Shown here one piece after another: positions 1 to 64,000 of a DNA stretch of 64,000 nt. The notes below the pieces were generated by a model that was given only the letters and a program-made list of their open reading frames with translations, searched no databases and was not told where the DNA came from. Source of the DNA: Leeuwenhoekiella nanhaiensis (GTDB lineage: Bacteria; Bacteroidota; Bacteroidia; Flavobacteriales; Flavobacteriaceae); the NCBI RefSeq assembly GCF_002744755.1, contig NZ_KZ319291.1, positions 186,001 through 250,000 of the forward strand, read 5' to 3'. Positions within the stretch are counted from its first letter, which is position 1; every line of letters begins with the position of its first letter. A program made the position numbers and the translations under genes.

Positions 1-866
1 TTAATTACCCGAGAGTTTTAGGTCACGAGCTTGCCGCAGAATATGTGGAAGGCAGCGCTGCGGGTTTTAATACAGGGGATGCAGTGAGTTTTATTCCGTA
101 TTTCAACTGCGGAAGTTGTGTCGCCTGCCGCAATGGGCTGACCAATTGTTGTACCTCGATCAAGGTTTTTGGAGTACATATTGACGGCGGTATGGCTGAG
201 TATGTAGTTGTACCTGATGGGTATCTGTTGCACGGTGAAGGTCTTGATTTTGATGAGCTCGCGCTGGTTGAGCCTCTGGCCATTGCTGCTCACGGAGTGC
301 GAAGGGCAGGAGTGCGTGAGGGAGAGACGGTTTTGGTAATGGGAGCAGGCCCTATTGGTATTGGCCTGATTCAGTTTGCACAGCAGGCAGGAGCACAAGT
401 CATTGCCCTTGATGTCAACGAGCATCGCCTTGATTTTTGTAAAGATGAATTGGGTGTCTGGCAGACTTTAAACCCGATGAAGGCTGATGTTATAGAGCGT
501 TTGGCAGAAATTACAAACGGCGATATGCCTACCGTAATCATTGATGCAACCGGTAATCGCAATGTGATGAACAGCGCATTTCAATATCTGGCCCACGGTG
601 GTCGCTATGTTTTAGTAGGCTTACAAAAAGGGGAGTTGAGCTTTAGCCATCCCGAGTTTCACAAGCGGGAATCTACCCTGATGAGTAGCCGCAATGCTAC
701 CCGTGAAGATTTTCAGTATGTCATTGAAAGTATCAAGAGCGGTACCATCAACCCGAAAAAGTACATCACACACCGTATCGCTTTTAAAGATTTGCCATTG
801 GGCTTTGAGGCTTTATTGGCTCCTGAAAATAACGTGATTAAAGCATTGGTTGAGATCAATGACTAA
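1..866 (+). CDS. Zinc-dependent alcohol dehydrogenase (MDR family), 5' end outside window
   Basis: The reading frame is open from base 3 and already coding there: the first visible residues read NYPRVLGHELAAEYVEG, which contains the GHE zinc-ligand motif of medium-chain dehydrogenases. The first in-frame ATG (base 45) is therefore internal, and roughly the first 60 residues lie outside the window. A four-cysteine structural zinc lobe follows (CGSCVAC...NCC), then a Rossmann fold with VMGAGPIGIGLIQ. Members oxidise polyols or sugar acids with NAD(P). The gene is 9 nt from the amidohydrolase gene downstream and belongs to the same sugar operon. The likely role is a dehydrogenase step in L-fucose or L-rhamnose type catabolism; the exact substrate cannot be read from the sequence. 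Confidence 0.9.
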   Translation, partial: NYPRVLGHELAAEYVEGSAAGFNTGDAVSFIPYFNCGSCVACRNGLTNCCTSIKVFGVHIDGGMAEYVVVPDGYLLHGEGLDFDELALVEPLAIAAHGVRRAGVREGETVLVMGAGPIGIGLIQFAQQAGAQVIALDVNEHRLDFCKDELGVWQTLNPMKADVIERLAEITNGDMPTVIIDATGNRNVMNSAFQYLAHGGRYVLVGLQKGELSFSHPEFHKRESTLMSSRNATREDFQYVIESIKSGTINPKKYITHRIAFKDLPLGFEALLAPENNVIKALVEIND

Positions 867-875
867 CTTAGCAAT

Positions 876-1703
876 ATGATCATAGACACGCATCAACATT
901 TTTGGCAATACAATCCGGTCAAGCACAGCTGGATTGATGACGAGATGGCTGTGATACGCCGTGATTTTATGCCTCAGGATTTACAACCCGTTTATGAGGA
1001 ACACAATATCACCGGCTGTATCGCTGTACAGGCCGATCAAACTCTTGAGGAAAATACGTTTTTACTGAATCTTGCTTCTGACTATGATTTCATTAAAGGT
1101 GTAATAGGTTGGGTTGATTTTCAAAGTGACAGCGTTCAGGCTGATCTTGATTATTATGCCGAAATGCCTCTGATGAAAGGCTATCGGCATGTCGTGCAGG
1201 CCGAGGCTGACAACTCTTTTTTACTGCGAAACGCTTTTTTAAACGGAATCTCAAAGCTGAAAAATACCGGAGCGGTGTATGAAATTCTTGTTTTTTCGCA
1301 TCAGCTTCCGGCAGTGCTCGAATTTGTAAAGCTTTTTCCCGAGCAGCAATTTGTGATCGACCACATCGCAAAGCCCTACATCAAACAAGGCTATATTGAT
1401 TCGTGGGCCTTGCTGATGAAAGCCATTGGCAGTTATGAAAACGTAAGCTGCAAAATATCAGGAATGATTACCGAAGCCGATTATAAAAGCTGGAAAACTA
1501 CAGACCTAATGCCGTATATGAACGTGGTTTTGGAGGCTTTTGGTCCCAATCGAATCCTTTACGGTTCAGACTGGCCGGTATGCCTCGTTGCCGGGAATTA
1601 TGCTCAGGTTCTTAATGTAGCCAAAGCCTTTTCAGGTCAACTTTCTAAAGATGAACAAGAACTTTTTTTCTATAAAAATGCTCAGCGCATTTATACATTA
1701 TAA
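876..1703 (+). CDS. Amidohydrolase family 2 protein, L-fuconolactonase-like
   Basis: The 275-residue protein starts MIIDTHQHFW, the HxH metal-binding start of the amidohydrolase_2 / COG3618 family, and ends with YGSDWPVC, which carries the conserved Asp of the TIM barrel. VIDHIAKP supplies a further conserved His. Family members hydrolyse sugar lactones (L-fucono-, L-rhamnono- or galactaro-lactone) or related compounds in the cytoplasm. The length is normal and there is no signal peptide. It lies between two dehydrogenases and a deoxysugar permease, which fits opening of the lactone made by a sugar dehydrogenase. Family assignment is firm; the fuconolactone substrate is inferred from context. 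Confidence 0.85.
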   Translation: MIIDTHQHFWQYNPVKHSWIDDEMAVIRRDFMPQDLQPVYEEHNITGCIAVQADQTLEENTFLLNLASDYDFIKGVIGWVDFQSDSVQADLDYYAEMPLMKGYRHVVQAEADNSFLLRNAFLNGISKLKNTGAVYEILVFSHQLPAVLEFVKLFPEQQFVIDHIAKPYIKQGYIDSWALLMKAIGSYENVSCKISGMITEADYKSWKTTDLMPYMNVVLEAFGPNRILYGSDWPVCLVAGNYAQVLNVAKAFSGQLSKDEQELFFYKNAQRIYTL

Positions 1704-1706
1704 TTC

Positions 1707-2504
1707 ATGAATTTAAATTTAAAAGATAAAATCGTTGTGGTAACCGGTTCTGCCGGAATGCCCGGAAGTATAGGTCATACCATCATTTTCGCACTTGCGG
1801 AAGAAGGTGCAATTCCGGTTTTGTTAGACCGAAATGCCCGTGGTTTTGAGTACGAAGCCCAGTTGCGGGAACAAGGATTGGATAGTACATTCTATCAAAC
1901 CGATCTTTCCGACGCGGAACAAATAAAAAACTCTGTAGAGCAACTTTCGGCTAAATATGGGCGAATAGATGCTATTATCAATAATGTGGGCGTAAATGAC
2001 GGCGTTTCGCTTGAAGGTTCGCTTGACGATTTTATGTATTCGCTGAAGCTAAACCTCGTTAGTTTTTATGCCACCATAAAATATGCACTGCCCTTGCTGA
2101 AAGCAAGCAAAGGAAACATTTTGAACGTAGGCTCTAAAGTAGCGATTACCGGTCAGGGCGGGACTTCAGGCTATGCTGCCGCTAAAGGAGGCGTACTGGG
2201 ACTAACCCGCGAGTGGGCGGTAGATCTCATCAAATACGGCATACGCAGCAATGCACTTATCATTGCCGAAAGCTACACACCGGCTTATGAAAACTGGATT
2301 GAAACCCTTGACAACGGTTCCGAAAAACTAGAGGCCATTCGCAACACCATTCCGTTAGAAAACCGAATGACTACCACTCAGGAAATAGCAAACACGGCTT
2401 TATTTACCATTTCTGAAAAATCATCACATACCACTGGTCAGTTTCTATTCGTAGACGGCGGTTACGTACATCTGGATCGCGCATTGCTTCCGGCTAAAAA
2501 CTAA
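1707..2504 (+). CDS. SDR family oxidoreductase, probable deoxysugar or ketodeoxy acid dehydrogenase
   Basis: This 265-residue short-chain dehydrogenase has an N-terminal cofactor motif TGSAGMPGSIG, slightly longer than the usual TGxxxGxG, an NNVG motif, and the catalytic Ser...Tyr-x-x-x-Lys as NVGSK...GYAAAKGG. It starts 3 nt after the amidohydrolase stop and 3 nt before fucP, so it is surely co-transcribed. In non-phosphorylative L-fucose pathways SDRs act as L-fucose dehydrogenase or as 2-keto-3-deoxy-L-fuconate dehydrogenase. The sequence does not separate these two. Confidence 0.85.
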   Translation: MNLNLKDKIVVVTGSAGMPGSIGHTIIFALAEEGAIPVLLDRNARGFEYEAQLREQGLDSTFYQTDLSDAEQIKNSVEQLSAKYGRIDAIINNVGVNDGVSLEGSLDDFMYSLKLNLVSFYATIKYALPLLKASKGNILNVGSKVAITGQGGTSGYAAAKGGVLGLTREWAVDLIKYGIRSNALIIAESYTPAYENWIETLDNGSEKLEAIRNTIPLENRMTTTQEIANTALFTISEKSSHTTGQFLFVDGGYVHLDRALLPAKN

Positions 2505-2507
2505 TTT

Positions 2508-3842
2508 ATGAATACCAATCAATCAAAAGTGCCGGTAGTGGCCAAATCGGTTTTACTGCCGTTTATTCTCATCACGTCGTTGTTTGCCTTGTGGGGTTTC
2601 GCAAACGATATCACAAACCCTATGGTTTCGGCATTTAAAAAAGTGCTGGAGCTTGACAACTTTCAGGCTTCGCTGGTTCAACTGGCTTTTTACGGCGGCT
2701 ATTTTACAATGGCACTGCCGGCGGCGATTTTTGTAAACCGTTATTCCTATAAAAAGGGAGTTTTGCTGGGCCTTGGCCTGTATGCTGTGGGAGCATTATT
2801 GTTTTACCCCGCTGCGGCTTATGAGGAGTTTGGTTTCTTTCTAGCGGCGCTTTATATTCTGACTTTTGGTCTGGCGTTTTTAGAGACTACAGCAAATCCG
2901 TACATCCTGTCTATGGGCGCCGAAAAGACTGCAACCCAGCGTCTCAATCTGGCCCAGGCCTTTAACCCGATGGGTGCTTTGCTCGGTCTGATTGTGGCTC
3001 AAAAATTCATTTTAGCCTCGCTACAATCAGACGATTTATTACCTGACGGAACCACGGTCTATTCGACACTAGGTGAGGAGGCAAAGGCTGTGGTGCGTAC
3101 CGCAGATTTGGCGGTAATACGCGATCCTTATGTGTTGCTCGGGATTGTGGTTATTGGATTTTTGGTTGTAATCAGTCTGGTAAATATGCCACAAAACGCG
3201 CATCAGGAAAGCAAAGTGAAGATAGGCGGATCAATCAAACGGCTTTTTAAATCCCGCAAATTCACCGGCGGAGTGATCGCGCAGGCTTTTTACGTAGGAG
3301 CGCAAATCATGTGCTGGACGTATCTGTATCAGTATGCAGAATCTTTTGGTATTGAAAATACCGAAGCTGTGAACTACGGGATCGCTGCGCTGGTGGTTTT
3401 TCTCATCGGCAGATGGGTAGGAACCGCATTGCTAAAGTATGTAGACTCTGGGAAACTGTTGCTGTTTTTTGCTATTGGAGCAGCGCTCGCTACCCTGATT
3501 ACGATTATGGTACCGGGAATGACAGGCCTAATCGCCTTGGTGAGTATTTCATTTTTTATGTCTATTATGTTCCCTACCATTTATGGGATCGCCTTAGAAG
3601 GACAGGGAGAAGACGCGAAGTTTGGTGCAGCTTTTCTGGTTATGGCGATTGTAGGCGGCGCTCTGATGCCCACACTTCAGGGGCTGATTCTCGATTTAGG
3701 TGGAGCAGGTTATACCGATATCAGCATTTTGGGAGTGCCTGAAGTCAATTTTTCTTTTATTCTGCCTTTTATCTGCTTTGTGATTATTGGGATTTACGGA
3801 AGAGACGTATATAAGAAGTACAATTTGAATCTTGAAGGATGA
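2508..3842 (+). CDS. fucP: L-fucose:H+ symporter-like permease (MFS)
   Basis: The 444-residue protein has about 12 hydrophobic segments and FucP-type signatures: FALWGFANDITNPMV in TM1, followed by FQASLVQLAFYGGYF and FLETTANPYIL. These acidic and polar TM residues are typical of the fucose/galactose/glucose proton symporter branch of the MFS. It sits in the inner membrane and imports a free sugar. Its last 4 nt overlap the mutarotase start (ATGA), so translation of the two is probably coupled. The sugar is probably L-fucose, though FucP-like permeases of other specificity exist in Bacteroidota. Confidence 0.88.
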   Translation: MNTNQSKVPVVAKSVLLPFILITSLFALWGFANDITNPMVSAFKKVLELDNFQASLVQLAFYGGYFTMALPAAIFVNRYSYKKGVLLGLGLYAVGALLFYPAAAYEEFGFFLAALYILTFGLAFLETTANPYILSMGAEKTATQRLNLAQAFNPMGALLGLIVAQKFILASLQSDDLLPDGTTVYSTLGEEAKAVVRTADLAVIRDPYVLLGIVVIGFLVVISLVNMPQNAHQESKVKIGGSIKRLFKSRKFTGGVIAQAFYVGAQIMCWTYLYQYAESFGIENTEAVNYGIAALVVFLIGRWVGTALLKYVDSGKLLLFFAIGAALATLITIMVPGMTGLIALVSISFFMSIMFPTIYGIALEGQGEDAKFGAAFLVMAIVGGALMPTLQGLILDLGGAGYTDISILGVPEVNFSFILPFICFVIIGIYGRDVYKKYNLNLEG

Positions 3843-4180
3843 AAACAAACCGATATTGTTTTGCCTGTGATCTCAAAGATGATCAACAGCTTATTGCTGA
3901 ATATGAAACCCATCATAAAGCGGTCTGGCCCGAAATACAGAAAAGCATTAAAGATGCCGGAATCATTGATATGGAAATTTACCGTTGCGGCAATCGCCTC
4001 TTTATGATAATGGAAACCACTCCCGAATACGACCCCGGACGTAAAAGGCAGATGGACCTGAGCAATCCTAAAGTTCAGGAATGGGAGAATCTGATGTGGA
4101 AATATCAACAAGCACTTCCATTTGCCAATCCCGGTGAAAAGTGGGTTGAAATGAAACAAATTTTTAAACTACCTGATTAA
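3839..4180 (+). CDS. L-rhamnose/L-fucose mutarotase (RhaM / DUF718 family)
   Basis: The small 113-residue protein matches the L-rhamnose mutarotase family: an N-terminal RYCFACDLKDD strand, then YETHHKAVWPEI with the conserved His/Trp, and MEIYRCGNRLFMIME. These enzymes interconvert sugar anomers so that dehydrogenases or isomerases receive the right form. Some members act on L-fucose. The start overlaps the fucP stop by 4 nt. It is the last gene of the operon; a strong terminator follows 30 nt later. Confidence 0.88.
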   Translation: MKTNRYCFACDLKDDQQLIAEYETHHKAVWPEIQKSIKDAGIIDMEIYRCGNRLFMIMETTPEYDPGRKRQMDLSNPKVQEWENLMWKYQQALPFANPGEKWVEMKQIFKLPD

Positions 4181-4209
4181 TCTCAGGCAGGCTATTTTTT
4201 ACATTAAAG

Positions 4210-4248
4210 ATCCTCGAAGCAAATTCGTTTCGGGGATTTTTCTTTTTT
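4210..4248 (+). terminator. Rho-independent terminator of the deoxysugar operon
   Basis: A 9-bp stem ATCCTCGAA / TTCGGGGAT (one T-G wobble) with a 10-nt loop is followed by TTTTCTTTTTT. It lies 30 nt after the mutarotase stop and separates this operon from the xylan locus. Confidence 0.8.
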
Positions 4249-4451
4249 GGAGCATCTGGTGCAAGTTTCAATATGGACTGTTTTTGGTTTCTCTTCTTCT
4301 TTTCGAAATCTTTTCGTTAAAAATTTTACAGTTAGCAGCATTTATGATTGGAATATTTTCTTAAAAAATTAACAGCTTCAAGTCCTGTTTTCCGCCTTTT
4401 TCAAGGGTATTTTTTTCTATTAGGTAACAAAAAACGCCTGTTTGCGTGTAC

Positions 4452-4491
4452 ATGTAACCTACACAAAAGTATATGTAACACCATTGTTACA
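4452..4491 (+). promoter_or_regulatory. Probable activator-binding site: GTAAC direct and inverted repeats
   Basis: ATGTAAC occurs at 4452-4458 and again at 4473-4479, exactly 21 bp apart, about two helical turns. The second copy is also the left arm of a perfect inverted repeat, TGTAACA (4474-4480), CCAT, TGTTACA (4485-4491). The right arm lies where the -33 element of the 4511 promoter should be. Direct repeats spaced 21 bp suit AraC-type DNA-binding domains such as that of the hybrid sensor encoded at 23800-27897. Assignment to that protein is inference. Confidence 0.45.
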
Positions 4492-4510
4492 GGGCTTTGG
4501 TATTAGCAAA

Positions 4511-4518
4511 TACATTTG
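4511..4518 (+). promoter_or_regulatory. Promoter -7 element for xusA operon
   Basis: TACATTTG matches the Bacteroidota -7 consensus TAnnTTTG exactly. No TTG lies at the usual 19-21 bp upstream; the nearest (4484-4486) is 24 bp away. This suits a promoter that depends on an activator bound at the adjacent GTAAC boxes. Confidence 0.5.
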
Positions 4519-4737
4519 TTACGTGATGTTGTGTTGAGAATATGATAATGAACAACACTCGATTTTAGACATTTCATAATACGGAGCTGATTTTTAGAAT
4601 AACCTTAACAGAACCAGGTTGCTCTCTTAAGAAGAAAACGCATTTTAAAACGGAAGGAAACACGAAGTTTTGATGTTACGGGAGTGGAGGAGTGTTATCG
4701 AAATAAACATTTAAATAAATCATAAGAGCCTATTTAC

Positions 4738-4749
4738 GAAATCGATTTC
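4738..4749. promoter_or_regulatory. Palindrome GAAATCGATTTC, possible weak LacI-type operator
   Basis: A perfect 12-bp palindrome with the same AATCGATT core as the operators at 18166 and 34952, but with different outer bases. It lies 33 nt before the xusA start, inside the leader, where a bound repressor could block elongation. It may be chance. Confidence 0.3.
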
Positions 4750-4781
4750 TTAAATCAAAAACAGGAAAGCTAAACTATAAT

Positions 4782-7700
4782 ATGAAAATACCGTTGATTA
4801 AAACTGCTCACGTTTCAAAGACTTTGGTTTTAGGGATTCTATTCCCATTATTTACTGCAACAGCAGAAGAAAGGTCTAATACCTATACGACTTACGAGAC
4901 GAAAATTACTGAACAACAAGTAGCCGTTTCGGGTACGGTTGTTTCCGCTGATGATGGATTACCCTTACCGGGTGTAAACGTCATCGTAAAAGGGCAGACC
5001 GGGATGGGGGCTGTTACTGATTTTGATGGAAAGTACACTATTAATGTACCTTCATCAGAAAGCGTGCTGGTTTTCAGTTTTGTAGGTTTTAAAACTGCAG
5101 AACGTCAGGTAGGTTCAAATACAACTATTGACTTACAAATGGCTACAGATGAAAACTCACTTGAAGAGGTTGTGGTTGTAGGTTATGGTCAGCAAAAGAA
5201 AGAAAGTGTTGTTGCTGCGATAGTTCAGGCTAGCGGTGAAGAACTAGAGCGGGCGGGTAACGTTCCGAACATTGGTTCTGCTCTTGCAGGGAATGTTCCT
5301 GGTGTGATTACCACCTCGAGTACCGGCTTACCGGGAGCAGAGGATCCTCGCATTTTTATTCGTGGTTTGAGTACGTTTAATGGAGGTGAACCTCTGATTT
5401 TGGTAGACGGTATAGAAAGACCTATGAATACTGTTGCTATCAGTTCGGTTGAGTCAATATCTGTACTTAAAGATGCTTCCGCAACTGCAGTTTATGGGGT
5501 TAGGGGTGCAAATGGGGTAATACTCATTACGACCAAACGGGGAAAATCGGGCAGGGCAGTTCTGCGTGCGCGATTGAATACAACTTTAAAGACAGCGTCG
5601 AAACTTCCGGGGAAAAAGGATTCTTACGATACCTTCTTGGTGCGTAATCAGGCTATTGAAAACGAACTTTCTATTCGTCCGGAATCCTGGGGGGCCTACA
5701 TGTCTCAGGATATTATAGATAAATACCGTTTTCCGGCAAATCTGGCTGAAAGTGAGCGCTATCCTAACGTAGATTGGGACGAGGCTCTTTTCAAAGATTT
5801 TGCACCGGCTTACAATGCAAACTTAAATATAAGTGGAGGATCTGAATTTGTAAAATACTTCGCCGGAGCTGATTTTCAATACGAAGGCGATTTGATTAGA
5901 GAATATAATAATAGTAGGGGTTACCAACCCGGATTTAACTACAATCGCTTCAATGTACGTACCAATTTAGATTTTCAACTTACACCAAGTACGGTACTTA
6001 AGGTAGGTCTTTCCGGTTCTTACGGTGTACGTAAAACACCCTGGGGTTTTGGAGGTGGCGATTACGTGTATTGGATTGCAGCATATTCTACACCGCCAGA
6101 TATTTATCTGCCACAATATTCTGACGGTACCTGGGGCTACGATGCACCATCAGGTGGAGGTCAGGGGAATGCGGTACGTAATTTAGCTATTAGTGGAGTT
6201 CAATATCTGACTACCACACAATTACAAACCAATTTCACCCTGGAACAAAAATTAGATGTAATTGCTAAAGGATTGACTTTTAACGGTACAATCGCTCTTG
6301 ATAATACATTTATTGAAGCCAACCGGGGGGTAAATGATTTATTCAATGACCCTCAGGAGAAATGGATCGATCCTACGACCGGGATTGAAACGTATAGAAG
6401 AACCTATGATGCCAATACCGGCTTTGACTATGCTCAGGGCGTAAGATGGACGGCTCAGGGTGGAGGTGTAAACAATGGAGCATCCTACCGAAGATTATTT
6501 TATCAAACACAGCTTAATTATACCACGACTATTGAGGATAAGCACGATGTAACCGCGATGGGGCTTTTCAATAGAAATGAATTTGCCACCGGTAGTATTC
6601 TCCCTTTTTACCGTGAAGACTGGGTGTTTAGAGCTACCTATGGTTATGATAACAGATATTTGATCGAATACAACGGGGCCTATAACGGGTCTGAGAAGTT
6701 TGCGGCTGACAAACGCTTTGCCTTCTTTTCTTCAGGAGGTATAGGATGGAATATTATGAATGAGAGCTTTATGGATAAAGCTGACTTTGTAAATAACCTT
6801 AAACTTAGAGCATCTTATGGTCAAATAGGAGACGATAATATTGGAGCCCGATTTTTATACCTCACAGCCTGGGGCTATGGCGGGCAATCTCGTCTGGGAG
6901 TGACCGGCGAGCAGGCAGAAGCAAGCCCGTATGTTTGGTACAGAGAAACCCAGGTGGGTAACCCGGGTGTAAGCTGGGAATCGGTAAAGAAAACAAATAT
7001 TGGTCTTGATTACGGATTTTTTAATAATGCTATAAGCGGAAGTGTTGATTACTTCAGTGATGACCGTATAGACGTATTAGTAGGAGGTGGTGATCGTGCA
7101 ATTCCAGATTATTATGGTACGGAAGCGCCGGTGGCTAACCTGGGACGAGTTAAAAATAAAGGTTATGAGCTGGTACTTAACCTTAATCATAATTTCACAC
7201 CAGATTTAAGAGTGTGGGCTGACTTAAACATGACCCATGCCGAAAACGTTACTATAGATCGCGATGATGCAGAACTGCTACCAGGCTATCAAAAGTTTGA
7301 GGGCTACGCTATTAATCAGGCGCGAACTTTTATTGACAACGGTTTCTATAATACCTGGGATGAACTCTACGGTACTACACAACATAATACAAACGACAAT
7401 CAAAAACTTCCGGGAGGATACCAAATCATAGATTTTAATGGGGATGGGGTTATTGATGACTTTGATCAGACTCCTTATGCTTTTGCCGGAGCCCCACAAA
7501 ACACCTATAATGCTACAGTTGGTTTTGACTGGAAAGGCTTAAGCGCTTTTGTACAGTTCTTTGGAGCAAACAATGTAACCAGACAGGTTGTTTTTAACAG
7601 CTTGGGTAACCAAAACAATATTGTTTATGATGAAGGCTCCTACTGGAGCAAAGACAATACGAATGCCGACGCGCCCGTGCCTAGATGGGTATCCACGCCA

Positions 7701-7973
7701 AACGGAGCAAGTAACGGATCGCGCTTTTTCTACGACGCCTCTTATGTACGATTAAAGAATGCCGAGATCGCATACACCTTTACTGCAGATTCTAAACTAC
7801 TAAAGACCTTCGGCTTTGATAGCCTTCGCCTCTTTTTGAATGGAAATAACCTGTACGTCTGGACCAAAATGCCTGATGATAGAGAATCAAACTTCGCAGG
7901 TACAGGATGGGCTTCTCAGGGAGCTTACCCAACCGTAAAGCGATTCAATTTTGGATTGAATATCACCTTTTAA
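4782..7973 (+). CDS. xusA: SusC-like TonB-dependent outer-membrane xylan transporter, first of tandem pair
   Basis: The 1063-residue protein has a signal peptide (cleavage near residue 28), a CarboxypepD_reg-like domain at about 45-125 (VSGTVVSADDGLPLPGVNV...), a canonical TonB-box region EEVVVVGYGQQKKES near 130, and a plug domain ending LKDASATAVYGVRGANGVI, followed by a long beta-barrel. SusC proteins import oligosaccharides through the outer membrane with a SusD partner as lid. The next gene encodes that SusD. The order susC-susD-susC-susD-DUF1735-GH10 is the xusABCDE-xyn10 core known from xylan loci of Prevotella and Bacteroides, which is the basis for the name. Confidence 0.92.
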   Translation: MKIPLIKTAHVSKTLVLGILFPLFTATAEERSNTYTTYETKITEQQVAVSGTVVSADDGLPLPGVNVIVKGQTGMGAVTDFDGKYTINVPSSESVLVFSFVGFKTAERQVGSNTTIDLQMATDENSLEEVVVVGYGQQKKESVVAAIVQASGEELERAGNVPNIGSALAGNVPGVITTSSTGLPGAEDPRIFIRGLSTFNGGEPLILVDGIERPMNTVAISSVESISVLKDASATAVYGVRGANGVILITTKRGKSGRAVLRARLNTTLKTASKLPGKKDSYDTFLVRNQAIENELSIRPESWGAYMSQDIIDKYRFPANLAESERYPNVDWDEALFKDFAPAYNANLNISGGSEFVKYFAGADFQYEGDLIREYNNSRGYQPGFNYNRFNVRTNLDFQLTPSTVLKVGLSGSYGVRKTPWGFGGGDYVYWIAAYSTPPDIYLPQYSDGTWGYDAPSGGGQGNAVRNLAISGVQYLTTTQLQTNFTLEQKLDVIAKGLTFNGTIALDNTFIEANRGVNDLFNDPQEKWIDPTTGIETYRRTYDANTGFDYAQGVRWTAQGGGVNNGASYRRLFYQTQLNYTTTIEDKHDVTAMGLFNRNEFATGSILPFYREDWVFRATYGYDNRYLIEYNGAYNGSEKFAADKRFAFFSSGGIGWNIMNESFMDKADFVNNLKLRASYGQIGDDNIGARFLYLTAWGYGGQSRLGVTGEQAEASPYVWYRETQVGNPGVSWESVKKTNIGLDYGFFNNAISGSVDYFSDDRIDVLVGGGDRAIPDYYGTEAPVANLGRVKNKGYELVLNLNHNFTPDLRVWADLNMTHAENVTIDRDDAELLPGYQKFEGYAINQARTFIDNGFYNTWDELYGTTQHNTNDNQKLPGGYQIIDFNGDGVIDDFDQTPYAFAGAPQNTYNATVGFDWKGLSAFVQFFGANNVTRQVVFNSLGNQNNIVYDEGSYWSKDNTNADAPVPRWVSTPNGASNGSRFFYDASYVRLKNAEIAYTFTADSKLLKTFGFDSLRLFLNGNNLYVWTKMPDDRESNFAGTGWASQGAYPTVKRFNFGLNITF

Positions 7974-7984
7974 AAATTGTTATT

Positions 7985-9880
7985 ATGAAAATGTATACTA
8001 CTAAAAATTTAATTAACTATTGCCTGGTGATTGTTTCTGTTTTGATGGTGACCTCTTGTGAGGAGTACCTTGATAAGGAACCTGAATCAATCATTTCAGA
8101 AGAAGAAGCTTTTAAAAACTTCAGAAACTTTCAGGGATTTACAGAAGAATTATACCACTGTATACCCGATTTTTCTAATGCTTACTGGACCAATTCCTGG
8201 AACTGGGGAGATGATGAGATCACTTCCGCAGATATGAACTTCCACGTCATTCATAAGTTTGACGATGGTAATTTTTGGGGCTGGCAAAGTGAGTATGACG
8301 GCTGGGGTGCATCCTGGTTAAATCAGGCTGATGCTTCAAGAAATGACGACCGGTTCCAAAAGGATTTATGGAGAAACGGCTGGTATGGTTTGCGTAAGGT
8401 AAATTTAGGATTAGAGAATCTTGATCTACTGGTAGATGCAACACCGGAAGAACGTGATTTTATAAAAGGACAACTCTTATTTTTTAGAGGATGGTTCCAT
8501 TTTCAATTGATCCAATATTTTGGAGGTCTTCCTTACATAGATTATGTACTTCCCAGTGATGAACCTTTACGCTTACCGCGCTTAAGTTACCACGAGTGTG
8601 CCGATCGAGCAGCTGCAGATCTAAGAGAGGCTGCAAATCTTTTACCGGTGAACTGGGACGGTACGCAGCCTGGTGCTGCAACCAGTGGTAAGAATGATTT
8701 AAGAATCAATAAAATAATGGCCTTAGGCTATTTGGGTAAAAATTACCTGTGGGCAGCTAGTCCCTTGATGAATTTAGAATCAACAGGTTCTCGTGAATAC
8801 AACTCAGATTATGCAAGGAAAGCAGCAGATGCCTTCGGAGAACTCCTTACCTTGGTAGAGAATGGTGATACGCCTTACTCTCTACTTCCTTTTGAAGATT
8901 ATAGCAATAATTTTTACACTACCGGTCAGGGATGGAGAATTCCTGGAGGAACCGAAGCTATTTTCAGAGGTCCTTATTTTGGGGCAAACGGTTCAAACTG
9001 GGGGACGAGTAAACAATACCAACCGGCAATCATTCAGGACGGTAGCAACTTTATGCCTACTGCAAATTATGTCAACTATTACGGTATGGCTAACGGGTTG
9101 CCTATTCCAGACATAACCAAGCCAGACGAGGTATCAGGTTATGATCCTGAATATCCATGGAGAGATCGCGACCCGAGATTTTATCACGACATCATTTACG
9201 ATGGGGTGCAGGTAGTGCAGGGTGCAATGCCGGCCGATGTAGAGCAGCATAGATATGCCAATTTATATACAGGTGGTAGTTATCGTGATGTAAGTACGGG
9301 TAGTCGCTCCGGGTTTTTGAACTATAAGTTTATACCCATTACTGCAAACAGATATGATGATGGCTTTAACTATGGTGCAAACTTAAACCTGCATTTACCC
9401 TGGATGCGTCTGGCCGATGTATACCTTATGTATGCAGAAGCAGCTGCTCAGGGTTATGGAAGCCCTACAGGGAAATCAGGAAATTTTTCAAAGAATGCCA
9501 CCGAAGCTATCAATACCGTGCGTGATCGTGCGGGAGTTGAAAGTCTTCAACTTGGAGTAGGGGCTGTACCGGCAGGACTTCAGGGCTTTATGAGTGAACT
9601 GCGCAGAGAGCGCGCAGTAGAACTTGCTTTTGAAGGACACCGTTTTAATGATCTTAGAAGATGGTTGCTTTTGATCGAAAAGCCGTATACGCTTAAAACA
9701 TCATTAGAGTTTGACCGTGCCGGTAATTTTGATACTGAAGATCCAACCGCAAACCGTGTGCTTAACCTAAGAGAAGAAGTAATTCTGGAACGTGACTACG
9801 CTATGAAGCATTACTGGCTTCCTCTTAAGAATTCAGATGTAAATATTTATCTGGAGTTTAGCCAAAACCCGGGTTGGTAA
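7985..9880 (+). CDS. xusB: SusD-like surface xylan-binding lipoprotein
   Basis: I place the start at the ATG at 7985, because it gives a clean lipoprotein signal (NYCLVIVSVLMVTSC, then EEYLDKEPES). An earlier in-frame start at 7907 would lie inside xusA. The mature protein of about 610 residues has the SusD pattern: LDKEPES at the N-terminus, LFFRGWFHFQLIQYFGGLPY in the TPR region, and the C-terminal RRERAVELAFEGHRFNDLRRW. It should sit on the cell surface and cap XusA to capture xylo-oligosaccharides. It is 11 nt from xusA and 46 nt from xusC. Confidence 0.9.
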   Translation: MKMYTTKNLINYCLVIVSVLMVTSCEEYLDKEPESIISEEEAFKNFRNFQGFTEELYHCIPDFSNAYWTNSWNWGDDEITSADMNFHVIHKFDDGNFWGWQSEYDGWGASWLNQADASRNDDRFQKDLWRNGWYGLRKVNLGLENLDLLVDATPEERDFIKGQLLFFRGWFHFQLIQYFGGLPYIDYVLPSDEPLRLPRLSYHECADRAAADLREAANLLPVNWDGTQPGAATSGKNDLRINKIMALGYLGKNYLWAASPLMNLESTGSREYNSDYARKAADAFGELLTLVENGDTPYSLLPFEDYSNNFYTTGQGWRIPGGTEAIFRGPYFGANGSNWGTSKQYQPAIIQDGSNFMPTANYVNYYGMANGLPIPDITKPDEVSGYDPEYPWRDRDPRFYHDIIYDGVQVVQGAMPADVEQHRYANLYTGGSYRDVSTGSRSGFLNYKFIPITANRYDDGFNYGANLNLHLPWMRLADVYLMYAEAAAQGYGSPTGKSGNFSKNATEAINTVRDRAGVESLQLGVGAVPAGLQGFMSELRRERAVELAFEGHRFNDLRRWLLLIEKPYTLKTSLEFDRAGNFDTEDPTANRVLNLREEVILERDYAMKHYWLPLKNSDVNIYLEFSQNPGW

Positions 9881-9926
9881 TTTCATAAGACCGCACTTTA
9901 ATTAAATAATCCAAACGAAACACTAA

Positions 9927-12900
9927 ATGAAATACTTACGAACAAAATTTGTCTTGTTTGCTTTAATTGCATTGACTTCGCTTAACCTAACCGCTCAGAG
10001 CGAGGAGCAAATTGTTGTTGAAGCCCGAATTTTGGATGAATCCGGCGATCCGGTTCAGGGCGCTATAGTTCAAAATAAGCAAGACGATGTTTTTACTATA
10101 ACTGATGAAACCGGCCAATTTACAATTTCGGTAAACCCGGGATCATTTCTCCAAATAACTGCGGAAGGTTTTAAATCTGTTTCAATCACTGCTGATGAGT
10201 ACCAGGAAGACCTGGTTCTTGTTAAAGGATCAAACAGTGAAGTTCAGATTGCATTCCAAAAGGTGGAAGAAGGTGAAATTGTTGCAGGAGGTACGTCATA
10301 TGTTAATCTTCCCGAAATACTGGAGAAGAATTATACAACCTATAGTTTGGATGGTTTAAATGCTTTTGTAGGAGGCTTCAACGGAGGCAATATCTGGGGA
10401 ATGGGTAATTACCTGGTTCTTGTAGATGGAGTGCCCCGAAGTCCCGGAAGCGCTTTGCCTGTAGAGATTGAGCAGGTTAGTTTTTTAAAGGGTGTTACCG
10501 CAGTGTCATTATACGGTAGCCGCGCGGCACAGGGAGTTATTCAGATTACGACCAAACATGGTGAAGTAGGCAAGCAGCAAATAAGTGCACGTGTAGATGC
10601 AGGTTTGTTTGTTCCGAAGCGTTACCCGCAGTATTTGGGTTCTGCAGAATATATGACCTATTATAACGAGGCAAGAACAAATGACGGTTTGAATCCTCTA
10701 TATTCAGAGGAAGAAATATTCAATCACGCATCAGGGAGTAACCCGTATAGGTATCCAAGCGTCAATTTTTATAGTGATGATTATTTAAAGCCGGTTTACG
10801 AGCGTTACGATGCTACTGTTGAAATTTCCGGCGGAAATGAAGCAGCACGCTATTATACCGATATAGGCTTTTTTAGAACCGGTAACCAAATTGATTTTGG
10901 TGAAGCCGTAAACAATAAAACGGAGCGCTTTAATGTACGGGGTAATGTAGACCTAAAACTAAATGACTGGATTTCTGCATCCTTAGGCGCAAACGCCATC
11001 TACTATAGCGGCAGAGGAGTTAATGCAAACTATTGGGGAGATGCAGCAACTGTGAGACCCAATCGCTTTGCACCCCTCATTCCTATAGACTTTATATCTG
11101 AAGGTAATGAGAGCACCAGAATACTGGCTCAAAACAGTTCAAATATTATAGATGACAGATTTTTGCTGGGGGGTTCTCAATTAGATCAAACCAATGCTTT
11201 CGCTTCTATTTATGCAGGGGGATATAATACGTTTACAAGCAGAGAATTTCAGTTTAATACCGCTATAGATGCAGATCTCAATCGTGCTTTAAAAGGATTG
11301 ACTTTCAATACGATGTTTGGTGTTGATTATTCAACTTCCTATAATCAATCGTATAATAATGAGTATTCCGTTTATGCGGCAGATTGGGTTAATGTAAATG
11401 GAGAAGATGAGATAGAACGTTTAGTACGATATGGTGAAGATGCCAGAACAGGTATTCAAAACATCAATAATAGTGCTTACCAACAAACGATTTCTTTTTC
11501 AAGCCAATTAAACTATGAAACAGAGTTGGCCGAAGATCATAATCTATCTGCAATGCTGGTGGCCGCGGGTTGGCAACAGACCATTTCGGGGCAGTACCAC
11601 CGCATTAGTAGTGCAAATTTAGGTTTACAGCTCGCGTACAATTACAAAAACAGATATTACGTATTGTTTAATGAAGCCGTTGTGCACTCTGCTCGTTTTG
11701 CCAAGGGCGAGCGCACAGGATATTCTCCTACGGCTACAATCGCGTGGAAAATTGGGCGTGAACCCTTCCTGGAAAATTCATCGGTTGTAAATGATTTAGA
11801 ACTTTCGGTTTCAGCGGGGGTGTTGAGTACTGATATGGGATTGCAAGCCAATCAATATTATGCTCATCAAAATATTTTTTCACAAACAGAAGGGGCCTGG
11901 TTTAGCTGGAGAGATGGAGCGCTTACACGATCAACAAATTCGTTGCAGGGAGGTAATCCTGATTTGACTTTCGCCAGAAGAAAGGAAATCAATGTAGAGC
12001 TAAAGGGGTCACTTTTCAATAATTCGATAAACTTTCAAACCGCATTTTTTGCTAACCGAATGAAAGGGAATATCATTCAGGCTTCGGTTTTATATCCTAA
12101 TTATTTTTCAACGTTTTTCCCTGCAAGTTCATTTATACCATATATCAACTACAATAACGATGATCGTATAGGTTTTGATTTTGACATTACCTATTCTAAA
12201 ACTATAGGTAGTATCGACTGGACGGTGGGATTAGCAGGTATTTATTACGATACCAAAGCAGCTCAACGGGCAGAATTATATGAAAACGATTATCAAAACC
12301 GAGAAGGTAAACCGCTCGATGCAATCTGGGGTCTGCAAAGCGATGGGTTTTTCAATTCAGAAGACGAAATCGCTAGTGCACCCAGTCAGTCTGCCCTGGG
12401 TAATGTAGCTCCCGGTGATATACGTTATGTAGATCAAAACGGTGACGGCATTATCAATAATGAAGACGAAGTTTATCTGGGCAAATGGGGTTGGAGCGGA
12501 GCACCACTTTCAGCCGGAATTCACTTAAGCGCTAAATGGAAGAATTTAACCTTCTTCGCCTTGGCTACCGGACAGACTGGTGCTCATGCTATGAAGAACA
12601 GTTCATACTTCTGGATAGATGGTGAAGATAAATATTCAACTGTGGTTAGAGACCGCTGGACACCAGAAACGGCTGATACGGCAACTTATCCCAGACTTAC
12701 CACTCAAAATGGAGAGAATAATTTTAGATCTTCAGATTTCTGGATGTATAGTACAGATCGTATAGATCTCGCTAAAGTTCAGGTGAGCTATGATATCCCT
12801 TCTAAAATACTGGGTAGCGATTCATTTCTGAGAAATTTAAACATTTATGTAAGCGGTGCAAACCTCTTTACATTCTCATCAGAGCGCGAGTTGATGGAGC

Positions 12901-12962
12901 TGAATATAGGAGGTGCTCCTCAAACGCGATTTTACAACCTTGGCCTCAAAGCGCTGTTTTAA
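9927..12962 (+). CDS. xusC: SusC-like TonB-dependent transporter, second of tandem pair
   Basis: This 1011-residue protein has a signal peptide ending LNLTAQ, a CarboxypepD_reg-like domain (VEARILDESGDPVQGAIV) at about 30-105, a plug with YLVLVDGVPRSPG and VSFLKGVTAVSLYGSRAAQGVIQITTK, and a beta-barrel. It differs from XusA in the TonB-box region: instead of EEVVVVGYG it has EVQIAFQKVEEGEIVAGG. That form is typical of a SusC subgroup I associate with the second SusC of xylan loci. Partner: the SusD-like protein encoded 10 nt downstream. Confidence 0.9.
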   Translation: MKYLRTKFVLFALIALTSLNLTAQSEEQIVVEARILDESGDPVQGAIVQNKQDDVFTITDETGQFTISVNPGSFLQITAEGFKSVSITADEYQEDLVLVKGSNSEVQIAFQKVEEGEIVAGGTSYVNLPEILEKNYTTYSLDGLNAFVGGFNGGNIWGMGNYLVLVDGVPRSPGSALPVEIEQVSFLKGVTAVSLYGSRAAQGVIQITTKHGEVGKQQISARVDAGLFVPKRYPQYLGSAEYMTYYNEARTNDGLNPLYSEEEIFNHASGSNPYRYPSVNFYSDDYLKPVYERYDATVEISGGNEAARYYTDIGFFRTGNQIDFGEAVNNKTERFNVRGNVDLKLNDWISASLGANAIYYSGRGVNANYWGDAATVRPNRFAPLIPIDFISEGNESTRILAQNSSNIIDDRFLLGGSQLDQTNAFASIYAGGYNTFTSREFQFNTAIDADLNRALKGLTFNTMFGVDYSTSYNQSYNNEYSVYAADWVNVNGEDEIERLVRYGEDARTGIQNINNSAYQQTISFSSQLNYETELAEDHNLSAMLVAAGWQQTISGQYHRISSANLGLQLAYNYKNRYYVLFNEAVVHSARFAKGERTGYSPTATIAWKIGREPFLENSSVVNDLELSVSAGVLSTDMGLQANQYYAHQNIFSQTEGAWFSWRDGALTRSTNSLQGGNPDLTFARRKEINVELKGSLFNNSINFQTAFFANRMKGNIIQASVLYPNYFSTFFPASSFIPYINYNNDDRIGFDFDITYSKTIGSIDWTVGLAGIYYDTKAAQRAELYENDYQNREGKPLDAIWGLQSDGFFNSEDEIASAPSQSALGNVAPGDIRYVDQNGDGIINNEDEVYLGKWGWSGAPLSAGIHLSAKWKNLTFFALATGQTGAHAMKNSSYFWIDGEDKYSTVVRDRWTPETADTATYPRLTTQNGENNFRSSDFWMYSTDRIDLAKVQVSYDIPSKILGSDSFLRNLNIYVSGANLFTFSSERELMELNIGGAPQTRFYNLGLKALF

Positions 12963-12972
12963 TTAATGCTAT

Positions 12973-14730
12973 ATGTATCAAAAAAATATGAATACTAAGA
13001 TTTTACTTTTTCTACTCGCTATTGTATCACTTACAGGTTGTGACGATCTATTTGAACCTGCAATTGAAAATAACCGGGATTTAGAAGACGCGTATAATGA
13101 CCCTACTTATGCTGAGGGATTATTACTCAATGGCTATTTACGAATCCCTACTTTAAACTGGTCATTTAACGACGTGGCTACTGATGATGCCGTTTCAAAT
13201 GATATTGAAAATGCGTATAGAAGAGCAGCTACAGGACAATGGGCTTCAAACTTTGACCCCTTTACCCAGTGGCAACGCTCCAGAGCAGCGATACAATATT
13301 TGAATATATTCCTTTCGGAAGCAGATAATGTAGAATGGGCTACAGACCCTAATATTAATGCCTTATACAACCGAAGATTAAAGGGAGAAGCATACGGCTT
13401 AAGAGGACTACATATGTATTACCTGTTACAATCGCACGCAGGTTTTGCAAATGGAGATTTGCTGGGTGTTCCTATCATTCTCGAACCGGAAACGCCTCAA
13501 TCTGATTTTAACCTTCCCAGAGCAACATTCAATGCGTGTATGACGCAGTTAATGAACGACCTTAATCAGGCAGATGAAATGTTAGCTTTAGATTATGAGG
13601 ATATAAGCGACCCCAGCTTATTACCCAACGGTATTACCAATACAAATGACTTTAACCGGGTTTTCGGTGAGCGTGGAAGACAACGGGTAAGTGGCAGAAT
13701 TGTAAAAGCTATAAAGGCTCAGGCTGCTCTTATGGCAGCTAGCCCGGCGTATAGTGATATAAGTGATGTCAACTGGGATATGGCCGCAAACTACGCCGGA
13801 GAGGTTCTCGCACTGAATGGAGGAATAAGCGGTATTGATGATAACGGTCATACCTGGTACACCAATATTTCAGAGATAGCAGATTTAGGCGGAGGAACAA
13901 ATCCGGAAGAAATTTTATGGAGAGGCGATGTGGGGAATAGCAATAACCTGGAGTCAGATCATTTTCCACCAACCCTAAATGGAGACGGAAGACTTAATCC
14001 TACTCAGAATCTGGTAGATGCTTTTCCTGCAGTAAATGGCTATCCTATTTCAGATCCTGCAAGTAATTATGATCCTAATGATCCCTATACGAATCGCGAT
14101 CCAAGATTACGTACCTATATTCTGGTAAATCGTGCAACCGCCGGTGTAAATGGTTCAACCATTATAACAGCTGCAGATGGAACTACCAACGATGCCCTGA
14201 ATGCCGAAGCTACCTCAACGCGTACGGGATATTATATGAGAAAACTATTAAGACAGGATGTTAACCTGAACACAGCAACAACTACACAGCAGTTACACTA
14301 CAAACCACGTATCAGGTATACCGAACTTTATCTGATCTATGCTGAAGCCGCAAATGAGGCCTGGGGACCTACCGGTACCGGATCCTTTGGTTTTTCGGCT
14401 TATGATGTGATTGCAGCTCTACGTGAACGCGCCGGGATTACACAACCTGATGCGTATTTAGAATCTATACGTGGAGATAAAAACGCGATGCGCACATTGA
14501 TCCGCAATGAGCGTCGCCTGGAGCTTTGCTTTGAAGGCTTCCGCTTTTGGGATTTACGTCGCTGGGGACTCAATCTTACCGAAACTGCCGATGGCGTATC
14601 AATAGTAAATGGTGTTCACAACAGAATCGAAGTGGAAGAACGCGAGTATCAGGATTATATGCAATATGGACCTGTGCCTTACAATGAGACCTTAAAATTT
14701 GATGCACTTGAACAAAACCGGGGTTGGTAG
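12973..14730 (+). CDS. xusD: SusD-like surface lipoprotein, second of tandem pair
   Basis: The protein is a lipoprotein: KILLFLLAIVSLTGC with Cys as lipid anchor. Either the ATG at 12973 or the one at 12988 could be used, and the later one gives the more compact signal peptide. SusD features are EAYGLRGLHMYYLLQSHAG, RYTELYLIYAEAANEAWG and the C-terminal RNERRLELCFEGFRFWDLRRW, with NRGW at the end. It would pair with XusC in surface glycan capture. Length (about 580 residues) is normal for the family. Confidence 0.9.
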   Translation: MYQKNMNTKILLFLLAIVSLTGCDDLFEPAIENNRDLEDAYNDPTYAEGLLLNGYLRIPTLNWSFNDVATDDAVSNDIENAYRRAATGQWASNFDPFTQWQRSRAAIQYLNIFLSEADNVEWATDPNINALYNRRLKGEAYGLRGLHMYYLLQSHAGFANGDLLGVPIILEPETPQSDFNLPRATFNACMTQLMNDLNQADEMLALDYEDISDPSLLPNGITNTNDFNRVFGERGRQRVSGRIVKAIKAQAALMAASPAYSDISDVNWDMAANYAGEVLALNGGISGIDDNGHTWYTNISEIADLGGGTNPEEILWRGDVGNSNNLESDHFPPTLNGDGRLNPTQNLVDAFPAVNGYPISDPASNYDPNDPYTNRDPRLRTYILVNRATAGVNGSTIITAADGTTNDALNAEATSTRTGYYMRKLLRQDVNLNTATTTQQLHYKPRIRYTELYLIYAEAANEAWGPTGTGSFGFSAYDVIAALRERAGITQPDAYLESIRGDKNAMRTLIRNERRLELCFEGFRFWDLRRWGLNLTETADGVSIVNGVHNRIEVEEREYQDYMQYGPVPYNETLKFDALEQNRGW

Positions 14731-14754
14731 AACTCAATTTAAATACTTAATGAG

Positions 14755-15795
14755 ATGACAATGAAAAAAAATATTTATATAACGCTTTTACTTCTTATCA
14801 CCCTTTTCAGTTCTTGTGAAAACGGAGAATGGGATTTCCCTGACTACGAGTATCAGGTTGTCTATTTTGCCTATCAATATCCCGTGAGAACAATCACTTT
14901 AGGCGAGGATATATTTGATACTACTTTAGATAATGAGGGTAAATGTATGATTATGGCCACTCTGGGTGGTCTGTACGAGAATGAGTCGAACGTAACTGTA
15001 GACTTTCAGGTAGATAATTCTATGGTAGATGGTTTTGTATTTGAAGGCTCGGGAGATCCTGTACTGGCGCTTCCTTCAACTCATTATTCCTTGGCTGATG
15101 ATCAAATTGTAATTCCAAACGGTGAAATTGCAGGAGGTGTCGAAGTTCAGTTAACAGAGGCTTTCTTCGCAGACCCTAAATCTTTAGGGAGAAATTACGT
15201 GATCCCCTTACGTATGACTAATGCTACCGTTGTAGATACCATTTTATCTGGAGACCCTCAGGTAGCTAATCCTCGCAGAGGGGTAGGTACAGACTGGGCT
15301 ACACAACCCAAGGATTTCATTTTTTATGCGGTAAAATACATCAATCCTTATGAGGCATTTTATCTGCGTAGAGGTGAAGATGTGATCGTGGGCAAAAATG
15401 GTAACACAGATTTAAATGAGACCATTACCCGTCAGGAGCAGTATGTTAAGGATGATGAGGTGGTGAAATTAACTTCAACAGGCAGGCGACAGGTACGATT
15501 TCCTTTATCCTTACAAGACGGGGGAGGTGTTGATCGTAACATCGTACTGCTGGTTACTATTGACGATGAGGGGAATGCTACGGTTAGCTCATCAGAACCC
15601 GATGTATATACAGCAACAGGAAGTGGTTCCTTCGTAAAAGATGGTGAAAAAAATAGTTGGGGTAGTCAGGACCGTGACGCTCTGTATTTAAACTACGAAT
15701 TAGACCTCGACGATGTGCGTGTGACTTCAACAGATACACTTGTGGTTAGAAATCGCGGTGTGACTATAGAAACTTTTACTCCAATTTTAGAATAG
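14755..15795 (+). CDS. xusE: Surface glycan-binding lipoprotein candidate, DUF1735/DUF4361-like
   Basis: The protein has a lipoprotein signal (ITLLLLITLFSSC); the ATG at 14755 or the one at 14761 may be the start. The mature part looks like two beta domains: an N-terminal DUF1735-like Ig fold (VVYFAYQYPVRTITLGED) and a C-terminal DUF4361-like domain with repeated beta strands to residue 346. No catalytic motif is visible. The position after two SusC/SusD pairs and before GH10 equals xusE of known xylan loci, which encodes a surface xylan-binding protein. Function is inferred from this synteny. Confidence 0.8.
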   Translation: MTMKKNIYITLLLLITLFSSCENGEWDFPDYEYQVVYFAYQYPVRTITLGEDIFDTTLDNEGKCMIMATLGGLYENESNVTVDFQVDNSMVDGFVFEGSGDPVLALPSTHYSLADDQIVIPNGEIAGGVEVQLTEAFFADPKSLGRNYVIPLRMTNATVVDTILSGDPQVANPRRGVGTDWATQPKDFIFYAVKYINPYEAFYLRRGEDVIVGKNGNTDLNETITRQEQYVKDDEVVKLTSTGRRQVRFPLSLQDGGGVDRNIVLLVTIDDEGNATVSSSEPDVYTATGSGSFVKDGEKNSWGSQDRDALYLNYELDLDDVRVTSTDTLVVRNRGVTIETFTPILE

Positions 15796-15824
15796 CATCT
15801 TTTGATTTTAAAAAAATACGAATT

Positions 15825-17996
15825 ATGAAAAGTATAAATTTAAAAGTGATTCCTGCGGCTGTTTTGGCACTTTGCTTGGGCAGTTGCGCCGAAATGGAAA
15901 TGCCTGAGTATACTGTCGAAAAGCCTCTTAGTATAGAGAATCAGGAAGAAATAGATGGTTTACAGAACCTCAAGACCTATGTAGCTAATCCTAATTTCAA
16001 ACTAGGAGCGGGTGTAAGCCTGGGCTCGTACAATAATCTTGGGGCTATGTACATGCTGGCTAATACCAATTTTCAGGAAGTTACCGCCGGTTATGCGATG
16101 AAGCACGGTGCGGTAGTTCAGAATGATGGGAGCCTAAGTCTTGACGCTGTTTCTCAATTTGTGGAGAATACAGCAAAGAATGAAGTTTCTATATATGGGC
16201 ATACATTGGCATGGCATGCCAATCAAAATGCCACTTTTTTAAACAGCACTATTGCTCCTACTATTATACCGGCCTCATCTGCACCCACCTGGGAGTCAGT
16301 ATTAGATCTGGACTTTGAGACCGATGATGCATCGGGTTATGAGAGTAATGGAGCAAATGCAGTACTTTCTTTTACCGCAGACGGCGAAGGCGCAGAGGCA
16401 ACAGGCCGGGCACTCAAGGTTACCAACCCTGCTGTGCAAACTGATGACTGGAGGTCTCAGTTATTTGTAACCTTCTCTGAAGTAACAGAAGTTGGTCAGG
16501 TCTATAAACTGGAAATGGATGTAAAGGCAGATACTAATGCCAGTATGGCCACGCAGGCTCAAACGAGTCCCGGAGGTTACAAACATTGGAATTTCTTTGG
16601 AGCAATCTCTGCTGAAACTGAATGGAAGCATATTTCAGTAGAAGTTACCATTGCAGAAAATACTTCGGGGTGTACGACAATTGCATTCAATCTGGGTAAT
16701 ACAGCAACAAGCTATTATTTTGATAATGTTGAAGTTTTCAAATTTAATGAAAATGGCGCAGGTCCAGATTGGGAAGATTTACTGGAGCAATCTTTTGAGA
16801 CTGATGCAACGACAGGATATCAAAGTAATGGAGCTAATGCTGTGCTGGGGTACACTGCTGATGGAGCAGGTGCTAATAATACCGGTAGAGCACTTACAGT
16901 TACCAATCCTGCTAAACAAACCAATGACTGGCAATCTCAATTATTTGTGACTTTTCCAAAAACCACTGCAGTGGGAGAGAAGTATAAATTGGAAATGGAT
17001 GTGAAGGCAGATACCAATGCCAGTATGGCCACGCAGGCTCAGACCAGTCCTGGCGGTTATAAACATTGGAATTTCTTTGGAACAATTGCTGCCGAGACCG
17101 AATGGAAACATATCGCCGTTGAGGTAACCATCGCAGACAATACTTCAGGATGTAATACGATCGCTTTCAATTTAGGTAATACAGCAACGACCTACTATTT
17201 TGATAATGTGGTGGTAAGCTGGTTCAATGAAGAAGCGGGTCAGGATATTGTTATTGAGAAAACTCCCGAAGAGAAAAGAGATACGCTCACCTTCCATCTT
17301 AATAAATGGATATCGGGTATTATGGAGGTTTCCAAGTCTAATACACGTGCGTGGGATGTGGTTAACGAACCTATGGATGATGGTAATCCTTATGAGCTTA
17401 AAACCGGAATAGGCAAAACCGATAAGGCTGCAGACGAATTTTACTGGCAGGATTATCTGGGGAAAGATTATGCAGTACAGGCGTTTAAAATGGCTGAAAT
17501 GTATGGCAATCCAGATGACATTTTATTTATAAATGATTACAATCTGGAATACAATCTGGACAAGTGTAAAGGGATTATTGAATATGTGAAGTATATAGAG
17601 GAACAGGGAGCCCGTGTTGACGGTATAGGAACCCAAATGCACATTAGCCTAGACTCAAATAAAGAAAATATTACCGAAATGTTCAAACTACTGGCAGCGA
17701 CCGGTAAAATGATAAAAATTTCTGAATTGGATATTGGCGTTGGTGTTCAAACTACAGATGCTACCGAAGAATTGTATCTGGCTCAGGAGGAAATGTACAA
17801 ATTTGTATTAGATCAATACTTTACCCTTATTCCTCAGGCGCAGCAATATGGCATTACAATTTGGAGTCCTACAGACAGCCCGGAAAATTCTTCCTGGAGA
17901 GCCGGTGAACCCATAGGTCTCTGGACGCAGGGTCTGACCCGTAAACCTGCCTATAGAGGTGTGGTTGAAGGACTCGGAGGAAACGTTATGAATTAG
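15825..17996 (+). CDS. GH10 endo-1,4-beta-xylanase with two CBMs inserted in the catalytic domain
   Basis: The 723-residue lipoprotein (ALCLGSC anchor) begins as GH10 (FKLGAGVSLGSYN...; YGHTLAWHANQN near residue 130), is then interrupted by two carbohydrate-binding modules of the CBM4/22 type at about residues 160-310 and 320-470, and resumes GH10 at TFHLNKWISGIMEV. The acid/base Glu515 is in WDVVNEPM and the nucleophile Glu634 in ISELDIG. The split GH10 with inserted CBMs is known from Prevotella Xyn10C and Bacteroides Xyn10A. It should cut xylan at the cell surface and feed the two SusC/SusD transporters. The two CBMs are nearly identical in places (see repeat entries). Confidence 0.93.
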   Translation: MKSINLKVIPAAVLALCLGSCAEMEMPEYTVEKPLSIENQEEIDGLQNLKTYVANPNFKLGAGVSLGSYNNLGAMYMLANTNFQEVTAGYAMKHGAVVQNDGSLSLDAVSQFVENTAKNEVSIYGHTLAWHANQNATFLNSTIAPTIIPASSAPTWESVLDLDFETDDASGYESNGANAVLSFTADGEGAEATGRALKVTNPAVQTDDWRSQLFVTFSEVTEVGQVYKLEMDVKADTNASMATQAQTSPGGYKHWNFFGAISAETEWKHISVEVTIAENTSGCTTIAFNLGNTATSYYFDNVEVFKFNENGAGPDWEDLLEQSFETDATTGYQSNGANAVLGYTADGAGANNTGRALTVTNPAKQTNDWQSQLFVTFPKTTAVGEKYKLEMDVKADTNASMATQAQTSPGGYKHWNFFGTIAAETEWKHIAVEVTIADNTSGCNTIAFNLGNTATTYYFDNVVVSWFNEEAGQDIVIEKTPEEKRDTLTFHLNKWISGIMEVSKSNTRAWDVVNEPMDDGNPYELKTGIGKTDKAADEFYWQDYLGKDYAVQAFKMAEMYGNPDDILFINDYNLEYNLDKCKGIIEYVKYIEEQGARVDGIGTQMHISLDSNKENITEMFKLLAATGKMIKISELDIGVGVQTTDATEELYLAQEEMYKFVLDQYFTLIPQAQQYGITIWSPTDSPENSSWRAGEPIGLWTQGLTRKPAYRGVVEGLGGNVMN
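16500..16605 (+). repeat. CBM repeat copy 1 within the GH10 gene
   Basis: The stretch coding for YKLEMDVKADTNASMATQAQ and the following GGYKHWNFFG segment recurs 480 bp downstream (16980-17085) with only a few synonymous or conservative changes. The period of exactly 160 codons shows an in-frame tandem duplication of one module. Confidence 0.85.
16980..17085 (+). repeat. CBM repeat copy 2 within the GH10 gene
   Basis: This is the second copy of the 160-codon module, 480 bp after copy 1. Several runs of 18-20 identical bases are shared, for example around GCCAGTATGGCCACGCAGGC. Similarity is lower at the edges of the modules, so the central strands are the best conserved or the most recently homogenised. 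Confidence 0.85.
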
Positions 17997-18012
17997 TTGG
18001 TTTTTTAAGAGT

Positions 18013-18050
18013 CAAACCCCAATGTGCCTGTACACATTGGGGTTTGTTTT
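18013..18050 (+). terminator. Strong terminator after the xusABCDE-GH10 operon
   Basis: A perfect 14-bp stem, CAAACCCCAATGTG (18013-18026) with CACATTGGGGTTTG (18033-18046) and loop CCTGTA, is followed by T residues. It closes the first xylan operon, so the second xylanase needs its own promoter, which is visible at 18174-18202. Confidence 0.9.
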
Positions 18051-18165
18051 TAAAATCGCCTTACACGATTCGACTTAAATACATCCTAATTATCTACCGG
18101 TAATGAAGGGTTTCCCTGAAACTAGTAATCGAGCAAAAATTATTTTGGGATCATAGTAGAACAAC

Positions 18166-18177
18166 GCAATCGATTGC
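18166..18177. promoter_or_regulatory. LacI-type operator GCAATCGATTGC
   Basis: A perfect 12-bp palindrome with the central CG typical of LacI-family operators. The same 10-bp core CAATCGATTG occurs twice in front of the GH67 operon next to the lacI-type gene at 35000-36037. Here the operator covers the TTG of the -33 element (18174-18176), so a bound repressor would block RNA polymerase. Confidence 0.7.
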
Positions 18178-18202
18178 TTAAATTAGCAAAGTTCTAATTT
18201 TG
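18174..18202 (+). promoter_or_regulatory. Promoter of the second xylanase operon
   Basis: TTG (18174-18176), 18 bp, then TAATTTTG (18195-18202), which matches the Bacteroidota consensus TTG-N19-TAnnTTTG closely. The -7 element lies inside a perfect inverted repeat AAGTTCT (18189-18195) / AGAACTT (18203-18209), a possible second regulator site. Leader to the ATG at 18294 is about 85 nt. Confidence 0.7.
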
Positions 18203-18293
18203 AGAACTTCAATAGCTTAATACCATTTAGATCGAATACCCATTTTTAAGAAATAGAATATCCTAAACCACTGTATGTTTAAAATTTAATTTA

Positions 18294-19439
18294 ATGAAAA
18301 ACCTAATCTATCTATTCACAATCTTCACGCTTGTACTAAGCTGTAAACCAAAGGAATCAGAAAAAGACACTGCTATGCTAGAGGTGGAAAAACCTCTTGT
18401 TCTTAAAGATGCCCTTGCCGGTAAATTTTTAATGGGTACTGCACTCAATGCGCGTCAAATAAATGGTTTCAATCCGGAAGAGCTTGAGGTTGTAAAGGCA
18501 AACTTCAATTCTATCGTTGCCGAAAACTGTATGAAAAGTGAACGCCTGGTTCCTGAAAAGGGAAAATACGAGTGGGAAACCGCAGATAAGTTTGTCGATT
18601 TTGGAGAGCAGAATGGTATGGTCGTACACGGGCATACGTTGATTTGGCATTCTCAAACACCTAAATGGTTTTTTAAAGACGACGCGGGTAATGAGATTGA
18701 TAAGGAAGAACTTACTAAGCGGATGAAAGAGCATATAGCAACCGTGGTCACCCGTTATAAGGGGCGTATTAAATCATGGGATGTGGTTAACGAAGCTGTT
18801 TTAGATGACGGAAGTTTACGAGAAAGTAAATTCTACAAATTACTTGGTGAGGATTTTATAAAAATAGCTTTTGAAGCAGCTCACGAGGCCGATCCTGATG
18901 CAGAGCTGTATTACAATGATTATTCAACAGCGGTTCCTGAAAAAAGGGATGGTATCGTGCGTATGATTAAAAACCTACAGGCTCAGGGCGTACCCATTCA
19001 TGGTGTGGGTATGCAAGGACACGTAGGGATGGATTATCCGGAGTTGGAGGAATTTGAAAAAACCATTGAGGCTTTCTCAGATCTTGGACTTAAAGTTGCC
19101 GTTACCGAATTTGATATTACCGTTTTGCCTTCTCCCTGGAAAAATCAGGGGGCTGAGGTTTCGGCAAACTTTGACTATGAAGATCGAATGAATCCATATC
19201 CAGAGAAGCTTCCCGATAGCGTAAACACGGCTTTCAATGCCCGTTGTCTGGAATTTTTCAAGCTCTTTTTAAAGCACGAGGATAAACTTGATAAAGTAAC
19301 CATGTGGGGAGTTAACGACGGCAATTCGTGGAGAAACAACTGGCCGGTTGGCGGGCGTACCGATTACCCCTTGCTTTTTGATCGTCAAAACAAGCCTAAA
19401 GGTGTAGTAGATTCTATTGTACTTCTTGCCAAAAAATAA
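18294..19439 (+). CDS. GH10 endo-xylanase, lipoprotein
   Basis: The 381-residue protein has a lipoprotein signal (IFTLVLSC) and one complete, uninterrupted GH10 barrel. Landmarks: FLMGTALNARQI, VHGHTLIWHSQTPKWFF, acid/base Glu167 in WDVVNEAV, nucleophile Glu272 in VTEFDITV, and MWGVNDGNSWRNNWP near the C-terminus. It cuts beta-1,4-xylan or xylo-oligosaccharides. Being a compact lipoprotein, it may act in the periplasm on imported oligomers or at the surface beside the CBM-containing GH10. It is the first gene of a unit with two GH43 genes and the CE15 gene and is preceded by the LacI-type operator. Confidence 0.92.
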   Translation: MKNLIYLFTIFTLVLSCKPKESEKDTAMLEVEKPLVLKDALAGKFLMGTALNARQINGFNPEELEVVKANFNSIVAENCMKSERLVPEKGKYEWETADKFVDFGEQNGMVVHGHTLIWHSQTPKWFFKDDAGNEIDKEELTKRMKEHIATVVTRYKGRIKSWDVVNEAVLDDGSLRESKFYKLLGEDFIKIAFEAAHEADPDAELYYNDYSTAVPEKRDGIVRMIKNLQAQGVPIHGVGMQGHVGMDYPELEEFEKTIEAFSDLGLKVAVTEFDITVLPSPWKNQGAEVSANFDYEDRMNPYPEKLPDSVNTAFNARCLEFFKLFLKHEDKLDKVTMWGVNDGNSWRNNWPVGGRTDYPLLFDRQNKPKGVVDSIVLLAKK

Positions 19440-19445
19440 AAACCT

Positions 19446-21023
19446 ATGCGTTTACAAGGCCTGCTCAAGTCCCTTTTTATTTATTCAGTTTTTACGTGTG
19501 CATTGATTGGTGAATTCCAGGCTCAGGAAAAAGCTCAAAATCCACTGATTTACGCTGACGTACCCGATATGTCCATAATCAGGGTAGGAGATACCTACTA
19601 TATGAGTAGCACGACGATGCATATGAATCCCGGTGTGCCCATTATGAAATCTCAGGATTTAACCAATTGGAAACTGGTGAATTATGCATACGATACCTTA
19701 GTAGCTAATGATGCGATGAATCTGGATAACGGTCAGCAAACCTACGGACGGGGTTCCTGGGCAAGTTCGTTACGCTATCACGAGGGTGTCTATTACCTGT
19801 CAACTTTTTCAGCTACGTCAGGGATGACTCATATTTATACCACAAAAGACATCGAAAACGGTCCCTGGGAACTGCACGAATTTAAACCGGCTTACCACGA
19901 TCACACGCTGTTTTTTGAAGATGGAAAGATTTATATGATCTGGGGTGCCGGTGAGTTAAGTATTGTGGAATTAAATGCTGATTTATCCGGGGTAAAAGAA
20001 GAGACTAAAAAGATCTTAATTGAAAATGCTACCGCACCTATTGGGTCAAATATTATCTTACCTGCGGAAGGTTCACAGCTTTTTAAGCACGACGGTAAAT
20101 TTTATCTATTCAACATCGCATGGCCTCGTGGGGGGATGCGTACGGTGATCATTCACCGTGCAGATGATATCATGGGGCCCTATGAAGGTCGCCTGGCCCT
20201 GCAAGATCAGGGTGTCGCTCAGGGCGGACTCATCGATACCCCAGAGGGCGACTGGTATGCTTATTTATTTCAGGACAGCGGGGCTGTGGGTAGAATTCCC
20301 TATCTGGTTCCGGTAGAATGGAAAGACGGCTGGCCCGTTTTGGGTGTAGAGGGTAAAGTGCCCGAAACACTTGATTTACCCGAAAACAAAAGTCTGATTC
20401 CGGGAATAGCCCATTCAGATGATTTCAGTCGCGAGAAGGGTGACGGGTCTTTACCATTAGTTTGGCAATGGAATCACAACCCGAATAACGACCTGTGGTC
20501 TGTTGAAGAGCGCCCCGGTTTTTTAAGACTTAAAACCGGAAGAATTGATACCGCTTTTGTTCAGGCTAAAAATACATTGACACAACGAACGCTGGGACCG
20601 GTTTCTAGCGGAACTGTAAAACTTGATGTGTCTCAAATGAAAGCCGGTGACCGCGCCGGTCTCACGGTTCTTCAAAAAAAATATGGGATTATCGGAGTAC
20701 GTTGTGACGCAGATACTAAGCAGATTTACATGAGTAAAAATGCGGAAGACGGGGGTGTTATCGCAACCGTGCCCTTAAATCAGAATGAGGTATTTTTTAA
20801 GATTGAATGCGATTTTAGAAACCGCACAGACAAAGCCTATTTTTATTACAGTCTTGACGGAAAAACCTGGAATGAGTTGGGCAGCGTTTTGCAAATGCAG
20901 TACACCTTGCCTCATTTTATGGGTTACCGCTTCGGCCTGTTTAACTATGCTACAGAAACTCCCGGAGGCTGGGTAGACTTTGATTATTTCGAGATCGAAG
21001 ATGCCATCAGGCATTCGAAATAA
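19446..21023 (+). CDS. GH43 glycosidase with C-terminal beta-sandwich (xylosidase/arabinofuranosidase)
   Basis: The 525-residue protein has a signal peptide ending FQAQ. A five-bladed GH43 domain fills about residues 30-320: YADVPDMSIIRVGDTYYM carries the catalytic base region, and ILPAEGSQLFKHDGKFYLF contains the likely acid Glu. The C-terminal 190 residues form a beta-sandwich of the GH43_C2 type (VWQWNHNPNNDLWSVEERPGFLRLKTGR). This architecture resembles subfamily 12, which contains arabinofuranosidases and xylosidases. It starts 6 nt after the GH10 gene. The periplasmic role is trimming of imported xylo-oligosaccharides; which linkage is cut is open. Confidence 0.88.
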   Translation: MRLQGLLKSLFIYSVFTCALIGEFQAQEKAQNPLIYADVPDMSIIRVGDTYYMSSTTMHMNPGVPIMKSQDLTNWKLVNYAYDTLVANDAMNLDNGQQTYGRGSWASSLRYHEGVYYLSTFSATSGMTHIYTTKDIENGPWELHEFKPAYHDHTLFFEDGKIYMIWGAGELSIVELNADLSGVKEETKKILIENATAPIGSNIILPAEGSQLFKHDGKFYLFNIAWPRGGMRTVIIHRADDIMGPYEGRLALQDQGVAQGGLIDTPEGDWYAYLFQDSGAVGRIPYLVPVEWKDGWPVLGVEGKVPETLDLPENKSLIPGIAHSDDFSREKGDGSLPLVWQWNHNPNNDLWSVEERPGFLRLKTGRIDTAFVQAKNTLTQRTLGPVSSGTVKLDVSQMKAGDRAGLTVLQKKYGIIGVRCDADTKQIYMSKNAEDGGVIATVPLNQNEVFFKIECDFRNRTDKAYFYYSLDGKTWNELGSVLQMQYTLPHFMGYRFGLFNYATETPGGWVDFDYFEIEDAIRHSK

Positions 21024-21037
21024 AAGCAAGATCACTT

Positions 21038-22363
21038 ATGCGTATGCGTTCAAAAATCATCTTTTTTACACTTTGTGCAGTTTGGCTGTATTCTTTTGCC
21101 CTTCAGGCTCAGAACCCGTTGATTTTAGACCAGTATACCGCAGATCCTACAGCTCGGGTTTTTAATGACAAGTTGTATGTTTATCCCTCGCACGATATTT
21201 TATGTACCGAAGATAAAGGCCGTGTTGGCTGGTTTTGTATGGAAGATTATCATGTGTTTTCGTCACATAATCTCACAGCGTGGAAAGATCACGGTGAGAT
21301 TTTAAATCAGACCGAAGTTGCCTGGGCAGATCCTTCGGGCTACAGTATGTGGGCGCCTGATTGCGTGGAGCGCGACGGCAAATATTATTTTTACTTTCCA
21401 ACAAAGCCAAAGGACGAGAAAGGTTTCAAAATAGGCGTGGCAATCAGTGATTCGCCTGAAGGACCCTTTGTTCCACTTGAAGAGCCGATTGCCGGTGTAA
21501 ACGGAATCGATCCTAATGTTTTCATCGATGCCGATGGGCAGGCCTACTTATACTGGTCTGGCGGAAATATTTTTGTTGCCAAACTGAAGCCTAATATGAC
21601 TGAACTGGCTTCAGAACCTCAAATAATTGCAAACCTCCCACAGGAAGGTCTTAAGGAAGGGCCTTTTGTTTTTGAGCGAAATGGGAGCTACTATCTTACC
21701 TATCCGCACGTTGAAAATAAAACCGAACGTTTAGAGTATGCTATGGGCCCCACGCCTGAAGGTCCTTTTACGGTAACCGGAGTCATTATGGATGAAAGCC
21801 CTACGGGATGCTGGACAAACCATCAATCTATAGTAAATTTTAAAGACCAGTGGTATCTGTTCTACCATCATAATGACCTGTCTCCTGATTTTGATAAAAA
21901 TCGCTCTATACGGGCAGATAGCCTTTCATTTAATGCGGATGGTACTATTGTAAAAGTGCAGCCTACTTTGCGTGGTATTGGAATAAATAAAGCTACCGAA
22001 ACGATTCAAATAGACCGTTACAGCAGTAAAAGTAACTCGGCAAGGGTTCAATTTAACGATCCCGAAGCGCCGTTTAAAGGTTGGAACGCGGTTTTAAATA
22101 CAGGCGACTTTATCCGCTACAATCGGGTTGATTTTGAGACTAAGCTTTCTAAATTGAAGATTCACGTGAAATCGGAAGCAGGAGCAGTGCTCGAACTTAC
22201 ATTTGCAGATTCGGATGAACCCATCGTAGAATTAAAAGTTGCCAACACTGCAGACTGGAGTATTCTTGATTTTGATCTTGACCCCGTGACTGAAGGTGTT
22301 CACGATGTTGGAATCAAAGTAATTTCCGGCGCAGCAGCAATAGACTGGATTCAGTTCAGGTAA
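21038..22363 (+). CDS. GH43 glycosidase with C-terminal CBM6
   Basis: The 441-residue protein has a signal peptide (FALQAQ) and a GH43 propeller at about 25-310: LILDQYTADPTARVF with the base Asp, SGYSMWAPDCVERDGKYYFYFP, and LKEGPFVFERNGSYYLTY with the likely acid Glu. From about 320 to the end the sequence is CBM6-like, with alternating strands ending AAIDWIQFR, the usual C-terminal signature of that module. Such enzymes are mostly beta-xylosidases or arabinofuranosidases. It lies 14 nt after the first GH43 gene. Confidence 0.87.
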   Translation: MRMRSKIIFFTLCAVWLYSFALQAQNPLILDQYTADPTARVFNDKLYVYPSHDILCTEDKGRVGWFCMEDYHVFSSHNLTAWKDHGEILNQTEVAWADPSGYSMWAPDCVERDGKYYFYFPTKPKDEKGFKIGVAISDSPEGPFVPLEEPIAGVNGIDPNVFIDADGQAYLYWSGGNIFVAKLKPNMTELASEPQIIANLPQEGLKEGPFVFERNGSYYLTYPHVENKTERLEYAMGPTPEGPFTVTGVIMDESPTGCWTNHQSIVNFKDQWYLFYHHNDLSPDFDKNRSIRADSLSFNADGTIVKVQPTLRGIGINKATETIQIDRYSSKSNSARVQFNDPEAPFKGWNAVLNTGDFIRYNRVDFETKLSKLKIHVKSEAGAVLELTFADSDEPIVELKVANTADWSILDFDLDPVTEGVHDVGIKVISGAAAIDWIQFR

Positions 22364-22425
22364 GCGTAGTTTTAGAATCTAAGAGTGTTTGCGCTGGTTT
22401 TTTAGATATAATTTAAACTAAACCT

Positions 22426-23787
22426 ATGTGCAGACGTATTCAGTGTCGTTTTCTTATCGTGGTACTCATCCCTTTTTCGTTTTATGCTCAAAATACTTCG
22501 GCATTACGAGACAGTATCAATCGGTATAGTTATGCCGATTTTCTACAGATGAAAAAAACGCTTGGGATTGAGCAGGAAAACAGGCCCGGTCCTTCCGGAA
22601 ATCCCAATGATCCCAATTCCGCTAATTTTGATGAGAGTCAGGTACACGAATACTCTTTACCCTCACTATTGACCACCCAATCGGGTATGGAAGTCAATTC
22701 GGTAGCAGATTGGGAAAATCACAGACGACCGGAGCTAATTGCAGCATTTGAAAGCGAGATGTACGGTGCTGTGCCTGATGACATACCCTCAATTTCCTGG
22801 ACTATTAAATCGGAAAAAGATACCGTGATTGGCGGTATTCCTATACGCGAACAGCATCTTATAGGTACCGTAGATAACAGCAGGTACCCCAAACTCCGTG
22901 TAGCCATCGAAGCGCTTTTGGGGATTCCAAAAAAGAGTAATGATAAAGCGGTCCCTGTGGTAATTCAGTTTGGGTTTTTAAATTCTCCATTTGGAAAAGT
23001 AGAAGAACCCCGCAGTTTTTTTATTTCTCCATTTGAGCCCGGCTTTAAACAGCAACTGGCGCATCAGGGCTGGGCTTATGCCGTTTTAGACGTTTCTTCC
23101 ATTCAGGCAGATTACGGTGCCGGCCTCGATGCTGGCATCATAGGTTTGGTCAATCAGGGTCAATCCAGAACTCCAAAACAATGGGGTGCTTTGCGTGCGT
23201 GGGGTTGGGGTGCGAGCAAACTAGTTGATTATTTCGACACACGAACAGATCTGGATTCCAAACGGGTTGCAGTTGAAGGAACCTCGAGATACGGGAAAGC
23301 GGCCTTGGTGGCTATGGCTTTTGACAAGCGGATCTCACTCGGTTTTATTGGATCATCAGGAGCCGGCGGAGCTTCGTTATTACGCCGCAATTTTGGCGAA
23401 ATGCTTGAAAACCTCGCATCCCCGGCAGAATACCATTGGTTTGCCGGGAATTTTCTCAAATATGCCGGTATCAAAACCGTTAATGACCTTCCTGTAGATG
23501 CACACCAGCTCATTGCGCTCTGTGCACCCAGACCTGTATTTATAAGCGCGGGTTCTGCTAAAATTGAAGGACAGTGGGTAGATGCTAAAGGAATGTTTGA
23601 CGCAGCTGTTGAAGCTGCGCCGGTGTATGAATTGTACGGTCTCCGTGGGCCTGGCACCACTGATTTTCCGTTTATGGGAACTGCGCTGACCTCTGGCGAA
23701 CTCGCTTTTAGACAGCACGGTGGTGGGCATTCTACCGGCCCCAACTGGAGTACCTGGATTGCCTGGGCACGGCGCTACTGGGATTAA
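22426..23787 (+). CDS. CE15 glucuronoyl esterase
   Basis: The 453-residue alpha/beta hydrolase has a signal peptide (LIPFSFYAQ) and the bacterial CE15 pattern: RAWGWGASKLVDYFDT, the nucleophile elbow EGTSRYGKAAL with Ser287, YHWFAGNFLKYAG, LPVDAHQLIALCAPRPVFIS, and the late QHGGGHSTGP with His. CE15 enzymes cleave the ester between 4-O-methyl-glucuronate of xylan and lignin alcohols. The enzyme fits the two alpha-glucuronidases encoded on the other strand and shows that the locus is aimed at glucuronoxylan, perhaps in lignified cell walls. It is last in the operon, and its stop is 12 nt from the convergent sensor gene end. Confidence 0.9.
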   Translation: MCRRIQCRFLIVVLIPFSFYAQNTSALRDSINRYSYADFLQMKKTLGIEQENRPGPSGNPNDPNSANFDESQVHEYSLPSLLTTQSGMEVNSVADWENHRRPELIAAFESEMYGAVPDDIPSISWTIKSEKDTVIGGIPIREQHLIGTVDNSRYPKLRVAIEALLGIPKKSNDKAVPVVIQFGFLNSPFGKVEEPRSFFISPFEPGFKQQLAHQGWAYAVLDVSSIQADYGAGLDAGIIGLVNQGQSRTPKQWGALRAWGWGASKLVDYFDTRTDLDSKRVAVEGTSRYGKAALVAMAFDKRISLGFIGSSGAGGASLLRRNFGEMLENLASPAEYHWFAGNFLKYAGIKTVNDLPVDAHQLIALCAPRPVFISAGSAKIEGQWVDAKGMFDAAVEAAPVYELYGLRGPGTTDFPFMGTALTSGELAFRQHGGGHSTGPNWSTWIAWARRYWD

Positions 23788-23799
23788 CAGTATTTAAAT

Positions 23800-26700
23800 T
23801 TATTCCTTAAGATGGGTCTCCTGATACTTTTTAGGTGGAATCCCATAGAGGTTTTTAAAGCTGGTTGAGAAGGTAGATAAATTAGAGAAGCCTACCGCAT
23901 ACGCTACTTCAGCCACACTTATAGATTTTGAAGCCAAAAGATCTGCTGCTTGTTTCAGACGCACGTTTTTCATGAGATCACTAGCCGATTGGTTGGTCAG
24001 TTCTTTTAGTTTTCGATACAAATGCACGCGGCTAATACCTACAGCATTAGCGATCATTTCGACATTGAGGTTAGGGTTGTCCATATTCTCATTGATATAG
24101 CCCATTACCTTTTTCAACAGAATTTCGTCAGAACTTTCCAGCTCTATCTGTTTAACCTTGTCTTCCTGCAATTGACTGCCATCGTAGTTATTTTTAAGAA
24201 GCTTGCGGTTTTGAATGAGATTCAGTGCTGTTTTCTGTAGAATAGCCACGTCAAAAGGCTTGGGAATATAAGCATCAGCACCCAGATTCAAACTTTCCAG
24301 ATTACGCTCTTGGGTTGATTTCGCTGTAAGCAAAATCACCGGAATATGGTTGATGTTGATGTTTTTCTTGATGCGTTTGCAAAGTTCGAGACCATCCATT
24401 TCGGGCATCATAATATCGCTGATTACCAGGTCTGGATTTTCTTTCAGAATATAGCTTAAAGCTTCCTTCCCATTAGTGGCGAGATCAATACTAAAGCTTT
24501 GCGCCAACTCCCGTTTGATGTATTTACGAATTTCCAGATCGTCGTCAACAACCAGAATTTTGTGACCCGTAGAGCTTATCTCTTTTCCATTATGGGCTGC
24601 TAAGGGTTCTACAATATCTTCGGAAGCCGTCATTTTTAACTCACCCTGATACAACTGATGGGGTTTTAAATGCGCATCGCCCAGAGGAATTCGTGTTACA
24701 AACTTACAGCCTTTACCGCTTTCATTATTTTCGGCATAGATGGTACCATGGTGCAATTCTGCAATTGAACGGGTGAGGTTGAGCCCGATGCCGGTTCCTT
24801 CCAGATTGTGGGGTGTTGCTTTAATCTGATAGAAGCGGTCAAAGACAAATTTTTCCATCCCTTTCTTGATTCCTATTCCGTCATCAATAACACTTACTTC
24901 AAAGAATCCCGGGTGGTTTGCCTGCTCTTGATGAGGTTTGGTTTCAAGCAACACTTCAATGCTTCCGCCTTTGCTCACAAACTTCAGCGAGTTTGCCACC
25001 AGATTTTGAATGATTTTGTCGAAGTAATTTGGGTCTACCCACGCAAAGAGCTCATCCATCTGATGTTTAAATTCAAACTGAATTTGTTTTGCTTCAATCT
25101 GATCTTCAAAAATGGCACAGATATCAGCGATGTATTTGACTAATTCCACACGTTCAAAATGAAGTTCCAGTTGCCCACTATCAATTTTTCGAACGTCCAG
25201 AAGCTGATTAGCCAGATGGTAAATACGGTCTGTGTTGCGCATCATCGTCTCGTACGATTTACGTCTTACAGGATCCTCATCATTTCGCAGCAATTTTTTT
25301 AATGGATTGATAACCATTGTAAGCGGGGTGCGTATATCGTGCGAGATGTTTGTTAAAAATTGAAGCTTCGCCTCATTGATTTGTTTCGATTTTTGATATT
25401 CACGAAGGCGGTTTTTACTTTCCTGGCGCTGCTTTAACTCATAGATTACAATCGCTGTTACAATAACAAACAGGAGAAAATAAATGAGTTTTGCAGTGGT
25501 TGATAGGTACCAGAGCGGGTGTATGATTGCTGTGAAGTTTCTAATTTCTGAAAACTGATCATAGTCTTTAGCGCGCAATTTGAAATTGTAGGTTCCGGCT
25601 TCCAGATTGTCAAAAGCTACCGTATTTACTCCCGGAGTAAGATTGATCCAGGGCCCATCATTAACCGAATAGGCATAGGAGATCCGGTTTGGGTTTCGGT
25701 ACTCCATCGAAGAGAATTCAATGCTGAATGAATTATCCCGGTAGGCCAGATTTATGGTGTCTGCTTCAATGATGGCTTTATCAAGAATCTCGTAGGAGCC
25801 TGATTTCATTCCTTTACGCACGGGTGTGTTTTGCAGGTAGATGTCTATGATATAGATTTCAGGTCGCTTTTCAGTATCTACAATGGTTTGTGGGTTGAAA
25901 TAGGTAATCCCGTTCATTCCACCAAAAATCAACTGATTTTCCTGATACAGATAGGACGCATTTTTACTGAACTCGTTGCCCTGTAAACCATCGTTGAAAT
26001 AGTAATTGAGAAAGGTCTTCTTAGTCGGATTAAATTCAGAGATACCATGATTAGTACTCACCCAAAGCATCCCATTGCTGTCCTGCTCTATAGCACAAAT
26101 GGTATTGTTGGGCAGACCGTCTTCAATAGTATAATGGGCAAGCAGCTGAAAGTCCCGGTCTGTTTTCTTGAGTCCGTTTGCGGTTCCTAGCCACAAATTG
26201 TCATCGGCATCAGTATGGATGGTGTAAATGATTTCTCCATCAAATTTCCGGATGCCGTTTTTGTAAGTAATAAATTTTTGATCAGTCAGGTCAAACTGAC
26301 TGATACCGTCGTAAGAGGCCACATACAGGATTCCCCTTGAGCGATCGAGCAAGAGGTTGTTAATCCACTTATTGTTGAAAAATTTTGGACCTTCAGGACC
26401 GTCTGCAATTTCTACATTGCACGAAGTGATCGCATTGGTTTTTAGGTTTAGTTTAAAAAGACCCGATCCCATTGAGCCCAGCCATAAGTTATCACCGTCG
26501 TCTTCAACAATGGTATAAATACTTTTAACCGGATTCCCCAGCTCGTCAACCAGATTATTGACAAATTGTATTTGATCCGTGTTTTCTTCAATTTTTGCCA
26601 GTCCGTTAAGATAGGTTCCTATCCAAATGGTATTACGGCTGTCTTCAAAAATGGAGACCACGGTGTTTAGTTTACTGCCCAGATAATTCTGGTCTTTGTA

Positions 26701-27897
26701 ATGCCGAATCACTTCGTTTTCTGGCGAAATGGCATACAAACCATCCCCATCTGTACCAACCCATAAAACACCTTCAGAGTCTTTAAAGACGGCCATTACA
26801 CAGTTAGAGCCAATGATGTCGAGTTCACTCGATTCATAGCCTATGTAGTTGAAATTATTGATCTTTTTAGGAAGCAGCACTACGCCTTTTTGATACAGTC
26901 CCAGCCAGGTATTGCCCGAGTCATCTTCAATTATATCGTGTACCTTTGATTTTGAAGAATCAAAGCTTGAAACCATAATGGGATAGGGGGAAAGTGTTTG
27001 CGTATCAGGGTCAAATCGAAACAATCCATCCCCGTCTGTACCCACGAGCATCTCGTTTTCTGAATTGAGGTACAGGCTGTGAATGACCAGATGTTTAGTG
27101 TTTGGGATCGCTTCAAAAGCTGAACGATTCGGATTTAATTTAAACAAGCCCTGAGTGTAGCTGGCAGCGTAAATGTTTCCTTCCTGATCTTCCCCAATAG
27201 CAGAAAGTGACGCCCGAACACTATCTCTCTGAAAGTACGGCGTAACCGTATTATTTGGATTTACAACATACAAGCCACTTTCGGGAGTTATGAACCAGAG
27301 TTTATGCTTGCTATCCTGAAAAATATGATCTACAAAAGCAGTGGGCAAGAAGTTTGGAAGGTTTTCGGCCAGAAAATCATCTCCATTTTTTTGAAGTCTA
27401 AAAACCCCACGCCCGGATGTCCCTATAAGAATTTCGCCGGTTTTGCGCTGGGTAATATTGGTCACATGCGCGTCATAAGTGTATTCTTCGTTAATCGAGA
27501 GGGGAATCTGTTTAAAAGAATCTGTGGCGTGATCGTAAATTTGAAGCCCGTTGAAAAACCCAAAATAGAGGTTGTTTTTGTCGTCTTCAAAAATGCTTTT
27601 TACGTAATTGTTTAAAAGAGAAGTAGAGTCCTGAGCATTCTTCTTATAGGTGACAAATTTAGCTCCGTCGTATTTGTTGAGTCCATCTTCAGTGGCAATC
27701 CAGACATAGCCTTTATGATCCTGATAAATAGCATTGATTAAGCTACTTGATAACTCTGAATCTGAAGAAAAAATCCTTCCATTTTGAGCCGAAAGACTTA
27801 AAACGAAAAGAACATGCAGCAGTATGAAAAATTTTACTCTTAGATTCAAGATAAACAGTTTATGATGTTTTAACGCGCTTTGCAAGCCGATGTTCAT
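23800..27897 (-). CDS. Hybrid two-component system sensor/regulator (HTCS) of the xylan locus
   Basis: One 1365-residue protein joins a whole signalling pathway. After a signal or TM segment (about 24-37) come periplasmic propeller repeats (GYVWIATEDGLNKYDG and many similar) to about 690, a Y_Y_Y domain, a TM segment near 800, a histidine kinase (FLTNISHDIRTPLT, then HATPase with NLVANSLKF and GTGIGLNLT), a receiver domain (ILVVDDDLEIRK, SDIMMPEMDGLELC) near 1115-1225 and a C-terminal AraC-type HTH (VAEVAYAVGFSNLSTFSTSFK). HTCS proteins sense an oligosaccharide in the periplasm and activate the linked polysaccharide locus. It is likely equivalent to XynR of Prevotella, acting at the xusA promoter. 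The gene is convergent with CE15 and lies downstream of GH115. Confidence 0.93.
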   Translation of the reverse strand: MNIGLQSALKHHKLFILNLRVKFFILLHVLFVLSLSAQNGRIFSSDSELSSSLINAIYQDHKGYVWIATEDGLNKYDGAKFVTYKKNAQDSTSLLNNYVKSIFEDDKNNLYFGFFNGLQIYDHATDSFKQIPLSINEEYTYDAHVTNITQRKTGEILIGTSGRGVFRLQKNGDDFLAENLPNFLPTAFVDHIFQDSKHKLWFITPESGLYVVNPNNTVTPYFQRDSVRASLSAIGEDQEGNIYAASYTQGLFKLNPNRSAFEAIPNTKHLVIHSLYLNSENEMLVGTDGDGLFRFDPDTQTLSPYPIMVSSFDSSKSKVHDIIEDDSGNTWLGLYQKGVVLLPKKINNFNYIGYESSELDIIGSNCVMAVFKDSEGVLWVGTDGDGLYAISPENEVIRHYKDQNYLGSKLNTVVSIFEDSRNTIWIGTYLNGLAKIEENTDQIQFVNNLVDELGNPVKSIYTIVEDDGDNLWLGSMGSGLFKLNLKTNAITSCNVEIADGPEGPKFFNNKWINNLLLDRSRGILYVASYDGISQFDLTDQKFITYKNGIRKFDGEIIYTIHTDADDNLWLGTANGLKKTDRDFQLLAHYTIEDGLPNNTICAIEQDSNGMLWVSTNHGISEFNPTKKTFLNYYFNDGLQGNEFSKNASYLYQENQLIFGGMNGITYFNPQTIVDTEKRPEIYIIDIYLQNTPVRKGMKSGSYEILDKAIIEADTINLAYRDNSFSIEFSSMEYRNPNRISYAYSVNDGPWINLTPGVNTVAFDNLEAGTYNFKLRAKDYDQFSEIRNFTAIIHPLWYLSTTAKLIYFLLFVIVTAIVIYELKQRQESKNRLREYQKSKQINEAKLQFLTNISHDIRTPLTMVINPLKKLLRNDEDPVRRKSYETMMRNTDRIYHLANQLLDVRKIDSGQLELHFERVELVKYIADICAIFEDQIEAKQIQFEFKHQMDELFAWVDPNYFDKIIQNLVANSLKFVSKGGSIEVLLETKPHQEQANHPGFFEVSVIDDGIGIKKGMEKFVFDRFYQIKATPHNLEGTGIGLNLTRSIAELHHGTIYAENNESGKGCKFVTRIPLGDAHLKPHQLYQGELKMTASEDIVEPLAAHNGKEISSTGHKILVVDDDLEIRKYIKRELAQSFSIDLATNGKEALSYILKENPDLVISDIMMPEMDGLELCKRIKKNININHIPVILLTAKSTQERNLESLNLGADAYIPKPFDVAILQKTALNLIQNRKLLKNNYDGSQLQEDKVKQIELESSDEILLKKVMGYINENMDNPNLNVEMIANAVGISRVHLYRKLKELTNQSASDLMKNVRLKQAADLLASKSISVAEVAYAVGFSNLSTFSTSFKNLYGIPPKKYQETHLKE

Positions 27898-27939
27898 TTT
27901 GGCTGTCAGTACTTGATTAATATACAGATTTTCAGGTTA

Positions 27940-27958
27940 CAAGCTATCGACTAGCTTG
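27940..27958. repeat. Inverted repeat upstream of the HTCS gene
   Basis: CAAGCTA (27940-27946) and TAGCTTG (27952-27958) with a 5-nt spacer lie 43 nt upstream of the HTCS start. GTTAC boxes at 27936-27940 and 27965-27969 flank it and resemble those at the xusA promoter. A regulatory role, such as autoregulation, is only a guess. Confidence 0.3.
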
Positions 27959-28001
27959 CAAGATGTTACTTTTTTCAGGAACTGAAAACAGTTTCCACAA
28001 G

Positions 28002-30806
28002 TTAGTCTTTTAATCCCGCAAACGTTACAGGAGTCAGGTAGAAAGACTGATTATTTGATTCTGCTTTCAGTACCAGATTTTGCAAAACAATTCCCGGATC
28101 TATACCGTAAATTTTTAAGGTGTGCTGACCTGCTTTTAAATTTACAGGTGCCACAACACGGGTTACATTATTAGCCACGCTGCTGTTCCAGTTGTCTGGA
28201 GTGTTTTTATGCATATTAAGCGTTTGTACAGGCTCATCATCAATCTGATATTGAAATTGTAGTCCGCCCTGATTTTTAAAATCCAGGGTGGGAGACAGGT
28301 TAAACGTGATCGTACCTTCAATAGCTTCGTTAGCGTAAAACTCGTAGGTAAGAGTGGTGTTTTCAGGTGTGATATCTTTTGAGAATGTATTCTCAGGTCG
28401 CAGGGCGATGTCCTGTCTGCCGAGATCAGGGATCTGCTCCCAACCCGTGTTTGCGGTAAATGCGTTAGTAGGTATGCTGATCATTCCGGCGTAGGATACT
28501 GCTCCCTTAGCATCAGCAGGATAGGGATTGTAACGTACATTTAGGTTTGCGGTTCCATTGTCAGATTGGATAGTGATGATACCCTCCTGATCTGAAGCAG
28601 GTAATTTGCCTGTAATTAAACTTAAAGTCAGCTGCTGTTCCGTTTTTACGGCTCCTTTTTTCTGATCAACTTTCAGCCATTTTGGTAATTTCTTGATTTT
28701 GTAGTCTACCTCTTCCTTTCCGGTGTTGAACAGGGTGAGTTGCTGATGCTGATGCGACTGATCAAAAGGCAACACATTCAAAACCTGATCTTTTGGGAAA
28801 TAGGCTTCGGTTCCTGCTACTGAGATTCCCAGATTTCCTTCCTGCGGAACTTCAATCTGTTTAGTTTCGGGAATGACATTTTGCCTGGGTTCCTGCCAGT
28901 AGGTATAACCTATGTGGGTTTGATCCATAAAATGATTCCACTTAGAGTCGTTGAGGCTGTGATAGGCTTTGGTGAGTTCTTTGTCTTTTTCAAAAAATGC
29001 GGCTACCTGTTCCGCATAGGCGTTTGCGGTATTTCGGCCCTGTTCGGCATATAAATGGTTTTTTGCCGCGGCGATATACAACCTGTTGAGGTTTGCCATC
29101 GCTTCAATGGGAAACAAAACCAGTTGGTAATAAGCCGATTGATACGACGCGTCGAGTTGTTCTTTAATTCTTTTCGCCTCCTGCTCCAGCTTGTCATATT
29201 CCTGAAGGATGCGTTCCGCTTCATTAAAATGATTGAGGCTGAAAGTCTTCGGACTCAATAGCTCAGGTTTGCGACGGCTTGCCAGTGTGCTGTAGGTCTG
29301 AATCAACCCGGCAATTTCAGAAGCGTAGTTGTCGCCAAATTGCGCTGCAGCCCATTGTTTAGGGTATTTTTTTAAATCGGCAAGGTCGAAGCTTTCCGGA
29401 TTCCAGGCATAGTCCAGAAAGAAGCTGATGGGATATTCCATCGGTTTAATGTCGCCCACGTTTACAATCCAGATTTTACGGGCGTTATATTCGTAAGCCA
29501 GGGACATCTGCTCGTAAACACGTGAAATTTGATTGGTGTTGAGCCATTTGTAGTTACGCGGTCCGCCCACGTAATCAAAGTGATAGTAAATACCATAACC
29601 GCCGCTGCGCTCTGCATCTTCCGGATTGGGCAGTTTGCGAATATTTCCCCAGTTATCATCCGCCAGAAGCAGCGTAACATCATCAGGTACGCGCATCCCC
29701 TGATCGTAATAATCCTGTACTTCTTTATACAAGGCCCAGAGTTGCGGAGTCTCACTTGCAGGCTTTCCGGTAACGTCTTCAATAATTTGACGTTGGTCTT
29801 TTACAATCCCTTCCAGCAGTTCAATGGCGGTTCCCTCAGTCATGGGTTCGTCACCATCACCACGCATTCCCACGGTTACGATACTTTCATTATCGCCCAT
29901 ACGCTCTATGCCCGCTTTCCAGAAATCCCGTAAAACCTCGGGATTGGTATTGTAATTCCAGTCGCCCTCCCCGTAGCGATCCCATTCCACGTGAGCCCGC
30001 ATCAAGGGTTCGTGATGCGAAGTGCCTATCACCACGCCGTATTTTTCGGCCTGTACGGCATTTTCAGGATCATCATCGTAAAAGGCGCGTCCCCACATCG
30101 CCGGCCAGAGGTAATTGCCTTTCAGTCTTAAAATCAGTTCAAAAACGTGCTCGTAAAACTCGTGATTAAAACTGCCGTAATTTTCACCCACCCAGCCCGA
30201 TAGAGCCGGGGCCTCGTCATTGATGAAAATTCCCCGGTATTGTACTTTAGGCCCCGGGTTGGTATAGTTTGCCGTATTCACATAAAGCTGCTCTGATTTT
30301 TTGACCGGTACATCTGCCCACCAATACCAGGGCGAAACCCCTATTTCTTCCGAAAGCGTGTATATGCCGTAAATCGTACCGCGTTTATCGCTACCGGCGA
30401 TAACCAGATTTCCGTCTATCTGCTGTATGCTAAAGGCTTCCCACTGGTTTTTAATAGTGGAAACATTCAGTTTACCGGTTTGTGCCAGCGAGTCAATAAA
30501 GCTGCTCTTCCCAAGCGTACCAATAATCAATTGCGGTTTGCCTGAAAGTCTGTTGAAAACTTCCGGTTTTTTACCGGTGACCCGCTCCAGATCGAGCTGC
30601 AGGTTTTTAGCGGCGATATGCACGCCTTCGTAATCTGCAGCGTCGACGACCAGATTTGCGGTTGTTTTTGAATCACTCAGCGTAAAAGCTCCGGTTGCAG
30701 GTGTGGTGGATACCACATTTTGCTGTGCAAAGAGTCCTTGAAAAGATATCAGGGCAATAGCGACTACCAGTTTTTGAAGGTTTAGCTTGAATGATTTTAA
30801 AAACAT
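28002..30806 (-). CDS. GH115 xylan alpha-1,2-glucuronidase
   Basis: The 934-residue protein has a signal peptide (FQGLFAQ) and the GH115 layout: an N-terminal alpha/beta domain (VVDAADYEGVHIAAKNLQLDLERVTG), a TIM barrel with YRGIFINDEAPAL, LRLKGNYLWPAMWGRAF, GTSHHEPL and WIVNVGDIKPMEYP, then helical and C-terminal beta domains (WEQIPDLGRQDIALRP). These enzymes remove (4-O-methyl-)glucuronic acid from internal xylose residues of the polymer or long oligomers. The gene is 16 nt downstream of uxuA in the GH67-SDR-uxuA-GH115 operon. Confidence 0.93.
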   Translation of the reverse strand: MFLKSFKLNLQKLVVAIALISFQGLFAQQNVVSTTPATGAFTLSDSKTTANLVVDAADYEGVHIAAKNLQLDLERVTGKKPEVFNRLSGKPQLIIGTLGKSSFIDSLAQTGKLNVSTIKNQWEAFSIQQIDGNLVIAGSDKRGTIYGIYTLSEEIGVSPWYWWADVPVKKSEQLYVNTANYTNPGPKVQYRGIFINDEAPALSGWVGENYGSFNHEFYEHVFELILRLKGNYLWPAMWGRAFYDDDPENAVQAEKYGVVIGTSHHEPLMRAHVEWDRYGEGDWNYNTNPEVLRDFWKAGIERMGDNESIVTVGMRGDGDEPMTEGTAIELLEGIVKDQRQIIEDVTGKPASETPQLWALYKEVQDYYDQGMRVPDDVTLLLADDNWGNIRKLPNPEDAERSGGYGIYYHFDYVGGPRNYKWLNTNQISRVYEQMSLAYEYNARKIWIVNVGDIKPMEYPISFFLDYAWNPESFDLADLKKYPKQWAAAQFGDNYASEIAGLIQTYSTLASRRKPELLSPKTFSLNHFNEAERILQEYDKLEQEAKRIKEQLDASYQSAYYQLVLFPIEAMANLNRLYIAAAKNHLYAEQGRNTANAYAEQVAAFFEKDKELTKAYHSLNDSKWNHFMDQTHIGYTYWQEPRQNVIPETKQIEVPQEGNLGISVAGTEAYFPKDQVLNVLPFDQSHQHQQLTLFNTGKEEVDYKIKKLPKWLKVDQKKGAVKTEQQLTLSLITGKLPASDQEGIITIQSDNGTANLNVRYNPYPADAKGAVSYAGMISIPTNAFTANTGWEQIPDLGRQDIALRPENTFSKDITPENTTLTYEFYANEAIEGTITFNLSPTLDFKNQGGLQFQYQIDDEPVQTLNMHKNTPDNWNSSVANNVTRVVAPVNLKAGQHTLKIYGIDPGIVLQNLVLKAESNNQSFYLTPVTFAGLKD

Positions 30807-30822
30807 AATTGATTTGTTTGAT

Positions 30823-31989
30823 TTAATTCTTCTGTAATCCCAGCTCCAGACCGGTGAGTTCTGCCAAACCTTTCAGTCTTCCTATAAAGGAATAACCCAC
30901 ATAATAAGGTTTGTGCTTTTCCAGTGCATGTAAATACCCGTGATCTGGGCGCATCGGGATTCGCTTACCGTTGGTGGTGGTATAATCGATGATTTGCCGC
31001 ATCACCTGCTTCATTGGTACGTCGCCGTCCAGATGGTCTGATTCATAAAATGAACCGTCTTCAAATTTTTGAACATTTCGCAAATGCAGAAAATGTACCC
31101 GCTCTTTATGTGTGTCAAAAATCTGAGGCAAATCATTTGCCGGGTTGGCGCCCAGCGAACCAGTGCAATAGCAAAGGCCGCAAGAGGTTGATTCGATTTG
31201 CGAAAAGATGTAGTTGAGGTCTTCTGCCGTGCTCACAATGCGCGGTAATCCCAAAACCGAAAACGGCGGATCATCCGGGTGAATGGCCAGTTTGGCACCC
31301 ACGGCATCAGCGGTAGACGTTACTGCTTTTAGGAATAGTACTAGGTGTTCGCGCAATTTGCTTTCATCAATATCTTTATATTCGGCGAGTTGATTCAGGA
31401 GGTCTTCGGTAGTGAAATCTACGGTGCTGCCGGGTAAGCCCAGCATCACGCTCTTTTTAAGCACCTCGCGCTCTTCTTCAGAAAGCGAGTCGTATTTTTC
31501 TTTGGCTTCGGCGACCTGCGCTTCGGTATAATCGCTTTCGGCTCCGGGTCTTTTCAGAATAAACAGGTCAAAAGCTTTAAACTTTACGGGATCGTATTTT
31601 AAAATTTCGGCACCTACCGCATTTTTAAAGCGGTGATCGGTGCGCACCCAGTCCAGAATGGGCATAAAGTTATAGGTGATCGTGTAAATGCCCTGATCGG
31701 CCAGATTCTTAAGGCTTACTTTATAATTTTCAATAAGCTCCTCATAGTTTCCGGTGCGTTTTTTAATGTTTTCGTGCACCGGTAAACTCTCTACCACATC
31801 CCAGGTCATTCCGGCGGCTTCAATCTTATCTTTGGTTTTTTTAATTTCTTCAGGAGACCAAATATCCCCGACCGGAATGTGATGCAAAGCAGTTACAATT
31901 CCGGTAATACCTGCCTGACGTAAGTCTTCAAGGCTTAATAAATCGCGCTCTCCATACCAGCGCATTGTTTTGATAATGGTTGTATTCAT
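30823..31989 (-). CDS. uxuA: Mannonate dehydratase
   Basis: The 388-residue cytoplasmic protein matches UxuA along its length: MRWYGERDLLSLEDLRQAGITGIVTALHHIP at the start (split here by conserved Trp/Glu positions), KLAIHPDDPPFSVLGLPRIVST, GLCYCTGSLGA, HFLHLRNVQ and PDHGYLHAL. It dehydrates D-mannonate to 2-keto-3-deoxy-D-gluconate, a step in glucuronate breakdown. It abuts the SDR gene (stop and start at 31990/31989), consistent with sequential steps. Glucuronate isomerase (UxaC) and the later KDG enzymes are not in this window. Confidence 0.94.
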   Translation of the reverse strand: MNTTIIKTMRWYGERDLLSLEDLRQAGITGIVTALHHIPVGDIWSPEEIKKTKDKIEAAGMTWDVVESLPVHENIKKRTGNYEELIENYKVSLKNLADQGIYTITYNFMPILDWVRTDHRFKNAVGAEILKYDPVKFKAFDLFILKRPGAESDYTEAQVAEAKEKYDSLSEEEREVLKKSVMLGLPGSTVDFTTEDLLNQLAEYKDIDESKLREHLVLFLKAVTSTADAVGAKLAIHPDDPPFSVLGLPRIVSTAEDLNYIFSQIESTSCGLCYCTGSLGANPANDLPQIFDTHKERVHFLHLRNVQKFEDGSFYESDHLDGDVPMKQVMRQIIDYTTTNGKRIPMRPDHGYLHALEKHKPYYVGYSFIGRLKGLAELTGLELGLQKN

Positions 31990-32730
31990 TTAAAATCCTA
32001 TTGAGTTTCCACCGTCTACACAAAGCACGGTGCCAGTTGTAAATTTAGAAAGATCGGAAGCATAGTAATAAACGGTATCGCCAATGTCTGCGGGCTCTCC
32101 CAGTTTGCCCATCGGGGTACGGCCCAATACCTTGTTCTTGCGTTCCGGGTCGCTGTCAAGCGCTTTGCTCGACATATTGGTTTTGATAAACCCGGGTGCC
32201 ACGCAATTCACCCGTATACCAAAGGGCGCCAGATCAACCGCCATAGAACGCGTCATTCCCTCAATCGCCGATTTGCTGGCCGTGTAGGCGACCACCTTGG
32301 GAATCCCGTACTGAGCTGCCATCGAACTGATGTTAATGATGCTGCCCGAATTTTGACTTTTCATCACTTTGGTCACTTCACGAGACACCACAAACACACT
32401 GGTCAGGTTGGTGTGAATGATGCGCTGAAATTCGTCATCGGTAACCTCGAGGAAGTCTTTTTTCATGTTAATCCCCGCATTGTTCACCAAAATGTCAATG
32501 CTGCCTGCTTCTTCTGCAATATGTGCTATGGCCTGCGGAATTTTATCGAGTTCCGCCAGGTCAAGAATATAGGTCCGGGCATTGGGACCCAGCTCCTGCC
32601 GGGCCTGCTCCGTTTTTTCGGCGTTGCGGCCTATGATGTAGGTGATGATGTTTTCATCACAGAGTTTTTTTGCGGTTGCGAAACCTAAACCGGCATTGCC
32701 GCCGGTAACTAATGCTACAAGTTGTTTCAT
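31990..32730 (-). CDS. SDR family oxidoreductase, probable fructuronate reductase substitute for UxuB
   Basis: The 246-residue SDR has LVTGGNAGLGFATA for cofactor binding, NNAGIN, and catalytic ISSMAA...AYTASKSA. It ends with the typical VDGG. It is tightly packed between GH67 (1 nt) and uxuA (0 nt). Since UxuA needs D-mannonate, and no UxuB-type long-chain dehydrogenase is near, this SDR probably reduces D-fructuronate to D-mannonate. SDRs in this role occur in other Bacteroidota uronate loci. The family is clear, the substrate is inferred from context. Confidence 0.82.
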   Translation of the reverse strand: MKQLVALVTGGNAGLGFATAKKLCDENIITYIIGRNAEKTEQARQELGPNARTYILDLAELDKIPQAIAHIAEEAGSIDILVNNAGINMKKDFLEVTDDEFQRIIHTNLTSVFVVSREVTKVMKSQNSGSIINISSMAAQYGIPKVVAYTASKSAIEGMTRSMAVDLAPFGIRVNCVAPGFIKTNMSSKALDSDPERKNKVLGRTPMGKLGEPADIGDTVYYYASDLSKFTTGTVLCVDGGNSIGF

Positions 32731-32731
32731 A

Positions 32732-34882
32732 TTAATCCCAAGAGGGTTTTATACCGGGAGCATACCGGTCCCGGATGGATTCATAATAATCAAGAGTGTG
32801 TTTGGCTTCCGGAATAAACTCCGGCATTTCTTTATTTGAGAACTGCTGAAAATACAGCAGACACGAGTCGCGCCACCATTGGGCTTCCTCAAGTTGAATG
32901 CTCAAAAGCATCCGCGTTTTTTCATAAACCTGTTCGCCCACATATGGCTTCATATCCTGCCAGGTGTTGATCATCGCTTCAACTTCTTCCACACCATCCT
33001 GATATTTTCGCGCCAGATTGTACCAAAGCGTCTGGCCATTATCAAGCTTATAATCCCAGGGCACATGGTGAAACCAAAGCAGATATTCTTGTGGTGTGGT
33101 TTCTATGTTTTTATAGGCGTTTTCAATTTCAGGAGCGTATTGAGCAAGCGCACCGCTACCGGTGGAGGTGCGGTCAAAACCAATCCCAAGGCTGTCTGCC
33201 TTGTGATAGTACACCGAGGTCCAGTCTTCCCGGCCCAAATCTTTAACCCAGGGACCCGGACCCTGATGATGTCCTTCGGCCATGATGTGGTGCAGTCCCA
33301 GCGGCGTCATATAGTTTACGACCGCTTCGCGCGAATCGAGCAGGAGGGAGGTCATAGGCTTTACAAATTCGGGATCAGGCGTAAAGGTCTGTGCCAGCCA
33401 TTCTTCGGCGATGGTTTTTGCGCTGAGTTCAGGATTCCAGGCCAGGCGGCCAAAGCCGTACCAGTTTGCCTGTGCAAAAGGATGCCCGGTCCAGTTGCGC
33501 GAATTACCGATGTTTGAGACACCAGCCATACCGGTTAATTTTTTGTTTGTTAGGCTACCGTCAACCACTTGAGCTACCGTGCTTCCGGCTCCTTTAGCGT
33601 AGGTATCTGCCTGTAGCGTTTCTTCGAAAAGTTTGGGTAAAAATGCCAGATGAGACATTCCGCCCAGATATTCCTGAGTGATTTGAAATTCCATCATCAA
33701 TGGAGTTTCGGGCATCGCGCCAAATAAAGGATGAAAAGGCTCACGCGGCTGAAAATCGATAGCCCCATTTTTTACCTGAACCAGTACGTTATCTTTAAAT
33801 TTTCCGTCGAAGGGAACAAACTCGCTATAGGCCTGCTTTGCCCGGTCTTCCGGCTTTTCATCGGAATACACAAAAGCACGCCACATCACAATTCCGTTAT
33901 AGGGTTCCACGGCCTCAGCCAGCATATTGGCGCCGTCTACGTGAGACCTGCCGTAATTGTTAGGTCCCGGTTGTCCTTCTGAATTGGCCTTTACCAGAAA
34001 CCCACCAAAATCAGGAATATGCGTATAGATTTCTTTTGCTTTTTCATTCCACCAGTTTTGAACTTCAGCGTTAAGCGGATCTGCAGTTTGGAGTCCGCCA
34101 ATTTCTATGGGGGCCGAAAAGCGTGCGGTTAGGTACACCTGTATTCCATAAGGTCTGAAGGCGTCTGCAAGCGCTTTTACTTTTTGCAGGTAATCGTCCT
34201 GAAGGATGTAAGCGCTGGCGTTTACGTTGTTTAAAACCGTACCGTTAATGCCGATTGACGCATTGGCGCGGGCATAATCTATATACTCTTCTTTGATGAG
34301 ATTAGGCAACAAATGCCAGTCCCAGATCGAGAAGCCGGCATAACCGCGCTCGATAGTGCGATCCAGATTATCCCAATGGTTGAGCAGTCTTTTTTTGATT
34401 TTCGGAGCATCGGTGATTTCCAGTTGCGACAGGTCTTTGTGCCGCTGCATTTCTCGCAGGTAGGCAAACGTACCATACAACAGTCCTGTTTCAGTAGTAG
34501 AACTGATTACGATAACCTCGCGCTTATCCAGGCGCGTGGCCTGTATTTTATATGCATCTTCCGGCAGATCTTCGAGTTCTTTAAATTCTTTTTTTAGACT
34601 TTGTGGAAGGGCTGCATGTTTGAGTATCAGCAGCGTCGGCTGTTCTGAGCTCTTAGCAACAGTATGATTCAGCATTCCGTCAAATGCCAGATTCAGCTCT
34701 TTAAGAATTACTTTTCCGGTTGCGGTTGTGGTGTCAAGCTGTACCTGAGCGTTCAAATTTTTATAGTCTTCTACAAGCTTTGGATTTTTGATTTCGGCAT
34801 ACTGAAGCCAAAGTTTATAACCATCCTGAGCCATCAGGATCTGACCAAAGAATAGGAAAACTAGCGTAATGATGTTTTTCAT
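32732..34882 (-). CDS. aguA: GH67 alpha-glucuronidase
   Basis: The 716-residue protein has a signal peptide (FFGQILMAQ) and the family layout: N-terminal GLLYGTFAYLREMQRH, the barrel with RLLNHWDNLDRTIERGYAG, DFGGFLVKANSEGQPGPNNYGR and GIVMWRAFVY, and a C-terminal helical domain (WFHHVPWDYKL). GH67 removes (4-O-methyl-)glucuronate from the non-reducing end of aldouronic acids, complementing GH115. A periplasmic location is predicted. It is the first gene of the - strand uronate operon; its upstream region carries two LacI-type operators. Confidence 0.94.
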   Translation of the reverse strand: MKNIITLVFLFFGQILMAQDGYKLWLQYAEIKNPKLVEDYKNLNAQVQLDTTTATGKVILKELNLAFDGMLNHTVAKSSEQPTLLILKHAALPQSLKKEFKELEDLPEDAYKIQATRLDKREVIVISSTTETGLLYGTFAYLREMQRHKDLSQLEITDAPKIKKRLLNHWDNLDRTIERGYAGFSIWDWHLLPNLIKEEYIDYARANASIGINGTVLNNVNASAYILQDDYLQKVKALADAFRPYGIQVYLTARFSAPIEIGGLQTADPLNAEVQNWWNEKAKEIYTHIPDFGGFLVKANSEGQPGPNNYGRSHVDGANMLAEAVEPYNGIVMWRAFVYSDEKPEDRAKQAYSEFVPFDGKFKDNVLVQVKNGAIDFQPREPFHPLFGAMPETPLMMEFQITQEYLGGMSHLAFLPKLFEETLQADTYAKGAGSTVAQVVDGSLTNKKLTGMAGVSNIGNSRNWTGHPFAQANWYGFGRLAWNPELSAKTIAEEWLAQTFTPDPEFVKPMTSLLLDSREAVVNYMTPLGLHHIMAEGHHQGPGPWVKDLGREDWTSVYYHKADSLGIGFDRTSTGSGALAQYAPEIENAYKNIETTPQEYLLWFHHVPWDYKLDNGQTLWYNLARKYQDGVEEVEAMINTWQDMKPYVGEQVYEKTRMLLSIQLEEAQWWRDSCLLYFQQFSNKEMPEFIPEAKHTLDYYESIRDRYAPGIKPSWD

Positions 34883-34903
34883 AAATGAAAGGAGTCTTTA
34901 ATC

Positions 34904-34915
34904 TCAATCGATTGC
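34904..34915. promoter_or_regulatory. LacI-type operator, proximal site of the GH67 operon
   Basis: TCAATCGATTGC shares the 10-bp palindromic core CAATCGATTG (34905-34914) with the sites at 34952 and 18166. It lies 22 nt before the GH67 start codon, downstream of the promoter, and is centred 48 bp from the distal site, a spacing that would allow cooperative binding or looping. Confidence 0.65.
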
Positions 34916-34942
34916 AGAGGCAATCAAAAACGGAAATTTACT

Positions 34943-34975
34943 GAAAATTAGACAATCGATTGCGTTAATTGCAAA
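34943..34975 (-). promoter_or_regulatory. Promoter of the GH67-SDR-uxuA-GH115 operon
   Basis: On the - strand TTTG (complement of 34972-34975), 21 bp, then TAATTTTC (complement of 34943-34950), seven of eight positions like the Bacteroidota promoter. The distal operator lies between the two elements. Confidence 0.55.
34952..34963. promoter_or_regulatory. LacI-type operator, distal site of the GH67 operon
   Basis: ACAATCGATTGC holds the core CAATCGATTG (34953-34962) and lies between the -33 and -7 elements of the GH67 promoter, so a bound protein would exclude RNA polymerase. The lacI-type gene ends 37 nt away. Confidence 0.7.
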
Positions 34976-34999
34976 GTATTTCGGCCGAGATCTGTTTTT

Positions 35000-36037
35000 T
35001 TAAGTGTTTTTTCGGGTGCTGGAAGCTCTGATAATGAGATGCGTATCGAGCACGCTGCATTCGGCAATTTTAGGAGTACCTTCCTTTTTAAGCACATGTT
35101 GCAGGATGCGCTGGGTACACAATTCGCCCATCTCCATGGCCGGATGCGATACGGTAGATAGCGCGGGCTCAACAATGGAGGAAATAGGATCGTCATTGAA
35201 GCCAATGACCGCTACTTCTTCGGGTATTTTGACTCCCATCTTTTTAAGGGTTAAAATGGCGCTTACCGCTGTGGTGTCGTTAGAACAAAAAATACCATCC
35301 GGCGGATTGGTGGTTTGCATCAGTTGCTCGGTTGAGGCTTCGCCTTCTTCCGCACTTAAACTCTTCATGGTGATGATTAACGAGTCGTCAACAGCAAGAC
35401 CATTTTCTACCAAAGCATCTACATAGCCCTTTTTTCGATCTCTATAAACATTGAGGTGTTGTGCTCCTGCAAAATGCGCAATGCGTTTGCAGCCTTGTTC
35501 TATCAAATGAGTAGTGGCATTAAATGCCGCAGTGTAATTGTCTATGACCACCGTATAACTTTTAAAATCTGCCGGTACGCGGTCAACAAAAACCACGGGA
35601 ATGTTCATTTTTGAAAATTGCTTAAAATGATTGATGCTTTCGGTTTCCATTCCCAGTGAGGCGATAATGCCACAAACCCTACTGTCAAAAAGTGCTTTTG
35701 CACTGGTCACCTCGTTTTTGTAAACATCATTAGACTGACTGATGAGAATATTGTAACCTTCCTTGCTGGCTGCGTTCTCGATTCCGCTGATCAGCGAGGA
35801 GATAAACGGTCGGTTGATGCGCGTGACCAAAACCCCGATAGTTTTACTTTGATTGTTGCGCAGACTGGCCGCCAGAATGTTAGGCCGGTAACCCTCTTCT
35901 TCCGCAGCTTTTTTAACGATAGCAATGGTCTTGTCACTGATACTGTGGTGATTTTTTAAAGCCCGTGAAATCGTACTGGGAGAATAATTCAGTTTACGCG
36001 CGAGGTCGTAAATGGTAAAGGATTTCTTTTGTTCCAT
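35000..36037 (-). CDS. LacI-family transcriptional regulator of the uronate/xylan operons
   Basis: The 345-residue protein begins with a LacI HTH (FTIYDLARKLNYSPSTISRALKNHHSIS) and hinge region (YRPNILAASLRNNQSKTIGVLV), then a periplasmic-binding-protein fold (ICSND-type IFCSNDTTAVSAI, VIGFNDDPIS). The effector is probably a uronate or aldouronate. The neighbouring palindromes CAATCGATTG are its likely operators, by their LacI-type symmetry and position. If it represses as most LacI proteins do, loss of ligand would shut the GH67 and second GH10 operons. Confidence 0.9.
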   Translation of the reverse strand: MEQKKSFTIYDLARKLNYSPSTISRALKNHHSISDKTIAIVKKAAEEEGYRPNILAASLRNNQSKTIGVLVTRINRPFISSLISGIENAASKEGYNILISQSNDVYKNEVTSAKALFDSRVCGIIASLGMETESINHFKQFSKMNIPVVFVDRVPADFKSYTVVIDNYTAAFNATTHLIEQGCKRIAHFAGAQHLNVYRDRKKGYVDALVENGLAVDDSLIITMKSLSAEEGEASTEQLMQTTNPPDGIFCSNDTTAVSAILTLKKMGVKIPEEVAVIGFNDDPISSIVEPALSTVSHPAMEMGELCTQRILQHVLKKEGTPKIAECSVLDTHLIIRASSTRKNT

Positions 36038-36056
36038 TTGCTTAGGGTTAGTTGAA

Positions 36057-36064
36057 CAAATATA
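36057..36064 (-). promoter_or_regulatory. -7 element of the lacI-type gene
   Basis: The complement of 36057-36064 reads TATATTTG, an exact TAnnTTTG match, 19 nt before the ATG. No TTG is seen at the usual distance, so the promoter may be weak. Confidence 0.5.
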
Positions 36065-36161
36065 GCTTTTTAAGGTTTCATTACTGAAAAATCAAAAAAC
36101 GGCTTAAATACTCTCTATTTTTTAGCTTAACATCTTTTTCTGGCATTTAATTTTTCATGTT

Positions 36162-39100
36162 TCAATACCTGAAAACCGAAAGTGGTCGGTCGTTATTAAC
36201 CACTAGCAGGTAATTTTCAGTATCGATCGTAAACGGATGAATGTTGCGCGTGTTTGCACCGGTGTAAAAATTTCGGTCTTTATAGGGCGTGAAATTTCCT
36301 TTGGTATCATTCAGCAAAATATAGCCCACATTGGCATCGTAACGCACGGTCTCTACTTCGGCTTCATAAATTGCCCCTGCGCCAATGACATCGATGTATC
36401 CATCTTTATTCACATCAACAAAGGCAAAAGACATAGTTGGTCCCAGTTGGGCGGTTGCCGGTAAGTATTTCAGATTAAAGTTTCCATTTCCGGTATTTTC
36501 CAAATAGATGGATTTGAACTCGTGAACTTCCTGTTTGTATGAATTGGAAAGCTGTTCGCTTCCATAGATATCTTCCATTGAGGAGTTTGCAAATTCTTTA
36601 AAGGTTTTGATCTTTTCGCTTACAAAGGAATTTTGAGCCGTAGAACACTCTTTGCCGCGCACCGGAACCAAATTACCCTGATAGGTTTTACTGAGTACCA
36701 TATCGTAGGTTTTGTCGTTGTCAAAGTTGCTGCCAAAAATGTACAGCGGTTTTTCAGGAGTAGGATGAAATTTGTTATTTCCGCCCAGATTGCCTACAAA
36801 ATAATCGAGGTCACCGTCTCCGTCAAAATCCATTTCGGCAATGGTATTCCACCAGCCGGAAGTTTTTGTTAGAGCATCAACCTCTTTTCTTGAAAATTTT
36901 GAATCCTTAAGATCAAAAAACTGTATGGGCATCCACTCGCCAACAGCGATCAATTCGTCTTTGCCATCGCCGTCAAAATCGCTGATGCGCAAATCGTTTA
37001 TGATGCCTAAATTTTCCAAATCAGGTGCCACCTCACGTGTGACGTCTGTAAATTTTCCGTCGGTATTTTCCAGAATATAAGAGCGTGCGTTCAGGGGATA
37101 TTTGCCGGGAACCACGTGACCACCCACAATTAAATCCTGATCTCCGTCCCCGTCGTAATCGTAAGCCACGACTGCTTTGGTATTAGTCAACATTTGTGGC
37201 AATGCTTTGGAATTGGAGAAATTGCCACTTCCGTCATTGAGGTACAGTCGGTCCTGCAATAGCGCATCGTTTTCATCAAACTCATAAGCCCCGCTGGTAA
37301 CATAAAGATCGAGATCGCCGTCAGCATCAGCATCAAAAAATACCGCGCCCTGATCTTCGTATTTTTGGTCAGCTTCTATTACGGGTTGCGACAGGGCCTT
37401 AAACCCGCCCGATTGTTCCCGCAAATAAATGATGCCGGGTTGATCTTTAGCACCTCCTATGTACCAGTCTTCCAGACCGTCATTATTGAGGTCAGCTGCA
37501 GCAAAGGCAGGGCCTTTTTGAGATTGCTTCTGAGGCAGCAGCACCTGCCGGTCAAAGTCATTGTAGTAATTTTCACGATGGGCGTACTCCAGGCCCAGAC
37601 TTTTGGGGTTAATCGCTTTCCATTCAGCGGGCAGCGATTGAACCCGAGCCTTGCTCAGCGGATTTGAATCTACATAATTGATTTCCAGAAACTGGTTTGC
37701 ATCCAGATCTTCTTCGGTATATACCTTGCCATCACCCCAGATTACTTCGATTTTATTGATTTTTTCAGCAGTACCCAGGCCAAAAATCAATCGGGGCGAT
37801 ACCGAAGACTGAAAGCCTCTTGAAAGATACACTTGCTGTTCCTGTTGAAGGCTGTCTGTGTAAATACGAACGGTAGCTCCCAATGCAGTGGTATTCTTCC
37901 CGGGACCCTTAAGTTTAACCGAAAGGAAATTGGCGTTTGAGTTGTTGCGATACACCGAAGCCCGGTCATCCATATTGTTGAGAACAAGATCCAGGTCGCC
38001 ATCATTGTCCAGGTCACCATAGGCAGCGCCATTGGTATTGATGGCTTCGTCAAATCCCCAGGCGGTTATCGCGTTTTCAAAAGCCAGATCTGCGGTGTTT
38101 TTATAGATGTAATTCTTCAGTTTATTGCTGGGCAACTGCTCTAAAATTGTGGCGATTGGCGTTTCGCCCACATTGAATTTACCCGAATTGTGAATGAGAT
38201 TCCCAAAATCCTGATTGCCGAGTTCGCGCTTGATCCCATTGCTGATAAAAATATCTTTATGCCCATCCTGATCAAAATCGGCCAGGAGCGGCGCCCAACT
38301 CCAGTCGGTCTTGGCAACGCCCGCATACTGGGCGATATCGCTAAAATAGCCATTACCGTTGTTGAGGTTAAGCACATTAGACATATAGGCATAGTGATAG
38401 CCGGAAAGGGCGGTCTTCAGGAACCCGTTTGTGTCCATACTGGGCATATTTTGCTTGCCGCGCTGGTGATCTTCGGCAGACATATCAAGCACCAGCAAAT
38501 CGGGTAGAAAATCGTTGTTGATGTCTGCATAGTCAGAACCCATACTGCTGTACGAGGTATGTTTAACCCGTGTGTTGATGTGATTGCTAAACGTACCGTC
38601 CCGGTTGTTGAGGTACAATTTATCGGGCGTGATAAAGTCGTTAGCCACAAAAATATCTTGCCAGCCGTCGTTATTGAAATCGCCTATCGAAGCACTGAGG
38701 CTAAATTCTTTATTTATAATGCCGCTTTCGAGGGTGACATCGGTAAAAAACGAACCCTCATTGCGGTACAAATGGTCTGAAGTCTGCGGAAAAAAGTCTT
38801 TATCAGCCAGCAGCGCATCAAGATCTATGGAGTTGAAAAAATCGTCCCGGTGATTGATGAGGAACAAATCGAGATCTCCATCGTTATCGTAATCTAAAAA
38901 ATAGGATTGCACCGAAAAGCCGTCGTCGTCAATACCCCATCGGGCTGCTTCCTCTTTAAAAGTCCCGTTTTGCTGATTGACAAACAAGAGGTTTTTACGC
39001 AATGCCGGCTCATTTCGCGAAGCCGATTTACACACATACAGATCGAGCCAGCCATCGTTATTGATATCGATCATCGAGACGCCGGTGGTCCAACCCTGCG

Positions 39101-39449
39101 CGTCTGCGACTCCGGCCCGGTCTGTGATGTCCTCAAATTTTAGATCGCCTTTATTGAGGTAGAGCTTATTTGCCGTTTGATTTGCGGTAAAATACAGATC
39201 ATCCAGGCCGTCGTTATTGATGTCGCCAATGGCAACTCCGCCGCCGTTGTAAATGTAGGGATAGTTGAAGGGGTGAAAATCTTCGCTTTCCTGTACTGCA
39301 TTGATAAAGCTGATACCTGTTTGTTCTGCAGGGATTTTGGTGAACAGGGTTTCGTAAGTTGGATTGTTTTTTTTGGATGGAGTTTGCTCACAGGAACTGG
39401 TCATTAGCAACACCATAATAATCAAAAGGGTAGGGAACTTAAAACTCAT
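36162..39449 (-). CDS. Large FG-GAP/VCBS and ASPIC/UnbV repeat lipoprotein
   Basis: I place the start at the ATG at 39449: this gives a lipoprotein signal (LLIIMVLLMTSSC), whereas an upstream in-frame start at 39509 would hide it. The protein of about 1095 residues is built of calcium-binding-like FG-GAP repeats (GGGVAIGDINNDGLDDLYF, YLDYDNDGDLDLFLINH, AYDYDGDGDQDLIVGGH and more), with an ASPIC/UnbV segment (RNNSNANFLSVKLKGPGKN...ALGATVRIY) near 510-560. Such propeller proteins are surface-anchored and common in Bacteroidota polysaccharide loci, but their ligand is not known. No catalytic motif is recognised. Confidence 0.85.
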   Translation of the reverse strand: MSFKFPTLLIIMVLLMTSSCEQTPSKKNNPTYETLFTKIPAEQTGISFINAVQESEDFHPFNYPYIYNGGGVAIGDINNDGLDDLYFTANQTANKLYLNKGDLKFEDITDRAGVADAQGWTTGVSMIDINNDGWLDLYVCKSASRNEPALRKNLLFVNQQNGTFKEEAARWGIDDDGFSVQSYFLDYDNDGDLDLFLINHRDDFFNSIDLDALLADKDFFPQTSDHLYRNEGSFFTDVTLESGIINKEFSLSASIGDFNNDGWQDIFVANDFITPDKLYLNNRDGTFSNHINTRVKHTSYSSMGSDYADINNDFLPDLLVLDMSAEDHQRGKQNMPSMDTNGFLKTALSGYHYAYMSNVLNLNNGNGYFSDIAQYAGVAKTDWSWAPLLADFDQDGHKDIFISNGIKRELGNQDFGNLIHNSGKFNVGETPIATILEQLPSNKLKNYIYKNTADLAFENAITAWGFDEAINTNGAAYGDLDNDGDLDLVLNNMDDRASVYRNNSNANFLSVKLKGPGKNTTALGATVRIYTDSLQQEQQVYLSRGFQSSVSPRLIFGLGTAEKINKIEVIWGDGKVYTEEDLDANQFLEINYVDSNPLSKARVQSLPAEWKAINPKSLGLEYAHRENYYNDFDRQVLLPQKQSQKGPAFAAADLNNDGLEDWYIGGAKDQPGIIYLREQSGGFKALSQPVIEADQKYEDQGAVFFDADADGDLDLYVTSGAYEFDENDALLQDRLYLNDGSGNFSNSKALPQMLTNTKAVVAYDYDGDGDQDLIVGGHVVPGKYPLNARSYILENTDGKFTDVTREVAPDLENLGIINDLRISDFDGDGKDELIAVGEWMPIQFFDLKDSKFSRKEVDALTKTSGWWNTIAEMDFDGDGDLDYFVGNLGGNNKFHPTPEKPLYIFGSNFDNDKTYDMVLSKTYQGNLVPVRGKECSTAQNSFVSEKIKTFKEFANSSMEDIYGSEQLSNSYKQEVHEFKSIYLENTGNGNFNLKYLPATAQLGPTMSFAFVDVNKDGYIDVIGAGAIYEAEVETVRYDANVGYILLNDTKGNFTPYKDRNFYTGANTRNIHPFTIDTENYLLVVNNDRPLSVFRY

Positions 39450-39568
39450 AGCTTTTACGGAACTCAGGATACTAATAGTCGAATATACTATAATATCCCC
39501 TGAAGACAAAAGAGCTTTTGAGTTGAAGAGAATTTAGAAAGCGGAAAGCCCAGGCTTTTAAGCCGTTT

Positions 39569-39669
39569 ATGTTTTAGTTTGGAGGTGGTGCTTCCCAAAT
39601 CCTAATGCTTCTTCTTAAAAAATTTTTGGGTAAAGGATAGAATCTGTTCTAGGGATTAGAGGCTTGTGC
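39569..39669 (-). pseudogene. Remnant of a second copy of the neighbouring 168-aa membrane-protein gene
   Basis: Read on the - strand, 39669-39636 repeats the 5' flank of the gene at 39703-40209 (compare 40279-40247), and 39616-39569 can be read as RRSIRIWEAPPPKLK, like RRRSIRLWEAFSAKPK of the intact protein. The first 12 codons and the whole membrane part are missing. It is a decayed tandem duplicate. Confidence 0.6.
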
Positions 39670-39702
39670 GACGGTTACCGGGGTTGATCTTTTTTTATTT
39701 CA

Positions 39703-40209
39703 TTAAATAAAAAAGAAGATCTTTAGTAGCATAATGAGAAAAACCAGAATTAACACTTTGAAAATGCGCACAGGCAATAGTCCAAGCTGTTTTAGTAAGA
39801 GCAGTCGCAAACTTAAGGCTATAAAATCAAAAGTGAGCACGTCATAGGATGGCCCACCAATTCCTACGACATAGCCGCCTTTAATGAAGAAAAGTTTGAA
39901 GAGCCAAAAGAGTAATTCAGCAAATAATAATAGTACTCCAACCTGCTTTTTTGGAATAAAAACCCCAAAGCTTAAAAGTCCAATAGCCGTTCCACTAAAA
40001 AAGATATTTTCAGTAGAAAAGGTGGGCTCATACGAAACAATACAACCCCATAGTAGTGTATAGTCAAGTTTTGTAAAAAAGCCAAAAATTGTCCAGCCAA
40101 TTAGGAGAAGGTATAGTGTTTTTGGTTTGGCAGAGAAGGCTTCCCAAAGTCTGATGCTTCTTCTTCGTATTTCGTTAAGGTTAAAAAGAATCAGATCCGA
40201 TTGGGCCAT
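39703..40209 (-). CDS. Multi-TM membrane protein of unknown function
   Basis: The 168-residue hypothetical protein begins MAQSDLILFNLNEIRRRSIRLWEAF, then has about four hydrophobic segments (LYLLLIGWTIFGFF, IFFSGTAIGLLSFGVFI, VGVLLLFAELLFWLFKLFF, and a C-terminal IFKVLILVFLIMLLKIFFFI). I do not recognise a family. A partial copy lies directly downstream. It is separated from the two small genes upstream by about 100 nt. Codon use looks normal for a coding frame and the duplicate preserves reading-frame residues, which supports it as a real gene. Confidence 0.6.
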   Translation of the reverse strand: MAQSDLILFNLNEIRRRSIRLWEAFSAKPKTLYLLLIGWTIFGFFTKLDYTLLWGCIVSYEPTFSTENIFFSGTAIGLLSFGVFIPKKQVGVLLLFAELLFWLFKLFFIKGGYVVGIGGPSYDVLTFDFIALSLRLLLLKQLGLLPVRIFKVLILVFLIMLLKIFFFI

Positions 40210-40309
40210 TTGGTGAATGATCAGTTTGGGTTATTCCTGGCTATAAGATAGAATCTTTTCTAGGGATTATGGGCTTGTGCAACTACTATCGATGTTGTGG
40301 AACTTTTTT

Positions 40310-40456
40310 TTATTTCTTTTTCGGTGGCGGTGGCGGTGGATTGTGCATAGTTGGTACATTTCCTTTTATTATTACTTTTCCGCCAGGATTATTTGTCGGT
40401 TTTCCACTTGGTCCAGTTGGTTTAGGATTGCTATTCGGTATATTCTTTTTAGCCAT
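40310..40456 (-). CDS. 48-aa proline- and lysine-rich mini-protein
   Basis: A small open frame starts ATG at 40456 and ends TAA at 40310. It encodes MAKKNIPNSNPKPTGPSGK, a middle KVIIKGNVPTM, and a tail of six prolines followed by KKK. The start overlaps the end of the upstream two-TM gene by 8 nt, a sign of translational coupling. It is disordered by composition, basic, and has no TM segment or signal. It may work with the two-TM protein. It was found by reading the sequence; it is too short for most gene callers. Confidence 0.6.
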   Translation of the reverse strand: MAKKNIPNSNPKPTGPSGKPTNNPGGKVIIKGNVPTMHNPPPPPPKKK

Positions 40457-40943
40457 CGATGTGATATTTAGTTAAATAATTATTTGTTTCTATTTCGGTT
40501 TTTTTCATCAACCATTTATATCTTTTAATATTCAGCTTTGTGTCAATTTCCTCAATTTGCTCCCAGTCAGATTGTCTGTAGTCAAAATATTTGTCAAGTC
40601 CTTTTTCTTCTGTTATTTGGTTGTATTGATATTTAGTCCACAACTTTTCGAGTTTGTTGAAATACTTTGTGTACATCATTCGCAATCTTGCAATTTCCTC
40701 TATTTCTTTGTCCGAGCGAATAATTTGATTTTCAATTAGCAGCAATAATTGTACAATTGCGATAAGAGAGAATGCAATCCAAACATAGTTTTCAAAATGT
40801 TTCCAGCTCAAAATACCGCTTAACGATACTAATAGTGTTAAAATCTGAAAAGTCTTTTTAAGCGTTCTTTGAAAGTTTAAATATTTAGATAAGTAAACTT
40901 CGCCATATTTTATATTGGTTAATTCGTACCATACTTTATTCAT
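40449..40943 (-). CDS. Two-TM protein with long helical tail, SLATT-like
   Basis: The 164-residue protein has two adjacent TM helices (about residues 31-46 and 52-71: FQILTLLVSLSGILSW and VWIAFSLIAIVQLLLLIE) followed by a charged helical cytoplasmic tail of about 90 residues. This outline resembles SLATT-type two-TM proteins, which are predicted membrane effectors in nucleotide-signalling conflict systems. No SMODS or SLOG partner gene is visible; the only close partner is the overlapping 48-aa mini-protein. The SLATT link rests on topology only. Confidence 0.6.
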   Translation of the reverse strand: MNKVWYELTNIKYGEVYLSKYLNFQRTLKKTFQILTLLVSLSGILSWKHFENYVWIAFSLIAIVQLLLLIENQIIRSDKEIEEIARLRMMYTKYFNKLEKLWTKYQYNQITEEKGLDKYFDYRQSDWEQIEEIDTKLNIKRYKWLMKKTEIETNNYLTKYHIDG

Positions 40944-41225
40944 ATAATAAAATTAGCTTTTATTAATTGAAAATCAGAAATATAAAAGTTGGGTTATTAA
41001 CATTCTATTGACAGTTAATGTTTTATGAAAATGTATCACAACGTATGGATAATGTAACCAGTTATGTTATATCCACTTTACTATTTCTCTAAATATAAAT
41101 CAACACAGTATAAGTCTGTTACGGAATACCTCATTATCTAAATAAAAGAAAAACCAGGTTTAGGATAAAGCCAGACTTTTTATTCTTACCAAGGATTAGC
41201 AATACCCAAACTTTCAATTTACCGC
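40944..41225. other. AT-rich gap with imperfect inverted repeat
   Basis: I see no gene here. The only structure is TGGATA (41046-41051) and TATCCA (41070-41075) enclosing TAAC/GTTA, an imperfect inverted repeat. The stretch separates the accessory genes from the tRNA and probably holds the promoter of the two-TM gene. Confidence 0.4.
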
Positions 41226-41260
41226 AAAAAAAAAGCAGCTGCATCAAATGCAACTGCTTT
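41226..41260 (-). terminator. Terminator downstream of tRNA-Met
   Basis: On the - strand AAAGCAG-t-TGCA, loop TTTGA, TGCA-g-CTGCTTT, then a run of T (complement of 41226-41231). It lies 14 nt after the tRNA 3' end. Confidence 0.75.
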
Positions 41261-41273
41261 CCTGTAAAATGTG

Positions 41274-41347
41274 TAGCGAGAGGGGGGCACGATCCCCCGA
41301 CCTCCGGGTTATGAATCCGACGCTCTAACCAGCTGAGCTACCTCGCC
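41274..41347 (-). tRNA. tRNA-Met (anticodon CAT)
   Basis: The - strand folds as a tRNA: acceptor GGCGAGG with TCTCGCT (G-U pairs at the ends), D-arm GCTC...GAGC, anticodon loop TTCATAA with CAT (complement of 41311-41313), variable loop AGGTC, and a T-arm GGGGGATCGTGCCCCCC. The 3' CCA is not encoded. CAT can also mean tRNA-Ile2 with lysidine, but the overall form looks like elongator Met. Confidence 0.93.
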
Positions 41348-41384
41348 AAAATGTAAATCTACTCAGGCCTTCCCTAAGCGGGTG

Positions 41385-41414
41385 CAAATATAAAAACATT
41401 TGTTTAGCTGGCAA
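41385..41414 (-). promoter_or_regulatory. Promoter of tRNA-Met
   Basis: On the - strand TTG (complement of 41412-41414), 19 bp, TATATTTG (complement of 41385-41392): a perfect match to TTG-N19-TAnnTTTG. It is 38 nt upstream of the mature tRNA 5' end. Confidence 0.85.
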
Positions 41415-41599
41415 GCAGGATATTTATAAAATAACACCCCGCTGTCAAATAAAAATGCATCTGTAAAAAGTTTCCTCTTTTAGTAGTAGGCTTCGAAACC
41501 TGTTACGATATAAAAATCGCTTTGAGTTCTATAGAAAACACTTCTGTTAAGAATGTGATTAGTGTGATATAGTATTTTGTTCATTTTCTTTAGCTCGCT

Positions 41600-41800
41600 A
41601 TTGTTGGTTGGTTCTGGAGCTCGTGAATCTCCTAAAGTCGATTTGCTTGTCCAAAGAAAACGAACCAAAAGAAAGGACACTTTTTCTAAGGCATTTTTGC
41701 CTTAGCAGGCAAAACCGCAAAACTCCCCCTAAATTTTCTCCAGGGTTTCGAAAATTTTTAACGGGGATCTTTTGCTATGCTGAAGAAAAAGAAGCCTAAA
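41600..41800. repeat. Probable interspersed flavobacterial repeat with hairpin
   Basis: Within a 625-bp gene-free stretch (41348-41972) this part has a perfect 8-bp hairpin, CTAAGGCA (41686-41693), TTTT, TGCCTTAG (41698-41705), followed by C-rich and TTTCGAAA-containing segments. Short frames on both strands (63-66 codons) look like chance frames of a repeat and not genes. I recall similar intergenic sequence from other flavobacteria, but cannot confirm copy number here. Confidence 0.4.
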
Positions 41801-41972
41801 GAATATATTAGATCATATCATTAAAATTTATTTAGTTGTAGTATTAATTGCATGTTCTTCCGTAAATCATCGAAGAAGCCTTTGGAAAGCATCGATAAAA
41901 TAAAAAAATACTCCTAATCTTTTTTACTGTACAATTAATATTTATATTGGCGACCCAACCATAATAAGTACC

Positions 41973-42365
41973 ATGGAAGAAAAAGTAAAATTTGAAATAG
42001 AATTTCCCATACAGGCTTCACCGTCTTTATTATATCAATATATGTCCTCTCCCTCAGGCATGTCTGAGTGGTTTGCAGATAATGTAAACTCCCGCGGCGA
42101 GTATTATACCTTTATCTGGAACGGCAGCGAGGAGAAAGCAAAACTCCTGGGTAAAAAGAGTGACGAGCGCATCAAATTCCGTTGGATGGATGATGTAGAG
42201 GATGAAAACCTGTACTTCTTTGAATTGCGTATTGTAGTTGATGAGATCACCAAAGACGTCTCGCTTATCGTGACTGATTTTGCTGAGCCTGACGAAGTGG
42301 ATGAAGGCAAGATGTTCTGGGAAAATCAAATTTCAGAACTGAAACACATCATCGGTTCTAACTAG
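41973..42365 (+). CDS. START-like (SRPBCC) domain protein
   Basis: The 130-residue protein matches the START-like family conserved in Bacteroidota: EFPIQASPSLLYQYMSSPSGMSEWFADNV, then FIWNGSEEKAKLLGK and a C-terminal helix FWENQISELKHIIGS. The fold makes a hydrophobic pocket; the ligand is not known. No signal peptide. It starts the conserved chromosomal block after the tRNA and ends in a terminator 25 nt downstream. Confidence 0.85.
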   Translation: MEEKVKFEIEFPIQASPSLLYQYMSSPSGMSEWFADNVNSRGEYYTFIWNGSEEKAKLLGKKSDERIKFRWMDDVEDENLYFFELRIVVDEITKDVSLIVTDFAEPDEVDEGKMFWENQISELKHIIGSN

Positions 42366-42383
42366 AAAGCAGTACATAAAACG

Positions 42384-42391
42384 TATATTTG
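42384..42391 (+). promoter_or_regulatory. -7 element for the aminotransferase gene
   Basis: TATATTTG matches TAnnTTTG exactly. Transcription from it would start within the left arm of the adjacent terminator hairpin, so only read-through RNA could form the full hairpin. No clear TTG is present upstream. Confidence 0.45.
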
Positions 42392-42418
42392 TCCCTTCTT
42401 AAAAAAGGGACTTTTTTT
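42391..42418 (+). terminator. Terminator between START-like gene and aminotransferase gene
   Basis: GTCCCTT (42391-42397), 7-nt loop, AAGGGAC (42405-42411), then seven T, ending directly at the ATG (42419) of the next gene. Confidence 0.8.
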
Positions 42419-43258
42419 ATGGTTAATTTCAACGGAACTCTTACAGAAAACCCGCAATTTTCACCCAATAACCGGGGCATATTTTACGGGGATGCTGTAT
42501 TTGAAACCCTGCGTTACACGGGAGATAAGATTGCATTCTGGGAAGATCATTACTTCAGGCTAATGGCTTCTATGCGTATTTTACGTATGCAAATCCCAAT
42601 GGAGTTTACACCGGAGTATTTTCAGGACGAACTCCTAAAACTGGTGGAAGCCTGTGATTTAACCGGAAAACCGGCCCGCATCAGACTTACGGTTATACGA
42701 AATGAGGGAGGCACATACCTTCCTACAGATAAGGGCGTGTTCTATTACGCGATGGCGAGCAAACTCGATCAGGCTTTTTATACTCTCAGCGACGGACCCT
42801 ACGAGGTAGAGCTTTACAAAGATCATTACCTGAATGCCGATTTGCTTTCGACCTTAAAAACAGCCAATAAATTGATCAACGTAACCGGAAGTATTTATGC
42901 CGAAGAAAACGGTTTTCAAAATTGCCTGTTGCTCAATACCAATAAATCGGTAGCCGAAGCTTTAAACGGAAACCTTTTTTTAGTGAAAGGGAATTCGATT
43001 AAAACGCCGCCACTTACTGATGGGTGTTTACGCGGGATTGTGCGCAAGCAGCTTATGGAGATCATTGGGAAGCTTGAAAATTATACGCTTGAAGAAAGCT
43101 CCATTTCTCCTTTTGAGTTGCAGAAGGCTGATGAATTGTTTATCACCAATACGATTACCGGAATTCAGCCCATCACCCAATACCGTAAAAAGAGTTACGA
43201 CAATACAGTGGCCAAAGATTTGCTGGGTAAACTGAATGCTAAAGTACGCTTGGGCTAG
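42419..43258 (+). CDS. Aminotransferase class IV (aminodeoxychorismate lyase / BCAT-like)
   Basis: The protein of about 280 residues starts MVNFNGTL at the ATG at 42419. A longer frame from a TTG at 42389 would run through a terminator hairpin and is unlikely. Fold-type IV PLP landmarks: NRGIFYGDAVFETLRY, the Schiff-base lysine region LKTANKLINV, EALNGNLFLVKGN, TPPLTDGCLRGIVR and ELFITNTITGIQP. Members act on branched-chain amino acids, D-amino acids or aminodeoxychorismate (folate synthesis). The last is plausible given the TDGCLRGI context, but the sequence does not settle it. Confidence 0.85.
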   Translation: MVNFNGTLTENPQFSPNNRGIFYGDAVFETLRYTGDKIAFWEDHYFRLMASMRILRMQIPMEFTPEYFQDELLKLVEACDLTGKPARIRLTVIRNEGGTYLPTDKGVFYYAMASKLDQAFYTLSDGPYEVELYKDHYLNADLLSTLKTANKLINVTGSIYAEENGFQNCLLLNTNKSVAEALNGNLFLVKGNSIKTPPLTDGCLRGIVRKQLMEIIGKLENYTLEESSISPFELQKADELFITNTITGIQPITQYRKKSYDNTVAKDLLGKLNAKVRLG

Positions 43259-43262
43259 GCTT

Positions 43263-43823
43263 TTAATTGTAGCTGGGATTTTCGGGCGCGTTTGACCAGA
43301 TCAGATATTCGCCGCCCAGTTCAATCATTTTCTCCTTCCAGAAATCGGGGAAACATTTGTTGATGATTTCTTTGTGGTAGTTGTTTTCAGCAACGATCCA
43401 GGCGTTTTCGTGAAGCTCATGCTCCAGCTGATCGCTGTCCCAACCGGAATATCCCAGAAAAAACCGAATTTGATCTTCAGAAAGCTTTTTAGAAGAAATC
43501 AATTCGATTACCGTATCAAAGTTACCACCCCAGTAAATACCGCTTGAGATCTCGATACTATCCGGAATCAATTCGGGCACTTTATGTATAAAATAGAGAT
43601 TGTCCTGTTCTACAGGGCCGCCGTTATAAATCTGCATTTCCACATCAACCTCGGGAATGAGTTCGTCAAGGGTGAAATTCAGAGGTTTGTTAAGAATAAA
43701 ACCAACAGAACCCTCTTCATTATGATTGGCAAGCAAAATCACAGAGCGGTTGAATGAAATATCCCCTATGATCGCAGGTTCTGCAATAAGTAAATGGCCT
43801 TTTTGAGGTTTGTTTGTAGTCAT
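43263..43823 (-). CDS. yqgE: YqgE/AlgH family protein
   Basis: The 186-residue protein matches the family: KGHLLIAEPAIIGDISFNRSVILLANHNEEGSVGFILNKPL, YNGGPVEQDNLYFIH, and FFLGYSGWDSDQLEHELHENAWIV. The biochemical role of YqgE is unknown. The gene is convergent with the aminotransferase, their ends 4 nt apart, and lies between that gene and HU, a neighbourhood common in Flavobacteriaceae. Confidence 0.92.
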   Translation of the reverse strand: MTTNKPQKGHLLIAEPAIIGDISFNRSVILLANHNEEGSVGFILNKPLNFTLDELIPEVDVEMQIYNGGPVEQDNLYFIHKVPELIPDSIEISSGIYWGGNFDTVIELISSKKLSEDQIRFFLGYSGWDSDQLEHELHENAWIVAENNYHKEIINKCFPDFWKEKMIELGGEYLIWSNAPENPSYN

Positions 43824-43884
43824 GGGGAAACAATTTCTTCTAAACTAAGCTATTTTTTGATATTAACAAAAAAATAACAGGCAT

Positions 43885-43910
43885 AAAAAAAGCCCTCGTG
43901 AGAGGGCTTT
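43885..43910 (-). terminator. Terminator of the HU gene
   Basis: AAAGCCCTC (43889-43897), GTGA, GAGGGCTTT (43902-43910), with six A on the left, which give a T run on the - strand 22 nt after the HU stop. Confidence 0.85.
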
Positions 43911-43931
43911 TGAATCGTATAGGCAGAATAA

Positions 43932-44204
43932 TTAGTTTACTGCGTCTGATAATTCAGAACCTGCTTTAAACTTAACTACGTTTTTAGCTGCAATTTGAAT
44001 GGTTTTTCCGGTTTGTGGGTTTCTTCCTTCACGAGCTGCACGTTTAGATACAGACCAAGAACCAAAACCTACTAGAGAAACACGGTCACCACCTTTAAGT
44101 GATTTTTCAACATTTCCTAAGAAAGATTCTAAGGCTTTTTTAGCTGCTGCTTTAGTGATACCAGCATCTTCTGCCATTGCGTCGATTAAATCTGATTTGT
44201 TCAT
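43932..44204 (-). CDS. HU-family DNA-binding protein
   Basis: The 90-residue protein is a standard [51 protein letters not shown] (the DNA-binding arm), then [14 protein letters not shown]. It packages and bends DNA as a dimer. It has its own consensus promoter and terminator, so it is a single-gene unit. Confidence 0.96.
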
Positions 44205-44260
44205 AATGTAATTGAATTTTAAAAATTAATTGTCGGTTAAACTTTTGTTTATTGTTTAAA

Positions 44261-44290
44261 CAAATTTAGACGGATAATTCAACCACGCAA
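44261..44290 (-). promoter_or_regulatory. Promoter of the HU gene
   Basis: On the - strand TTG (complement of 44288-44290), 19 bp, TAAATTTG (complement of 44261-44268): full consensus. The leader to the ATG is about 50 nt and AT-rich. Confidence 0.85.
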
Positions 44291-44394
44291 GCAATAGCGC
44301 AGGAAATCGGGCATTATGTTGATAACTTTAACGTTTTGTTGATAACGATTGCGTATTTTAACAAAATTTCAGCCAGCCTAGTATTGATGCGGTC

Positions 44395-45351
44395 TTAGAT
44401 AACTTTTGCCTTTTCGTGAAAACTAAATCCATTTAATAAATCTTTTACCGGCATTCTGCGCTTTCCGGGAAGCTGAATTTCTTCCAGCATTAGACGGGCT
44501 TTTTTTAAAGGGATATACAGTTTGTCGCCATTAACAATTAGTTTGCCGATAGATTCTGGGTTTTGCGTACCTGTTTCCTCCAAAGAGGCTTTATAGATTT
44601 TGAGCTGCTGCGCGCTATCGTCTCCATTGGTAAAAAGCGTCCAAGCCACAGGATACGGACTCAGTCCTCTTATATGATTGTAAATTGCTTTTGCCGGTTT
44701 GTCCCAGTTGATGCGGGTATTGTCGCGGTTTAGCTTATAGGCCGTGTTCAGTTCCTTGTGATCTTCCTGTTTTTGGGTAGCAGCCGTTCCTGCTTCAATC
44801 TGTTTTACGGTTTCTAAAATCAGGTCGCTGCCTAAATGCATCAGGCGGTCGTGCAGGCTGCCGGCATCTTCATTAGAACCTATTGCAGTCTTTTTTTGAA
44901 GCAGTATAGCGCCGGTATCAATCTTTTCGTCGATGAAGAAGGTAGTCACGCCGGTTTCGGTCTCTCCATTTATTATCGCCCAGTTTATGGGTGCTGCACC
45001 CCGGTAATCGGGCAGGAGGGAAGCGTGTAGGTTAAAGGTACCGTATTCGGGCATTTTCCAAACCGCTTCGGGCAGCATTCTAAAGGCCACCACGATTTGC
45101 AGGTTGGCGTTAAGTGATTTCAATTCTTCTAGAAAAGCGGGGTCTTTTAAATTGGTAGGCTGTAAAACCTTCAGATCCTGGCTTACGGCAAATTGCTTTA
45201 CCGCGCTTTCGTTCAGCTTTTGACCACGCCCCGCAGGACGATCGGGTGCAGTAATCACACCCACGACCTCGTACTTTTCTTCTAATAGTTTCTGAAGGCC
45301 CGCCACGGCAAAATCGGGCGTTCCCATAAATACAATGCGTAAATCTCTCAT
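44395..45351 (-). CDS. fmt: Methionyl-tRNA formyltransferase
   Basis: The 318-residue protein shows Fmt motifs: LRIVFMGTPDFAVAGLQKL at the N-terminus, APDRPAGRGQKL, FNLHASLLPDYRGAAPINWAIINGE (formyl-folate and catalytic site), and the C-terminal OB-type domain from about 210 (INWDKPAKAIYNHIRGLSPYPVAW). It formylates initiator Met-tRNA. Its start overlaps the recQ stop by 4 nt, so the two are co-translated. Confidence 0.96.
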   Translation of the reverse strand: MRDLRIVFMGTPDFAVAGLQKLLEEKYEVVGVITAPDRPAGRGQKLNESAVKQFAVSQDLKVLQPTNLKDPAFLEELKSLNANLQIVVAFRMLPEAVWKMPEYGTFNLHASLLPDYRGAAPINWAIINGETETGVTTFFIDEKIDTGAILLQKKTAIGSNEDAGSLHDRLMHLGSDLILETVKQIEAGTAATQKQEDHKELNTAYKLNRDNTRINWDKPAKAIYNHIRGLSPYPVAWTLFTNGDDSAQQLKIYKASLEETGTQNPESIGKLIVNGDKLYIPLKKARLMLEEIQLPGKRRMPVKDLLNGFSFHEKAKVI

Positions 45352-47252
45352 AGTATGGTATATCGGTTGGTTGGGGTTAATCGTATGTTTTTTTGGTTAA
45401 GTAAGTCTTTTAAAGCGCTGATAATTTGCTTTTCGGTATAAGCATCAAGCCTTTCACCAAGCTCCCGGGAAGAATACTCCCGTTCCTGTAGCAGCAAAAG
45501 TAGGTGTTCTTTTAAATCTGAATCCGGCTGCGCGCTTTTATCTTTTTTGCGCGAAAGACACACATCACATATACCACAGCGCGTTTTTTGATCTTCTTCA
45601 AAATAGGCCAGCAACTGTTTGCTGCGGCATACCTCGTTGTTTTTTACATAGCCTAAAATGGCCTGTACCTGTTCTACTTTGCGTGTATTTTGCGCTTTGA
45701 TAGCGGGGGCGATCGGGTTGATGGTGAGTTCATCTTCCTGCTGCACCAGGAAGGTGATCGCCGTGTCAAACTGCGTATGATCGTAAAGGGCAAGCTCGTC
45801 TTTTTGGAGTTGCAGAAAGGCCTCGTGCACTTGAGGAAGCGATACGCCGGCCTTTTTGGAAATCAAAACGTGGTCTACCGCCAGCGGCTGATCGTAAATA
45901 CCTCCATAGGTTCTCAGCACGCTTTTAACGACGCTTTCCAAAGCCGGGTTCTGAATGAGGTAATAGGTGAGTTGCACCGGTGAAACCCGCAATTGCAGGC
46001 TTGCCTTGCGGTAGAATTCCTGCGAAAGTATGATGATGCTGTTGCGGTCTAAAAGCTGCAAAGCATTGTAGGTAATCAGCGTATTAAAGCTGTAGGTTTT
46101 GCAAAACGAACTGAAATCAAAGCGGAAGGTTTCCTGCTCGCCGCCGCCATAGGGAACCTGAAAAAAACTGTTGAGCTTTTTGTATACTTTTTTGACGAAA
46201 GAGACCGAAGGCAAAACATTTAAAAATTGATTGGCCAGCCGCGATTCGTCGGAAGGATTGACGAGAATGATGCTTTGAGCGGCTTTTCCGTCCCGACCCG
46301 CACGTCCTGCTTCCTGAAAATAGCTTTCCATGCTTTCGGGAAGTTCTACATGTACGACGGTTGAGACATCGGCTTTATCGATACCCATACCAAAGGCACT
46401 GGTTGCCACCATCACCTGAGCTCTATTGGCAGACCAGGCTTCAAAACGCACCTGGCGCTCTCCGCTGCTTAAACCCCCGTGATAATACTGTGCAGAAATG
46501 CCACTTTGTTGCAGAAAAGCCGCGTAGTCTATTGCGGTTTTGCGGCTGCGTACATAAACGATTCCGCTACCGGGAACGCGTTTAAATCCCTGTACAAGCC
46601 GGTTGCGCTTATCTTCTTCCCACAAGACCCGGTATGCGAGATTTTTTCGCTCAAACGAATTTTTATAAACCGCTGGATTTTCCAGCTGCAATTGCGCTAC
46701 AATATCTTCCTGAACCTTTTTTGTTGCCGTTGCCGTAAGGGCTATGCAATTTATTTCCGGAAGGTTTTCGCGAAAGCGTGAAATAGAGCGATAGGCCGGT
46801 CTAAAGTCGTGTCCCCATTGTGAAATGCAATGGGCTTCGTCTACGGCAATTAAGGATACATTCATCTGCTTGATGCGCTCTTGTACCAGCTCGCTTTGCA
46901 GACGTTCGGGCGAGAGGTAAAGCAGTTTGTAATTCCCGTAAATGCAATTGTCAAGTAAGGTGTCGAGTTCGCTATAGGGAATGCCCCCGGGAATGTATAA
47001 GGCTTTGATGTTGCGTTTTTGCAACTGCATCACCTGATCGCGCATCAGCGATAGCAAAGGCGAGATCACCAGTGTAATACCTTCTAGGAGCAATGCCGGT
47101 ATTTGATAACACACCGATTTGCCGCCACCCGTCGGCAATAAGGCAAAGGTATCGCGACCGCTAAGCACGGCATCAATCAATTCCTGCTGGCCCGGCCTAA
47201 ATGAATCGTAACCCCAATAGGTTTTGAGCACATCCCGGGGTGTACGTTTCAT
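45348..47252 (-). CDS. recQ: ATP-dependent DNA helicase RecQ
   Basis: The 634-residue protein has SF2 helicase motifs: FRPGQQELIDAVLSGRDTF, Walker A LPTGGGKSVCYQIPALL, Walker B with VDEAHCISQWGHDFRP, ALTATAT, TSAFGMGIDKADV and QEAGRAGRDG. The zinc-binding RQC region has CRSKQLLAYF and CGICDVC near 550-575. A full HRDC domain is not evident, so it is the short RecQ form. It unwinds recombination and replication intermediates. It overlaps the AAA gene upstream and fmt downstream by 4 nt each. Confidence 0.95.
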   Translation of the reverse strand: MKRTPRDVLKTYWGYDSFRPGQQELIDAVLSGRDTFALLPTGGGKSVCYQIPALLLEGITLVISPLLSLMRDQVMQLQKRNIKALYIPGGIPYSELDTLLDNCIYGNYKLLYLSPERLQSELVQERIKQMNVSLIAVDEAHCISQWGHDFRPAYRSISRFRENLPEINCIALTATATKKVQEDIVAQLQLENPAVYKNSFERKNLAYRVLWEEDKRNRLVQGFKRVPGSGIVYVRSRKTAIDYAAFLQQSGISAQYYHGGLSSGERQVRFEAWSANRAQVMVATSAFGMGIDKADVSTVVHVELPESMESYFQEAGRAGRDGKAAQSIILVNPSDESRLANQFLNVLPSVSFVKKVYKKLNSFFQVPYGGGEQETFRFDFSSFCKTYSFNTLITYNALQLLDRNSIIILSQEFYRKASLQLRVSPVQLTYYLIQNPALESVVKSVLRTYGGIYDQPLAVDHVLISKKAGVSLPQVHEAFLQLQKDELALYDHTQFDTAITFLVQQEDELTINPIAPAIKAQNTRKVEQVQAILGYVKNNEVCRSKQLLAYFEEDQKTRCGICDVCLSRKKDKSAQPDSDLKEHLLLLLQEREYSSRELGERLDAYTEKQIISALKDLLNQKNIRLTPTNRYTIL

Positions 47253-47788
47253 GGGTTGAGTTCTTGTAAAATAAAATCCACACGATTTTCCACCGAAGTT
47301 TTGGGTACTTCAATCAGCTCATAGCCCAGACCCGTATAGGTTTTTACGAGTTCGTCCTGTATTTTTTTTGCTTCCTCCAGGCTTTCGTAGCGCTCTTCAT
47401 CGGTTTCGTGAATTTCATCCCAAATGGGTAAGAGAAAAATATGATCGTAGCGGTAATTGGCGTTAGCCTGTGTAAAACGTTCAGGGTATTGCTGACCTAT
47501 AAAATCCATATAAGCGCTTACATCAGGGATGCCCCGGTCTATAAATACCAAATTGGATTTGAGGTTTGCCGCTTCAAAATATTGTTTGATGCGACTTTCG
47601 AGTAATTTATCGCTAAAAAGCAGGGGTTCGGTTAAAAAAAGCTGTTCAACACCTTCTTGCTGAGCCGCCTGTGTCACCTGTCGCGAAACCTCTTCCAGAC
47701 ACTGATAGCCTCTGCTTCTCAGCGCATTTAAAAGAGTTGTTTTGCCGGTAGCCGGGCCTCCAATCAGGACTATACGTTTTGGTATCAA
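47249..47788 (-). CDS. AAA_28-type P-loop ATPase/kinase-like protein
   Basis: The 179-residue protein has Walker A GGPATGKTTLL, a conserved LEEVSRQV segment, VFIDRGIPDVSAYMDF and FLLPIWDEIHETDEERYES. It resembles the AAA_28 group related to NadR-type and TTD14 P-loop proteins. Substrate unknown. It is the first gene of the AAA-recQ-fmt operon and is divergent from the DUF493 gene. Confidence 0.82.
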   Translation of the reverse strand: MIPKRIVLIGGPATGKTTLLNALRSRGYQCLEEVSRQVTQAAQQEGVEQLFLTEPLLFSDKLLESRIKQYFEAANLKSNLVFIDRGIPDVSAYMDFIGQQYPERFTQANANYRYDHIFLLPIWDEIHETDEERYESLEEAKKIQDELVKTYTGLGYELIEVPKTSVENRVDFILQELNP

Positions 47789-47906
47789 ATGCTTATGAAT
47801 TTAGTTCCTTAGGTTAACGGGCTGTACGCGTAAAAGGTATTTGCACTCCCGATTGCCGGTAAAAATACTCAAATAGCTTTCGATTCAAAAATTAGCTGGA
47901 GAATGG

Positions 47907-47914
47907 TATCTTTG
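47907..47914 (+). promoter_or_regulatory. -7 element for the DUF493 gene
   Basis: TATCTTTG matches TAnnTTTG exactly, 17 nt before the ATG at 47932, so the leader must be very short. Confidence 0.6.
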
Positions 47915-47931
47915 TGCCCTAAAATAATGCT

Positions 47932-48225
47932 ATGAGCACCGAGAAGAATCCGGAAGAATTTTATGCCAAATTAAAAGGAAGATTAGAAGAGACCACAGCC
48001 AAATGGCCTTTAGACTATTTATATAAATTCATCGTGCCTTCAGACAATCAAAAAATCGCAGAGATTGAAGCGATCTTTGATAATATGGGAGCTGTGATCA
48101 ATACTAAAGCTTCCAGCAAGGGCACCTATACCAGTGTTTCCATACACGTAAAAATGGAAAATCCGGATGCTGTGATCGACAAATACAAGGAAGTATCGGT
48201 GGTTGAAGGCGTAATTTCGTTATAA
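47932..48225 (+). CDS. DUF493 family protein (YbeD-like)
   Basis: The 97-residue protein is an ACT-like small alpha/beta domain: WPLDYLYKFIVPSDNQKIAEIEAIF, SSKGTYTSVSIHVKMENPDAVIDKY, ending VEGVISL. Family members have no established function; E. coli YbeD lies near lipoate genes. Here it is followed by DUF4290 and murA. Confidence 0.9.
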   Translation: MSTEKNPEEFYAKLKGRLEETTAKWPLDYLYKFIVPSDNQKIAEIEAIFDNMGAVINTKASSKGTYTSVSIHVKMENPDAVIDKYKEVSVVEGVISL

Positions 48226-48402
48226 GAAGGCTAAAATTGATGCTCCATGTGGGCTTTTAGACATTTTTTAGTACTTTGCTAAATGTTTCTTTGTGAAACG
48301 TACTTCACTCGAATATCGAGATTAAAAGCTCGGTGGCTCGCCCCGACAGATTAAGTTTTATATGGTGAGCTTTGCCGATGTAATTCATTTAAAATTTTAC
48401 AA

Positions 48403-49047
48403 TTGATAGATCAATTAGAATACAATACCGAGCGTGAAAAGCTCATTATACCTGAATATGGCCGTCATCTTCAAAAAATGGTCAATCAGGCAGTAGCCGA
48501 AGAAGACGAGAAAAAGCGTAACATCATCGCCCGAAGCATTATCGCGGTGATGGGAAATCTGCAACCGCATTTGCGTGACGTGCCTGATTTTCAGCACAAA
48601 CTTTGGGATCAGCTGTTTATCATCAGTGATTTTAAACTGGATGCGGTTTCGCCTTATGGGAAACCCTCTCGTGAAAAACTCGAAGAGCGTCCTGAGCCGC
48701 TTGATTACCCACAAAACCATCCTAAGTACCGTTTTTATGGTAACAACATCAAGCGTATGATTGATGTGGCCGTGCAGTGGGAAAAAGGTCAAAAGCGGGA
48801 AGCGCTTGAGTTTACGATCGCCAATCATATGAAAAAGTGTTTCCTCAATTGGAATAAAGACACGGTTGACGATGAGGTGATCTTTAAACACCTGTTTGAA
48901 CTGAGTGATGGTCAGATCAATCTGGCTAAAAAAGATGAGGACCTTAAGGAAGCGCAAAAACTGATGCGTGGTAAGAAGTCCGGCAAATCCAATTCTGGCA
49001 AATCGAACTACCGTAAAAAATCAGGACGTGGTAAAAAGCGTTACTAA
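48403..49047 (+). CDS. DUF4290 domain-containing protein
   Basis: The 214-residue protein matches the Bacteroidota-specific DUF4290 family (YNTEREKLIIPEYGRHLQKMVNQA near the start, split by family-conserved Tyr and Gly; PEPLDYPQNHPKYRFYGNNI; LFELSDGQINL) with a basic, low-complexity C-terminus rich in Gly, Lys and Ser. No ATG precedes the conserved region: the frame is open back to 48355 with no ATG, so a TTG at 48403 is the best start. The gene is regularly next to murA in this phylum. Function unknown. Confidence 0.85.
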   Translation: MIDQLEYNTEREKLIIPEYGRHLQKMVNQAVAEEDEKKRNIIARSIIAVMGNLQPHLRDVPDFQHKLWDQLFIISDFKLDAVSPYGKPSREKLEERPEPLDYPQNHPKYRFYGNNIKRMIDVAVQWEKGQKREALEFTIANHMKKCFLNWNKDTVDDEVIFKHLFELSDGQINLAKKDEDLKEAQKLMRGKKSGKSNSGKSNYRKKSGRGKKRY

Positions 49048-49066
49048 TTTCTAGTATTACAATTTC

Positions 49067-50380
49067 ATGGGAACATTTCAGATAGAAGGAGGGCATCAGC
49101 TTAAAGGATCCATCCAGCCGCAGGGTGCAAAAAATGAGGCTTTACAGATTCTTTGTGCGGTATTGCTAACGCCTGAGCAAGTGATTATCAATAACATCCC
49201 CGATATCGTTGACGTAAATAAACTCATCGATATCCTGAGCAATCTTGGGGTGAAAATTCAGAAGCTGGGTAAAGGTAAATATTCGTTTATCAGCGACGAA
49301 CTCAACCTCGATTACCTCGAAAGTGAGCGCTTCAAGAAAGAAGGGGGTGGTCTCCGCGGATCGATCATGATCGTTGGCCCATTGCTGGCTCGTTTTGGTA
49401 AAGGCTATATTCCGCGTCCCGGAGGTGATAAAATAGGTCGCCGTCGTCTGGATACGCATTTTGAGGGAATGATTAAGCTGGGAGCGAAATTCCGCTACAA
49501 CAAAGAGGAGCGTTTTTATGGAGTGGAAGCTCCTGAAGGTCTGCGCGGTACGTTTATGTTGCTTGATGAGGCTTCGGTAACCGGAACCGCAAATATCCTG
49601 ATGGCTGCGGTAATGGCTAAAGGCGAAACCACTATCTATAACGCGGCCTGTGAACCTTATTTGCAGCAGCTGTGTAAAATGCTCAATAAGATGGGTGCAA
49701 AAATTAGCGGAGTTGGGTCAAATATGCTGAAAATTGAAGGCGTAGAAAGCCTGAATGGCTGCGAACACACCATCCTGCCCGATATGATTGAAATCGGTTC
49801 GTGGATAGGTCTTGCAGCTATGACCCGCAGTGAGATCACCATTAAAAACGTGAGCTGGAATGATTTGGGACTGATCCCGGCGACTTTTAGAAAGCTTGGG
49901 ATTACCTTGGAGAAAAAAGGCGACGATATTTATATCCCGGCACATAAAGACGGTTACGAGATCGAAACGTTTATTGATGGATCGTTTATGACCATCAGTG
50001 ACGCTCCATGGCCCGGTTTTACACCCGATTTGCTGAGTATTGTGCTCGTGGTGGCAACACAGGCTAAAGGCGAAGTGCTGATACACCAAAAAATGTTTGA
50101 AAGCCGTTTATTCTTTGTAGATAAACTCATTGATATGGGAGCCAAAATCATTTTGTGCGATCCCCACCGTGCTACTGTAATTGGTCACAACTTTAAATCT
50201 ACCTTAAAAGCGACTACAATGACCTCGCCTGATATACGGGCCGGTATTTCGCTTCTAATTGCTGCTTTAAGTGCCAAAGGAACTTCGACTATTCACAACA
50301 TTGAACAGATTGATCGCGGTTATGAAAACATTGATGAGCGTTTACGCGCTATTGGTGCCAAAATCATACGTACTGCTTAA
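49067..50380 (+). CDS. murA: UDP-N-acetylglucosamine 1-carboxyvinyltransferase with Asp active-site variant
   Basis: The 437-residue protein has the EPT fold of MurA: GGHQLKGSIQPQGAKNEAL at the start, SVTGTANILMAAVMAKGET, TILPDMIEIGSWIGLAAM, PWPGFTPDL and a final DRGYENIDERLRAIGAKI. It transfers enolpyruvate to UDP-GlcNAc, the first committed step of peptidoglycan synthesis. The loop that usually reads PGGC with the fosfomycin-target Cys reads RPGGDKIGRRRLD here, with Asp121. That change is known from naturally fosfomycin-resistant MurA proteins. It lies 19 nt after DUF4290 and is followed by a strong terminator. Confidence 0.95.
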   Translation: MGTFQIEGGHQLKGSIQPQGAKNEALQILCAVLLTPEQVIINNIPDIVDVNKLIDILSNLGVKIQKLGKGKYSFISDELNLDYLESERFKKEGGGLRGSIMIVGPLLARFGKGYIPRPGGDKIGRRRLDTHFEGMIKLGAKFRYNKEERFYGVEAPEGLRGTFMLLDEASVTGTANILMAAVMAKGETTIYNAACEPYLQQLCKMLNKMGAKISGVGSNMLKIEGVESLNGCEHTILPDMIEIGSWIGLAAMTRSEITIKNVSWNDLGLIPATFRKLGITLEKKGDDIYIPAHKDGYEIETFIDGSFMTISDAPWPGFTPDLLSIVLVVATQAKGEVLIHQKMFESRLFFVDKLIDMGAKIILCDPHRATVIGHNFKSTLKATTMTSPDIRAGISLLIAALSAKGTSTIHNIEQIDRGYENIDERLRAIGAKIIRTA

Positions 50381-50400
50381 GAAGCAGCTGATTCAACTAC

Positions 50401-50437
50401 AAACCTCACCGGTTTCTGAAACGGGTGAGGTTTTTTT
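50401..50437 (+). terminator. Terminator of murA
   Basis: AAACCTCACC (50401-50410) pairs with GGTGAGGTTT (50424-50433), with a further GTTTC/GAAAC inner pairing, followed by a T run. Confidence 0.9.
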
Positions 50438-50484
50438 ATGTTTAATGAGTACAACAAAAGGGAGTATTCCCGGATAGGATCAGA

Positions 50485-51006
50485 CTAAAGCAACATCTTC
50501 GCGATATCCTCCCAGGTGTCTGCCCTGTCAAAACCTGTGGTGTGCACGTTATGAGGTGAAGTAAACTGAATGCCTCTGCCGTCAAAAGCTTGCAAATTGT
50601 AGGAGCGGTCATCTATTAAAATGTCTCCTTTTAAAATATGTTTATGTCCACAGAGGATTCGGTTTTGCCAGGGTATAAACGGAAAGTGCGCATCTAGCCA
50701 ATCTGCTTTTTCCTCAAGACTGGTTTTAAACTGCATCGCAGCTGAGGCGATGTATACCTCGTATTTATCCTGCAGGGCGCGTAATACCTCCTGACTGTCT
50801 TTCATCACTTCAAGATCAATAAAAAAACCGCGCTCGTTGGCGTGATTGCGTACGTAGTGTTGATGCTCTTCCGGAACCATCTGCCAGACTTCAGAGCCTA
50901 TGCAATCTTCTTTTTTAAGGTTTGCGTTGTATTTTTTGTTGTACAAATCGATGTGCGCCTGATACGTATCTGCGATCACCTCGTCCATATCTACAAATAG
51001 GGTCAT
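50485..51006 (-). CDS. 5'(3')-deoxyribonucleotidase
   Basis: The 173-residue HAD-like protein starts MTLFVDMDEVIADTY, the DxDxV phosphatase motif of cytosolic deoxy-nucleotidases, and has LIDDRSYNLQAFDGRGIQF as the late acidic motif, with a small cap domain between. These enzymes dephosphorylate dUMP/dTMP-type nucleotides. The length and motifs match the NT5C family. It is transcribed alone, divergent from the small membrane protein. Confidence 0.88.
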   Translation of the reverse strand: MTLFVDMDEVIADTYQAHIDLYNKKYNANLKKEDCIGSEVWQMVPEEHQHYVRNHANERGFFIDLEVMKDSQEVLRALQDKYEVYIASAAMQFKTSLEEKADWLDAHFPFIPWQNRILCGHKHILKGDILIDDRSYNLQAFDGRGIQFTSPHNVHTTGFDRADTWEDIAKMLL

Positions 51007-51097
51007 AATTTTTAGAGTTTAGGTAAGTTGCCAAAATACATTTTTGAATTGAAAACCATTTTAAATTCTCCTTAAAAAACCTTCCGTAAGCCCTTAT

Positions 51098-51436
51098 ATG
51101 CATCTGAAATTGGGTATTTTTAAAATCCCAGTTAACTCCATGTTCAAATTCTATAAGGATATTACCTTTTATGCACTGCTTTTCGCTCTGGTCAGCATAC
51201 CGCTGGCGGGTTTGTATGGGGCTGTAGTTGTATTTGGCATTTTTGGAACGCCGGTGGGTTTGCTGATGTATAGTTATTTTCACAAGCACGAGTTTTACGG
51301 CTATTACAATCGGGGCTTTAGCAGGCGCTACTTAATCTTAAGGACCTGGATGGTTAATTTTTTAGTGAGTCCCGTGTTGCTGCTTCTTGTTTTTATCATC
51401 TTAAAATTGATTGGCTTTGGCGCTCTTAAAGGTTAG
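51098..51436 (+). CDS. Small membrane protein, possible membrane subunit of the adjacent ABC ATPase
   Basis: The 112-residue protein has about three hydrophobic segments (FYALLFALVSIPLAGLYGAV, VVVFGIFGTPVGLLMYSYF, and FLVSPVLLLLVFIILKLIGF) with a basic stretch between. The ATG at 51140 is an alternative start. I know no family name. Its end overlaps the ATPase gene by 26 nt, which suggests a functional pair. Confidence 0.6.
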   Translation: MHLKLGIFKIPVNSMFKFYKDITFYALLFALVSIPLAGLYGAVVVFGIFGTPVGLLMYSYFHKHEFYGYYNRGFSRRYLILRTWMVNFLVSPVLLLLVFIILKLIGFGALKG

Positions 51437-52103
51437 TTGCATACAGAAAAACTTCGGTGCCAAATCCATTTTAGATGAGGTCCATTTTGAGTTAAAAACC
51501 GGTAAAATACTGGGCGTTTTTGGGCGAAATGGTTCCGGAAAGAGTACGCTTTTAAAAATCCTTTTCGGCACTCAAACTGCTGAAGCGGGAAGGCTTAAGA
51601 TGAACGAGAGCTATTATCCGGTTCGTAAGAACATTTGGCACAAATCCCGAATTATTGAAAGTCAGCAAATAGGATATCTGCCGCAGTTCAGCTTTCTGCC
51701 AAAAGGGGCTAAGGTTTGGGATGTCATTCCGCAATACCTTAAGGGACAGGAGCAGGATTTGGTGTTTCAGGCACCGCGTATGCCCAAAATTGCGGGTAGA
51801 AAAGTAGGCGAACTCTCCATGGGTGAACGGCGCTACCTGGAAGTATTGCTCATTGGTAATCTGGATCATCCCTTTTTGCTACTTGATGAACCTTTTTCAA
51901 TGGTTGAACCCCTGTTTAAAGATTTGATTCACGAGTTTTTAGTTTCGCTGAAAGCTAAAAAAGGAATTTTAATAACCGATCATTATTATCACGATGTCTG
52001 GCAATTATCAGATCGGAAAATGGTGTTGACAAGCGGTAAACTGACTCCGATTACTGAACTGGAAGAATTGATAAAAGCCGGATATTTACGATCTATTAAT
52101 TAA
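51411..52103 (+). CDS. ABC transporter ATP-binding protein
   Basis: The 230-residue ATPase has Walker A GVFGRNGSGKSTLL, Q-loop region IGYLPQF, signature LSMGERRYLEV, Walker B PFLLLDEPF and a switch His in ITDHYYHDV. It appears to start at TTG (51411 or 51417), inside the previous gene. No normal-sized permease is adjacent; only the 112-residue membrane protein could serve. Substrate unknown. Confidence 0.88.
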   Translation: MALALLKVSCIQKNFGAKSILDEVHFELKTGKILGVFGRNGSGKSTLLKILFGTQTAEAGRLKMNESYYPVRKNIWHKSRIIESQQIGYLPQFSFLPKGAKVWDVIPQYLKGQEQDLVFQAPRMPKIAGRKVGELSMGERRYLEVLLIGNLDHPFLLLDEPFSMVEPLFKDLIHEFLVSLKAKKGILITDHYYHDVWQLSDRKMVLTSGKLTPITELEELIKAGYLRSIN

Positions 52104-52106
52104 ACG

Positions 52107-52862
52107 ATGAAAGATAATTTTTCGAACCACGCCGCTGATTATGCGAAGTATCGGCCCGTTTATCCCGAAGCCCTATATAATCACCTCTATAGTTTAGTGA
52201 AGAATACCGAAGCTGCCTGGGATGTTGCGACGGGTAACGGGCAGGTTGCAGCCGTTTTGTCTCAAAACTTCAAGCGGGTTTTGGCCACAGATCTAAGCGC
52301 ACAACAACTGGAGCAGGCGCCTCAAATACCGAATATTGTTTATCGCGTGCAAACTGCCGAAGAAGATTTTGATGCGTATGAACAATTTGATCTAATAACT
52401 GTGGCACAGGCTATTCACTGGTTTGATTTTGAAAAGTTTTATGAACAGGTTTATTTGCATTTAAAGCCGGAAGGAGTTTTGGCTGTGATTGGCTATTCCG
52501 TTTTAGGAACTGATGGAAAACTGAATGATATAATCCAGCATTTTTATACCGAAATCACGAATGAGTATTGGGATCCCGAACGAAAATATCTGGATGCCCA
52601 TTATCAAAGTATTCCGTTTCCGTTTGAAGAGGTAGAACTGCCGAAGTTTCAAATGCAGGTAAGTTGGACTCAGGACCAACTGCTTAATTATCTCAATACC
52701 TGGTCTGCAGTAAAACATTATGAAAAGAAGCATCATTTAAATCCAATTGATTTAATAGCTGAAGCAGTGAAGAAAAACTGGGGTTCTGATGCATTTAGAG
52801 TATTTGAGTTTCCGTTATTAGTGCGGGTAGGCAAAACCCTAAAATCAAAAATCCCGACCTGA
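52107..52862 (+). CDS. Class I SAM-dependent methyltransferase
   Basis: The 251-residue protein has YAKYRPVYPEALYNHL, the SAM-binding WDVATGNGQVAAVL, the acidic LATDLSAQQL and FDLITVAQAIHWFDFEKF, the pattern of the Methyltransf_11 group related to yeast Crg1/Tmt1-type enzymes. The acceptor is unknown. It is 3 nt after the ABC ATPase gene and probably in the same transcript. Confidence 0.87.
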   Translation: MKDNFSNHAADYAKYRPVYPEALYNHLYSLVKNTEAAWDVATGNGQVAAVLSQNFKRVLATDLSAQQLEQAPQIPNIVYRVQTAEEDFDAYEQFDLITVAQAIHWFDFEKFYEQVYLHLKPEGVLAVIGYSVLGTDGKLNDIIQHFYTEITNEYWDPERKYLDAHYQSIPFPFEEVELPKFQMQVSWTQDQLLNYLNTWSAVKHYEKKHHLNPIDLIAEAVKKNWGSDAFRVFEFPLLVRVGKTLKSKIPT

Positions 52863-52873
52863 TGGCCGGGATT
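52847..52873 (-). terminator. Terminator shared at the end of the methyltransferase and small lipoprotein genes
   Basis: AATCCCG-a-CC, TGAT, GG-c-CGGGATT (52850-52873); the A run on the left gives T residues on the - strand. It overlaps the methyltransferase stop. Confidence 0.7.
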
Positions 52874-52889
52874 CTAAATTGGATCTAAT

Positions 52890-53087
52890 TTAATTCCTTT
52901 TATTTTTCTTGCGTTTCTTTTGCTGACCGGGAGCGAAAGCTTTAGCATTTTGGGCTCCGTAATATTTCTTTACCTGGCCGGGTGCAGCGTTATTTCCGTT
53001 AGAGCGATTCACTCCATAAGTGCTGGAGCACGATATACCGGTTAGTACAAACGCACCCATACTCAGTATCATTATCAATTTTCTCAT
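52890..53087 (-). CDS. Small basic lipoprotein with two APGQxKK motifs
   Basis: The start is placed at 53087, because this ATG gives a lipoprotein signal (ILSMGAFVLTGISC); an upstream in-frame start at 53123 only adds polar residues. The mature peptide of about 46 residues has two motifs, APGQVKK and APGQQKK, and a basic tail KRKKNKRN. Small lipoproteins of this type are common in Flavobacteriaceae and are sometimes labelled quinol oxidase subunit 4, for which the sequence gives no reason. Function unknown. Confidence 0.7.
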   Translation of the reverse strand: MRKLIMILSMGAFVLTGISCSSTYGVNRSNGNNAAPGQVKKYYGAQNAKAFAPGQQKKRKKNKRN

Positions 53088-53172
53088 AACCTTTTCTTTA
53101 TCTGTAAAGTTATTAAGCTGCAAAGAACATACCGAGCCTGTTAAGTAAAGCTTAGAAGAACTTTAGCAGGTT

Positions 53173-54477
53173 TTAAGAAACCGCAGCTTTATACGTGTTG
53201 AGGCAGCGTTCCCGGGCTTCTTTATGGTCTACCATTTTATCGGGATAATCGTCTGTATCGTATTCGGGTACAAACTCTTTGATGTATTTTTTGTCTTTAT
53301 CAAATTTATCAACCTGCGTCATGGGGTTGAATATGCGAAAATAGGGAGCGGCATCTACACCACTTCCGGCTGCCCATTGCCAGTTGCCCACATTGCTGGC
53401 CTGCTCATAGTCCAGTAACTTTTCAGCAAAATAGGCTTCGCCCCAACGCCAGTCAATCAACAAATGTTTGCATAAAAAACTGGCCACCAGCATACGCACC
53501 CGGTTATGCATATATCCGGTTTTGTTGAGCTGGCGCATTCCGGCGTCTACCAGCAGAAAACCGGTTTGGCCTTTTTTCCACTTTTCAAATTCGTCTTCAT
53601 TATTGCGCCATTCAATACGATCGTATTTTTTATAAAAAGCATTGTCTACCGTCTCGGGATAGTGATACAGAATTTGCATAAAAAATTCGCGCCAAATCAG
53701 CTCACTCCAAAATACTTCGTTTTTCTCTGCAATTGCTTTTTTCACCATTTTACGAACGCTCACGGTACCAAATCGCAAATGCGGACCTAAGCGCGAAGTA
53801 CCTTCCTGCGCCGGAAAGTTTCGGGTGTCTTCATAATTTTGAATCAGGGTAGGCGTAACATCATAATCGGGCACTTCAAGACTTGACTTTTTGAAGCCCA
53901 TATCGCTGAGACTGAGATTCGGCAAACGACTGTTTTCGATTAAATTGTCAAGGTGCTGACTCGTGTAATGAATTTTTAAATGCTCATCTGCATCGAAGTG
54001 TTCCTTCCATTTATTTTTATACGGTGTATATACGATATAGGGATCACCATCATTTTTAACGACTTCATCCTTTTCAAAAATCACCTGATCTTTAAAAGTT
54101 TTGAACTCGATATCGTGGTCTTTTAGTAATTTCTCAATGGCTTCATCGCGTTCTTTGGCATAGGGCTCATAATCCCTATTGGTATATACGCTGTTAACTG
54201 TGTAATCTTTCAGTATTTGTTTCCAAATCTCCTCAGGTTTGCCGTAGTACATCGCCAGCGAACTGCCGTGCTCATCCTGCAAGGTATTTCGCATTTTTTG
54301 GAGCGTTTCAAAAATGAAGGTCACCCGGGCATCATCTTCAGGAAGTTTGTCGAGTATTTCCTTGTCAAAAATGAAAAGAGGTAAAACGGGATGATCGCCT
54401 TTTAAAGCTTCAAGGAAACCTACGTTATCATCAAGTCTCAAATCTCTTCGGAACCAAAATATGTTTACTGTACTCAT
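53173..54477 (-). CDS. phrB: Deoxyribodipyrimidine photolyase (cryptochrome/photolyase family)
   Basis: The 434-residue protein has the N-terminal antenna domain (NIFWFRRDLRLDDNVGF) and a C-terminal FAD domain: SRLGPHLRFGTVSVR, WSELIWREFFMQIL, LVDAGMRQLNKTGYMHNRVRMLVASFL, DWRWGEAYFAEKLLDYEQASNVGNWQW. It repairs UV-made cyclobutane dimers using blue light. It follows the SDR and SRPBCC genes on the same strand, a photolyase neighbourhood seen in many marine flavobacteria. Confidence 0.94.
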   Translation of the reverse strand: MSTVNIFWFRRDLRLDDNVGFLEALKGDHPVLPLFIFDKEILDKLPEDDARVTFIFETLQKMRNTLQDEHGSSLAMYYGKPEEIWKQILKDYTVNSVYTNRDYEPYAKERDEAIEKLLKDHDIEFKTFKDQVIFEKDEVVKNDGDPYIVYTPYKNKWKEHFDADEHLKIHYTSQHLDNLIENSRLPNLSLSDMGFKKSSLEVPDYDVTPTLIQNYEDTRNFPAQEGTSRLGPHLRFGTVSVRKMVKKAIAEKNEVFWSELIWREFFMQILYHYPETVDNAFYKKYDRIEWRNNEDEFEKWKKGQTGFLLVDAGMRQLNKTGYMHNRVRMLVASFLCKHLLIDWRWGEAYFAEKLLDYEQASNVGNWQWAAGSGVDAAPYFRIFNPMTQVDKFDKDKKYIKEFVPEYDTDDYPDKMVDHKEARERCLNTYKAAVS

Positions 54478-54530
54478 GCTTTCAATATCGGTTGGTTAGG
54501 TTTGTTTAGATCGGATTTAGGGACTCCTTT

Positions 54531-55229
54531 CTAATTTACGTTTAAGGTAGACATACCGCCATCAATACCAAGTATTTGACCGGTAACCCAGCTGCTGTCG
54601 TCACTTAGCAGGAAGCTTGCGATCTTCGCAATATCCTCCGGCGTTCCTACGCGTTTAAGTGGATGACGCTCATCCATTTTCTCACGTTTTTTATCATTGC
54701 CTAAAAGTTTTTCAGCCAAAGGCGTATCGGTAAGGGATGGGGCAATGACATTTACGCGAAAAGCCGGTGCGTATTCAGCTGCTAAAGCTTTGGCAAAACC
54801 TTCAATCGCACCTTTGGAAGCAGCTACGCTGGTATGAAAAGGCATACCTATTTTTACAGCCACAGTACTGAAGAACACCAGACTGGCCTGTTCTGATTTT
54901 TTAAGGCGATCGGTAACTGTTTTTAATGATTTTATGAGGCCAAAAAAGTTGAGTTGCATATCCTCTTCAAAGGTTTCCTCACTCAACATTTTAAAAGGTT
55001 TCAGGTTAATAGTACCCGGGCAATAGACAAAGCCATCAAGCCTGTCTGGTAAGTCTGAAGTATCGAGACTACCGCTGTTTACATCGTATTCGATATGCGT
55101 GACGTCGACATCACCAAGCTCCTCGCTTGTACGTGATGCTACAAACAGATTATGATCCTGATTAAGGCTTTCAACAATCGCGCGGCCAATACCGTGTGAA
55201 CCTCCAATAAGTAAAATATTCTTTTTCAT
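54531..55229 (-). CDS. SDR family oxidoreductase near photolyase
   Basis: The 232-residue SDR has ILLIGGSHGIGRAIVE, NLKPFKMLSEE, FFSTVAVKIGMPFHTSVAASKGAIEG (catalytic Ser and Lys; the usual catalytic Tyr position is His or Thr in FHTSVAASK) and ends GIDGGMSTLNV. The apparent absence of Tyr in the YxxxK motif makes classical SDR activity uncertain. It is 5 nt downstream of the SRPBCC gene and probably shares a transcript with phrB. Confidence 0.82.
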   Translation of the reverse strand: MKKNILLIGGSHGIGRAIVESLNQDHNLFVASRTSEELGDVDVTHIEYDVNSGSLDTSDLPDRLDGFVYCPGTINLKPFKMLSEETFEEDMQLNFFGLIKSLKTVTDRLKKSEQASLVFFSTVAVKIGMPFHTSVAASKGAIEGFAKALAAEYAPAFRVNVIAPSLTDTPLAEKLLGNDKKREKMDERHPLKRVGTPEDIAKIASFLLSDDSSWVTGQILGIDGGMSTLNVN

Positions 55230-55234
55230 AGTTA

Positions 55235-55747
55235 TTAGTTTAATATGTCGTGACGGGTAATTCCATCTTCTGCAGTCTGATTTTCAGTGTAAGTGCCAAA
55301 AAGTTCCGTCAGCTTTTGTTTTCGATATTTAAAGATTTCCTGAAGTTTTGGTTTTACCAGAAAGGGATGGGCCCACTGACCCAAAATACCCATAGGTAGT
55401 TTGTAGTCTACAATATCTTCCATCTCCACACCACCAGGAATTTCTTTTATAAAATGCTTATGATGCCAAAGGGAATACGGACCAAAACGTTGCTCGTCAA
55501 CAAAAAACTCCAGATTTTGTACGTGCGTGATTTCGGTAACCCATTTGGTTTTAATGCCGGCAATAGGGGTAACTATATATTGTATGAGTTGCCCCGCATA
55601 CATAGGGCGGTCTGCTCCCGAAAGAATTTCAAAACCCATATAGTCTGGCGTGATGGTCTTTAAATTAGCCGGATTGGACAGAAAATCCCAGGCTTCCTTT
55701 AAGCTTATGGGTAATTTCTGTTTCTCGTGCAGGGTGTAAATTTTCAT
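55235..55747 (-). CDS. SRPBCC family ligand-binding-like protein
   Basis: The 170-residue protein matches the polyketide-cyclase/SRPBCC fold: MKIYTLHEKQKLPISLKEAWDFLSNPANL, GAD-x-PMYAGQLIQYIVTP, FFVDEQRFGPYSLWHHKHFI and MGILGQWAHPFLVKPKL. Members of this branch stand beside photolyase and SDR genes in flavobacteria. A role in the UV/light response is suggested by position only. No signal peptide. Confidence 0.8.
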   Translation of the reverse strand: MKIYTLHEKQKLPISLKEAWDFLSNPANLKTITPDYMGFEILSGADRPMYAGQLIQYIVTPIAGIKTKWVTEITHVQNLEFFVDEQRFGPYSLWHHKHFIKEIPGGVEMEDIVDYKLPMGILGQWAHPFLVKPKLQEIFKYRKQKLTELFGTYTENQTAEDGITRHDILN

Positions 55748-55883
55748 AAATTCTAATTCTTAATTGGGACAACCCGCTTTATAAGAGCAAGTTTTGTAAA
55801 GATAGGAGGTGTTTTGTCTAAGCTAAAGACTTAAAAGTTAAACAAAATTTAAAGTTCAGCAGTTAGTTATAAAAATATTGGGA

Positions 55884-55930
55884 GGTCAGAATATTTCGAC
55901 AATAACTCCGCCAGGCTAATACCTCTGACC
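55884..55930. repeat. Inverted repeat in the SRPBCC/DUF2911 intergenic region
   Basis: GGTCAGA (55884-55890) and TCTGACC (55924-55930) are perfect 7-bp arms, 33 nt apart, in the 291-bp divergent intergenic region. It may be a regulator site or a hairpin. Nothing else clear was seen there. Confidence 0.3.
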
Positions 55931-56038
55931 GAAATGCGATTATTAAGAATCTATTAACTTAAATTCCCTATAGATGAGGTATATTCAAAAACATTTTTTT
56001 AATTTAACTATATTCTGATAATCAAATACTTATTACAC

Positions 56039-56878
56039 ATGAAACGAATTTTTTTAGCGGGCTTATTAATCTTTGCATTAAACGTAAATGCCCAGGTTCA
56101 AACACCAGCGGCTAGCCCACACGCCGAGTTGGAGCAGGTAGTAGGCCTGACTGAGGTTAAAGTAGATTACTCAAGACCCAACATGAGAGGGCGCGAGATC
56201 TTTGGAGACCTGGTTCCTTACGGAGCGATCTGGCGTACCGGAGCAAATGCTACCACCAAGTTTATGATTGACAAGCCGGTTATGATTTCCGGAAAGGAAT
56301 TGAAGCCCGGAACCTATAGCCTTTACACTGTTCCCGGTGAAGATATGTGGGAAGTGGTTTTTTATACCGATGATTCAAACCCGTTGATTACTGAATTTGA
56401 AGAAGAGAAAGTTGCACTTCGTACAATGGTTGAGCCGATGGAAATGCCTATGAATATGGAAACCTTTACGATTGTAATAGATGATGTGATGGCAGACAGC
56501 GCAGTGCTGAATATTCTTTGGGCAAATACCGTTGTGCCTGTTAAATTTAATGTGATGACCGATGCTGAAGTTATGAAGAGCATCGATCTTGCGCTTGCCG
56601 GGCCAAGTGCCGGTGACTATTACAATGCGGCTGTTTATTACCTGAATTCAGGCAAGGACATTGAGAAAGCTAAAATGTGGATGAACAAGGCTATGGATAT
56701 GACTGAAAAGCCGGGATTCTGGCAATATCGTCAGCAATCCTTAATTCTTGCTAAAGCAGGAGATAAGAAAGCTGCTATCGAAGCTGCTAAAAAATCACTG
56801 GAGGGAGCTAAGGCTTACGGCAATGCAGATTATATCAAAATGAATACCGACTCTTTAAAAGAGTGGGGAGCGATGTAA
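56039..56878 (+). CDS. DUF2911 domain-containing exported protein
   Basis: The 279-residue protein has a signal peptide (LLIFALNVNAQ). The first 170 residues match DUF2911: SPHAELEQVVGLTEVKVDYSRPNMRGREIFGDLVPYGAIWRTGANA and GTYSLYTVPGEDMWEVVFY. The rest is helical with TPR-like repeats (AAVYYLNSGKDIEKAKMWMNKAMDM). Function unknown; the periplasm is the likely location. A single-gene unit with its own terminator. Confidence 0.88.
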   Translation: MKRIFLAGLLIFALNVNAQVQTPAASPHAELEQVVGLTEVKVDYSRPNMRGREIFGDLVPYGAIWRTGANATTKFMIDKPVMISGKELKPGTYSLYTVPGEDMWEVVFYTDDSNPLITEFEEEKVALRTMVEPMEMPMNMETFTIVIDDVMADSAVLNILWANTVVPVKFNVMTDAEVMKSIDLALAGPSAGDYYNAAVYYLNSGKDIEKAKMWMNKAMDMTEKPGFWQYRQQSLILAKAGDKKAAIEAAKKSLEGAKAYGNADYIKMNTDSLKEWGAM

Positions 56879-56898
56879 TTTTAGTTCTTTAAAATATA

Positions 56899-56936
56899 AA
56901 ACCGCCGGATCACGAAGTGAACGGCGGTTTTTTTAT
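56899..56936 (+). terminator. Terminator of the DUF2911 gene
   Basis: AAACCGCCG (56899-56907) pairs with CGGCGGTTT (56922-56930), followed by a run of T. Confidence 0.9.
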
Positions 56937-56952
56937 GTCTTCAAGTTAGCTT

Positions 56953-57933
56953 TTAACTTTTAAGATCGTACTCAAGACCTATCTGCTCACGCACGGTGTC
57001 TAACGTGCTAATCAGCATCCGGCTGAAATCATAAGTCATTATAGGACTTTCTTTTTTATCTGCTCTAAGCAGGTCTGAAAAGTGCATAATCTCAAAGTGG
57101 TAGCCTTTTGCCTGGTAACCAAAATCGTGATCTACTTTTACGCCGTCAAGAACGGTGGTGACTTTATCTTTCATATGAAACTGCCCCTGCATAATGATCA
57201 TCCCATTTTCGCAAACAAAGGTCGCTAGTGACGGAGTTTTAATTTTAATGCTGGAAGCCAGATGCGCTTTGGTGCCAGAGGAATAGGTAAAGGTCATTTC
57301 GGTTTCTTCGTCAACCCCGGTTTTTCCTATTTTGGCTTTCGCCGAAATAGTCTCGGGTTTACCTAACATAGCCAAAGCCAGAAAAGCGGGGTAAATACCA
57401 ATATCAAGCAACGAACCGCCACCTAAGTCTTTGTTGTATAACCGGCCTTCGGGATTAAAGGGAGCATCAAAACAGAAATCGGCTGTTAGTGTTTTTACAG
57501 CGCCATATTTTCCGGTGGCTAATTCATCCTGTACAAATTTAAAATGCGGCATAAAACGCGTCCAAAGGGCTTCCATCAACAGAACATCATGCTGTTTTGC
57601 GGTTGCGATCATTTCTTCAACCTGGGCTAGGTTCATTGCAAAAGGCTTTTCGCATAAAACCGCTTTCCCGTGCTGTAGGCAGAGTAAGGTATCCTGATGA
57701 TGCCGTACGTGTGGAGTTGCTATGTAAATAGCGTCGACATTGGGATCCTTAGCCAGCTTTTCATAGCTGTCGTAGCAATTCACAGCCTTATAGGTTGCCC
57801 CAAATTCATCTGCTTTTTCCTGTGAGCGTGAGGCCACGGCATAAACTTCAGAGCCTTCCACGATCTGCATATCTTTTGCAAAACTGTTAGCAATTTTTCC
57901 CAGCCCGAGAATTCCCCAGCGTATCGTTTTCAT
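56953..57933 (-). CDS. Gfo/Idh/MocA family oxidoreductase
   Basis: The 326-residue protein has the N-terminal Rossmann motif IRWGILGLGKIANSFAKDM, AIYIATPHVRHHQDTLLCLQHGKAVLCEKPFAMN (the EKP motif), and the C-terminal alpha/beta domain with GGSLLDIGIYPAFLALAMLG. These enzymes oxidise or reduce sugars and inositols with NAD(P). It is the last gene of the PIG-L/symporter operon and lies 14 nt after the symporter. The substrate is probably the sugar that the symporter imports. Confidence 0.9.
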   Translation of the reverse strand: MKTIRWGILGLGKIANSFAKDMQIVEGSEVYAVASRSQEKADEFGATYKAVNCYDSYEKLAKDPNVDAIYIATPHVRHHQDTLLCLQHGKAVLCEKPFAMNLAQVEEMIATAKQHDVLLMEALWTRFMPHFKFVQDELATGKYGAVKTLTADFCFDAPFNPEGRLYNKDLGGGSLLDIGIYPAFLALAMLGKPETISAKAKIGKTGVDEETEMTFTYSSGTKAHLASSIKIKTPSLATFVCENGMIIMQGQFHMKDKVTTVLDGVKVDHDFGYQAKGYHFEIMHFSDLLRADKKESPIMTYDFSRMLISTLDTVREQIGLEYDLKS

Positions 57934-57947
57934 AGTACTAAGTTAGT

Positions 57948-59678
57948 TTAGTTTGTTAGTTGTTTGTCTTTGGTGCCGAGGGAGCTTTGTAAAATCAGCC
58001 CCAATAAAATAACCAGACCACAACCTACAAAATTGAGCCATAAATAGGGCAGTCTGATCACTTCATAATAATCAAGGCTAAAGAGTAGAATAACCACGCC
58101 TTGTGTGATCAGAGCAGAAATGAAGACCGCTTTGGCTTTGATTTTTTTGATGAAAAAGGCACTCATAAATATCCCCAGAATCGTTCCGTAAAAAATAGAA
58201 CCAATGATATTTACCAGCTGAATGAGATTGTCAAATAAGTTTGCGGTACAGGCGATTAAAATGGCCAGAATTCCCCAGCTTAGCGTAAACCACTTGGTGG
58301 CTCCTACAAAGTGGGCTTCGTCTTTCTCCTCATCCAGATTGCGCCGGTAAAAGTCTACTGTAGTCGTAGCGGCAAGCGCATTAAGCTCTGAGGCGGTAGA
58401 TGACATCGCTGCCGAAAGTATCACAGCGAGTAATAGACCTATAAGACCACGCGGCAAATTGTTTAAGATGAAATGGATAAAGACATAATCTTTATCATTA
58501 GTTTCTACATTTTTATCAGCCTGGCTTATTACCATACGGGCTTTTTCACGAATGGCATCCTCTTTTTGATTGATTTCCCGTAAAGCCTCAGAAACTGAAA
58601 CTTCGCCGCTGCCGCCGGGCTGCCTTATCGAAGCCTCCGGAGAAGAGACAACTTTGTGACTGAGTTCAGACTTGTCTGAGCGCAATTCGTTAAGTTCGTT
58701 TTGAAGCAGGTTGTATTCCTTTTCGAATGGTGTACCCTGTACAGCCTGAGTCGCAGCAGGGTTAAAATTGAGCGGGGTAGGATTGAATTGATAAAACACA
58801 AAAACCATAACCCCAACCAGCAGAATAAAGAACTGCATCGGTACTTTTAGTATGCCGTTAAAAATCATACCCAGCTGCATTTCGCGCATCGACTTCCCGC
58901 TCAGGTAGCGCTGTACCTGACTTTGATCGGTTCCAAAATAAGAAAGCATCAGGAATGTACCACCCAAGATACCGCTCCATACAGTGTAGCGGTTATCAAA
59001 GTCAAACGAAAAGTCGAGGATGTTCATCTTATCGCTGGCTCCGGCGATTTCTAATGCATTGGCAAAATTGATGTCTTGCGGCAGGTAGCTGATGATGAGG
59101 AAAAAGGCGACAAACATCCCTAAAAAGATGACCGCCATTTGTTGCTTTTGGGTGACGGTAACTGCTTTGGTTCCTCCCGAAATGGTATAAATCACCACCA
59201 GCGAACCAATAATGATGTTTAGGGTATTGAGATCCCAGCCCAAAACGGCTGATAGAATTATGGAAGGTGCAAAAATAGTTATCCCGGCTGCCAGACCACG
59301 GGAAAGCAAAAACAAACCTGAAGCCAGAGAGCGCGTGCGCTGATCAAAGCGGTTTTCGAGATATTCATAAGCGGTATAGACATTCAGGCGGTGGTAAATG
59401 GGAATAAAGAATAGACAGATGATGACCATTGCGATGGGAAGCCCAAAATAGAACTGAACAAAGCCCATTCCGTCATTAAAAGCCTGCCCCGGTGTACTTA
59501 GAAATGTAATGGCACTGGCCTGAGTCGCCATTACTGAAAGACCTACCGTCCACCATTTCGATTCATTACCTCCGCGTATGTAATCCTGCACATTTTTACG
59601 CCCGCGCGTTCGGTAAACACCGTAGATAACGATAAAGGCGAGTGTAGCAACAAGAACAATCCAGTCTATATCTTGCAT
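57948..59678 (-). CDS. Sodium:solute symporter (SSS family)
   Basis: The 576-residue protein has about 13-14 TM segments and SSS motifs: RGRKNVQDYIRGGNESKWWTVGLSVMATQASAITFLSTPG and AVILSAAMSSTASELNALAATT (the sodium-site segment). A charged insertion at about residues 320-395 (LQNELNELRSDKSELSHKV...EINQKEDAIREKARMVI) looks like a coiled coil between two TM segments and is not in the bacterial SSS core. The start is 1 nt after the stop of a 36-codon gene. Confidence 0.9.
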   Translation of the reverse strand: MQDIDWIVLVATLAFIVIYGVYRTRGRKNVQDYIRGGNESKWWTVGLSVMATQASAITFLSTPGQAFNDGMGFVQFYFGLPIAMVIICLFFIPIYHRLNVYTAYEYLENRFDQRTRSLASGLFLLSRGLAAGITIFAPSIILSAVLGWDLNTLNIIIGSLVVIYTISGGTKAVTVTQKQQMAVIFLGMFVAFFLIISYLPQDINFANALEIAGASDKMNILDFSFDFDNRYTVWSGILGGTFLMLSYFGTDQSQVQRYLSGKSMREMQLGMIFNGILKVPMQFFILLVGVMVFVFYQFNPTPLNFNPAATQAVQGTPFEKEYNLLQNELNELRSDKSELSHKVVSSPEASIRQPGGSGEVSVSEALREINQKEDAIREKARMVISQADKNVETNDKDYVFIHFILNNLPRGLIGLLLAVILSAAMSSTASELNALAATTTVDFYRRNLDEEKDEAHFVGATKWFTLSWGILAILIACTANLFDNLIQLVNIIGSIFYGTILGIFMSAFFIKKIKAKAVFISALITQGVVILLFSLDYYEVIRLPYLWLNFVGCGLVILLGLILQSSLGTKDKQLTN

Positions 59679-59679
59679 A

Positions 59680-59790
59680 TCAGGAGGCGTAAGTATTCAT
59701 AAGTATAAAAAAAACAATGATGTACACCACGTTCAGCACGAGTACAAGCGTGTAAAAATTAGACCAGCCTTCTCGTTTTGGTTCTATCAT
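59680..59790 (-). CDS. 36-aa single-TM peptide between PIG-L deacetylase and symporter genes
   Basis: ATG at 59790 to TGA at 59680 encodes MIEPKREGWSNFY, a hydrophobic TM (TLVLVLNVVYIIVFFILM) and NTYAS. Its ATG overlaps the TGA stop of the deacetylase gene (ATGA) and its own stop is 1 nt from the symporter ATG, so the three genes are read in a chain of coupled starts. A positively charged, short N-terminus before the TM suggests a membrane accessory peptide of the symporter. Too small for standard gene calls; the exact packing supports it. Confidence 0.75.
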   Translation of the reverse strand: MIEPKREGWSNFYTLVLVLNVVYIIVFFILMNTYAS

Positions 59791-62282
59791 TGTTTGATTT
59801 TTTGGTCGTTCTTTCCTATCGAAAGCATATTGGCAAAAAGCCGGTACGCCCCAGAAACTCCGGCGGGTAGCTCTCTAAAAAAGCTGAGGCCGGTATAAAT
59901 ATAATGACCTTCTCCGTATTTAGCTATCAGTAAACTCCCTTCGCTGGGTTTTTCGCCCTCGTCGCCAATGGAAATCACCGGCTCGTAAGACGCGTCGTAT
60001 TGATCCGGAAAATACAGACCGCGCTCCTGCACCCAGCCTTCAAAATCCTTTTGGGTTATTTTATTGGGATAGTTTAAAACCTCTGCATTGGGATCGAGGA
60101 TTTTTACTTCTGCGGTTTCATCGGTAACCCGGTCGCTGCTTAACTCAAGTGGGTAAGGCCCCAGATTTGGGAAATCAAAACCCCGGGCGGTATTGTACTG
60201 TACCACCATGGTCCCTCCATTTTTTACATAATCGAGCAGGATGGGTTGTTTATACTGAAGTTCTTCAACGACGTTGTATGCCCGTACACCCATTACCACA
60301 GCGTCAAATTCCGCAAGATTTTCTGCAGTGATTTGATCTGGATCTACCGTCACAACCGTATACCCTATTTGCTGTAAACTTTCGGGGATCACGTCTCCGG
60401 CGCCTGCGATATAGCCTATATAATTTCCTTTTTTAGCGATATCTAGCCGTACCAGTTTATTGGTGGAGGGCAGTACCAGAGTTTGTAAGGGGATGTGATC
60501 GTAATCTATCGTGACCGTTTTCGTAGTGATGGTCTTTCCATTGATTTGCAGTTGCGGTTTGAGTTCGCCCTCGCTGGCATTTGCAGGTGGCGTAACCGTA
60601 AAATCAATTCCTTTGGTTTCCCCTTTCTGAGCAATGCTAATTTGCTGAGGTGTGCTTACTTGCCAGCCCTGTGGCACCTTTAGCGCAACCTGAGCCTTAA
60701 GATTGGAAATATAAGCCGTGACTTCAGCGGTAATGGTTTTGGGTTGCGCATTCGCGAAAATGATCACCGGATCTTTCACGGCTACCGAAGCTTCCGGAAC
60801 TATCTCGAAAGGCTCATAAACCTCTCCATCTACACGGTCGTTGTATTTGTACACCAAATCAGTCGCTATCGGGATAAACTGATCTCCCATTTGCAGATTG
60901 AAAATCGCTTTAAACTCCCGGGGTGTTTCGGGCAGACCAATGAGTCTTTGATCGGTAACCTTATACATTCCTACCGAACCTTCTTCTTTCAGCCAATACG
61001 CCGTTGTAAGATCGGCAGCACCGGTATTGATGTTTACCTGTTTTTCAAAGTCGCTATTGAATACCAGGTTTTCTAATACTTCAATTTTTTCGCCGCCAGG
61101 CAATACAACACTTTGCAGCGTTATAGGGAATTCACTACGGTTGATGGCTTCCAGATTGAGGCTTATGTTTTCATTAGCCACTGCGGTTTGTTGGCCTGTC
61201 GCGGCTTCTACATACAGACCTGCACAGGCTTTGATGAGCTGGGTAAGTTGTTTGGTTTTGAGTTCGCGCCAGTGTGCATCTTCCAGATTTTGAATAAGTG
61301 GATAGGCTTTAAGCAGACCCGGTAAACTCGCCGCCGGATTTTTAAAATCGTAATTTGCTTCAACCTCATTTAGAATTTCGCCGATTGCAGCACCGCCCTG
61401 AACGCGATTCCATGAAGTGTCAATCCCTTCGAAAAGATTTCCGTTTGAAGGCAGGTCTCCTTTAAGCAGTTCGAGGTATTCTATTTGCTCGCCACGCGAA
61501 CCGGTATTGCCAAAACCCTGCGATTTATGCTGACTGCGGCTGAGGGCCGAAATTTCGGTATTGCTGAGTCCATAAGCAGGGTAGTAGCCGCCCACGTCAA
61601 CTGAAACCAGATTGTCTTTGTTGGCTTCTTCAAACGCTTCACGGCTGCCGTAAAACCACCAAGACGTGTTGAAAAATAGGCGTTTGGGTTGCCAGGTTTC
61701 GGTATACTTCAACTGATCGGGAAAAACCGAAGCATCGCCTACCAAATCAAAAGCCTGTACGCCCAGCATCGCAGAGAGCGTATGATGTCCGTGAGTGCTT
61801 CCGGGAGAGCGATGGTCAAAACGATTGATGATTACATCGGGTTTAAAATTGCGAATCGCCCAAACCACGTCGCGTAGCACTTCATCTTTCTCCCAAAACT
61901 CCAGCGTTTCTTTGGGGTTTTTAGAATAACCAAAATCATTTGCGCGCGTAAAACGCTGTTCGCCACCATCGGTGCGGCGTGCCGCCAGCAATTCCTGCGT
62001 ACGGATGACGCCCAGAAGTTCTCTGATTTCAGGACCAATTAAATTTTGCCCTCCATCACCCCGTGTAAGGGCAAGGTAGCCGGTGCGTGCGTGAACGTCG
62101 TTGACCAAATACGAAATTAATGCGGTGTTCTCATCGTCAGGATGCGCCGCAAGGTATAAGGCGGTGCCTAAAAAATTAAGCTGCTGCAGCTGCTCATAAA
62201 TTTCAGAAGAGGATGGCTTTTTGGGTTTTTGAGCGTGTAACTGTAAGGAAACACAACAGAGCATAGCGATTAAAAAGCGCAT
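59787..62282 (-). CDS. Exported PIG-L family deacetylase (large form)
   Basis: Start placed at 62282: this ATG begins a signal peptide (FLIAMLCCVSLQLHAQ), and a -7 element (62318-62325) lies inside the longer frame that begins at 62348. The protein of about 831 residues has a PIG-L domain (YLAAHPDDENTALI for zinc binding; STHGHHTLSA) to about 280, then beta-domains and a C-terminal GATase1-like part (EFDAVVMGVRAYNVVEELQYK, NGGTMVVQYNTARGF). PIG-L proteins remove N-acetyl groups from sugars such as GlcNAc. With a symporter and dehydrogenase it may process an N-acetylated glycoside in the periplasm. Confidence 0.87.
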   Translation of the reverse strand: MRFLIAMLCCVSLQLHAQKPKKPSSSEIYEQLQQLNFLGTALYLAAHPDDENTALISYLVNDVHARTGYLALTRGDGGQNLIGPEIRELLGVIRTQELLAARRTDGGEQRFTRANDFGYSKNPKETLEFWEKDEVLRDVVWAIRNFKPDVIINRFDHRSPGSTHGHHTLSAMLGVQAFDLVGDASVFPDQLKYTETWQPKRLFFNTSWWFYGSREAFEEANKDNLVSVDVGGYYPAYGLSNTEISALSRSQHKSQGFGNTGSRGEQIEYLELLKGDLPSNGNLFEGIDTSWNRVQGGAAIGEILNEVEANYDFKNPAASLPGLLKAYPLIQNLEDAHWRELKTKQLTQLIKACAGLYVEAATGQQTAVANENISLNLEAINRSEFPITLQSVVLPGGEKIEVLENLVFNSDFEKQVNINTGAADLTTAYWLKEEGSVGMYKVTDQRLIGLPETPREFKAIFNLQMGDQFIPIATDLVYKYNDRVDGEVYEPFEIVPEASVAVKDPVIIFANAQPKTITAEVTAYISNLKAQVALKVPQGWQVSTPQQISIAQKGETKGIDFTVTPPANASEGELKPQLQINGKTITTKTVTIDYDHIPLQTLVLPSTNKLVRLDIAKKGNYIGYIAGAGDVIPESLQQIGYTVVTVDPDQITAENLAEFDAVVMGVRAYNVVEELQYKQPILLDYVKNGGTMVVQYNTARGFDFPNLGPYPLELSSDRVTDETAEVKILDPNAEVLNYPNKITQKDFEGWVQERGLYFPDQYDASYEPVISIGDEGEKPSEGSLLIAKYGEGHYIYTGLSFFRELPAGVSGAYRLFANMLSIGKNDQKIKQ

Positions 62283-62317
62283 GATAAGGTCAGGTTTAGT
62301 GATTTTTGAGATGCTCT

Positions 62318-62325
62318 CAAAGATA
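62318..62325 (-). promoter_or_regulatory. -7 element of the PIG-L operon
   Basis: The complement of 62318-62325 reads TATCTTTG, an exact TAnnTTTG match 35 nt before the chosen ATG. No good TTG is present at 19 bp. Confidence 0.55.
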
Positions 62326-62372
62326 GGTAAAACGCTATCTAAGCCCATTCTATTAAAGCTTCTTTAACAATT

Positions 62373-63266
62373 CTAAAGCCCCAGACTATCTCGTAAGGAA
62401 GTGAATTTTTCAGCGTTCTGTTTCCAATAGGGCGTTTTAAGCGATTTGATGCGTGTGGCGGTAGCGGTCATCTCGCTATTTCCGCTAGGAAAACGCTCGG
62501 TCCAGCCGGTGATGGCGTAGGGGAAAGCCTTCTCAAAATTGATGGTAAGCGTGCGGCTGAGCTCAGGGTAATCAATGCTGTAGCTGCCGTTTGACAAGGT
62601 GCAAACCGCTTTGTAAGGTTTGAGTTCGAGATGGTGCAGACGCAGGTATTCAATAGATGGAATGATCTTTTTTGTTCCCTGAGGCAACTCCTTGGGGTCA
62701 ATCCGCAGAAGTGCCCAGATTTCATCTTCAACCGTACCACGGGGTAAGGTAAATTTTTGATCGGCTTCTCCTTCAAAATAGGTGTGTGATTCTACGTAAT
62801 ATTCCCCGCGATTATTGAGCTGGGTGTACATTTGCCCGCACCATTCCTGAGTGCTGTTAGTGACTTTGATGGCGTGATTTTTGGCGTTTAAAGGCAAAAA
62901 GGAACTCGTCATAATCGAGTAGGGGTAGATGCCCGTCACGTAATTTTTGGTGGTATTCAGTTTTAAAACCGGAATATTATCGGGGTTTTGCGCATTGGCT
63001 TTTACCTGAACCTTTGGTAGAAAATCTTCGGTAACAAAGATCAAAACCGCCTCACCACTGCGCAATTCGCCATATCGGGGTTGTTTTAATTGATAGGAAG
63101 TGATTTCGGCTTCGCCGGAATACCAATAGTCTTTAAATTCCTGAGAAAGCTGGCGGTCTTCAGCGCGGGCTACGGACTCAAAATTCTCCTGATTTTTACA
63201 CGAAAAGAGTAGCAATGTGAACAGGAACAGGAATAACGAACTCAAGGAAAACAGCTTTTTTTGCAT
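62373..63266 (-). CDS. Lipoprotein of unknown function adjacent to maf
   Basis: The 297-residue protein has a lipoprotein signal (FLFTLLLFSC) and a soluble domain conserved in flavobacteria (AEDRQLSQEFKDYWYSGEAEITSYQL; AVLIFVTEDFLPKVQVKA; WCGQMYTQLNNRGEYYVESHTYFEGEA; ITGWTERFP). Homologues are often labelled septum formation inhibitor Maf because they stand beside maf, but no Maf motif is present here. Function unknown; anchored in a membrane facing the periplasm or surface. It lies 32 nt after maf. Confidence 0.8.
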   Translation of the reverse strand: MQKKLFSLSSLFLFLFTLLLFSCKNQENFESVARAEDRQLSQEFKDYWYSGEAEITSYQLKQPRYGELRSGEAVLIFVTEDFLPKVQVKANAQNPDNIPVLKLNTTKNYVTGIYPYSIMTSSFLPLNAKNHAIKVTNSTQEWCGQMYTQLNNRGEYYVESHTYFEGEADQKFTLPRGTVEDEIWALLRIDPKELPQGTKKIIPSIEYLRLHHLELKPYKAVCTLSNGSYSIDYPELSRTLTINFEKAFPYAITGWTERFPSGNSEMTATATRIKSLKTPYWKQNAEKFTSLRDSLGL

Positions 63267-63298
63267 GGCGTAATTTTTATCTAAATTACTAAAAGTCT

Positions 63299-63886
63299 TT
63301 AGACTACCACCTTATTTAGCAAATCATATAGCAGGTGTGTGGGCAAGCCCATCACCGTGTTGTACGAACCTTCTAATTTCTGAAGAGCCACGTGGCCTAT
63401 CCACTCCTGAATACCGTAGGCACCGGCTTTGTCAAAAGGTTTATAGGTATTGATATAATGCGAAATTTCAGCTTCTGTAAATGTTCTAAAATGAACCGTA
63501 GCCTTATCGTGACCTACAACTTGTTGAGTTGAGGTCGTCACGCAAACGGAAGAAATAACTTCGTGTGAAGTACCGCTCAACAGCTGAAGCATCTGCCTAG
63601 CTTCTGCAGCATCTATGGGTTTGCCCAGAGCCTCCGTATTCTTAAAAACAAGCGTATCTCCGGTAATCAGAATTTCGTCAGCCTGTAAATCTGCTTCAAA
63701 AGCAGCCGCTTTCTTTTGGGCAATGTATTCCGCGATTTCACCGGGTTGCATACCGGAAGGGAAGGATTCATCAACCGGCTTAAGACGGACTTCAAAATTC
63801 ACTTCCAGCGCAGCGAGTAATTCCTGCCGGCGTGGCGATTGTGAAGCGAGAATGAGTTTTTTGGATTTAAGGAGGTGTTGGAGCAT
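63299..63886 (-). CDS. maf: Maf family nucleotide pyrophosphatase
   Basis: The protein of 195 residues has the Maf N-terminal motif LILASQSPRRQELL, then LITGDTLVFKNTEALGKP, and AYGIQEWIGHVALQKLEGSYNTVMGLPTHLL. It hydrolyses non-canonical nucleotides such as dTTP/UTP. The ATG at 63886 is preferred over a TTG at 63892. The preceding partial gene ends 2 nt upstream, so they share a transcript. Confidence 0.93.
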   Translation of the reverse strand: MLQHLLKSKKLILASQSPRRQELLAALEVNFEVRLKPVDESFPSGMQPGEIAEYIAQKKAAAFEADLQADEILITGDTLVFKNTEALGKPIDAAEARQMLQLLSGTSHEVISSVCVTTSTQQVVGHDKATVHFRTFTEAEISHYINTYKPFDKAGAYGIQEWIGHVALQKLEGSYNTVMGLPTHLLYDLLNKVVV

Positions 63887-63888
63887 GT

Positions 63889-64000
63889 TCAAAATTTTAA
63901 AGTCAACGTCAATACACCTAAACTTAAAATCCCTAGGAACATGATCAGTTTTAATACTGAAGAAAGGTGTGCGTAATGAGCCTGTTTATCCGCATAGCGG
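63889..64000 (-). CDS. C-terminal end of a membrane protein gene, possibly UbiA-type prenyltransferase (partial)
   Basis: The - strand frame from the window edge reads ...RYADKQAHYAHLSSVLKL, then one TM helix (IMFLGILSLGVLTLTL) ending KF and a TGA at 63889. Only about 36 residues are visible. The short basic loop before a last TM helix, and the position before maf, fit a UbiA-type geranylgeranylglyceryl-phosphate transferase as found beside maf in flavobacteria. This is a guess from context. Confidence 0.45.
   Translation of the reverse strand, partial: RYADKQAHYAHLSSVLKLIMFLGILSLGVLTLTLKF

Follow-up and report, generated by a model that had tools for sequence, protein, structure and literature searches.

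A predicted LacI-type operator at the glucuronoxylan operons of Leeuwenhoekiella nanhaiensis

Introduction

Control of the xylan loci of Bacteroidota is usually ascribed to ECF sigma factors or to sensors of the hybrid two-component type. In Xanthomonas campestris, a TonB-dependent xylan and glucuronate system is under LacI control, exerted by the regulators XylR and UxuR, but this organism belongs to the Gammaproteobacteria, unlike L. nanhaiensis. XynR of Anaerocellum (Caldicellulosiruptor) bescii is a LacI family protein with a regulon that comprises xylanase, beta-xylosidase, esterases and the aguX-uxuBA alpha-glucuronidase/glucuronate operon (PMC12285236). Its host is a Firmicute with ABC transporters, and lacks SusCD and a hybrid sensor. 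In Bacteroides thetaiotaomicron, the LacI family proteins UxuR (BT1434), UxaR (BT0824) and KdgR (BT0487) are predicted to act in the use of glucuronate and galacturonate, and represent a taxon-specific branch (PMC3878776, PMC4052901). They are set apart by their descriptions, which concern cytoplasmic uronate pathways and not GH67/GH10/CE15 xylan operons. The xylan loci of the flavobacterium Gramella flava JLT2011 also contain GH67, SusCD and a lacI gene, but in the portion of the report considered here the regulator is annotated only, with no operator or regulon described (PMC5306329).

Results

In the window, by which we mean the whole stretch of 64,000 nucleotides that was analysed, Pfam matches delineate an operon for GH10, GH43 (GH43_C2), GH43 (CBM6) and a CE15-like glucuronoyl esterase (18294-23787, plus strand), and Pfam and NCBIfam matches an operon for GH67, an SDR similar to mannonate oxidoreductases, UxuA and GH115 (28002-34882, minus strand). 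Both are predicted targets of the regulator discussed here. According to Pfam, the xus operon (4782-17996, plus strand) encodes two SusC/SusD pairs, a DUF5627 protein and GH10. The second SusC-like protein of this operon has a Pfam match only to the N-terminal carboxypeptidase-regulatory-like domain. A hybrid two-component sensor (23800-27897, minus strand) consists of a Reg_prop propeller, Y_Y_Y, HisKA, HATPase and receiver domains and an AraC-type HTH by Pfam, and is likely a second, activating regulator.

The protein encoded at 35000-36037 (minus strand, 345 aa) has the domain order of the LacI/GalR family, an N-terminal LacI HTH (recognition stretch LNYSPSTISRAL) followed by a periplasmic-binding-like effector domain (Pfam LacI 5.7e-10, Peripla_BP_3 4.7e-32, with Peripla_BP_1/4 also above the cut-offs). 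Its best solved relatives are CcpA, RbsR and PurR. It falls into an 82-row orthologue clade with 100/98 support, which excludes the remaining five LacI-family proteins of the genome.

The 10-bp palindrome CAATCGATTG is found exactly three times in the window, at 18167-18176, 34905-34914 and 34953-34962. The initial annotation had the count and both positions on the GH67 side right, but placed the first site at 18168-18177, off by one. The 12-mer GCAATCGATTGC that it reported at 18166-18177 is present, and both GH67-side sites differ from this 12-mer by one outer mismatch. None of 100 dinucleotide shuffles of the window reached three exact copies of CAATCGATTG (shuffle mean 0.08). Pattern searches of the whole 4.37-Mb genome, instead of many random copies, returned only six exact ones, concentrated at promoters and three of them at the window locus, compared with one occurrence of a reversed control pattern. 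It could be argued that the three copies in the window are functionless chance repeats, since GCAATCGATTGC with two mismatches allowed occurs in the window no more often than in shuffles, and since the three copies elsewhere include coding ones (one coding, a second within a small predicted ORF, and a third in an intergenic region upstream of a DUF4249-like gene). We find this barely credible, because the exact count exceeds that of all shuffles, and because chance is already contradicted by sites kept upstream of orthologous genes in flavobacterial, cytophagal, chitinophagal and sphingobacterial lineages.

The overlap of the sites with promoters, as originally proposed, holds for the GH10 operator and the outer GH67 operator (all palindromes are annotated without strand). 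The GH10 operator GCAATCGATTGC (18166-18177) covers the -33 TTG (18174-18176) of the GH10-GH43-GH43-CE15 operon, and a perfect TAATTTTG, the putative -7 element, follows 18 bp on (18195-18202, plus strand). In Leeuwenhoekiella sp. SP167 (locus L183), a matching operator precedes the GH10 gene by 61 bp. The outer GH67 operator (34952-34963), which reads GCAATCGATTGT on the minus strand, falls between the -33 TTTG (34975-34972) and the -7 TAATTTTC (34950-34943) of the putative GH67-operon promoter (34943-34975, minus strand). The inner GH67 operator (34904-34915), which reads GCAATCGATTGA on the minus strand, precedes the start codon of GH67 by 22 nt. The spacing of 48 bp between the two is kept in locus L029. 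Both sites come after the stop codon of lacI and belong to the GH67 promoter region, not the lacI promoter. The lacI gene's own promoter in the L. nanhaiensis genome has no operator site, so that autoregulation was rejected for this genome, although many relatives do carry the operator before lacI itself.

At xusA, which codes for a SusC-like protein, the related palindrome GAAATCGATTTC is present at 4738-4749, 33 nt before the start codon, in agreement with the initial annotation, but a search there for a -33/-7 pair gave none. This palindrome makes the xus operon a candidate target. SP167 (L206) and L. marinoflava (L212) both have it at the corresponding position, and it is probably a weaker or related operator. 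There are six occurrences of GAAATCGATTTC, three inside coding sequence, and only the one at xusA was retained, as a probable site. As a conserved palindrome with a central CpG, located at -33/-7 near sugar-gene promoters, GCAAYCGRTTGC has the properties of a LacI-family site and is a predicted operator.

Conservation was assessed over 80 LacI-orthologue loci, with 180 composition-matched permuted palindromes for comparison. GCAATCGATTGC is present exactly in 15 of these loci, and each other palindrome in at most one; with up to one mismatch it is present in 50, and the next palindrome in 19. Within 300 bp upstream of GH67, GCAAYCGRTTGC with up to one mismatch occurs in 43 of the 49 GH67-bearing loci (exactly in 19). 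The next motifs, found in 11 and 10 loci, are near-copies of GCAAYCGRTTGC, and all other control palindromes are found in at most one locus. A tabulation of 25 species shows that the core positions AA..CGATTG are nearly invariant. Among 199 family genomes, there are 2.16 sites per genome when a close orthologue is present and 0.43 when it is absent (Mann-Whitney p 1e-6), and 17 of the 29 sites listed fall within 25 kb of the LacI orthologue. The sites in relatives precede uxaC, GH67, GH10, GH3, GH115, symporter-GH43, SusCD and lacI itself; some exact copies are in coding sequence, for example in L006 and in uxaC of Salegentibacter. The suggestion that a LacI-type operator links the GH10 and GH67 operons is well supported by copies that are few, concentrated at promoters and strongly conserved.

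In Bacteroidota, xylan loci are usually under the control of hybrid two-component sensors (PMC10766802, PMC11784079), and the hybrid sensor gene of the window (23800-27897) is placed between the GH10 and GH67 operons, so that the palindromes might be binding sites of its AraC-type HTH. This is very improbable, since across the phylum it is the LacI gene that is the constant neighbour of the sites, and since the 21 kb retrieved for many site-bearing loci contain no related hybrid sensor. Moreover, LacI operators are expected to be short, perfect palindromes centred on CpG, as these are, and AraC-type sites are not expected to have this form.

Which LacI protein binds is a separate question. L. 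nanhaiensis has a paralogue in a pectin/uronate cluster (own_L152, G000 C4, about 237.9-238.9 kb), in a KdgR/UxaR-like position and outside the orthologue clade. The same core adjoins the uronate-cluster LacI paralogue in L. polynyae, L. marinoflava and Maribacter, and for this reason the core alone cannot identify the binding protein. The window sites could be operators of the paralogue, with the neighbouring LacI protein binding elsewhere or sharing the sites. A GTGCAATCGATTGTATTT site is indeed found about 200 bp upstream of the paralogue in L. polynyae and L. marinoflava (L234, L239), GTGCAATCGATTGCAC adjoins it in Maribacter (L184), and in L. nanhaiensis TTGTGCAATCGATTACATTT precedes DUF4861-KduI-SDR-uxaC-kinase. 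However, the base that immediately flanks the core varies with the recognition helix, being C when the helix is of the ST[IV]SR class and T when it is of the [AT]TVSR class, in a correlation that is confounded with phylogeny. The site type of the uronate paralogue has T outside the core and goes with the helix SAATVS, whereas two window sites are of the ACGCAATCGATTG form that characterizes the ST[IV]SR class. An outlying paralogue with the SAATVS helix also has GTGCAATCGATTG sites. Moreover, where relatives carry sites, these are concentrated near the orthologue of the LacI gene encoded in the window. We consider it unlikely that the window sites belong to the paralogue, which appears to use the same core with different flanks.

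With one mismatch allowed, GCAATCGATTGC is found at 15 genomic places, several in coding sequence, and only those with conserved promoter context were taken as targets. An additional site precedes the GH3-SASA esterase/SusC genes and is conserved in two relatives. Another, before a sugar symporter, is conserved in SP167; in L. marinoflava, another symporter gene carries GAAATCGGTTGC. With these sites and the one at xusA, the predicted regulon extends beyond the locus, and is not local as first described. Of the other targets anticipated in the initial annotation, the xylA locus had no site in the stretch retrieved, which leaves the xylB start outside, and in L. nanhaiensis the regulon probably does not include the xylose genes. 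The sole site of the kdgK/uxaC cluster, GCAATCGATTAC, probably belongs to the LacI paralogue. Loose CAAYCGRTTG matches in coding sequence (L142, L143, L144, L148, L149, L151) were rejected as targets.

Discussion

It is highly likely, judging from the sequence evidence, that the palindromes are operators of the 35000-36037 protein, which would repress glucuronoxylan use over the GH67 and GH10 operons until a cytoplasmic xylan breakdown product releases it. The sites, their promoter overlap, their conservation and their linkage to the orthologue group come directly from computation; binding, repression, the effector and cooperation with the hybrid sensor are what we infer. The dimer would bind sites of the TTWACGCAAYCGRTTGC type that overlap the -33/-7 promoters or lie within them, and block RNA polymerase at the GH67-SDR-uxuA-GH115 and GH10-GH43-GH43-CE15 operons. 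Once glucuronoxylan oligosaccharides are imported and degraded, a cytoplasmic product would bind the effector domain and the repressor would be released. Candidate effectors are xylose, a xylo- or aldouronic oligosaccharide, or a glucuronate intermediate. Glucuronate is not established in this role, because in one relative the regulator adjoins xylA/xylB and GH10-symporter-GH43-GH3, without glucuronate genes. The regulon would also comprise the GH3-acetylesterase operon with the divergent SusCD operon, and the sugar symporter; the xus operon is a probable further member. The neighbouring hybrid sensor would be expected to provide a separate, periplasmic activating input.

The regulator appears to be a functional parallel of XynR of the Caldicellulosiruptorales. 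The genes under matching sites, which encode GH10, GH43, CE15, GH3, a SASA esterase, GH67, UxuA and GH115, bring together xylanase, xylosidase, esterase and alpha-glucuronidase/uxuBA functions, as the XynR regulon does. An AAATCG..TTT core is shared by XynR operators such as tcatgaaatcgctttcctat and tttagaaatcgttttctaaa, which resemble the xusA variant GAAATCGATTTC. In contrast, the main operator GCAAYCGRTTGC of L. nanhaiensis differs from the GAAATCGCTTTC-like operators of XynR, and only GAAATCGATTTC comes near. As for the Bacteroides UxuR, UxaR and KdgR proteins, SDR-uxuA is among the predicted targets of the L. nanhaiensis regulator, yet it is the uronate cluster that houses the paralogue, which by context looks like their nearer counterpart.

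No relevant paper came up in a literature search with the operator sequence. The LacI-type repressor and its operator at glucuronoxylan operons would be a new member of a well-known class of sugar switches. Somewhat speculatively, a single repressor lineage with a nearly fixed operator may act as a cytoplasmic veto over the hybrid sensor in glucuronoxylan use across several Bacteroidota classes, with the effector shifting between the xylose and glucuronate sides as GH67 and uxuA were gained or lost, and with operator flanks that diverged from those of the uronate paralogue, avoiding cross-talk. The defined operator could allow regulon members to be predicted from sequence in many genomes, and may offer a short, inducible element for genetic tools in Flavobacteriia. 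Together with the LacI orthologue group, it represents a testable second layer of control in marine and soil glucuronoxylan degraders.

Predicted operators and promoters

The palindrome CAATCGATTG, the proposed operator of the LacI-family protein encoded in the window, occurs there exactly three times (18167-18176, 34905-34914 and 34953-34962), more often than in any of 100 shuffles. The count agrees with the initial annotation, which had misplaced the first site by one base. The 12-mer GCAATCGATTGC is exact at 18166-18177, the other two sites differ from it by one outer base, two of the three have the ACGCAATCGATTG form, and the variant GAAATCGATTTC lies before xusA (4738-4749). Copies are few, with CAATCGATTG found only six times in the 4.37-Mb genome. 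Of the three copies outside the window, one lies in a fasciclin-like coding sequence, one lies in a small predicted ORF, and the third precedes a DUF4249-like outer-membrane gene (the first and third genes named by eye). This third copy (C2:678490, retrieved locus L001 1501) is shared with the close relative Leeuwenhoekiella sp. SP167 (L235 1500).

Pfam/NCBIfam matches support SusC/SusD pairs with a GH10 (4782-17996), GH10, GH43, GH43 and a CE15-like esterase (18294-23787), a hybrid sensor with AraC-type HTH (23800-27897), GH67, SDR, UxuA and GH115 (34882-28002) and the LacI family gene (36037-35000). The proposed overlap with predicted promoters holds at the GH10 and GH67 operons. In the GH10 operon the predicted operator covers the -33 TTG, with a perfect TAATTTTG 18 bp further on; in the GH67 operon the outer one lies between TTTG and TAATTTTC, and the inner one 48 bp from it, 22 nt before the start codon. 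The natural reading is that occupied sites would block RNA polymerase. Both GH67 sites are located behind the lacI stop codon, and no site was found upstream of lacI in the L. nanhaiensis genome. An FG-GAP repeat protein of 1115 aa with an ASPIC/UnbV domain (36162-39509) directly adjoins lacI; its relatives are found near SusC-like genes in loci L030-L032 and L056.

Conservation and extent of the proposed regulon

Eighty loci of the LacI orthologue were retrieved and their neighbour genes mapped. Among palindromes of 10 bp that are not pure A/T, CAATCGATTG is the most widespread (30 loci). Exact GCAATCGATTGC has 25 copies in 15 loci, and with up to one mismatch it is found in 50 loci, against at most 1 and 19, respectively, for any of 179 composition-matched permuted palindromes. 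Within 300 bp upstream of GH67, GCAAYCGRTTGC is present with at most one mismatch in 43 of the 49 loci whose GH67 start was usable (exactly in 19), and unrelated control motifs in at most one. The consensus across 25 species is approximately TTTACGCAAYCGATTGC, and the footprint of the predicted operator across the phylum is unusually clean. One contig labelled Thalassovita sp. (Alphaproteobacteria; L057), whose LacI gene falls within the clade of Bacteroidota, is probably misbinned.

Of the 199 family genomes, 19 encode a LacI protein with 49% identity or more; these contain 2.16 sites per genome and the other 180 contain 0.43, an association that is partly phylogenetic. The expected conservation in related genomes is borne out upstream of GH67, and within the family the sites are concentrated in genomes with the orthologue. 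Of the 29 sites listed, 17 are no more than 25 kb away from the orthologue, compared with an expectation of about 1%. In 15 named relatives, sites are upstream of uxaC, GH67, GH10, GH3, GH115, a symporter-GH43 operon, SusCD operons and lacI (several named by eye from N-terminal sequence).

The regulon, originally described as local, has further candidate sites outside the window. The gap that separates a GH3-SASA-esterase operon from a divergent SusC contains GCAATCGGTTGC (C2:633067) and CAATCGGTTG (C2:633382), the GH3-side site being kept in SP167 and L. polynyae. GCAATCGATTTC (C1:448493), which precedes a sugar symporter of the MFS_2 type, is likewise conserved in SP167; in L. marinoflava a related symporter has GAAATCGGTTGC, and the Lutibacter counterpart is preceded by GCAATCGATTGC. 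Within the window, the GAAATCGATTTC before xusA is retained in SP167 and L. marinoflava. Elsewhere, GAAATCGATTTC precedes an alpha-L-arabinofuranosidase gene by 17 bp (L221 2993, C2:573892) and a SusC-like gene by 444 bp (L220 2997, C3:288696), which are possible further members. Sites had also been suggested at uxaC and the xylose genes. At the uxaC cluster the only site is a more distant upstream GCAATCGATTAC, probably one of a LacI paralogue, and the xylA locus has no site in the retrieved stretch, which excludes the xylB start.

Probable regulator and possible effector

The window LacI falls within an 82-row clade (support 100/98) that contains none of the genome's five other LacI-family proteins. 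In relatives, sites of the GTGCAATCGATTG type accompany the pectin/uronate-cluster paralogue. Which base lies outside the core correlates with the recognition helix: it is C 90 and T 53 times for the ST[IV]SR class and C 16 and T 64 times for [AT]TVSR, in counts that include some coding matches and a test confounded by phylogeny. The outlying paralogue agrees with this trend. In the pectin/uronate paralogue clade, GTGCAATCGATTRYA-form sites keep the core and differ in the outer bases (L234 and L239 near 1500; L184 near 4400; L230 at 5015, genome G000 C4:226014), which suggests that paralogues may be told apart by operator flanks. Mucilaginibacter-like genomes have a second LacI clade that also shows GCAATCGATTG sites (L192 4284-4408, L085 16541, L107 16831), and its gene in L192 is divergent from xylulokinase-xylose isomerase; the operator may therefore be common to two regulators there. 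Upstream of two other LacI-family genes of L. nanhaiensis, the palindromes ACTTAATCGATTTAGT (L153 5041-5056, C19) and ACTCTAACGTTAGAGT (L154 5530-5545, C9) are likely their own operators.

Glucuronate or aldouronate is suggested as the signal, because GH67, the UxuB-like SDR and uxuA are the most constant LacI neighbours in Flavobacteriia. A ligand from the xylose side is no less likely. In L064 (8013-13842), from a Saprospiraceae-like MAG, the orthologue has GH10-symporter-GH43-GH3 on one side and xylulokinase-xylose isomerase on the other (named partly by eye from N-terminal sequence). Candidate operators are present at both flanking promoters, and the retrieved 20 kb contain no homologue of GH67, SDR or uxuA.

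The LacI-family regulator XynR of A. bescii has verified operators of the GAAATCGCTTTC type and a regulon strikingly parallel to the one predicted here (PMC12285236), and LacI-family UxuR, UxaR and KdgR have been predicted in Bacteroides (PMC3878776, PMC4052901). Our literature search for the predicted operator found no paper giving its sequence. The window LacI is therefore a new example of a known regulator type.

Follow-up and report, generated by a model that had tools for sequence, protein, structure and literature searches.

An unnamed single-helix peptide family, encoded almost directly before one type of SSS symporter in many Bacteroidota genomes, is probably a helper part

Introduction

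The human symporter SGLT2, of the SSS/SLC5 family, has a single-helix partner, MAP17 (PDZK1IP1), which has been called essential for it and whose helix packs on TM13 (described in part of PMC10803289). The same part of that paper states that MAP17 greatly raises SGLT2 activity and that its loss lowers thermal stability, and the authors there favour a role for MAP17 in folding or localization over a direct effect on activity.

Small membrane proteins beside SSS symporters are known from other families. DUF4212 proteins (PF13937/TIGR03647), the small subunits of VC_2705-type symporters, lie just upstream of an SSS symporter and have 79 model positions with two hydrophobic stretches. YhdT (DUF997) is encoded beside PanF, DUF3311 proteins are found with MctP, and both YhdT and the DUF3311 proteins are two-helix proteins. 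A DUF3311 gene has been drawn with an SSS symporter gene and is repressed together with it (part of PMC9100948). AcrZ, MgtS and MgtR are micropeptides that act on membrane transporters of other classes, and the part of PMC10710835 that treats them mentions no helix of this kind partnering an SSS symporter.

Among the titles and abstract openings that our literature search returned, none described a micropeptide of an SSS symporter, and a term search of part of a 2021 review of prokaryotic SSS transporters (PMC7918813) found none of the terms subunit, accessory and small protein. The large small-protein catalogue of PMC11364881 may include the sequence of the peptide treated here without a function. 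As a family, we did not find this peptide in print in these searches, and it may work as the known small transporter partners do. Here we describe the peptide, its neighbours and its occurrence in Bacteroidota, where it lies in many genomes almost directly before one symporter type, of which it is probably a helper part.

Results

The window, which is the whole stretch of 64,000 nucleotides from Leeuwenhoekiella nanhaiensis analysed here, carries the gene on the minus strand at 59680..59790 (36 codons plus stop). Read from 59790 to 59680, its translation is MIEPKREGWSNFYTLVLVLNVVYIIVFFILMNTYAS. The peptide has one hydrophobic stretch and a charged N-terminus. Directly upstream is a PIG-L/LmbE-type deacetylase with a C-terminal NPCBM-associated domain (59787..62348, minus strand; PF02585 and PF10633 above cut-off), for which the ATG at 62282 is more likely the true start, opening a stretch that by eye resembles a signal peptide. 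The start codon of the peptide and the PIG-L stop codon share the four nucleotides ATGA at 59787..59790, which suggests that translation of the peptide is coupled to that of PIG-L. At the other end, the TGA of the peptide is followed by a single T and then by the ATG of an SSS/SLC5-family symporter of 576 amino acids (57948..59678, minus strand), a gap of 1 nt. The original prediction had placed the peptide in just this way, with 4 nt shared between its start and the PIG-L stop and 1 nt between its stop and the symporter, and its coordinates, strand and length were exact.

A Gfo/Idh/MocA oxidoreductase (56953..57933, minus strand; PF01408) follows 14 nt past the symporter stop, a spacing from which it probably shares an operon with the symporter. 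Along the minus strand come, in turn, genes for a Maf protein, a protein of no clear family, PIG-L, the peptide, the symporter and the oxidoreductase; because these genes follow one another with short gaps, the whole run from Maf to the oxidoreductase likely forms one operon. The protein between Maf and PIG-L (62373-63266, minus strand; 297 amino acids) has a lipoprotein-like start, with SC after a hydrophobic stretch (by eye), and Pfam gave no convincing match to it.

The symporter scores above the curated cut-offs of PF00474 and TIGR00813, and an orthologue (L226) was modelled with the SSS fold. No equivalog among the NCBIfam and Pfam matches listed for it passes its cut-off; scores were 47.3 bits against the VC_2705-type model (TIGR03648; cut-off 320.75) and 54 bits against the PanF model (cut-off 328). 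Among solved structures, sequence comparison places 5nv9 (a sialic acid symporter) nearest, together with the iodide, multivitamin and monocarboxylate transporters and the SGLTs. The fold comparison of the L226 model likewise placed a sialic acid symporter closest (5nva; Z 41.7, rmsd 2.5, 464 residues aligned). The neighbouring deacetylase and oxidoreductase suggest a sugar or an amino sugar as substrate. We numbered the helices TM0-TM12 for this analysis. Alignments of the symporter to SGLT2 chains end at residue 571 or earlier of the 672-residue chain. TM13, the last helix of SGLT2, presumably lies beyond that point, and the bacterial symporter seems to stop short of an equivalent helix. Between TM7 and TM8, ~80-90 residues are inserted in the symporter (residues ~305-395). 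In the L226 model this insertion forms two helices (358-385 and 388-419 in the combined chain of peptide and symporter, pLDDT mostly > 90), like a hairpin that would lie outside the membrane.

The window peptide itself matched no Pfam and no NCBIfam family at E <= 1. When 48 of its relatives were compared with Pfam, no family matched more than three of the 48 among the 25 of 38 families listed (best E 0.0011), and with NCBIfam no family matched more than two (best E 0.0027); we took these scattered matches as chance. DUF997 and DUF3311 were not matched by the window peptide at E <= 1, nor were they among the 25 of 38 families listed for the relatives. A profile of 21 relatives gave no match at E <= 1 to PDB chains, a set that may or may not include MAP17. 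The position just upstream of an SSS symporter is shared with DUF4212, but the window peptide has one hydrophobic stretch where DUF4212 has two, and a relation was rejected after hhalign of the 48-member profile to eight DUF4212 sequences gave a probability of 2.4%. The same genome also encodes a DUF4212 protein (above cut-off) 40 nt upstream of a second SSS symporter (L046, G000:C1:320500-325500; L258), so this genome apparently has small symporter subunits of two unrelated kinds.

Among relatives, the frame was matched in 30 of 40 genomes at E <= 1. Five of these matches (L026-L030) lacked the genomic context and were counted as chance, leaving 25. The peptide is carried by twenty-four of the 25 own-family genomes searched (the exception is G015), and the twenty-fifth true match, G027, comes from another family. 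The symporter follows the peptide in all 25 loci (L001-L025) at a spacing of -14 to +19 nt, within 3 nt in 20 of them, and PIG-L precedes it in 24, the stretch read for L024 being without PIG-L. Among the own-family genomes listed in the phylum search, 39 of 41 have the peptide. The original prediction had pointed to orthologous symporters as the place to look, where a disrupted or absent frame would speak against it. With symporters alone as the query, the peptide was upstream of the orthologous symporter in 80/80 named loci; these 80 matched best among 573 confirmed stretches and are therefore close relatives. The nearest named records are from Leeuwenhoekiella (L173, L174).

Comparing synonymous with non-synonymous change, as had also been proposed, gave a pooled dN/dS of ~0.12 for the peptide (pS 0.604, pN 0.136) over 109 non-independent pairs, since some of the loci (e.g. 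L002, L173) seem to come from the same genome recorded twice. Differences fell on codon positions 1, 2 and 3 in the numbers 758, 317 and 1546. Between this genome and a congener (L001/L002) the peptide gene has 13 synonymous differences and no replacement, and between L001 and L003 there are seven synonymous differences and one replacement. On these substitution patterns, the frame is a protein-coding gene under purifying selection.

Across set 1 (157 relatives), the peptides are 31-54 amino acids long (median 36), with on average 3.5 K+R residues before the hydrophobic core and 0.4 after it. In 153 of the 154 relatives that could be anchored, K+R is higher on the N side, and in the remaining one it is equal; the single transmembrane helix with a charged N-terminus foreseen in the original prediction holds on both counts. 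Because these charges cluster on the N side, the positive-inside rule predicts an N-in/C-out orientation. The conserved positions are spaced 3-4 apart (W9, Y13, V16, N20, Y23/I24, F27, M31, Y34). Substitutions occur among them: N20 is Leu in most of set 2, M31 is most commonly Thr elsewhere and Y34 is mostly Phe. The periodicity of conservation is strongest at 100 degrees per residue (permutation p <= 1e-4 in both set 1 and set 2, the latter of 98 relatives), and a single conserved helix face of this kind suggests packing against a partner. The very tight packing of the gene, with its start and stop overlaps, would also suit a leader or spacer frame that mainly couples the translation of PIG-L and the symporter and whose product is unimportant. 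We hold this to be very unlikely in view of the selection on individual residues, the periodicity of the helix face and the conservation of the peptide even at loci where it precedes no symporter.

In a sample of the phylum, 89 of 395 genomes matched the peptide at E <= 0.01; one of these matches, in G247, falls within a longer frame of 498 aa and probably arose by chance. A broader peptide profile matched 168 of 395 genomes of the class at E <= 1e-4. Starting instead from the symporter, we found it at E <= 1e-100 in 75 of 149 class genomes, at 77 places, of which 70 were read; one (L125) lies at a contig end, hence 69 could be assessed. In 62 of the 69, a peptide frame of at least 10 bits ended no more than 300 nt before the symporter. 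Most of these frames overlap the symporter by 4 nt, three lie 41, 63 and 190 nt away, and a few are without a clear ATG start (e.g. L135, L129). Since some of these loci went into the profile, its scores are partly circular; the opposite-strand control is not, and there the same profile gave nothing at >= 10 bits across the 70 symporter loci (highest 4.3). A chance open frame, which only the short length of the gene would suggest, is refuted by this control together with the conservation across relatives and the selection, and we give it next to no credence. That such exact packing would hardly arise by chance, as the original prediction argued, is borne out by the wide conservation and the mostly synonymous codon differences.

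Seven of the 69 loci have no peptide upstream of the symporter (L091, L120, L122, L126, L127, L141, L145), and five of the seven genomes (G537, G439, G478, G441, G480) contain no convincing peptide anywhere. A further genome without a convincing copy, G509, belongs to the same genus as three of those five. All six have both PIG-L and the symporter. Since genomes with the symporter exist without a convincing copy of the peptide, it appears to be dispensable in some lineages. L120, L122 and L126, like genome G509, come from genus g204, and these natural deletions, like L141 and L145, are useful for comparison.

Starting from the peptide, the symporter was directly downstream in 100 of 100 chosen class loci, 27 of which come from genomes already read in L113-L152. 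The 4-nt overlap, which in the window joins PIG-L and the peptide, is in other families of the class usually found instead at the junction of peptide and symporter (84/100). The 100 loci were chosen from the matches of the 168-genome profile with several omitted; when 10 of the omitted loci were then read, seven had the symporter, two (L373, L379) had PIG-L and the peptide only, and one (L374) lay at a contig end. The symporter was not found in plasmid records at E <= 1e-60.

With PIG-L on one side and the symporter on the other, either neighbour might be the partner. The peptide could serve PIG-L, for example by anchoring the secreted deacetylase in the membrane or by helping to export it, or link PIG-L with the symporter, and the symporter would then be a mere neighbour in the operon. 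PIG-L is indeed upstream within 2.6 kb in 74 of the 80 named loci; the other six, all from Tenacibaculum, have peptide and symporter with PIG-L absent within that distance. Four genomes from two genera (G524, G603; G531, G607) have the peptide behind PIG-L and the symporter outside the stretch read (L265, L266, L373, L379), and therefore PIG-L keeps some claim as a possible partner. In all four the symporter exists, on another contig. Against a role with PIG-L, in nine of nine genomes of family f38 (G299, G224, G197, G127, G334, G165, G103, G319, G130) the peptide lies before the gene that best matches the symporter (40-44% identity), and PIG-L gave no match there at E <= 1e-20. We also searched 24 PIG-L-bearing genomes because PIG-L did not adjoin the symporter in them, and in 16 (G126, G349, G510, G538, G535, G496, G075, G492, G539, G432, G456, G522, G450, G488, G519, G227) PIG-L was on another contig and the peptide was with the symporter. 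PIG-L, moreover, appears by eye to have a signal peptide of its own. Because the peptide stays with the symporter where PIG-L is absent (nine genomes) or on another contig (16), we favour the symporter as the better partner, though not as the proven one, and consider a primary role with PIG-L unlikely. No peptide was seen in a genome without such a symporter among the genomes examined, a set that is not exhaustive.

Peptide variants that end in FNLP, FNLPQ or FNTP precede a more distant SSS symporter in genomes of one other family that have no PIG-L match (L153, L154, L160, L161, L164-L166, L170, L171).

In set 1 (157 pairs, effective 74-76), covariation paired N20 and Y23 of the peptide best with L488, I492, I495 and T499 of the symporter (window numbering), which form one face of a symporter helix. 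The score at rank 1 was reached by one of 40 shuffles and the scores at ranks 5 to 50 by none. In set 2 (98 pairs), the top 20 contained none of them, and the scores stayed in the range of the shuffles, with rank 1 reached by 32 of 40. With the sets pooled, some of the pairs returned, with rank 1 reached by nine of 40 shuffles, rank 10 by 13 and rank 20 by none. We set this contact site aside, as the signal of set 1 failed replication in set 2. AlphaFold2, given the L226 peptide and symporter as one read-through chain, modelled the symporter fairly well (mean pLDDT 78.5, pTM 0.76); residues 11-34 came out as a helix with a pLDDT of ~55-65. The rows of the structure comparison for this joined chain start at residue 38 or later, save one that starts at 13.

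Discussion

The peptide is probably a single-pass protein of the inner membrane that serves the adjacent SSS (SLC5-type) sodium symporter as an accessory subunit. Coupled translation would produce it shortly before the symporter, and it would insert N-in/C-out. Its conserved face (W9, Y13, V16, N20, Y23/I24, F27, M31, Y34) would then pack on the symporter, at a site and with a binding that we infer, and the packed helix may help the symporter to fold, to stay stable in the membrane or to go through its cycle, in the way that MAP17 serves SGLT2. For the small symporter subunit that the original prediction had suggested, the linkage and the one-sided helix count in favour and the four loci with PIG-L only and the lineages without the peptide count against; binding and an effect on transport are what such a subunit would be expected to show.

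The reading as an accessory helix follows the precedent of MAP17 and SGLT2, where a single-helix accessory protein serves a symporter of the same SSS/SLC5 family (PMC10803289). The likeness is one of working, and we claim no kinship. The two systems also differ, in that MAP17 packs on TM13 and the bacterial symporter appears to stop short of that helix. The orientation of MAP17 in the membrane is moreover opposite to that predicted for the window peptide. On a bolder and tentative reading, to which we give only a minor chance, a whole subfamily of Bacteroidota SSS symporters would be two-component, with a 13-helix core that has no TM13 and an independently arisen, co-translated micropeptide that supplies in trans a detached helix running in-to-out, as TM13 would, as the bacterial counterpart of the TM13/MAP17 region of the SGLTs.

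The peptide could instead regulate the activity or turnover of the symporter, as an inhibitor or as an adaptor for degradation by a membrane protease in the manner of MgtR or MgtS, and not be a structural subunit. Small proteins of the AcrZ, MgtS and MgtR type are usually regulated separately. The peptide is encoded with the symporter and is therefore probably made simultaneously with it, as would be expected more of a constitutive subunit than of a switch. Although small membrane proteins that regulate transporters have been described (part of PMC10710835), a regulator seems to us improbable here.

If the peptide is an accessory subunit, a common bacterial sodium symporter lineage has an overlooked second subunit, and attempts to purify or reconstitute such symporters in the absence of the peptide could fail or give misleading results. 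What a single-helix partner does is still debated for SGLT2 and MAP17 (part of PMC10803289), and the peptide and its symporter would then offer a small, tractable bacterial system in which to study single-helix partners of SLC5-fold transporters.
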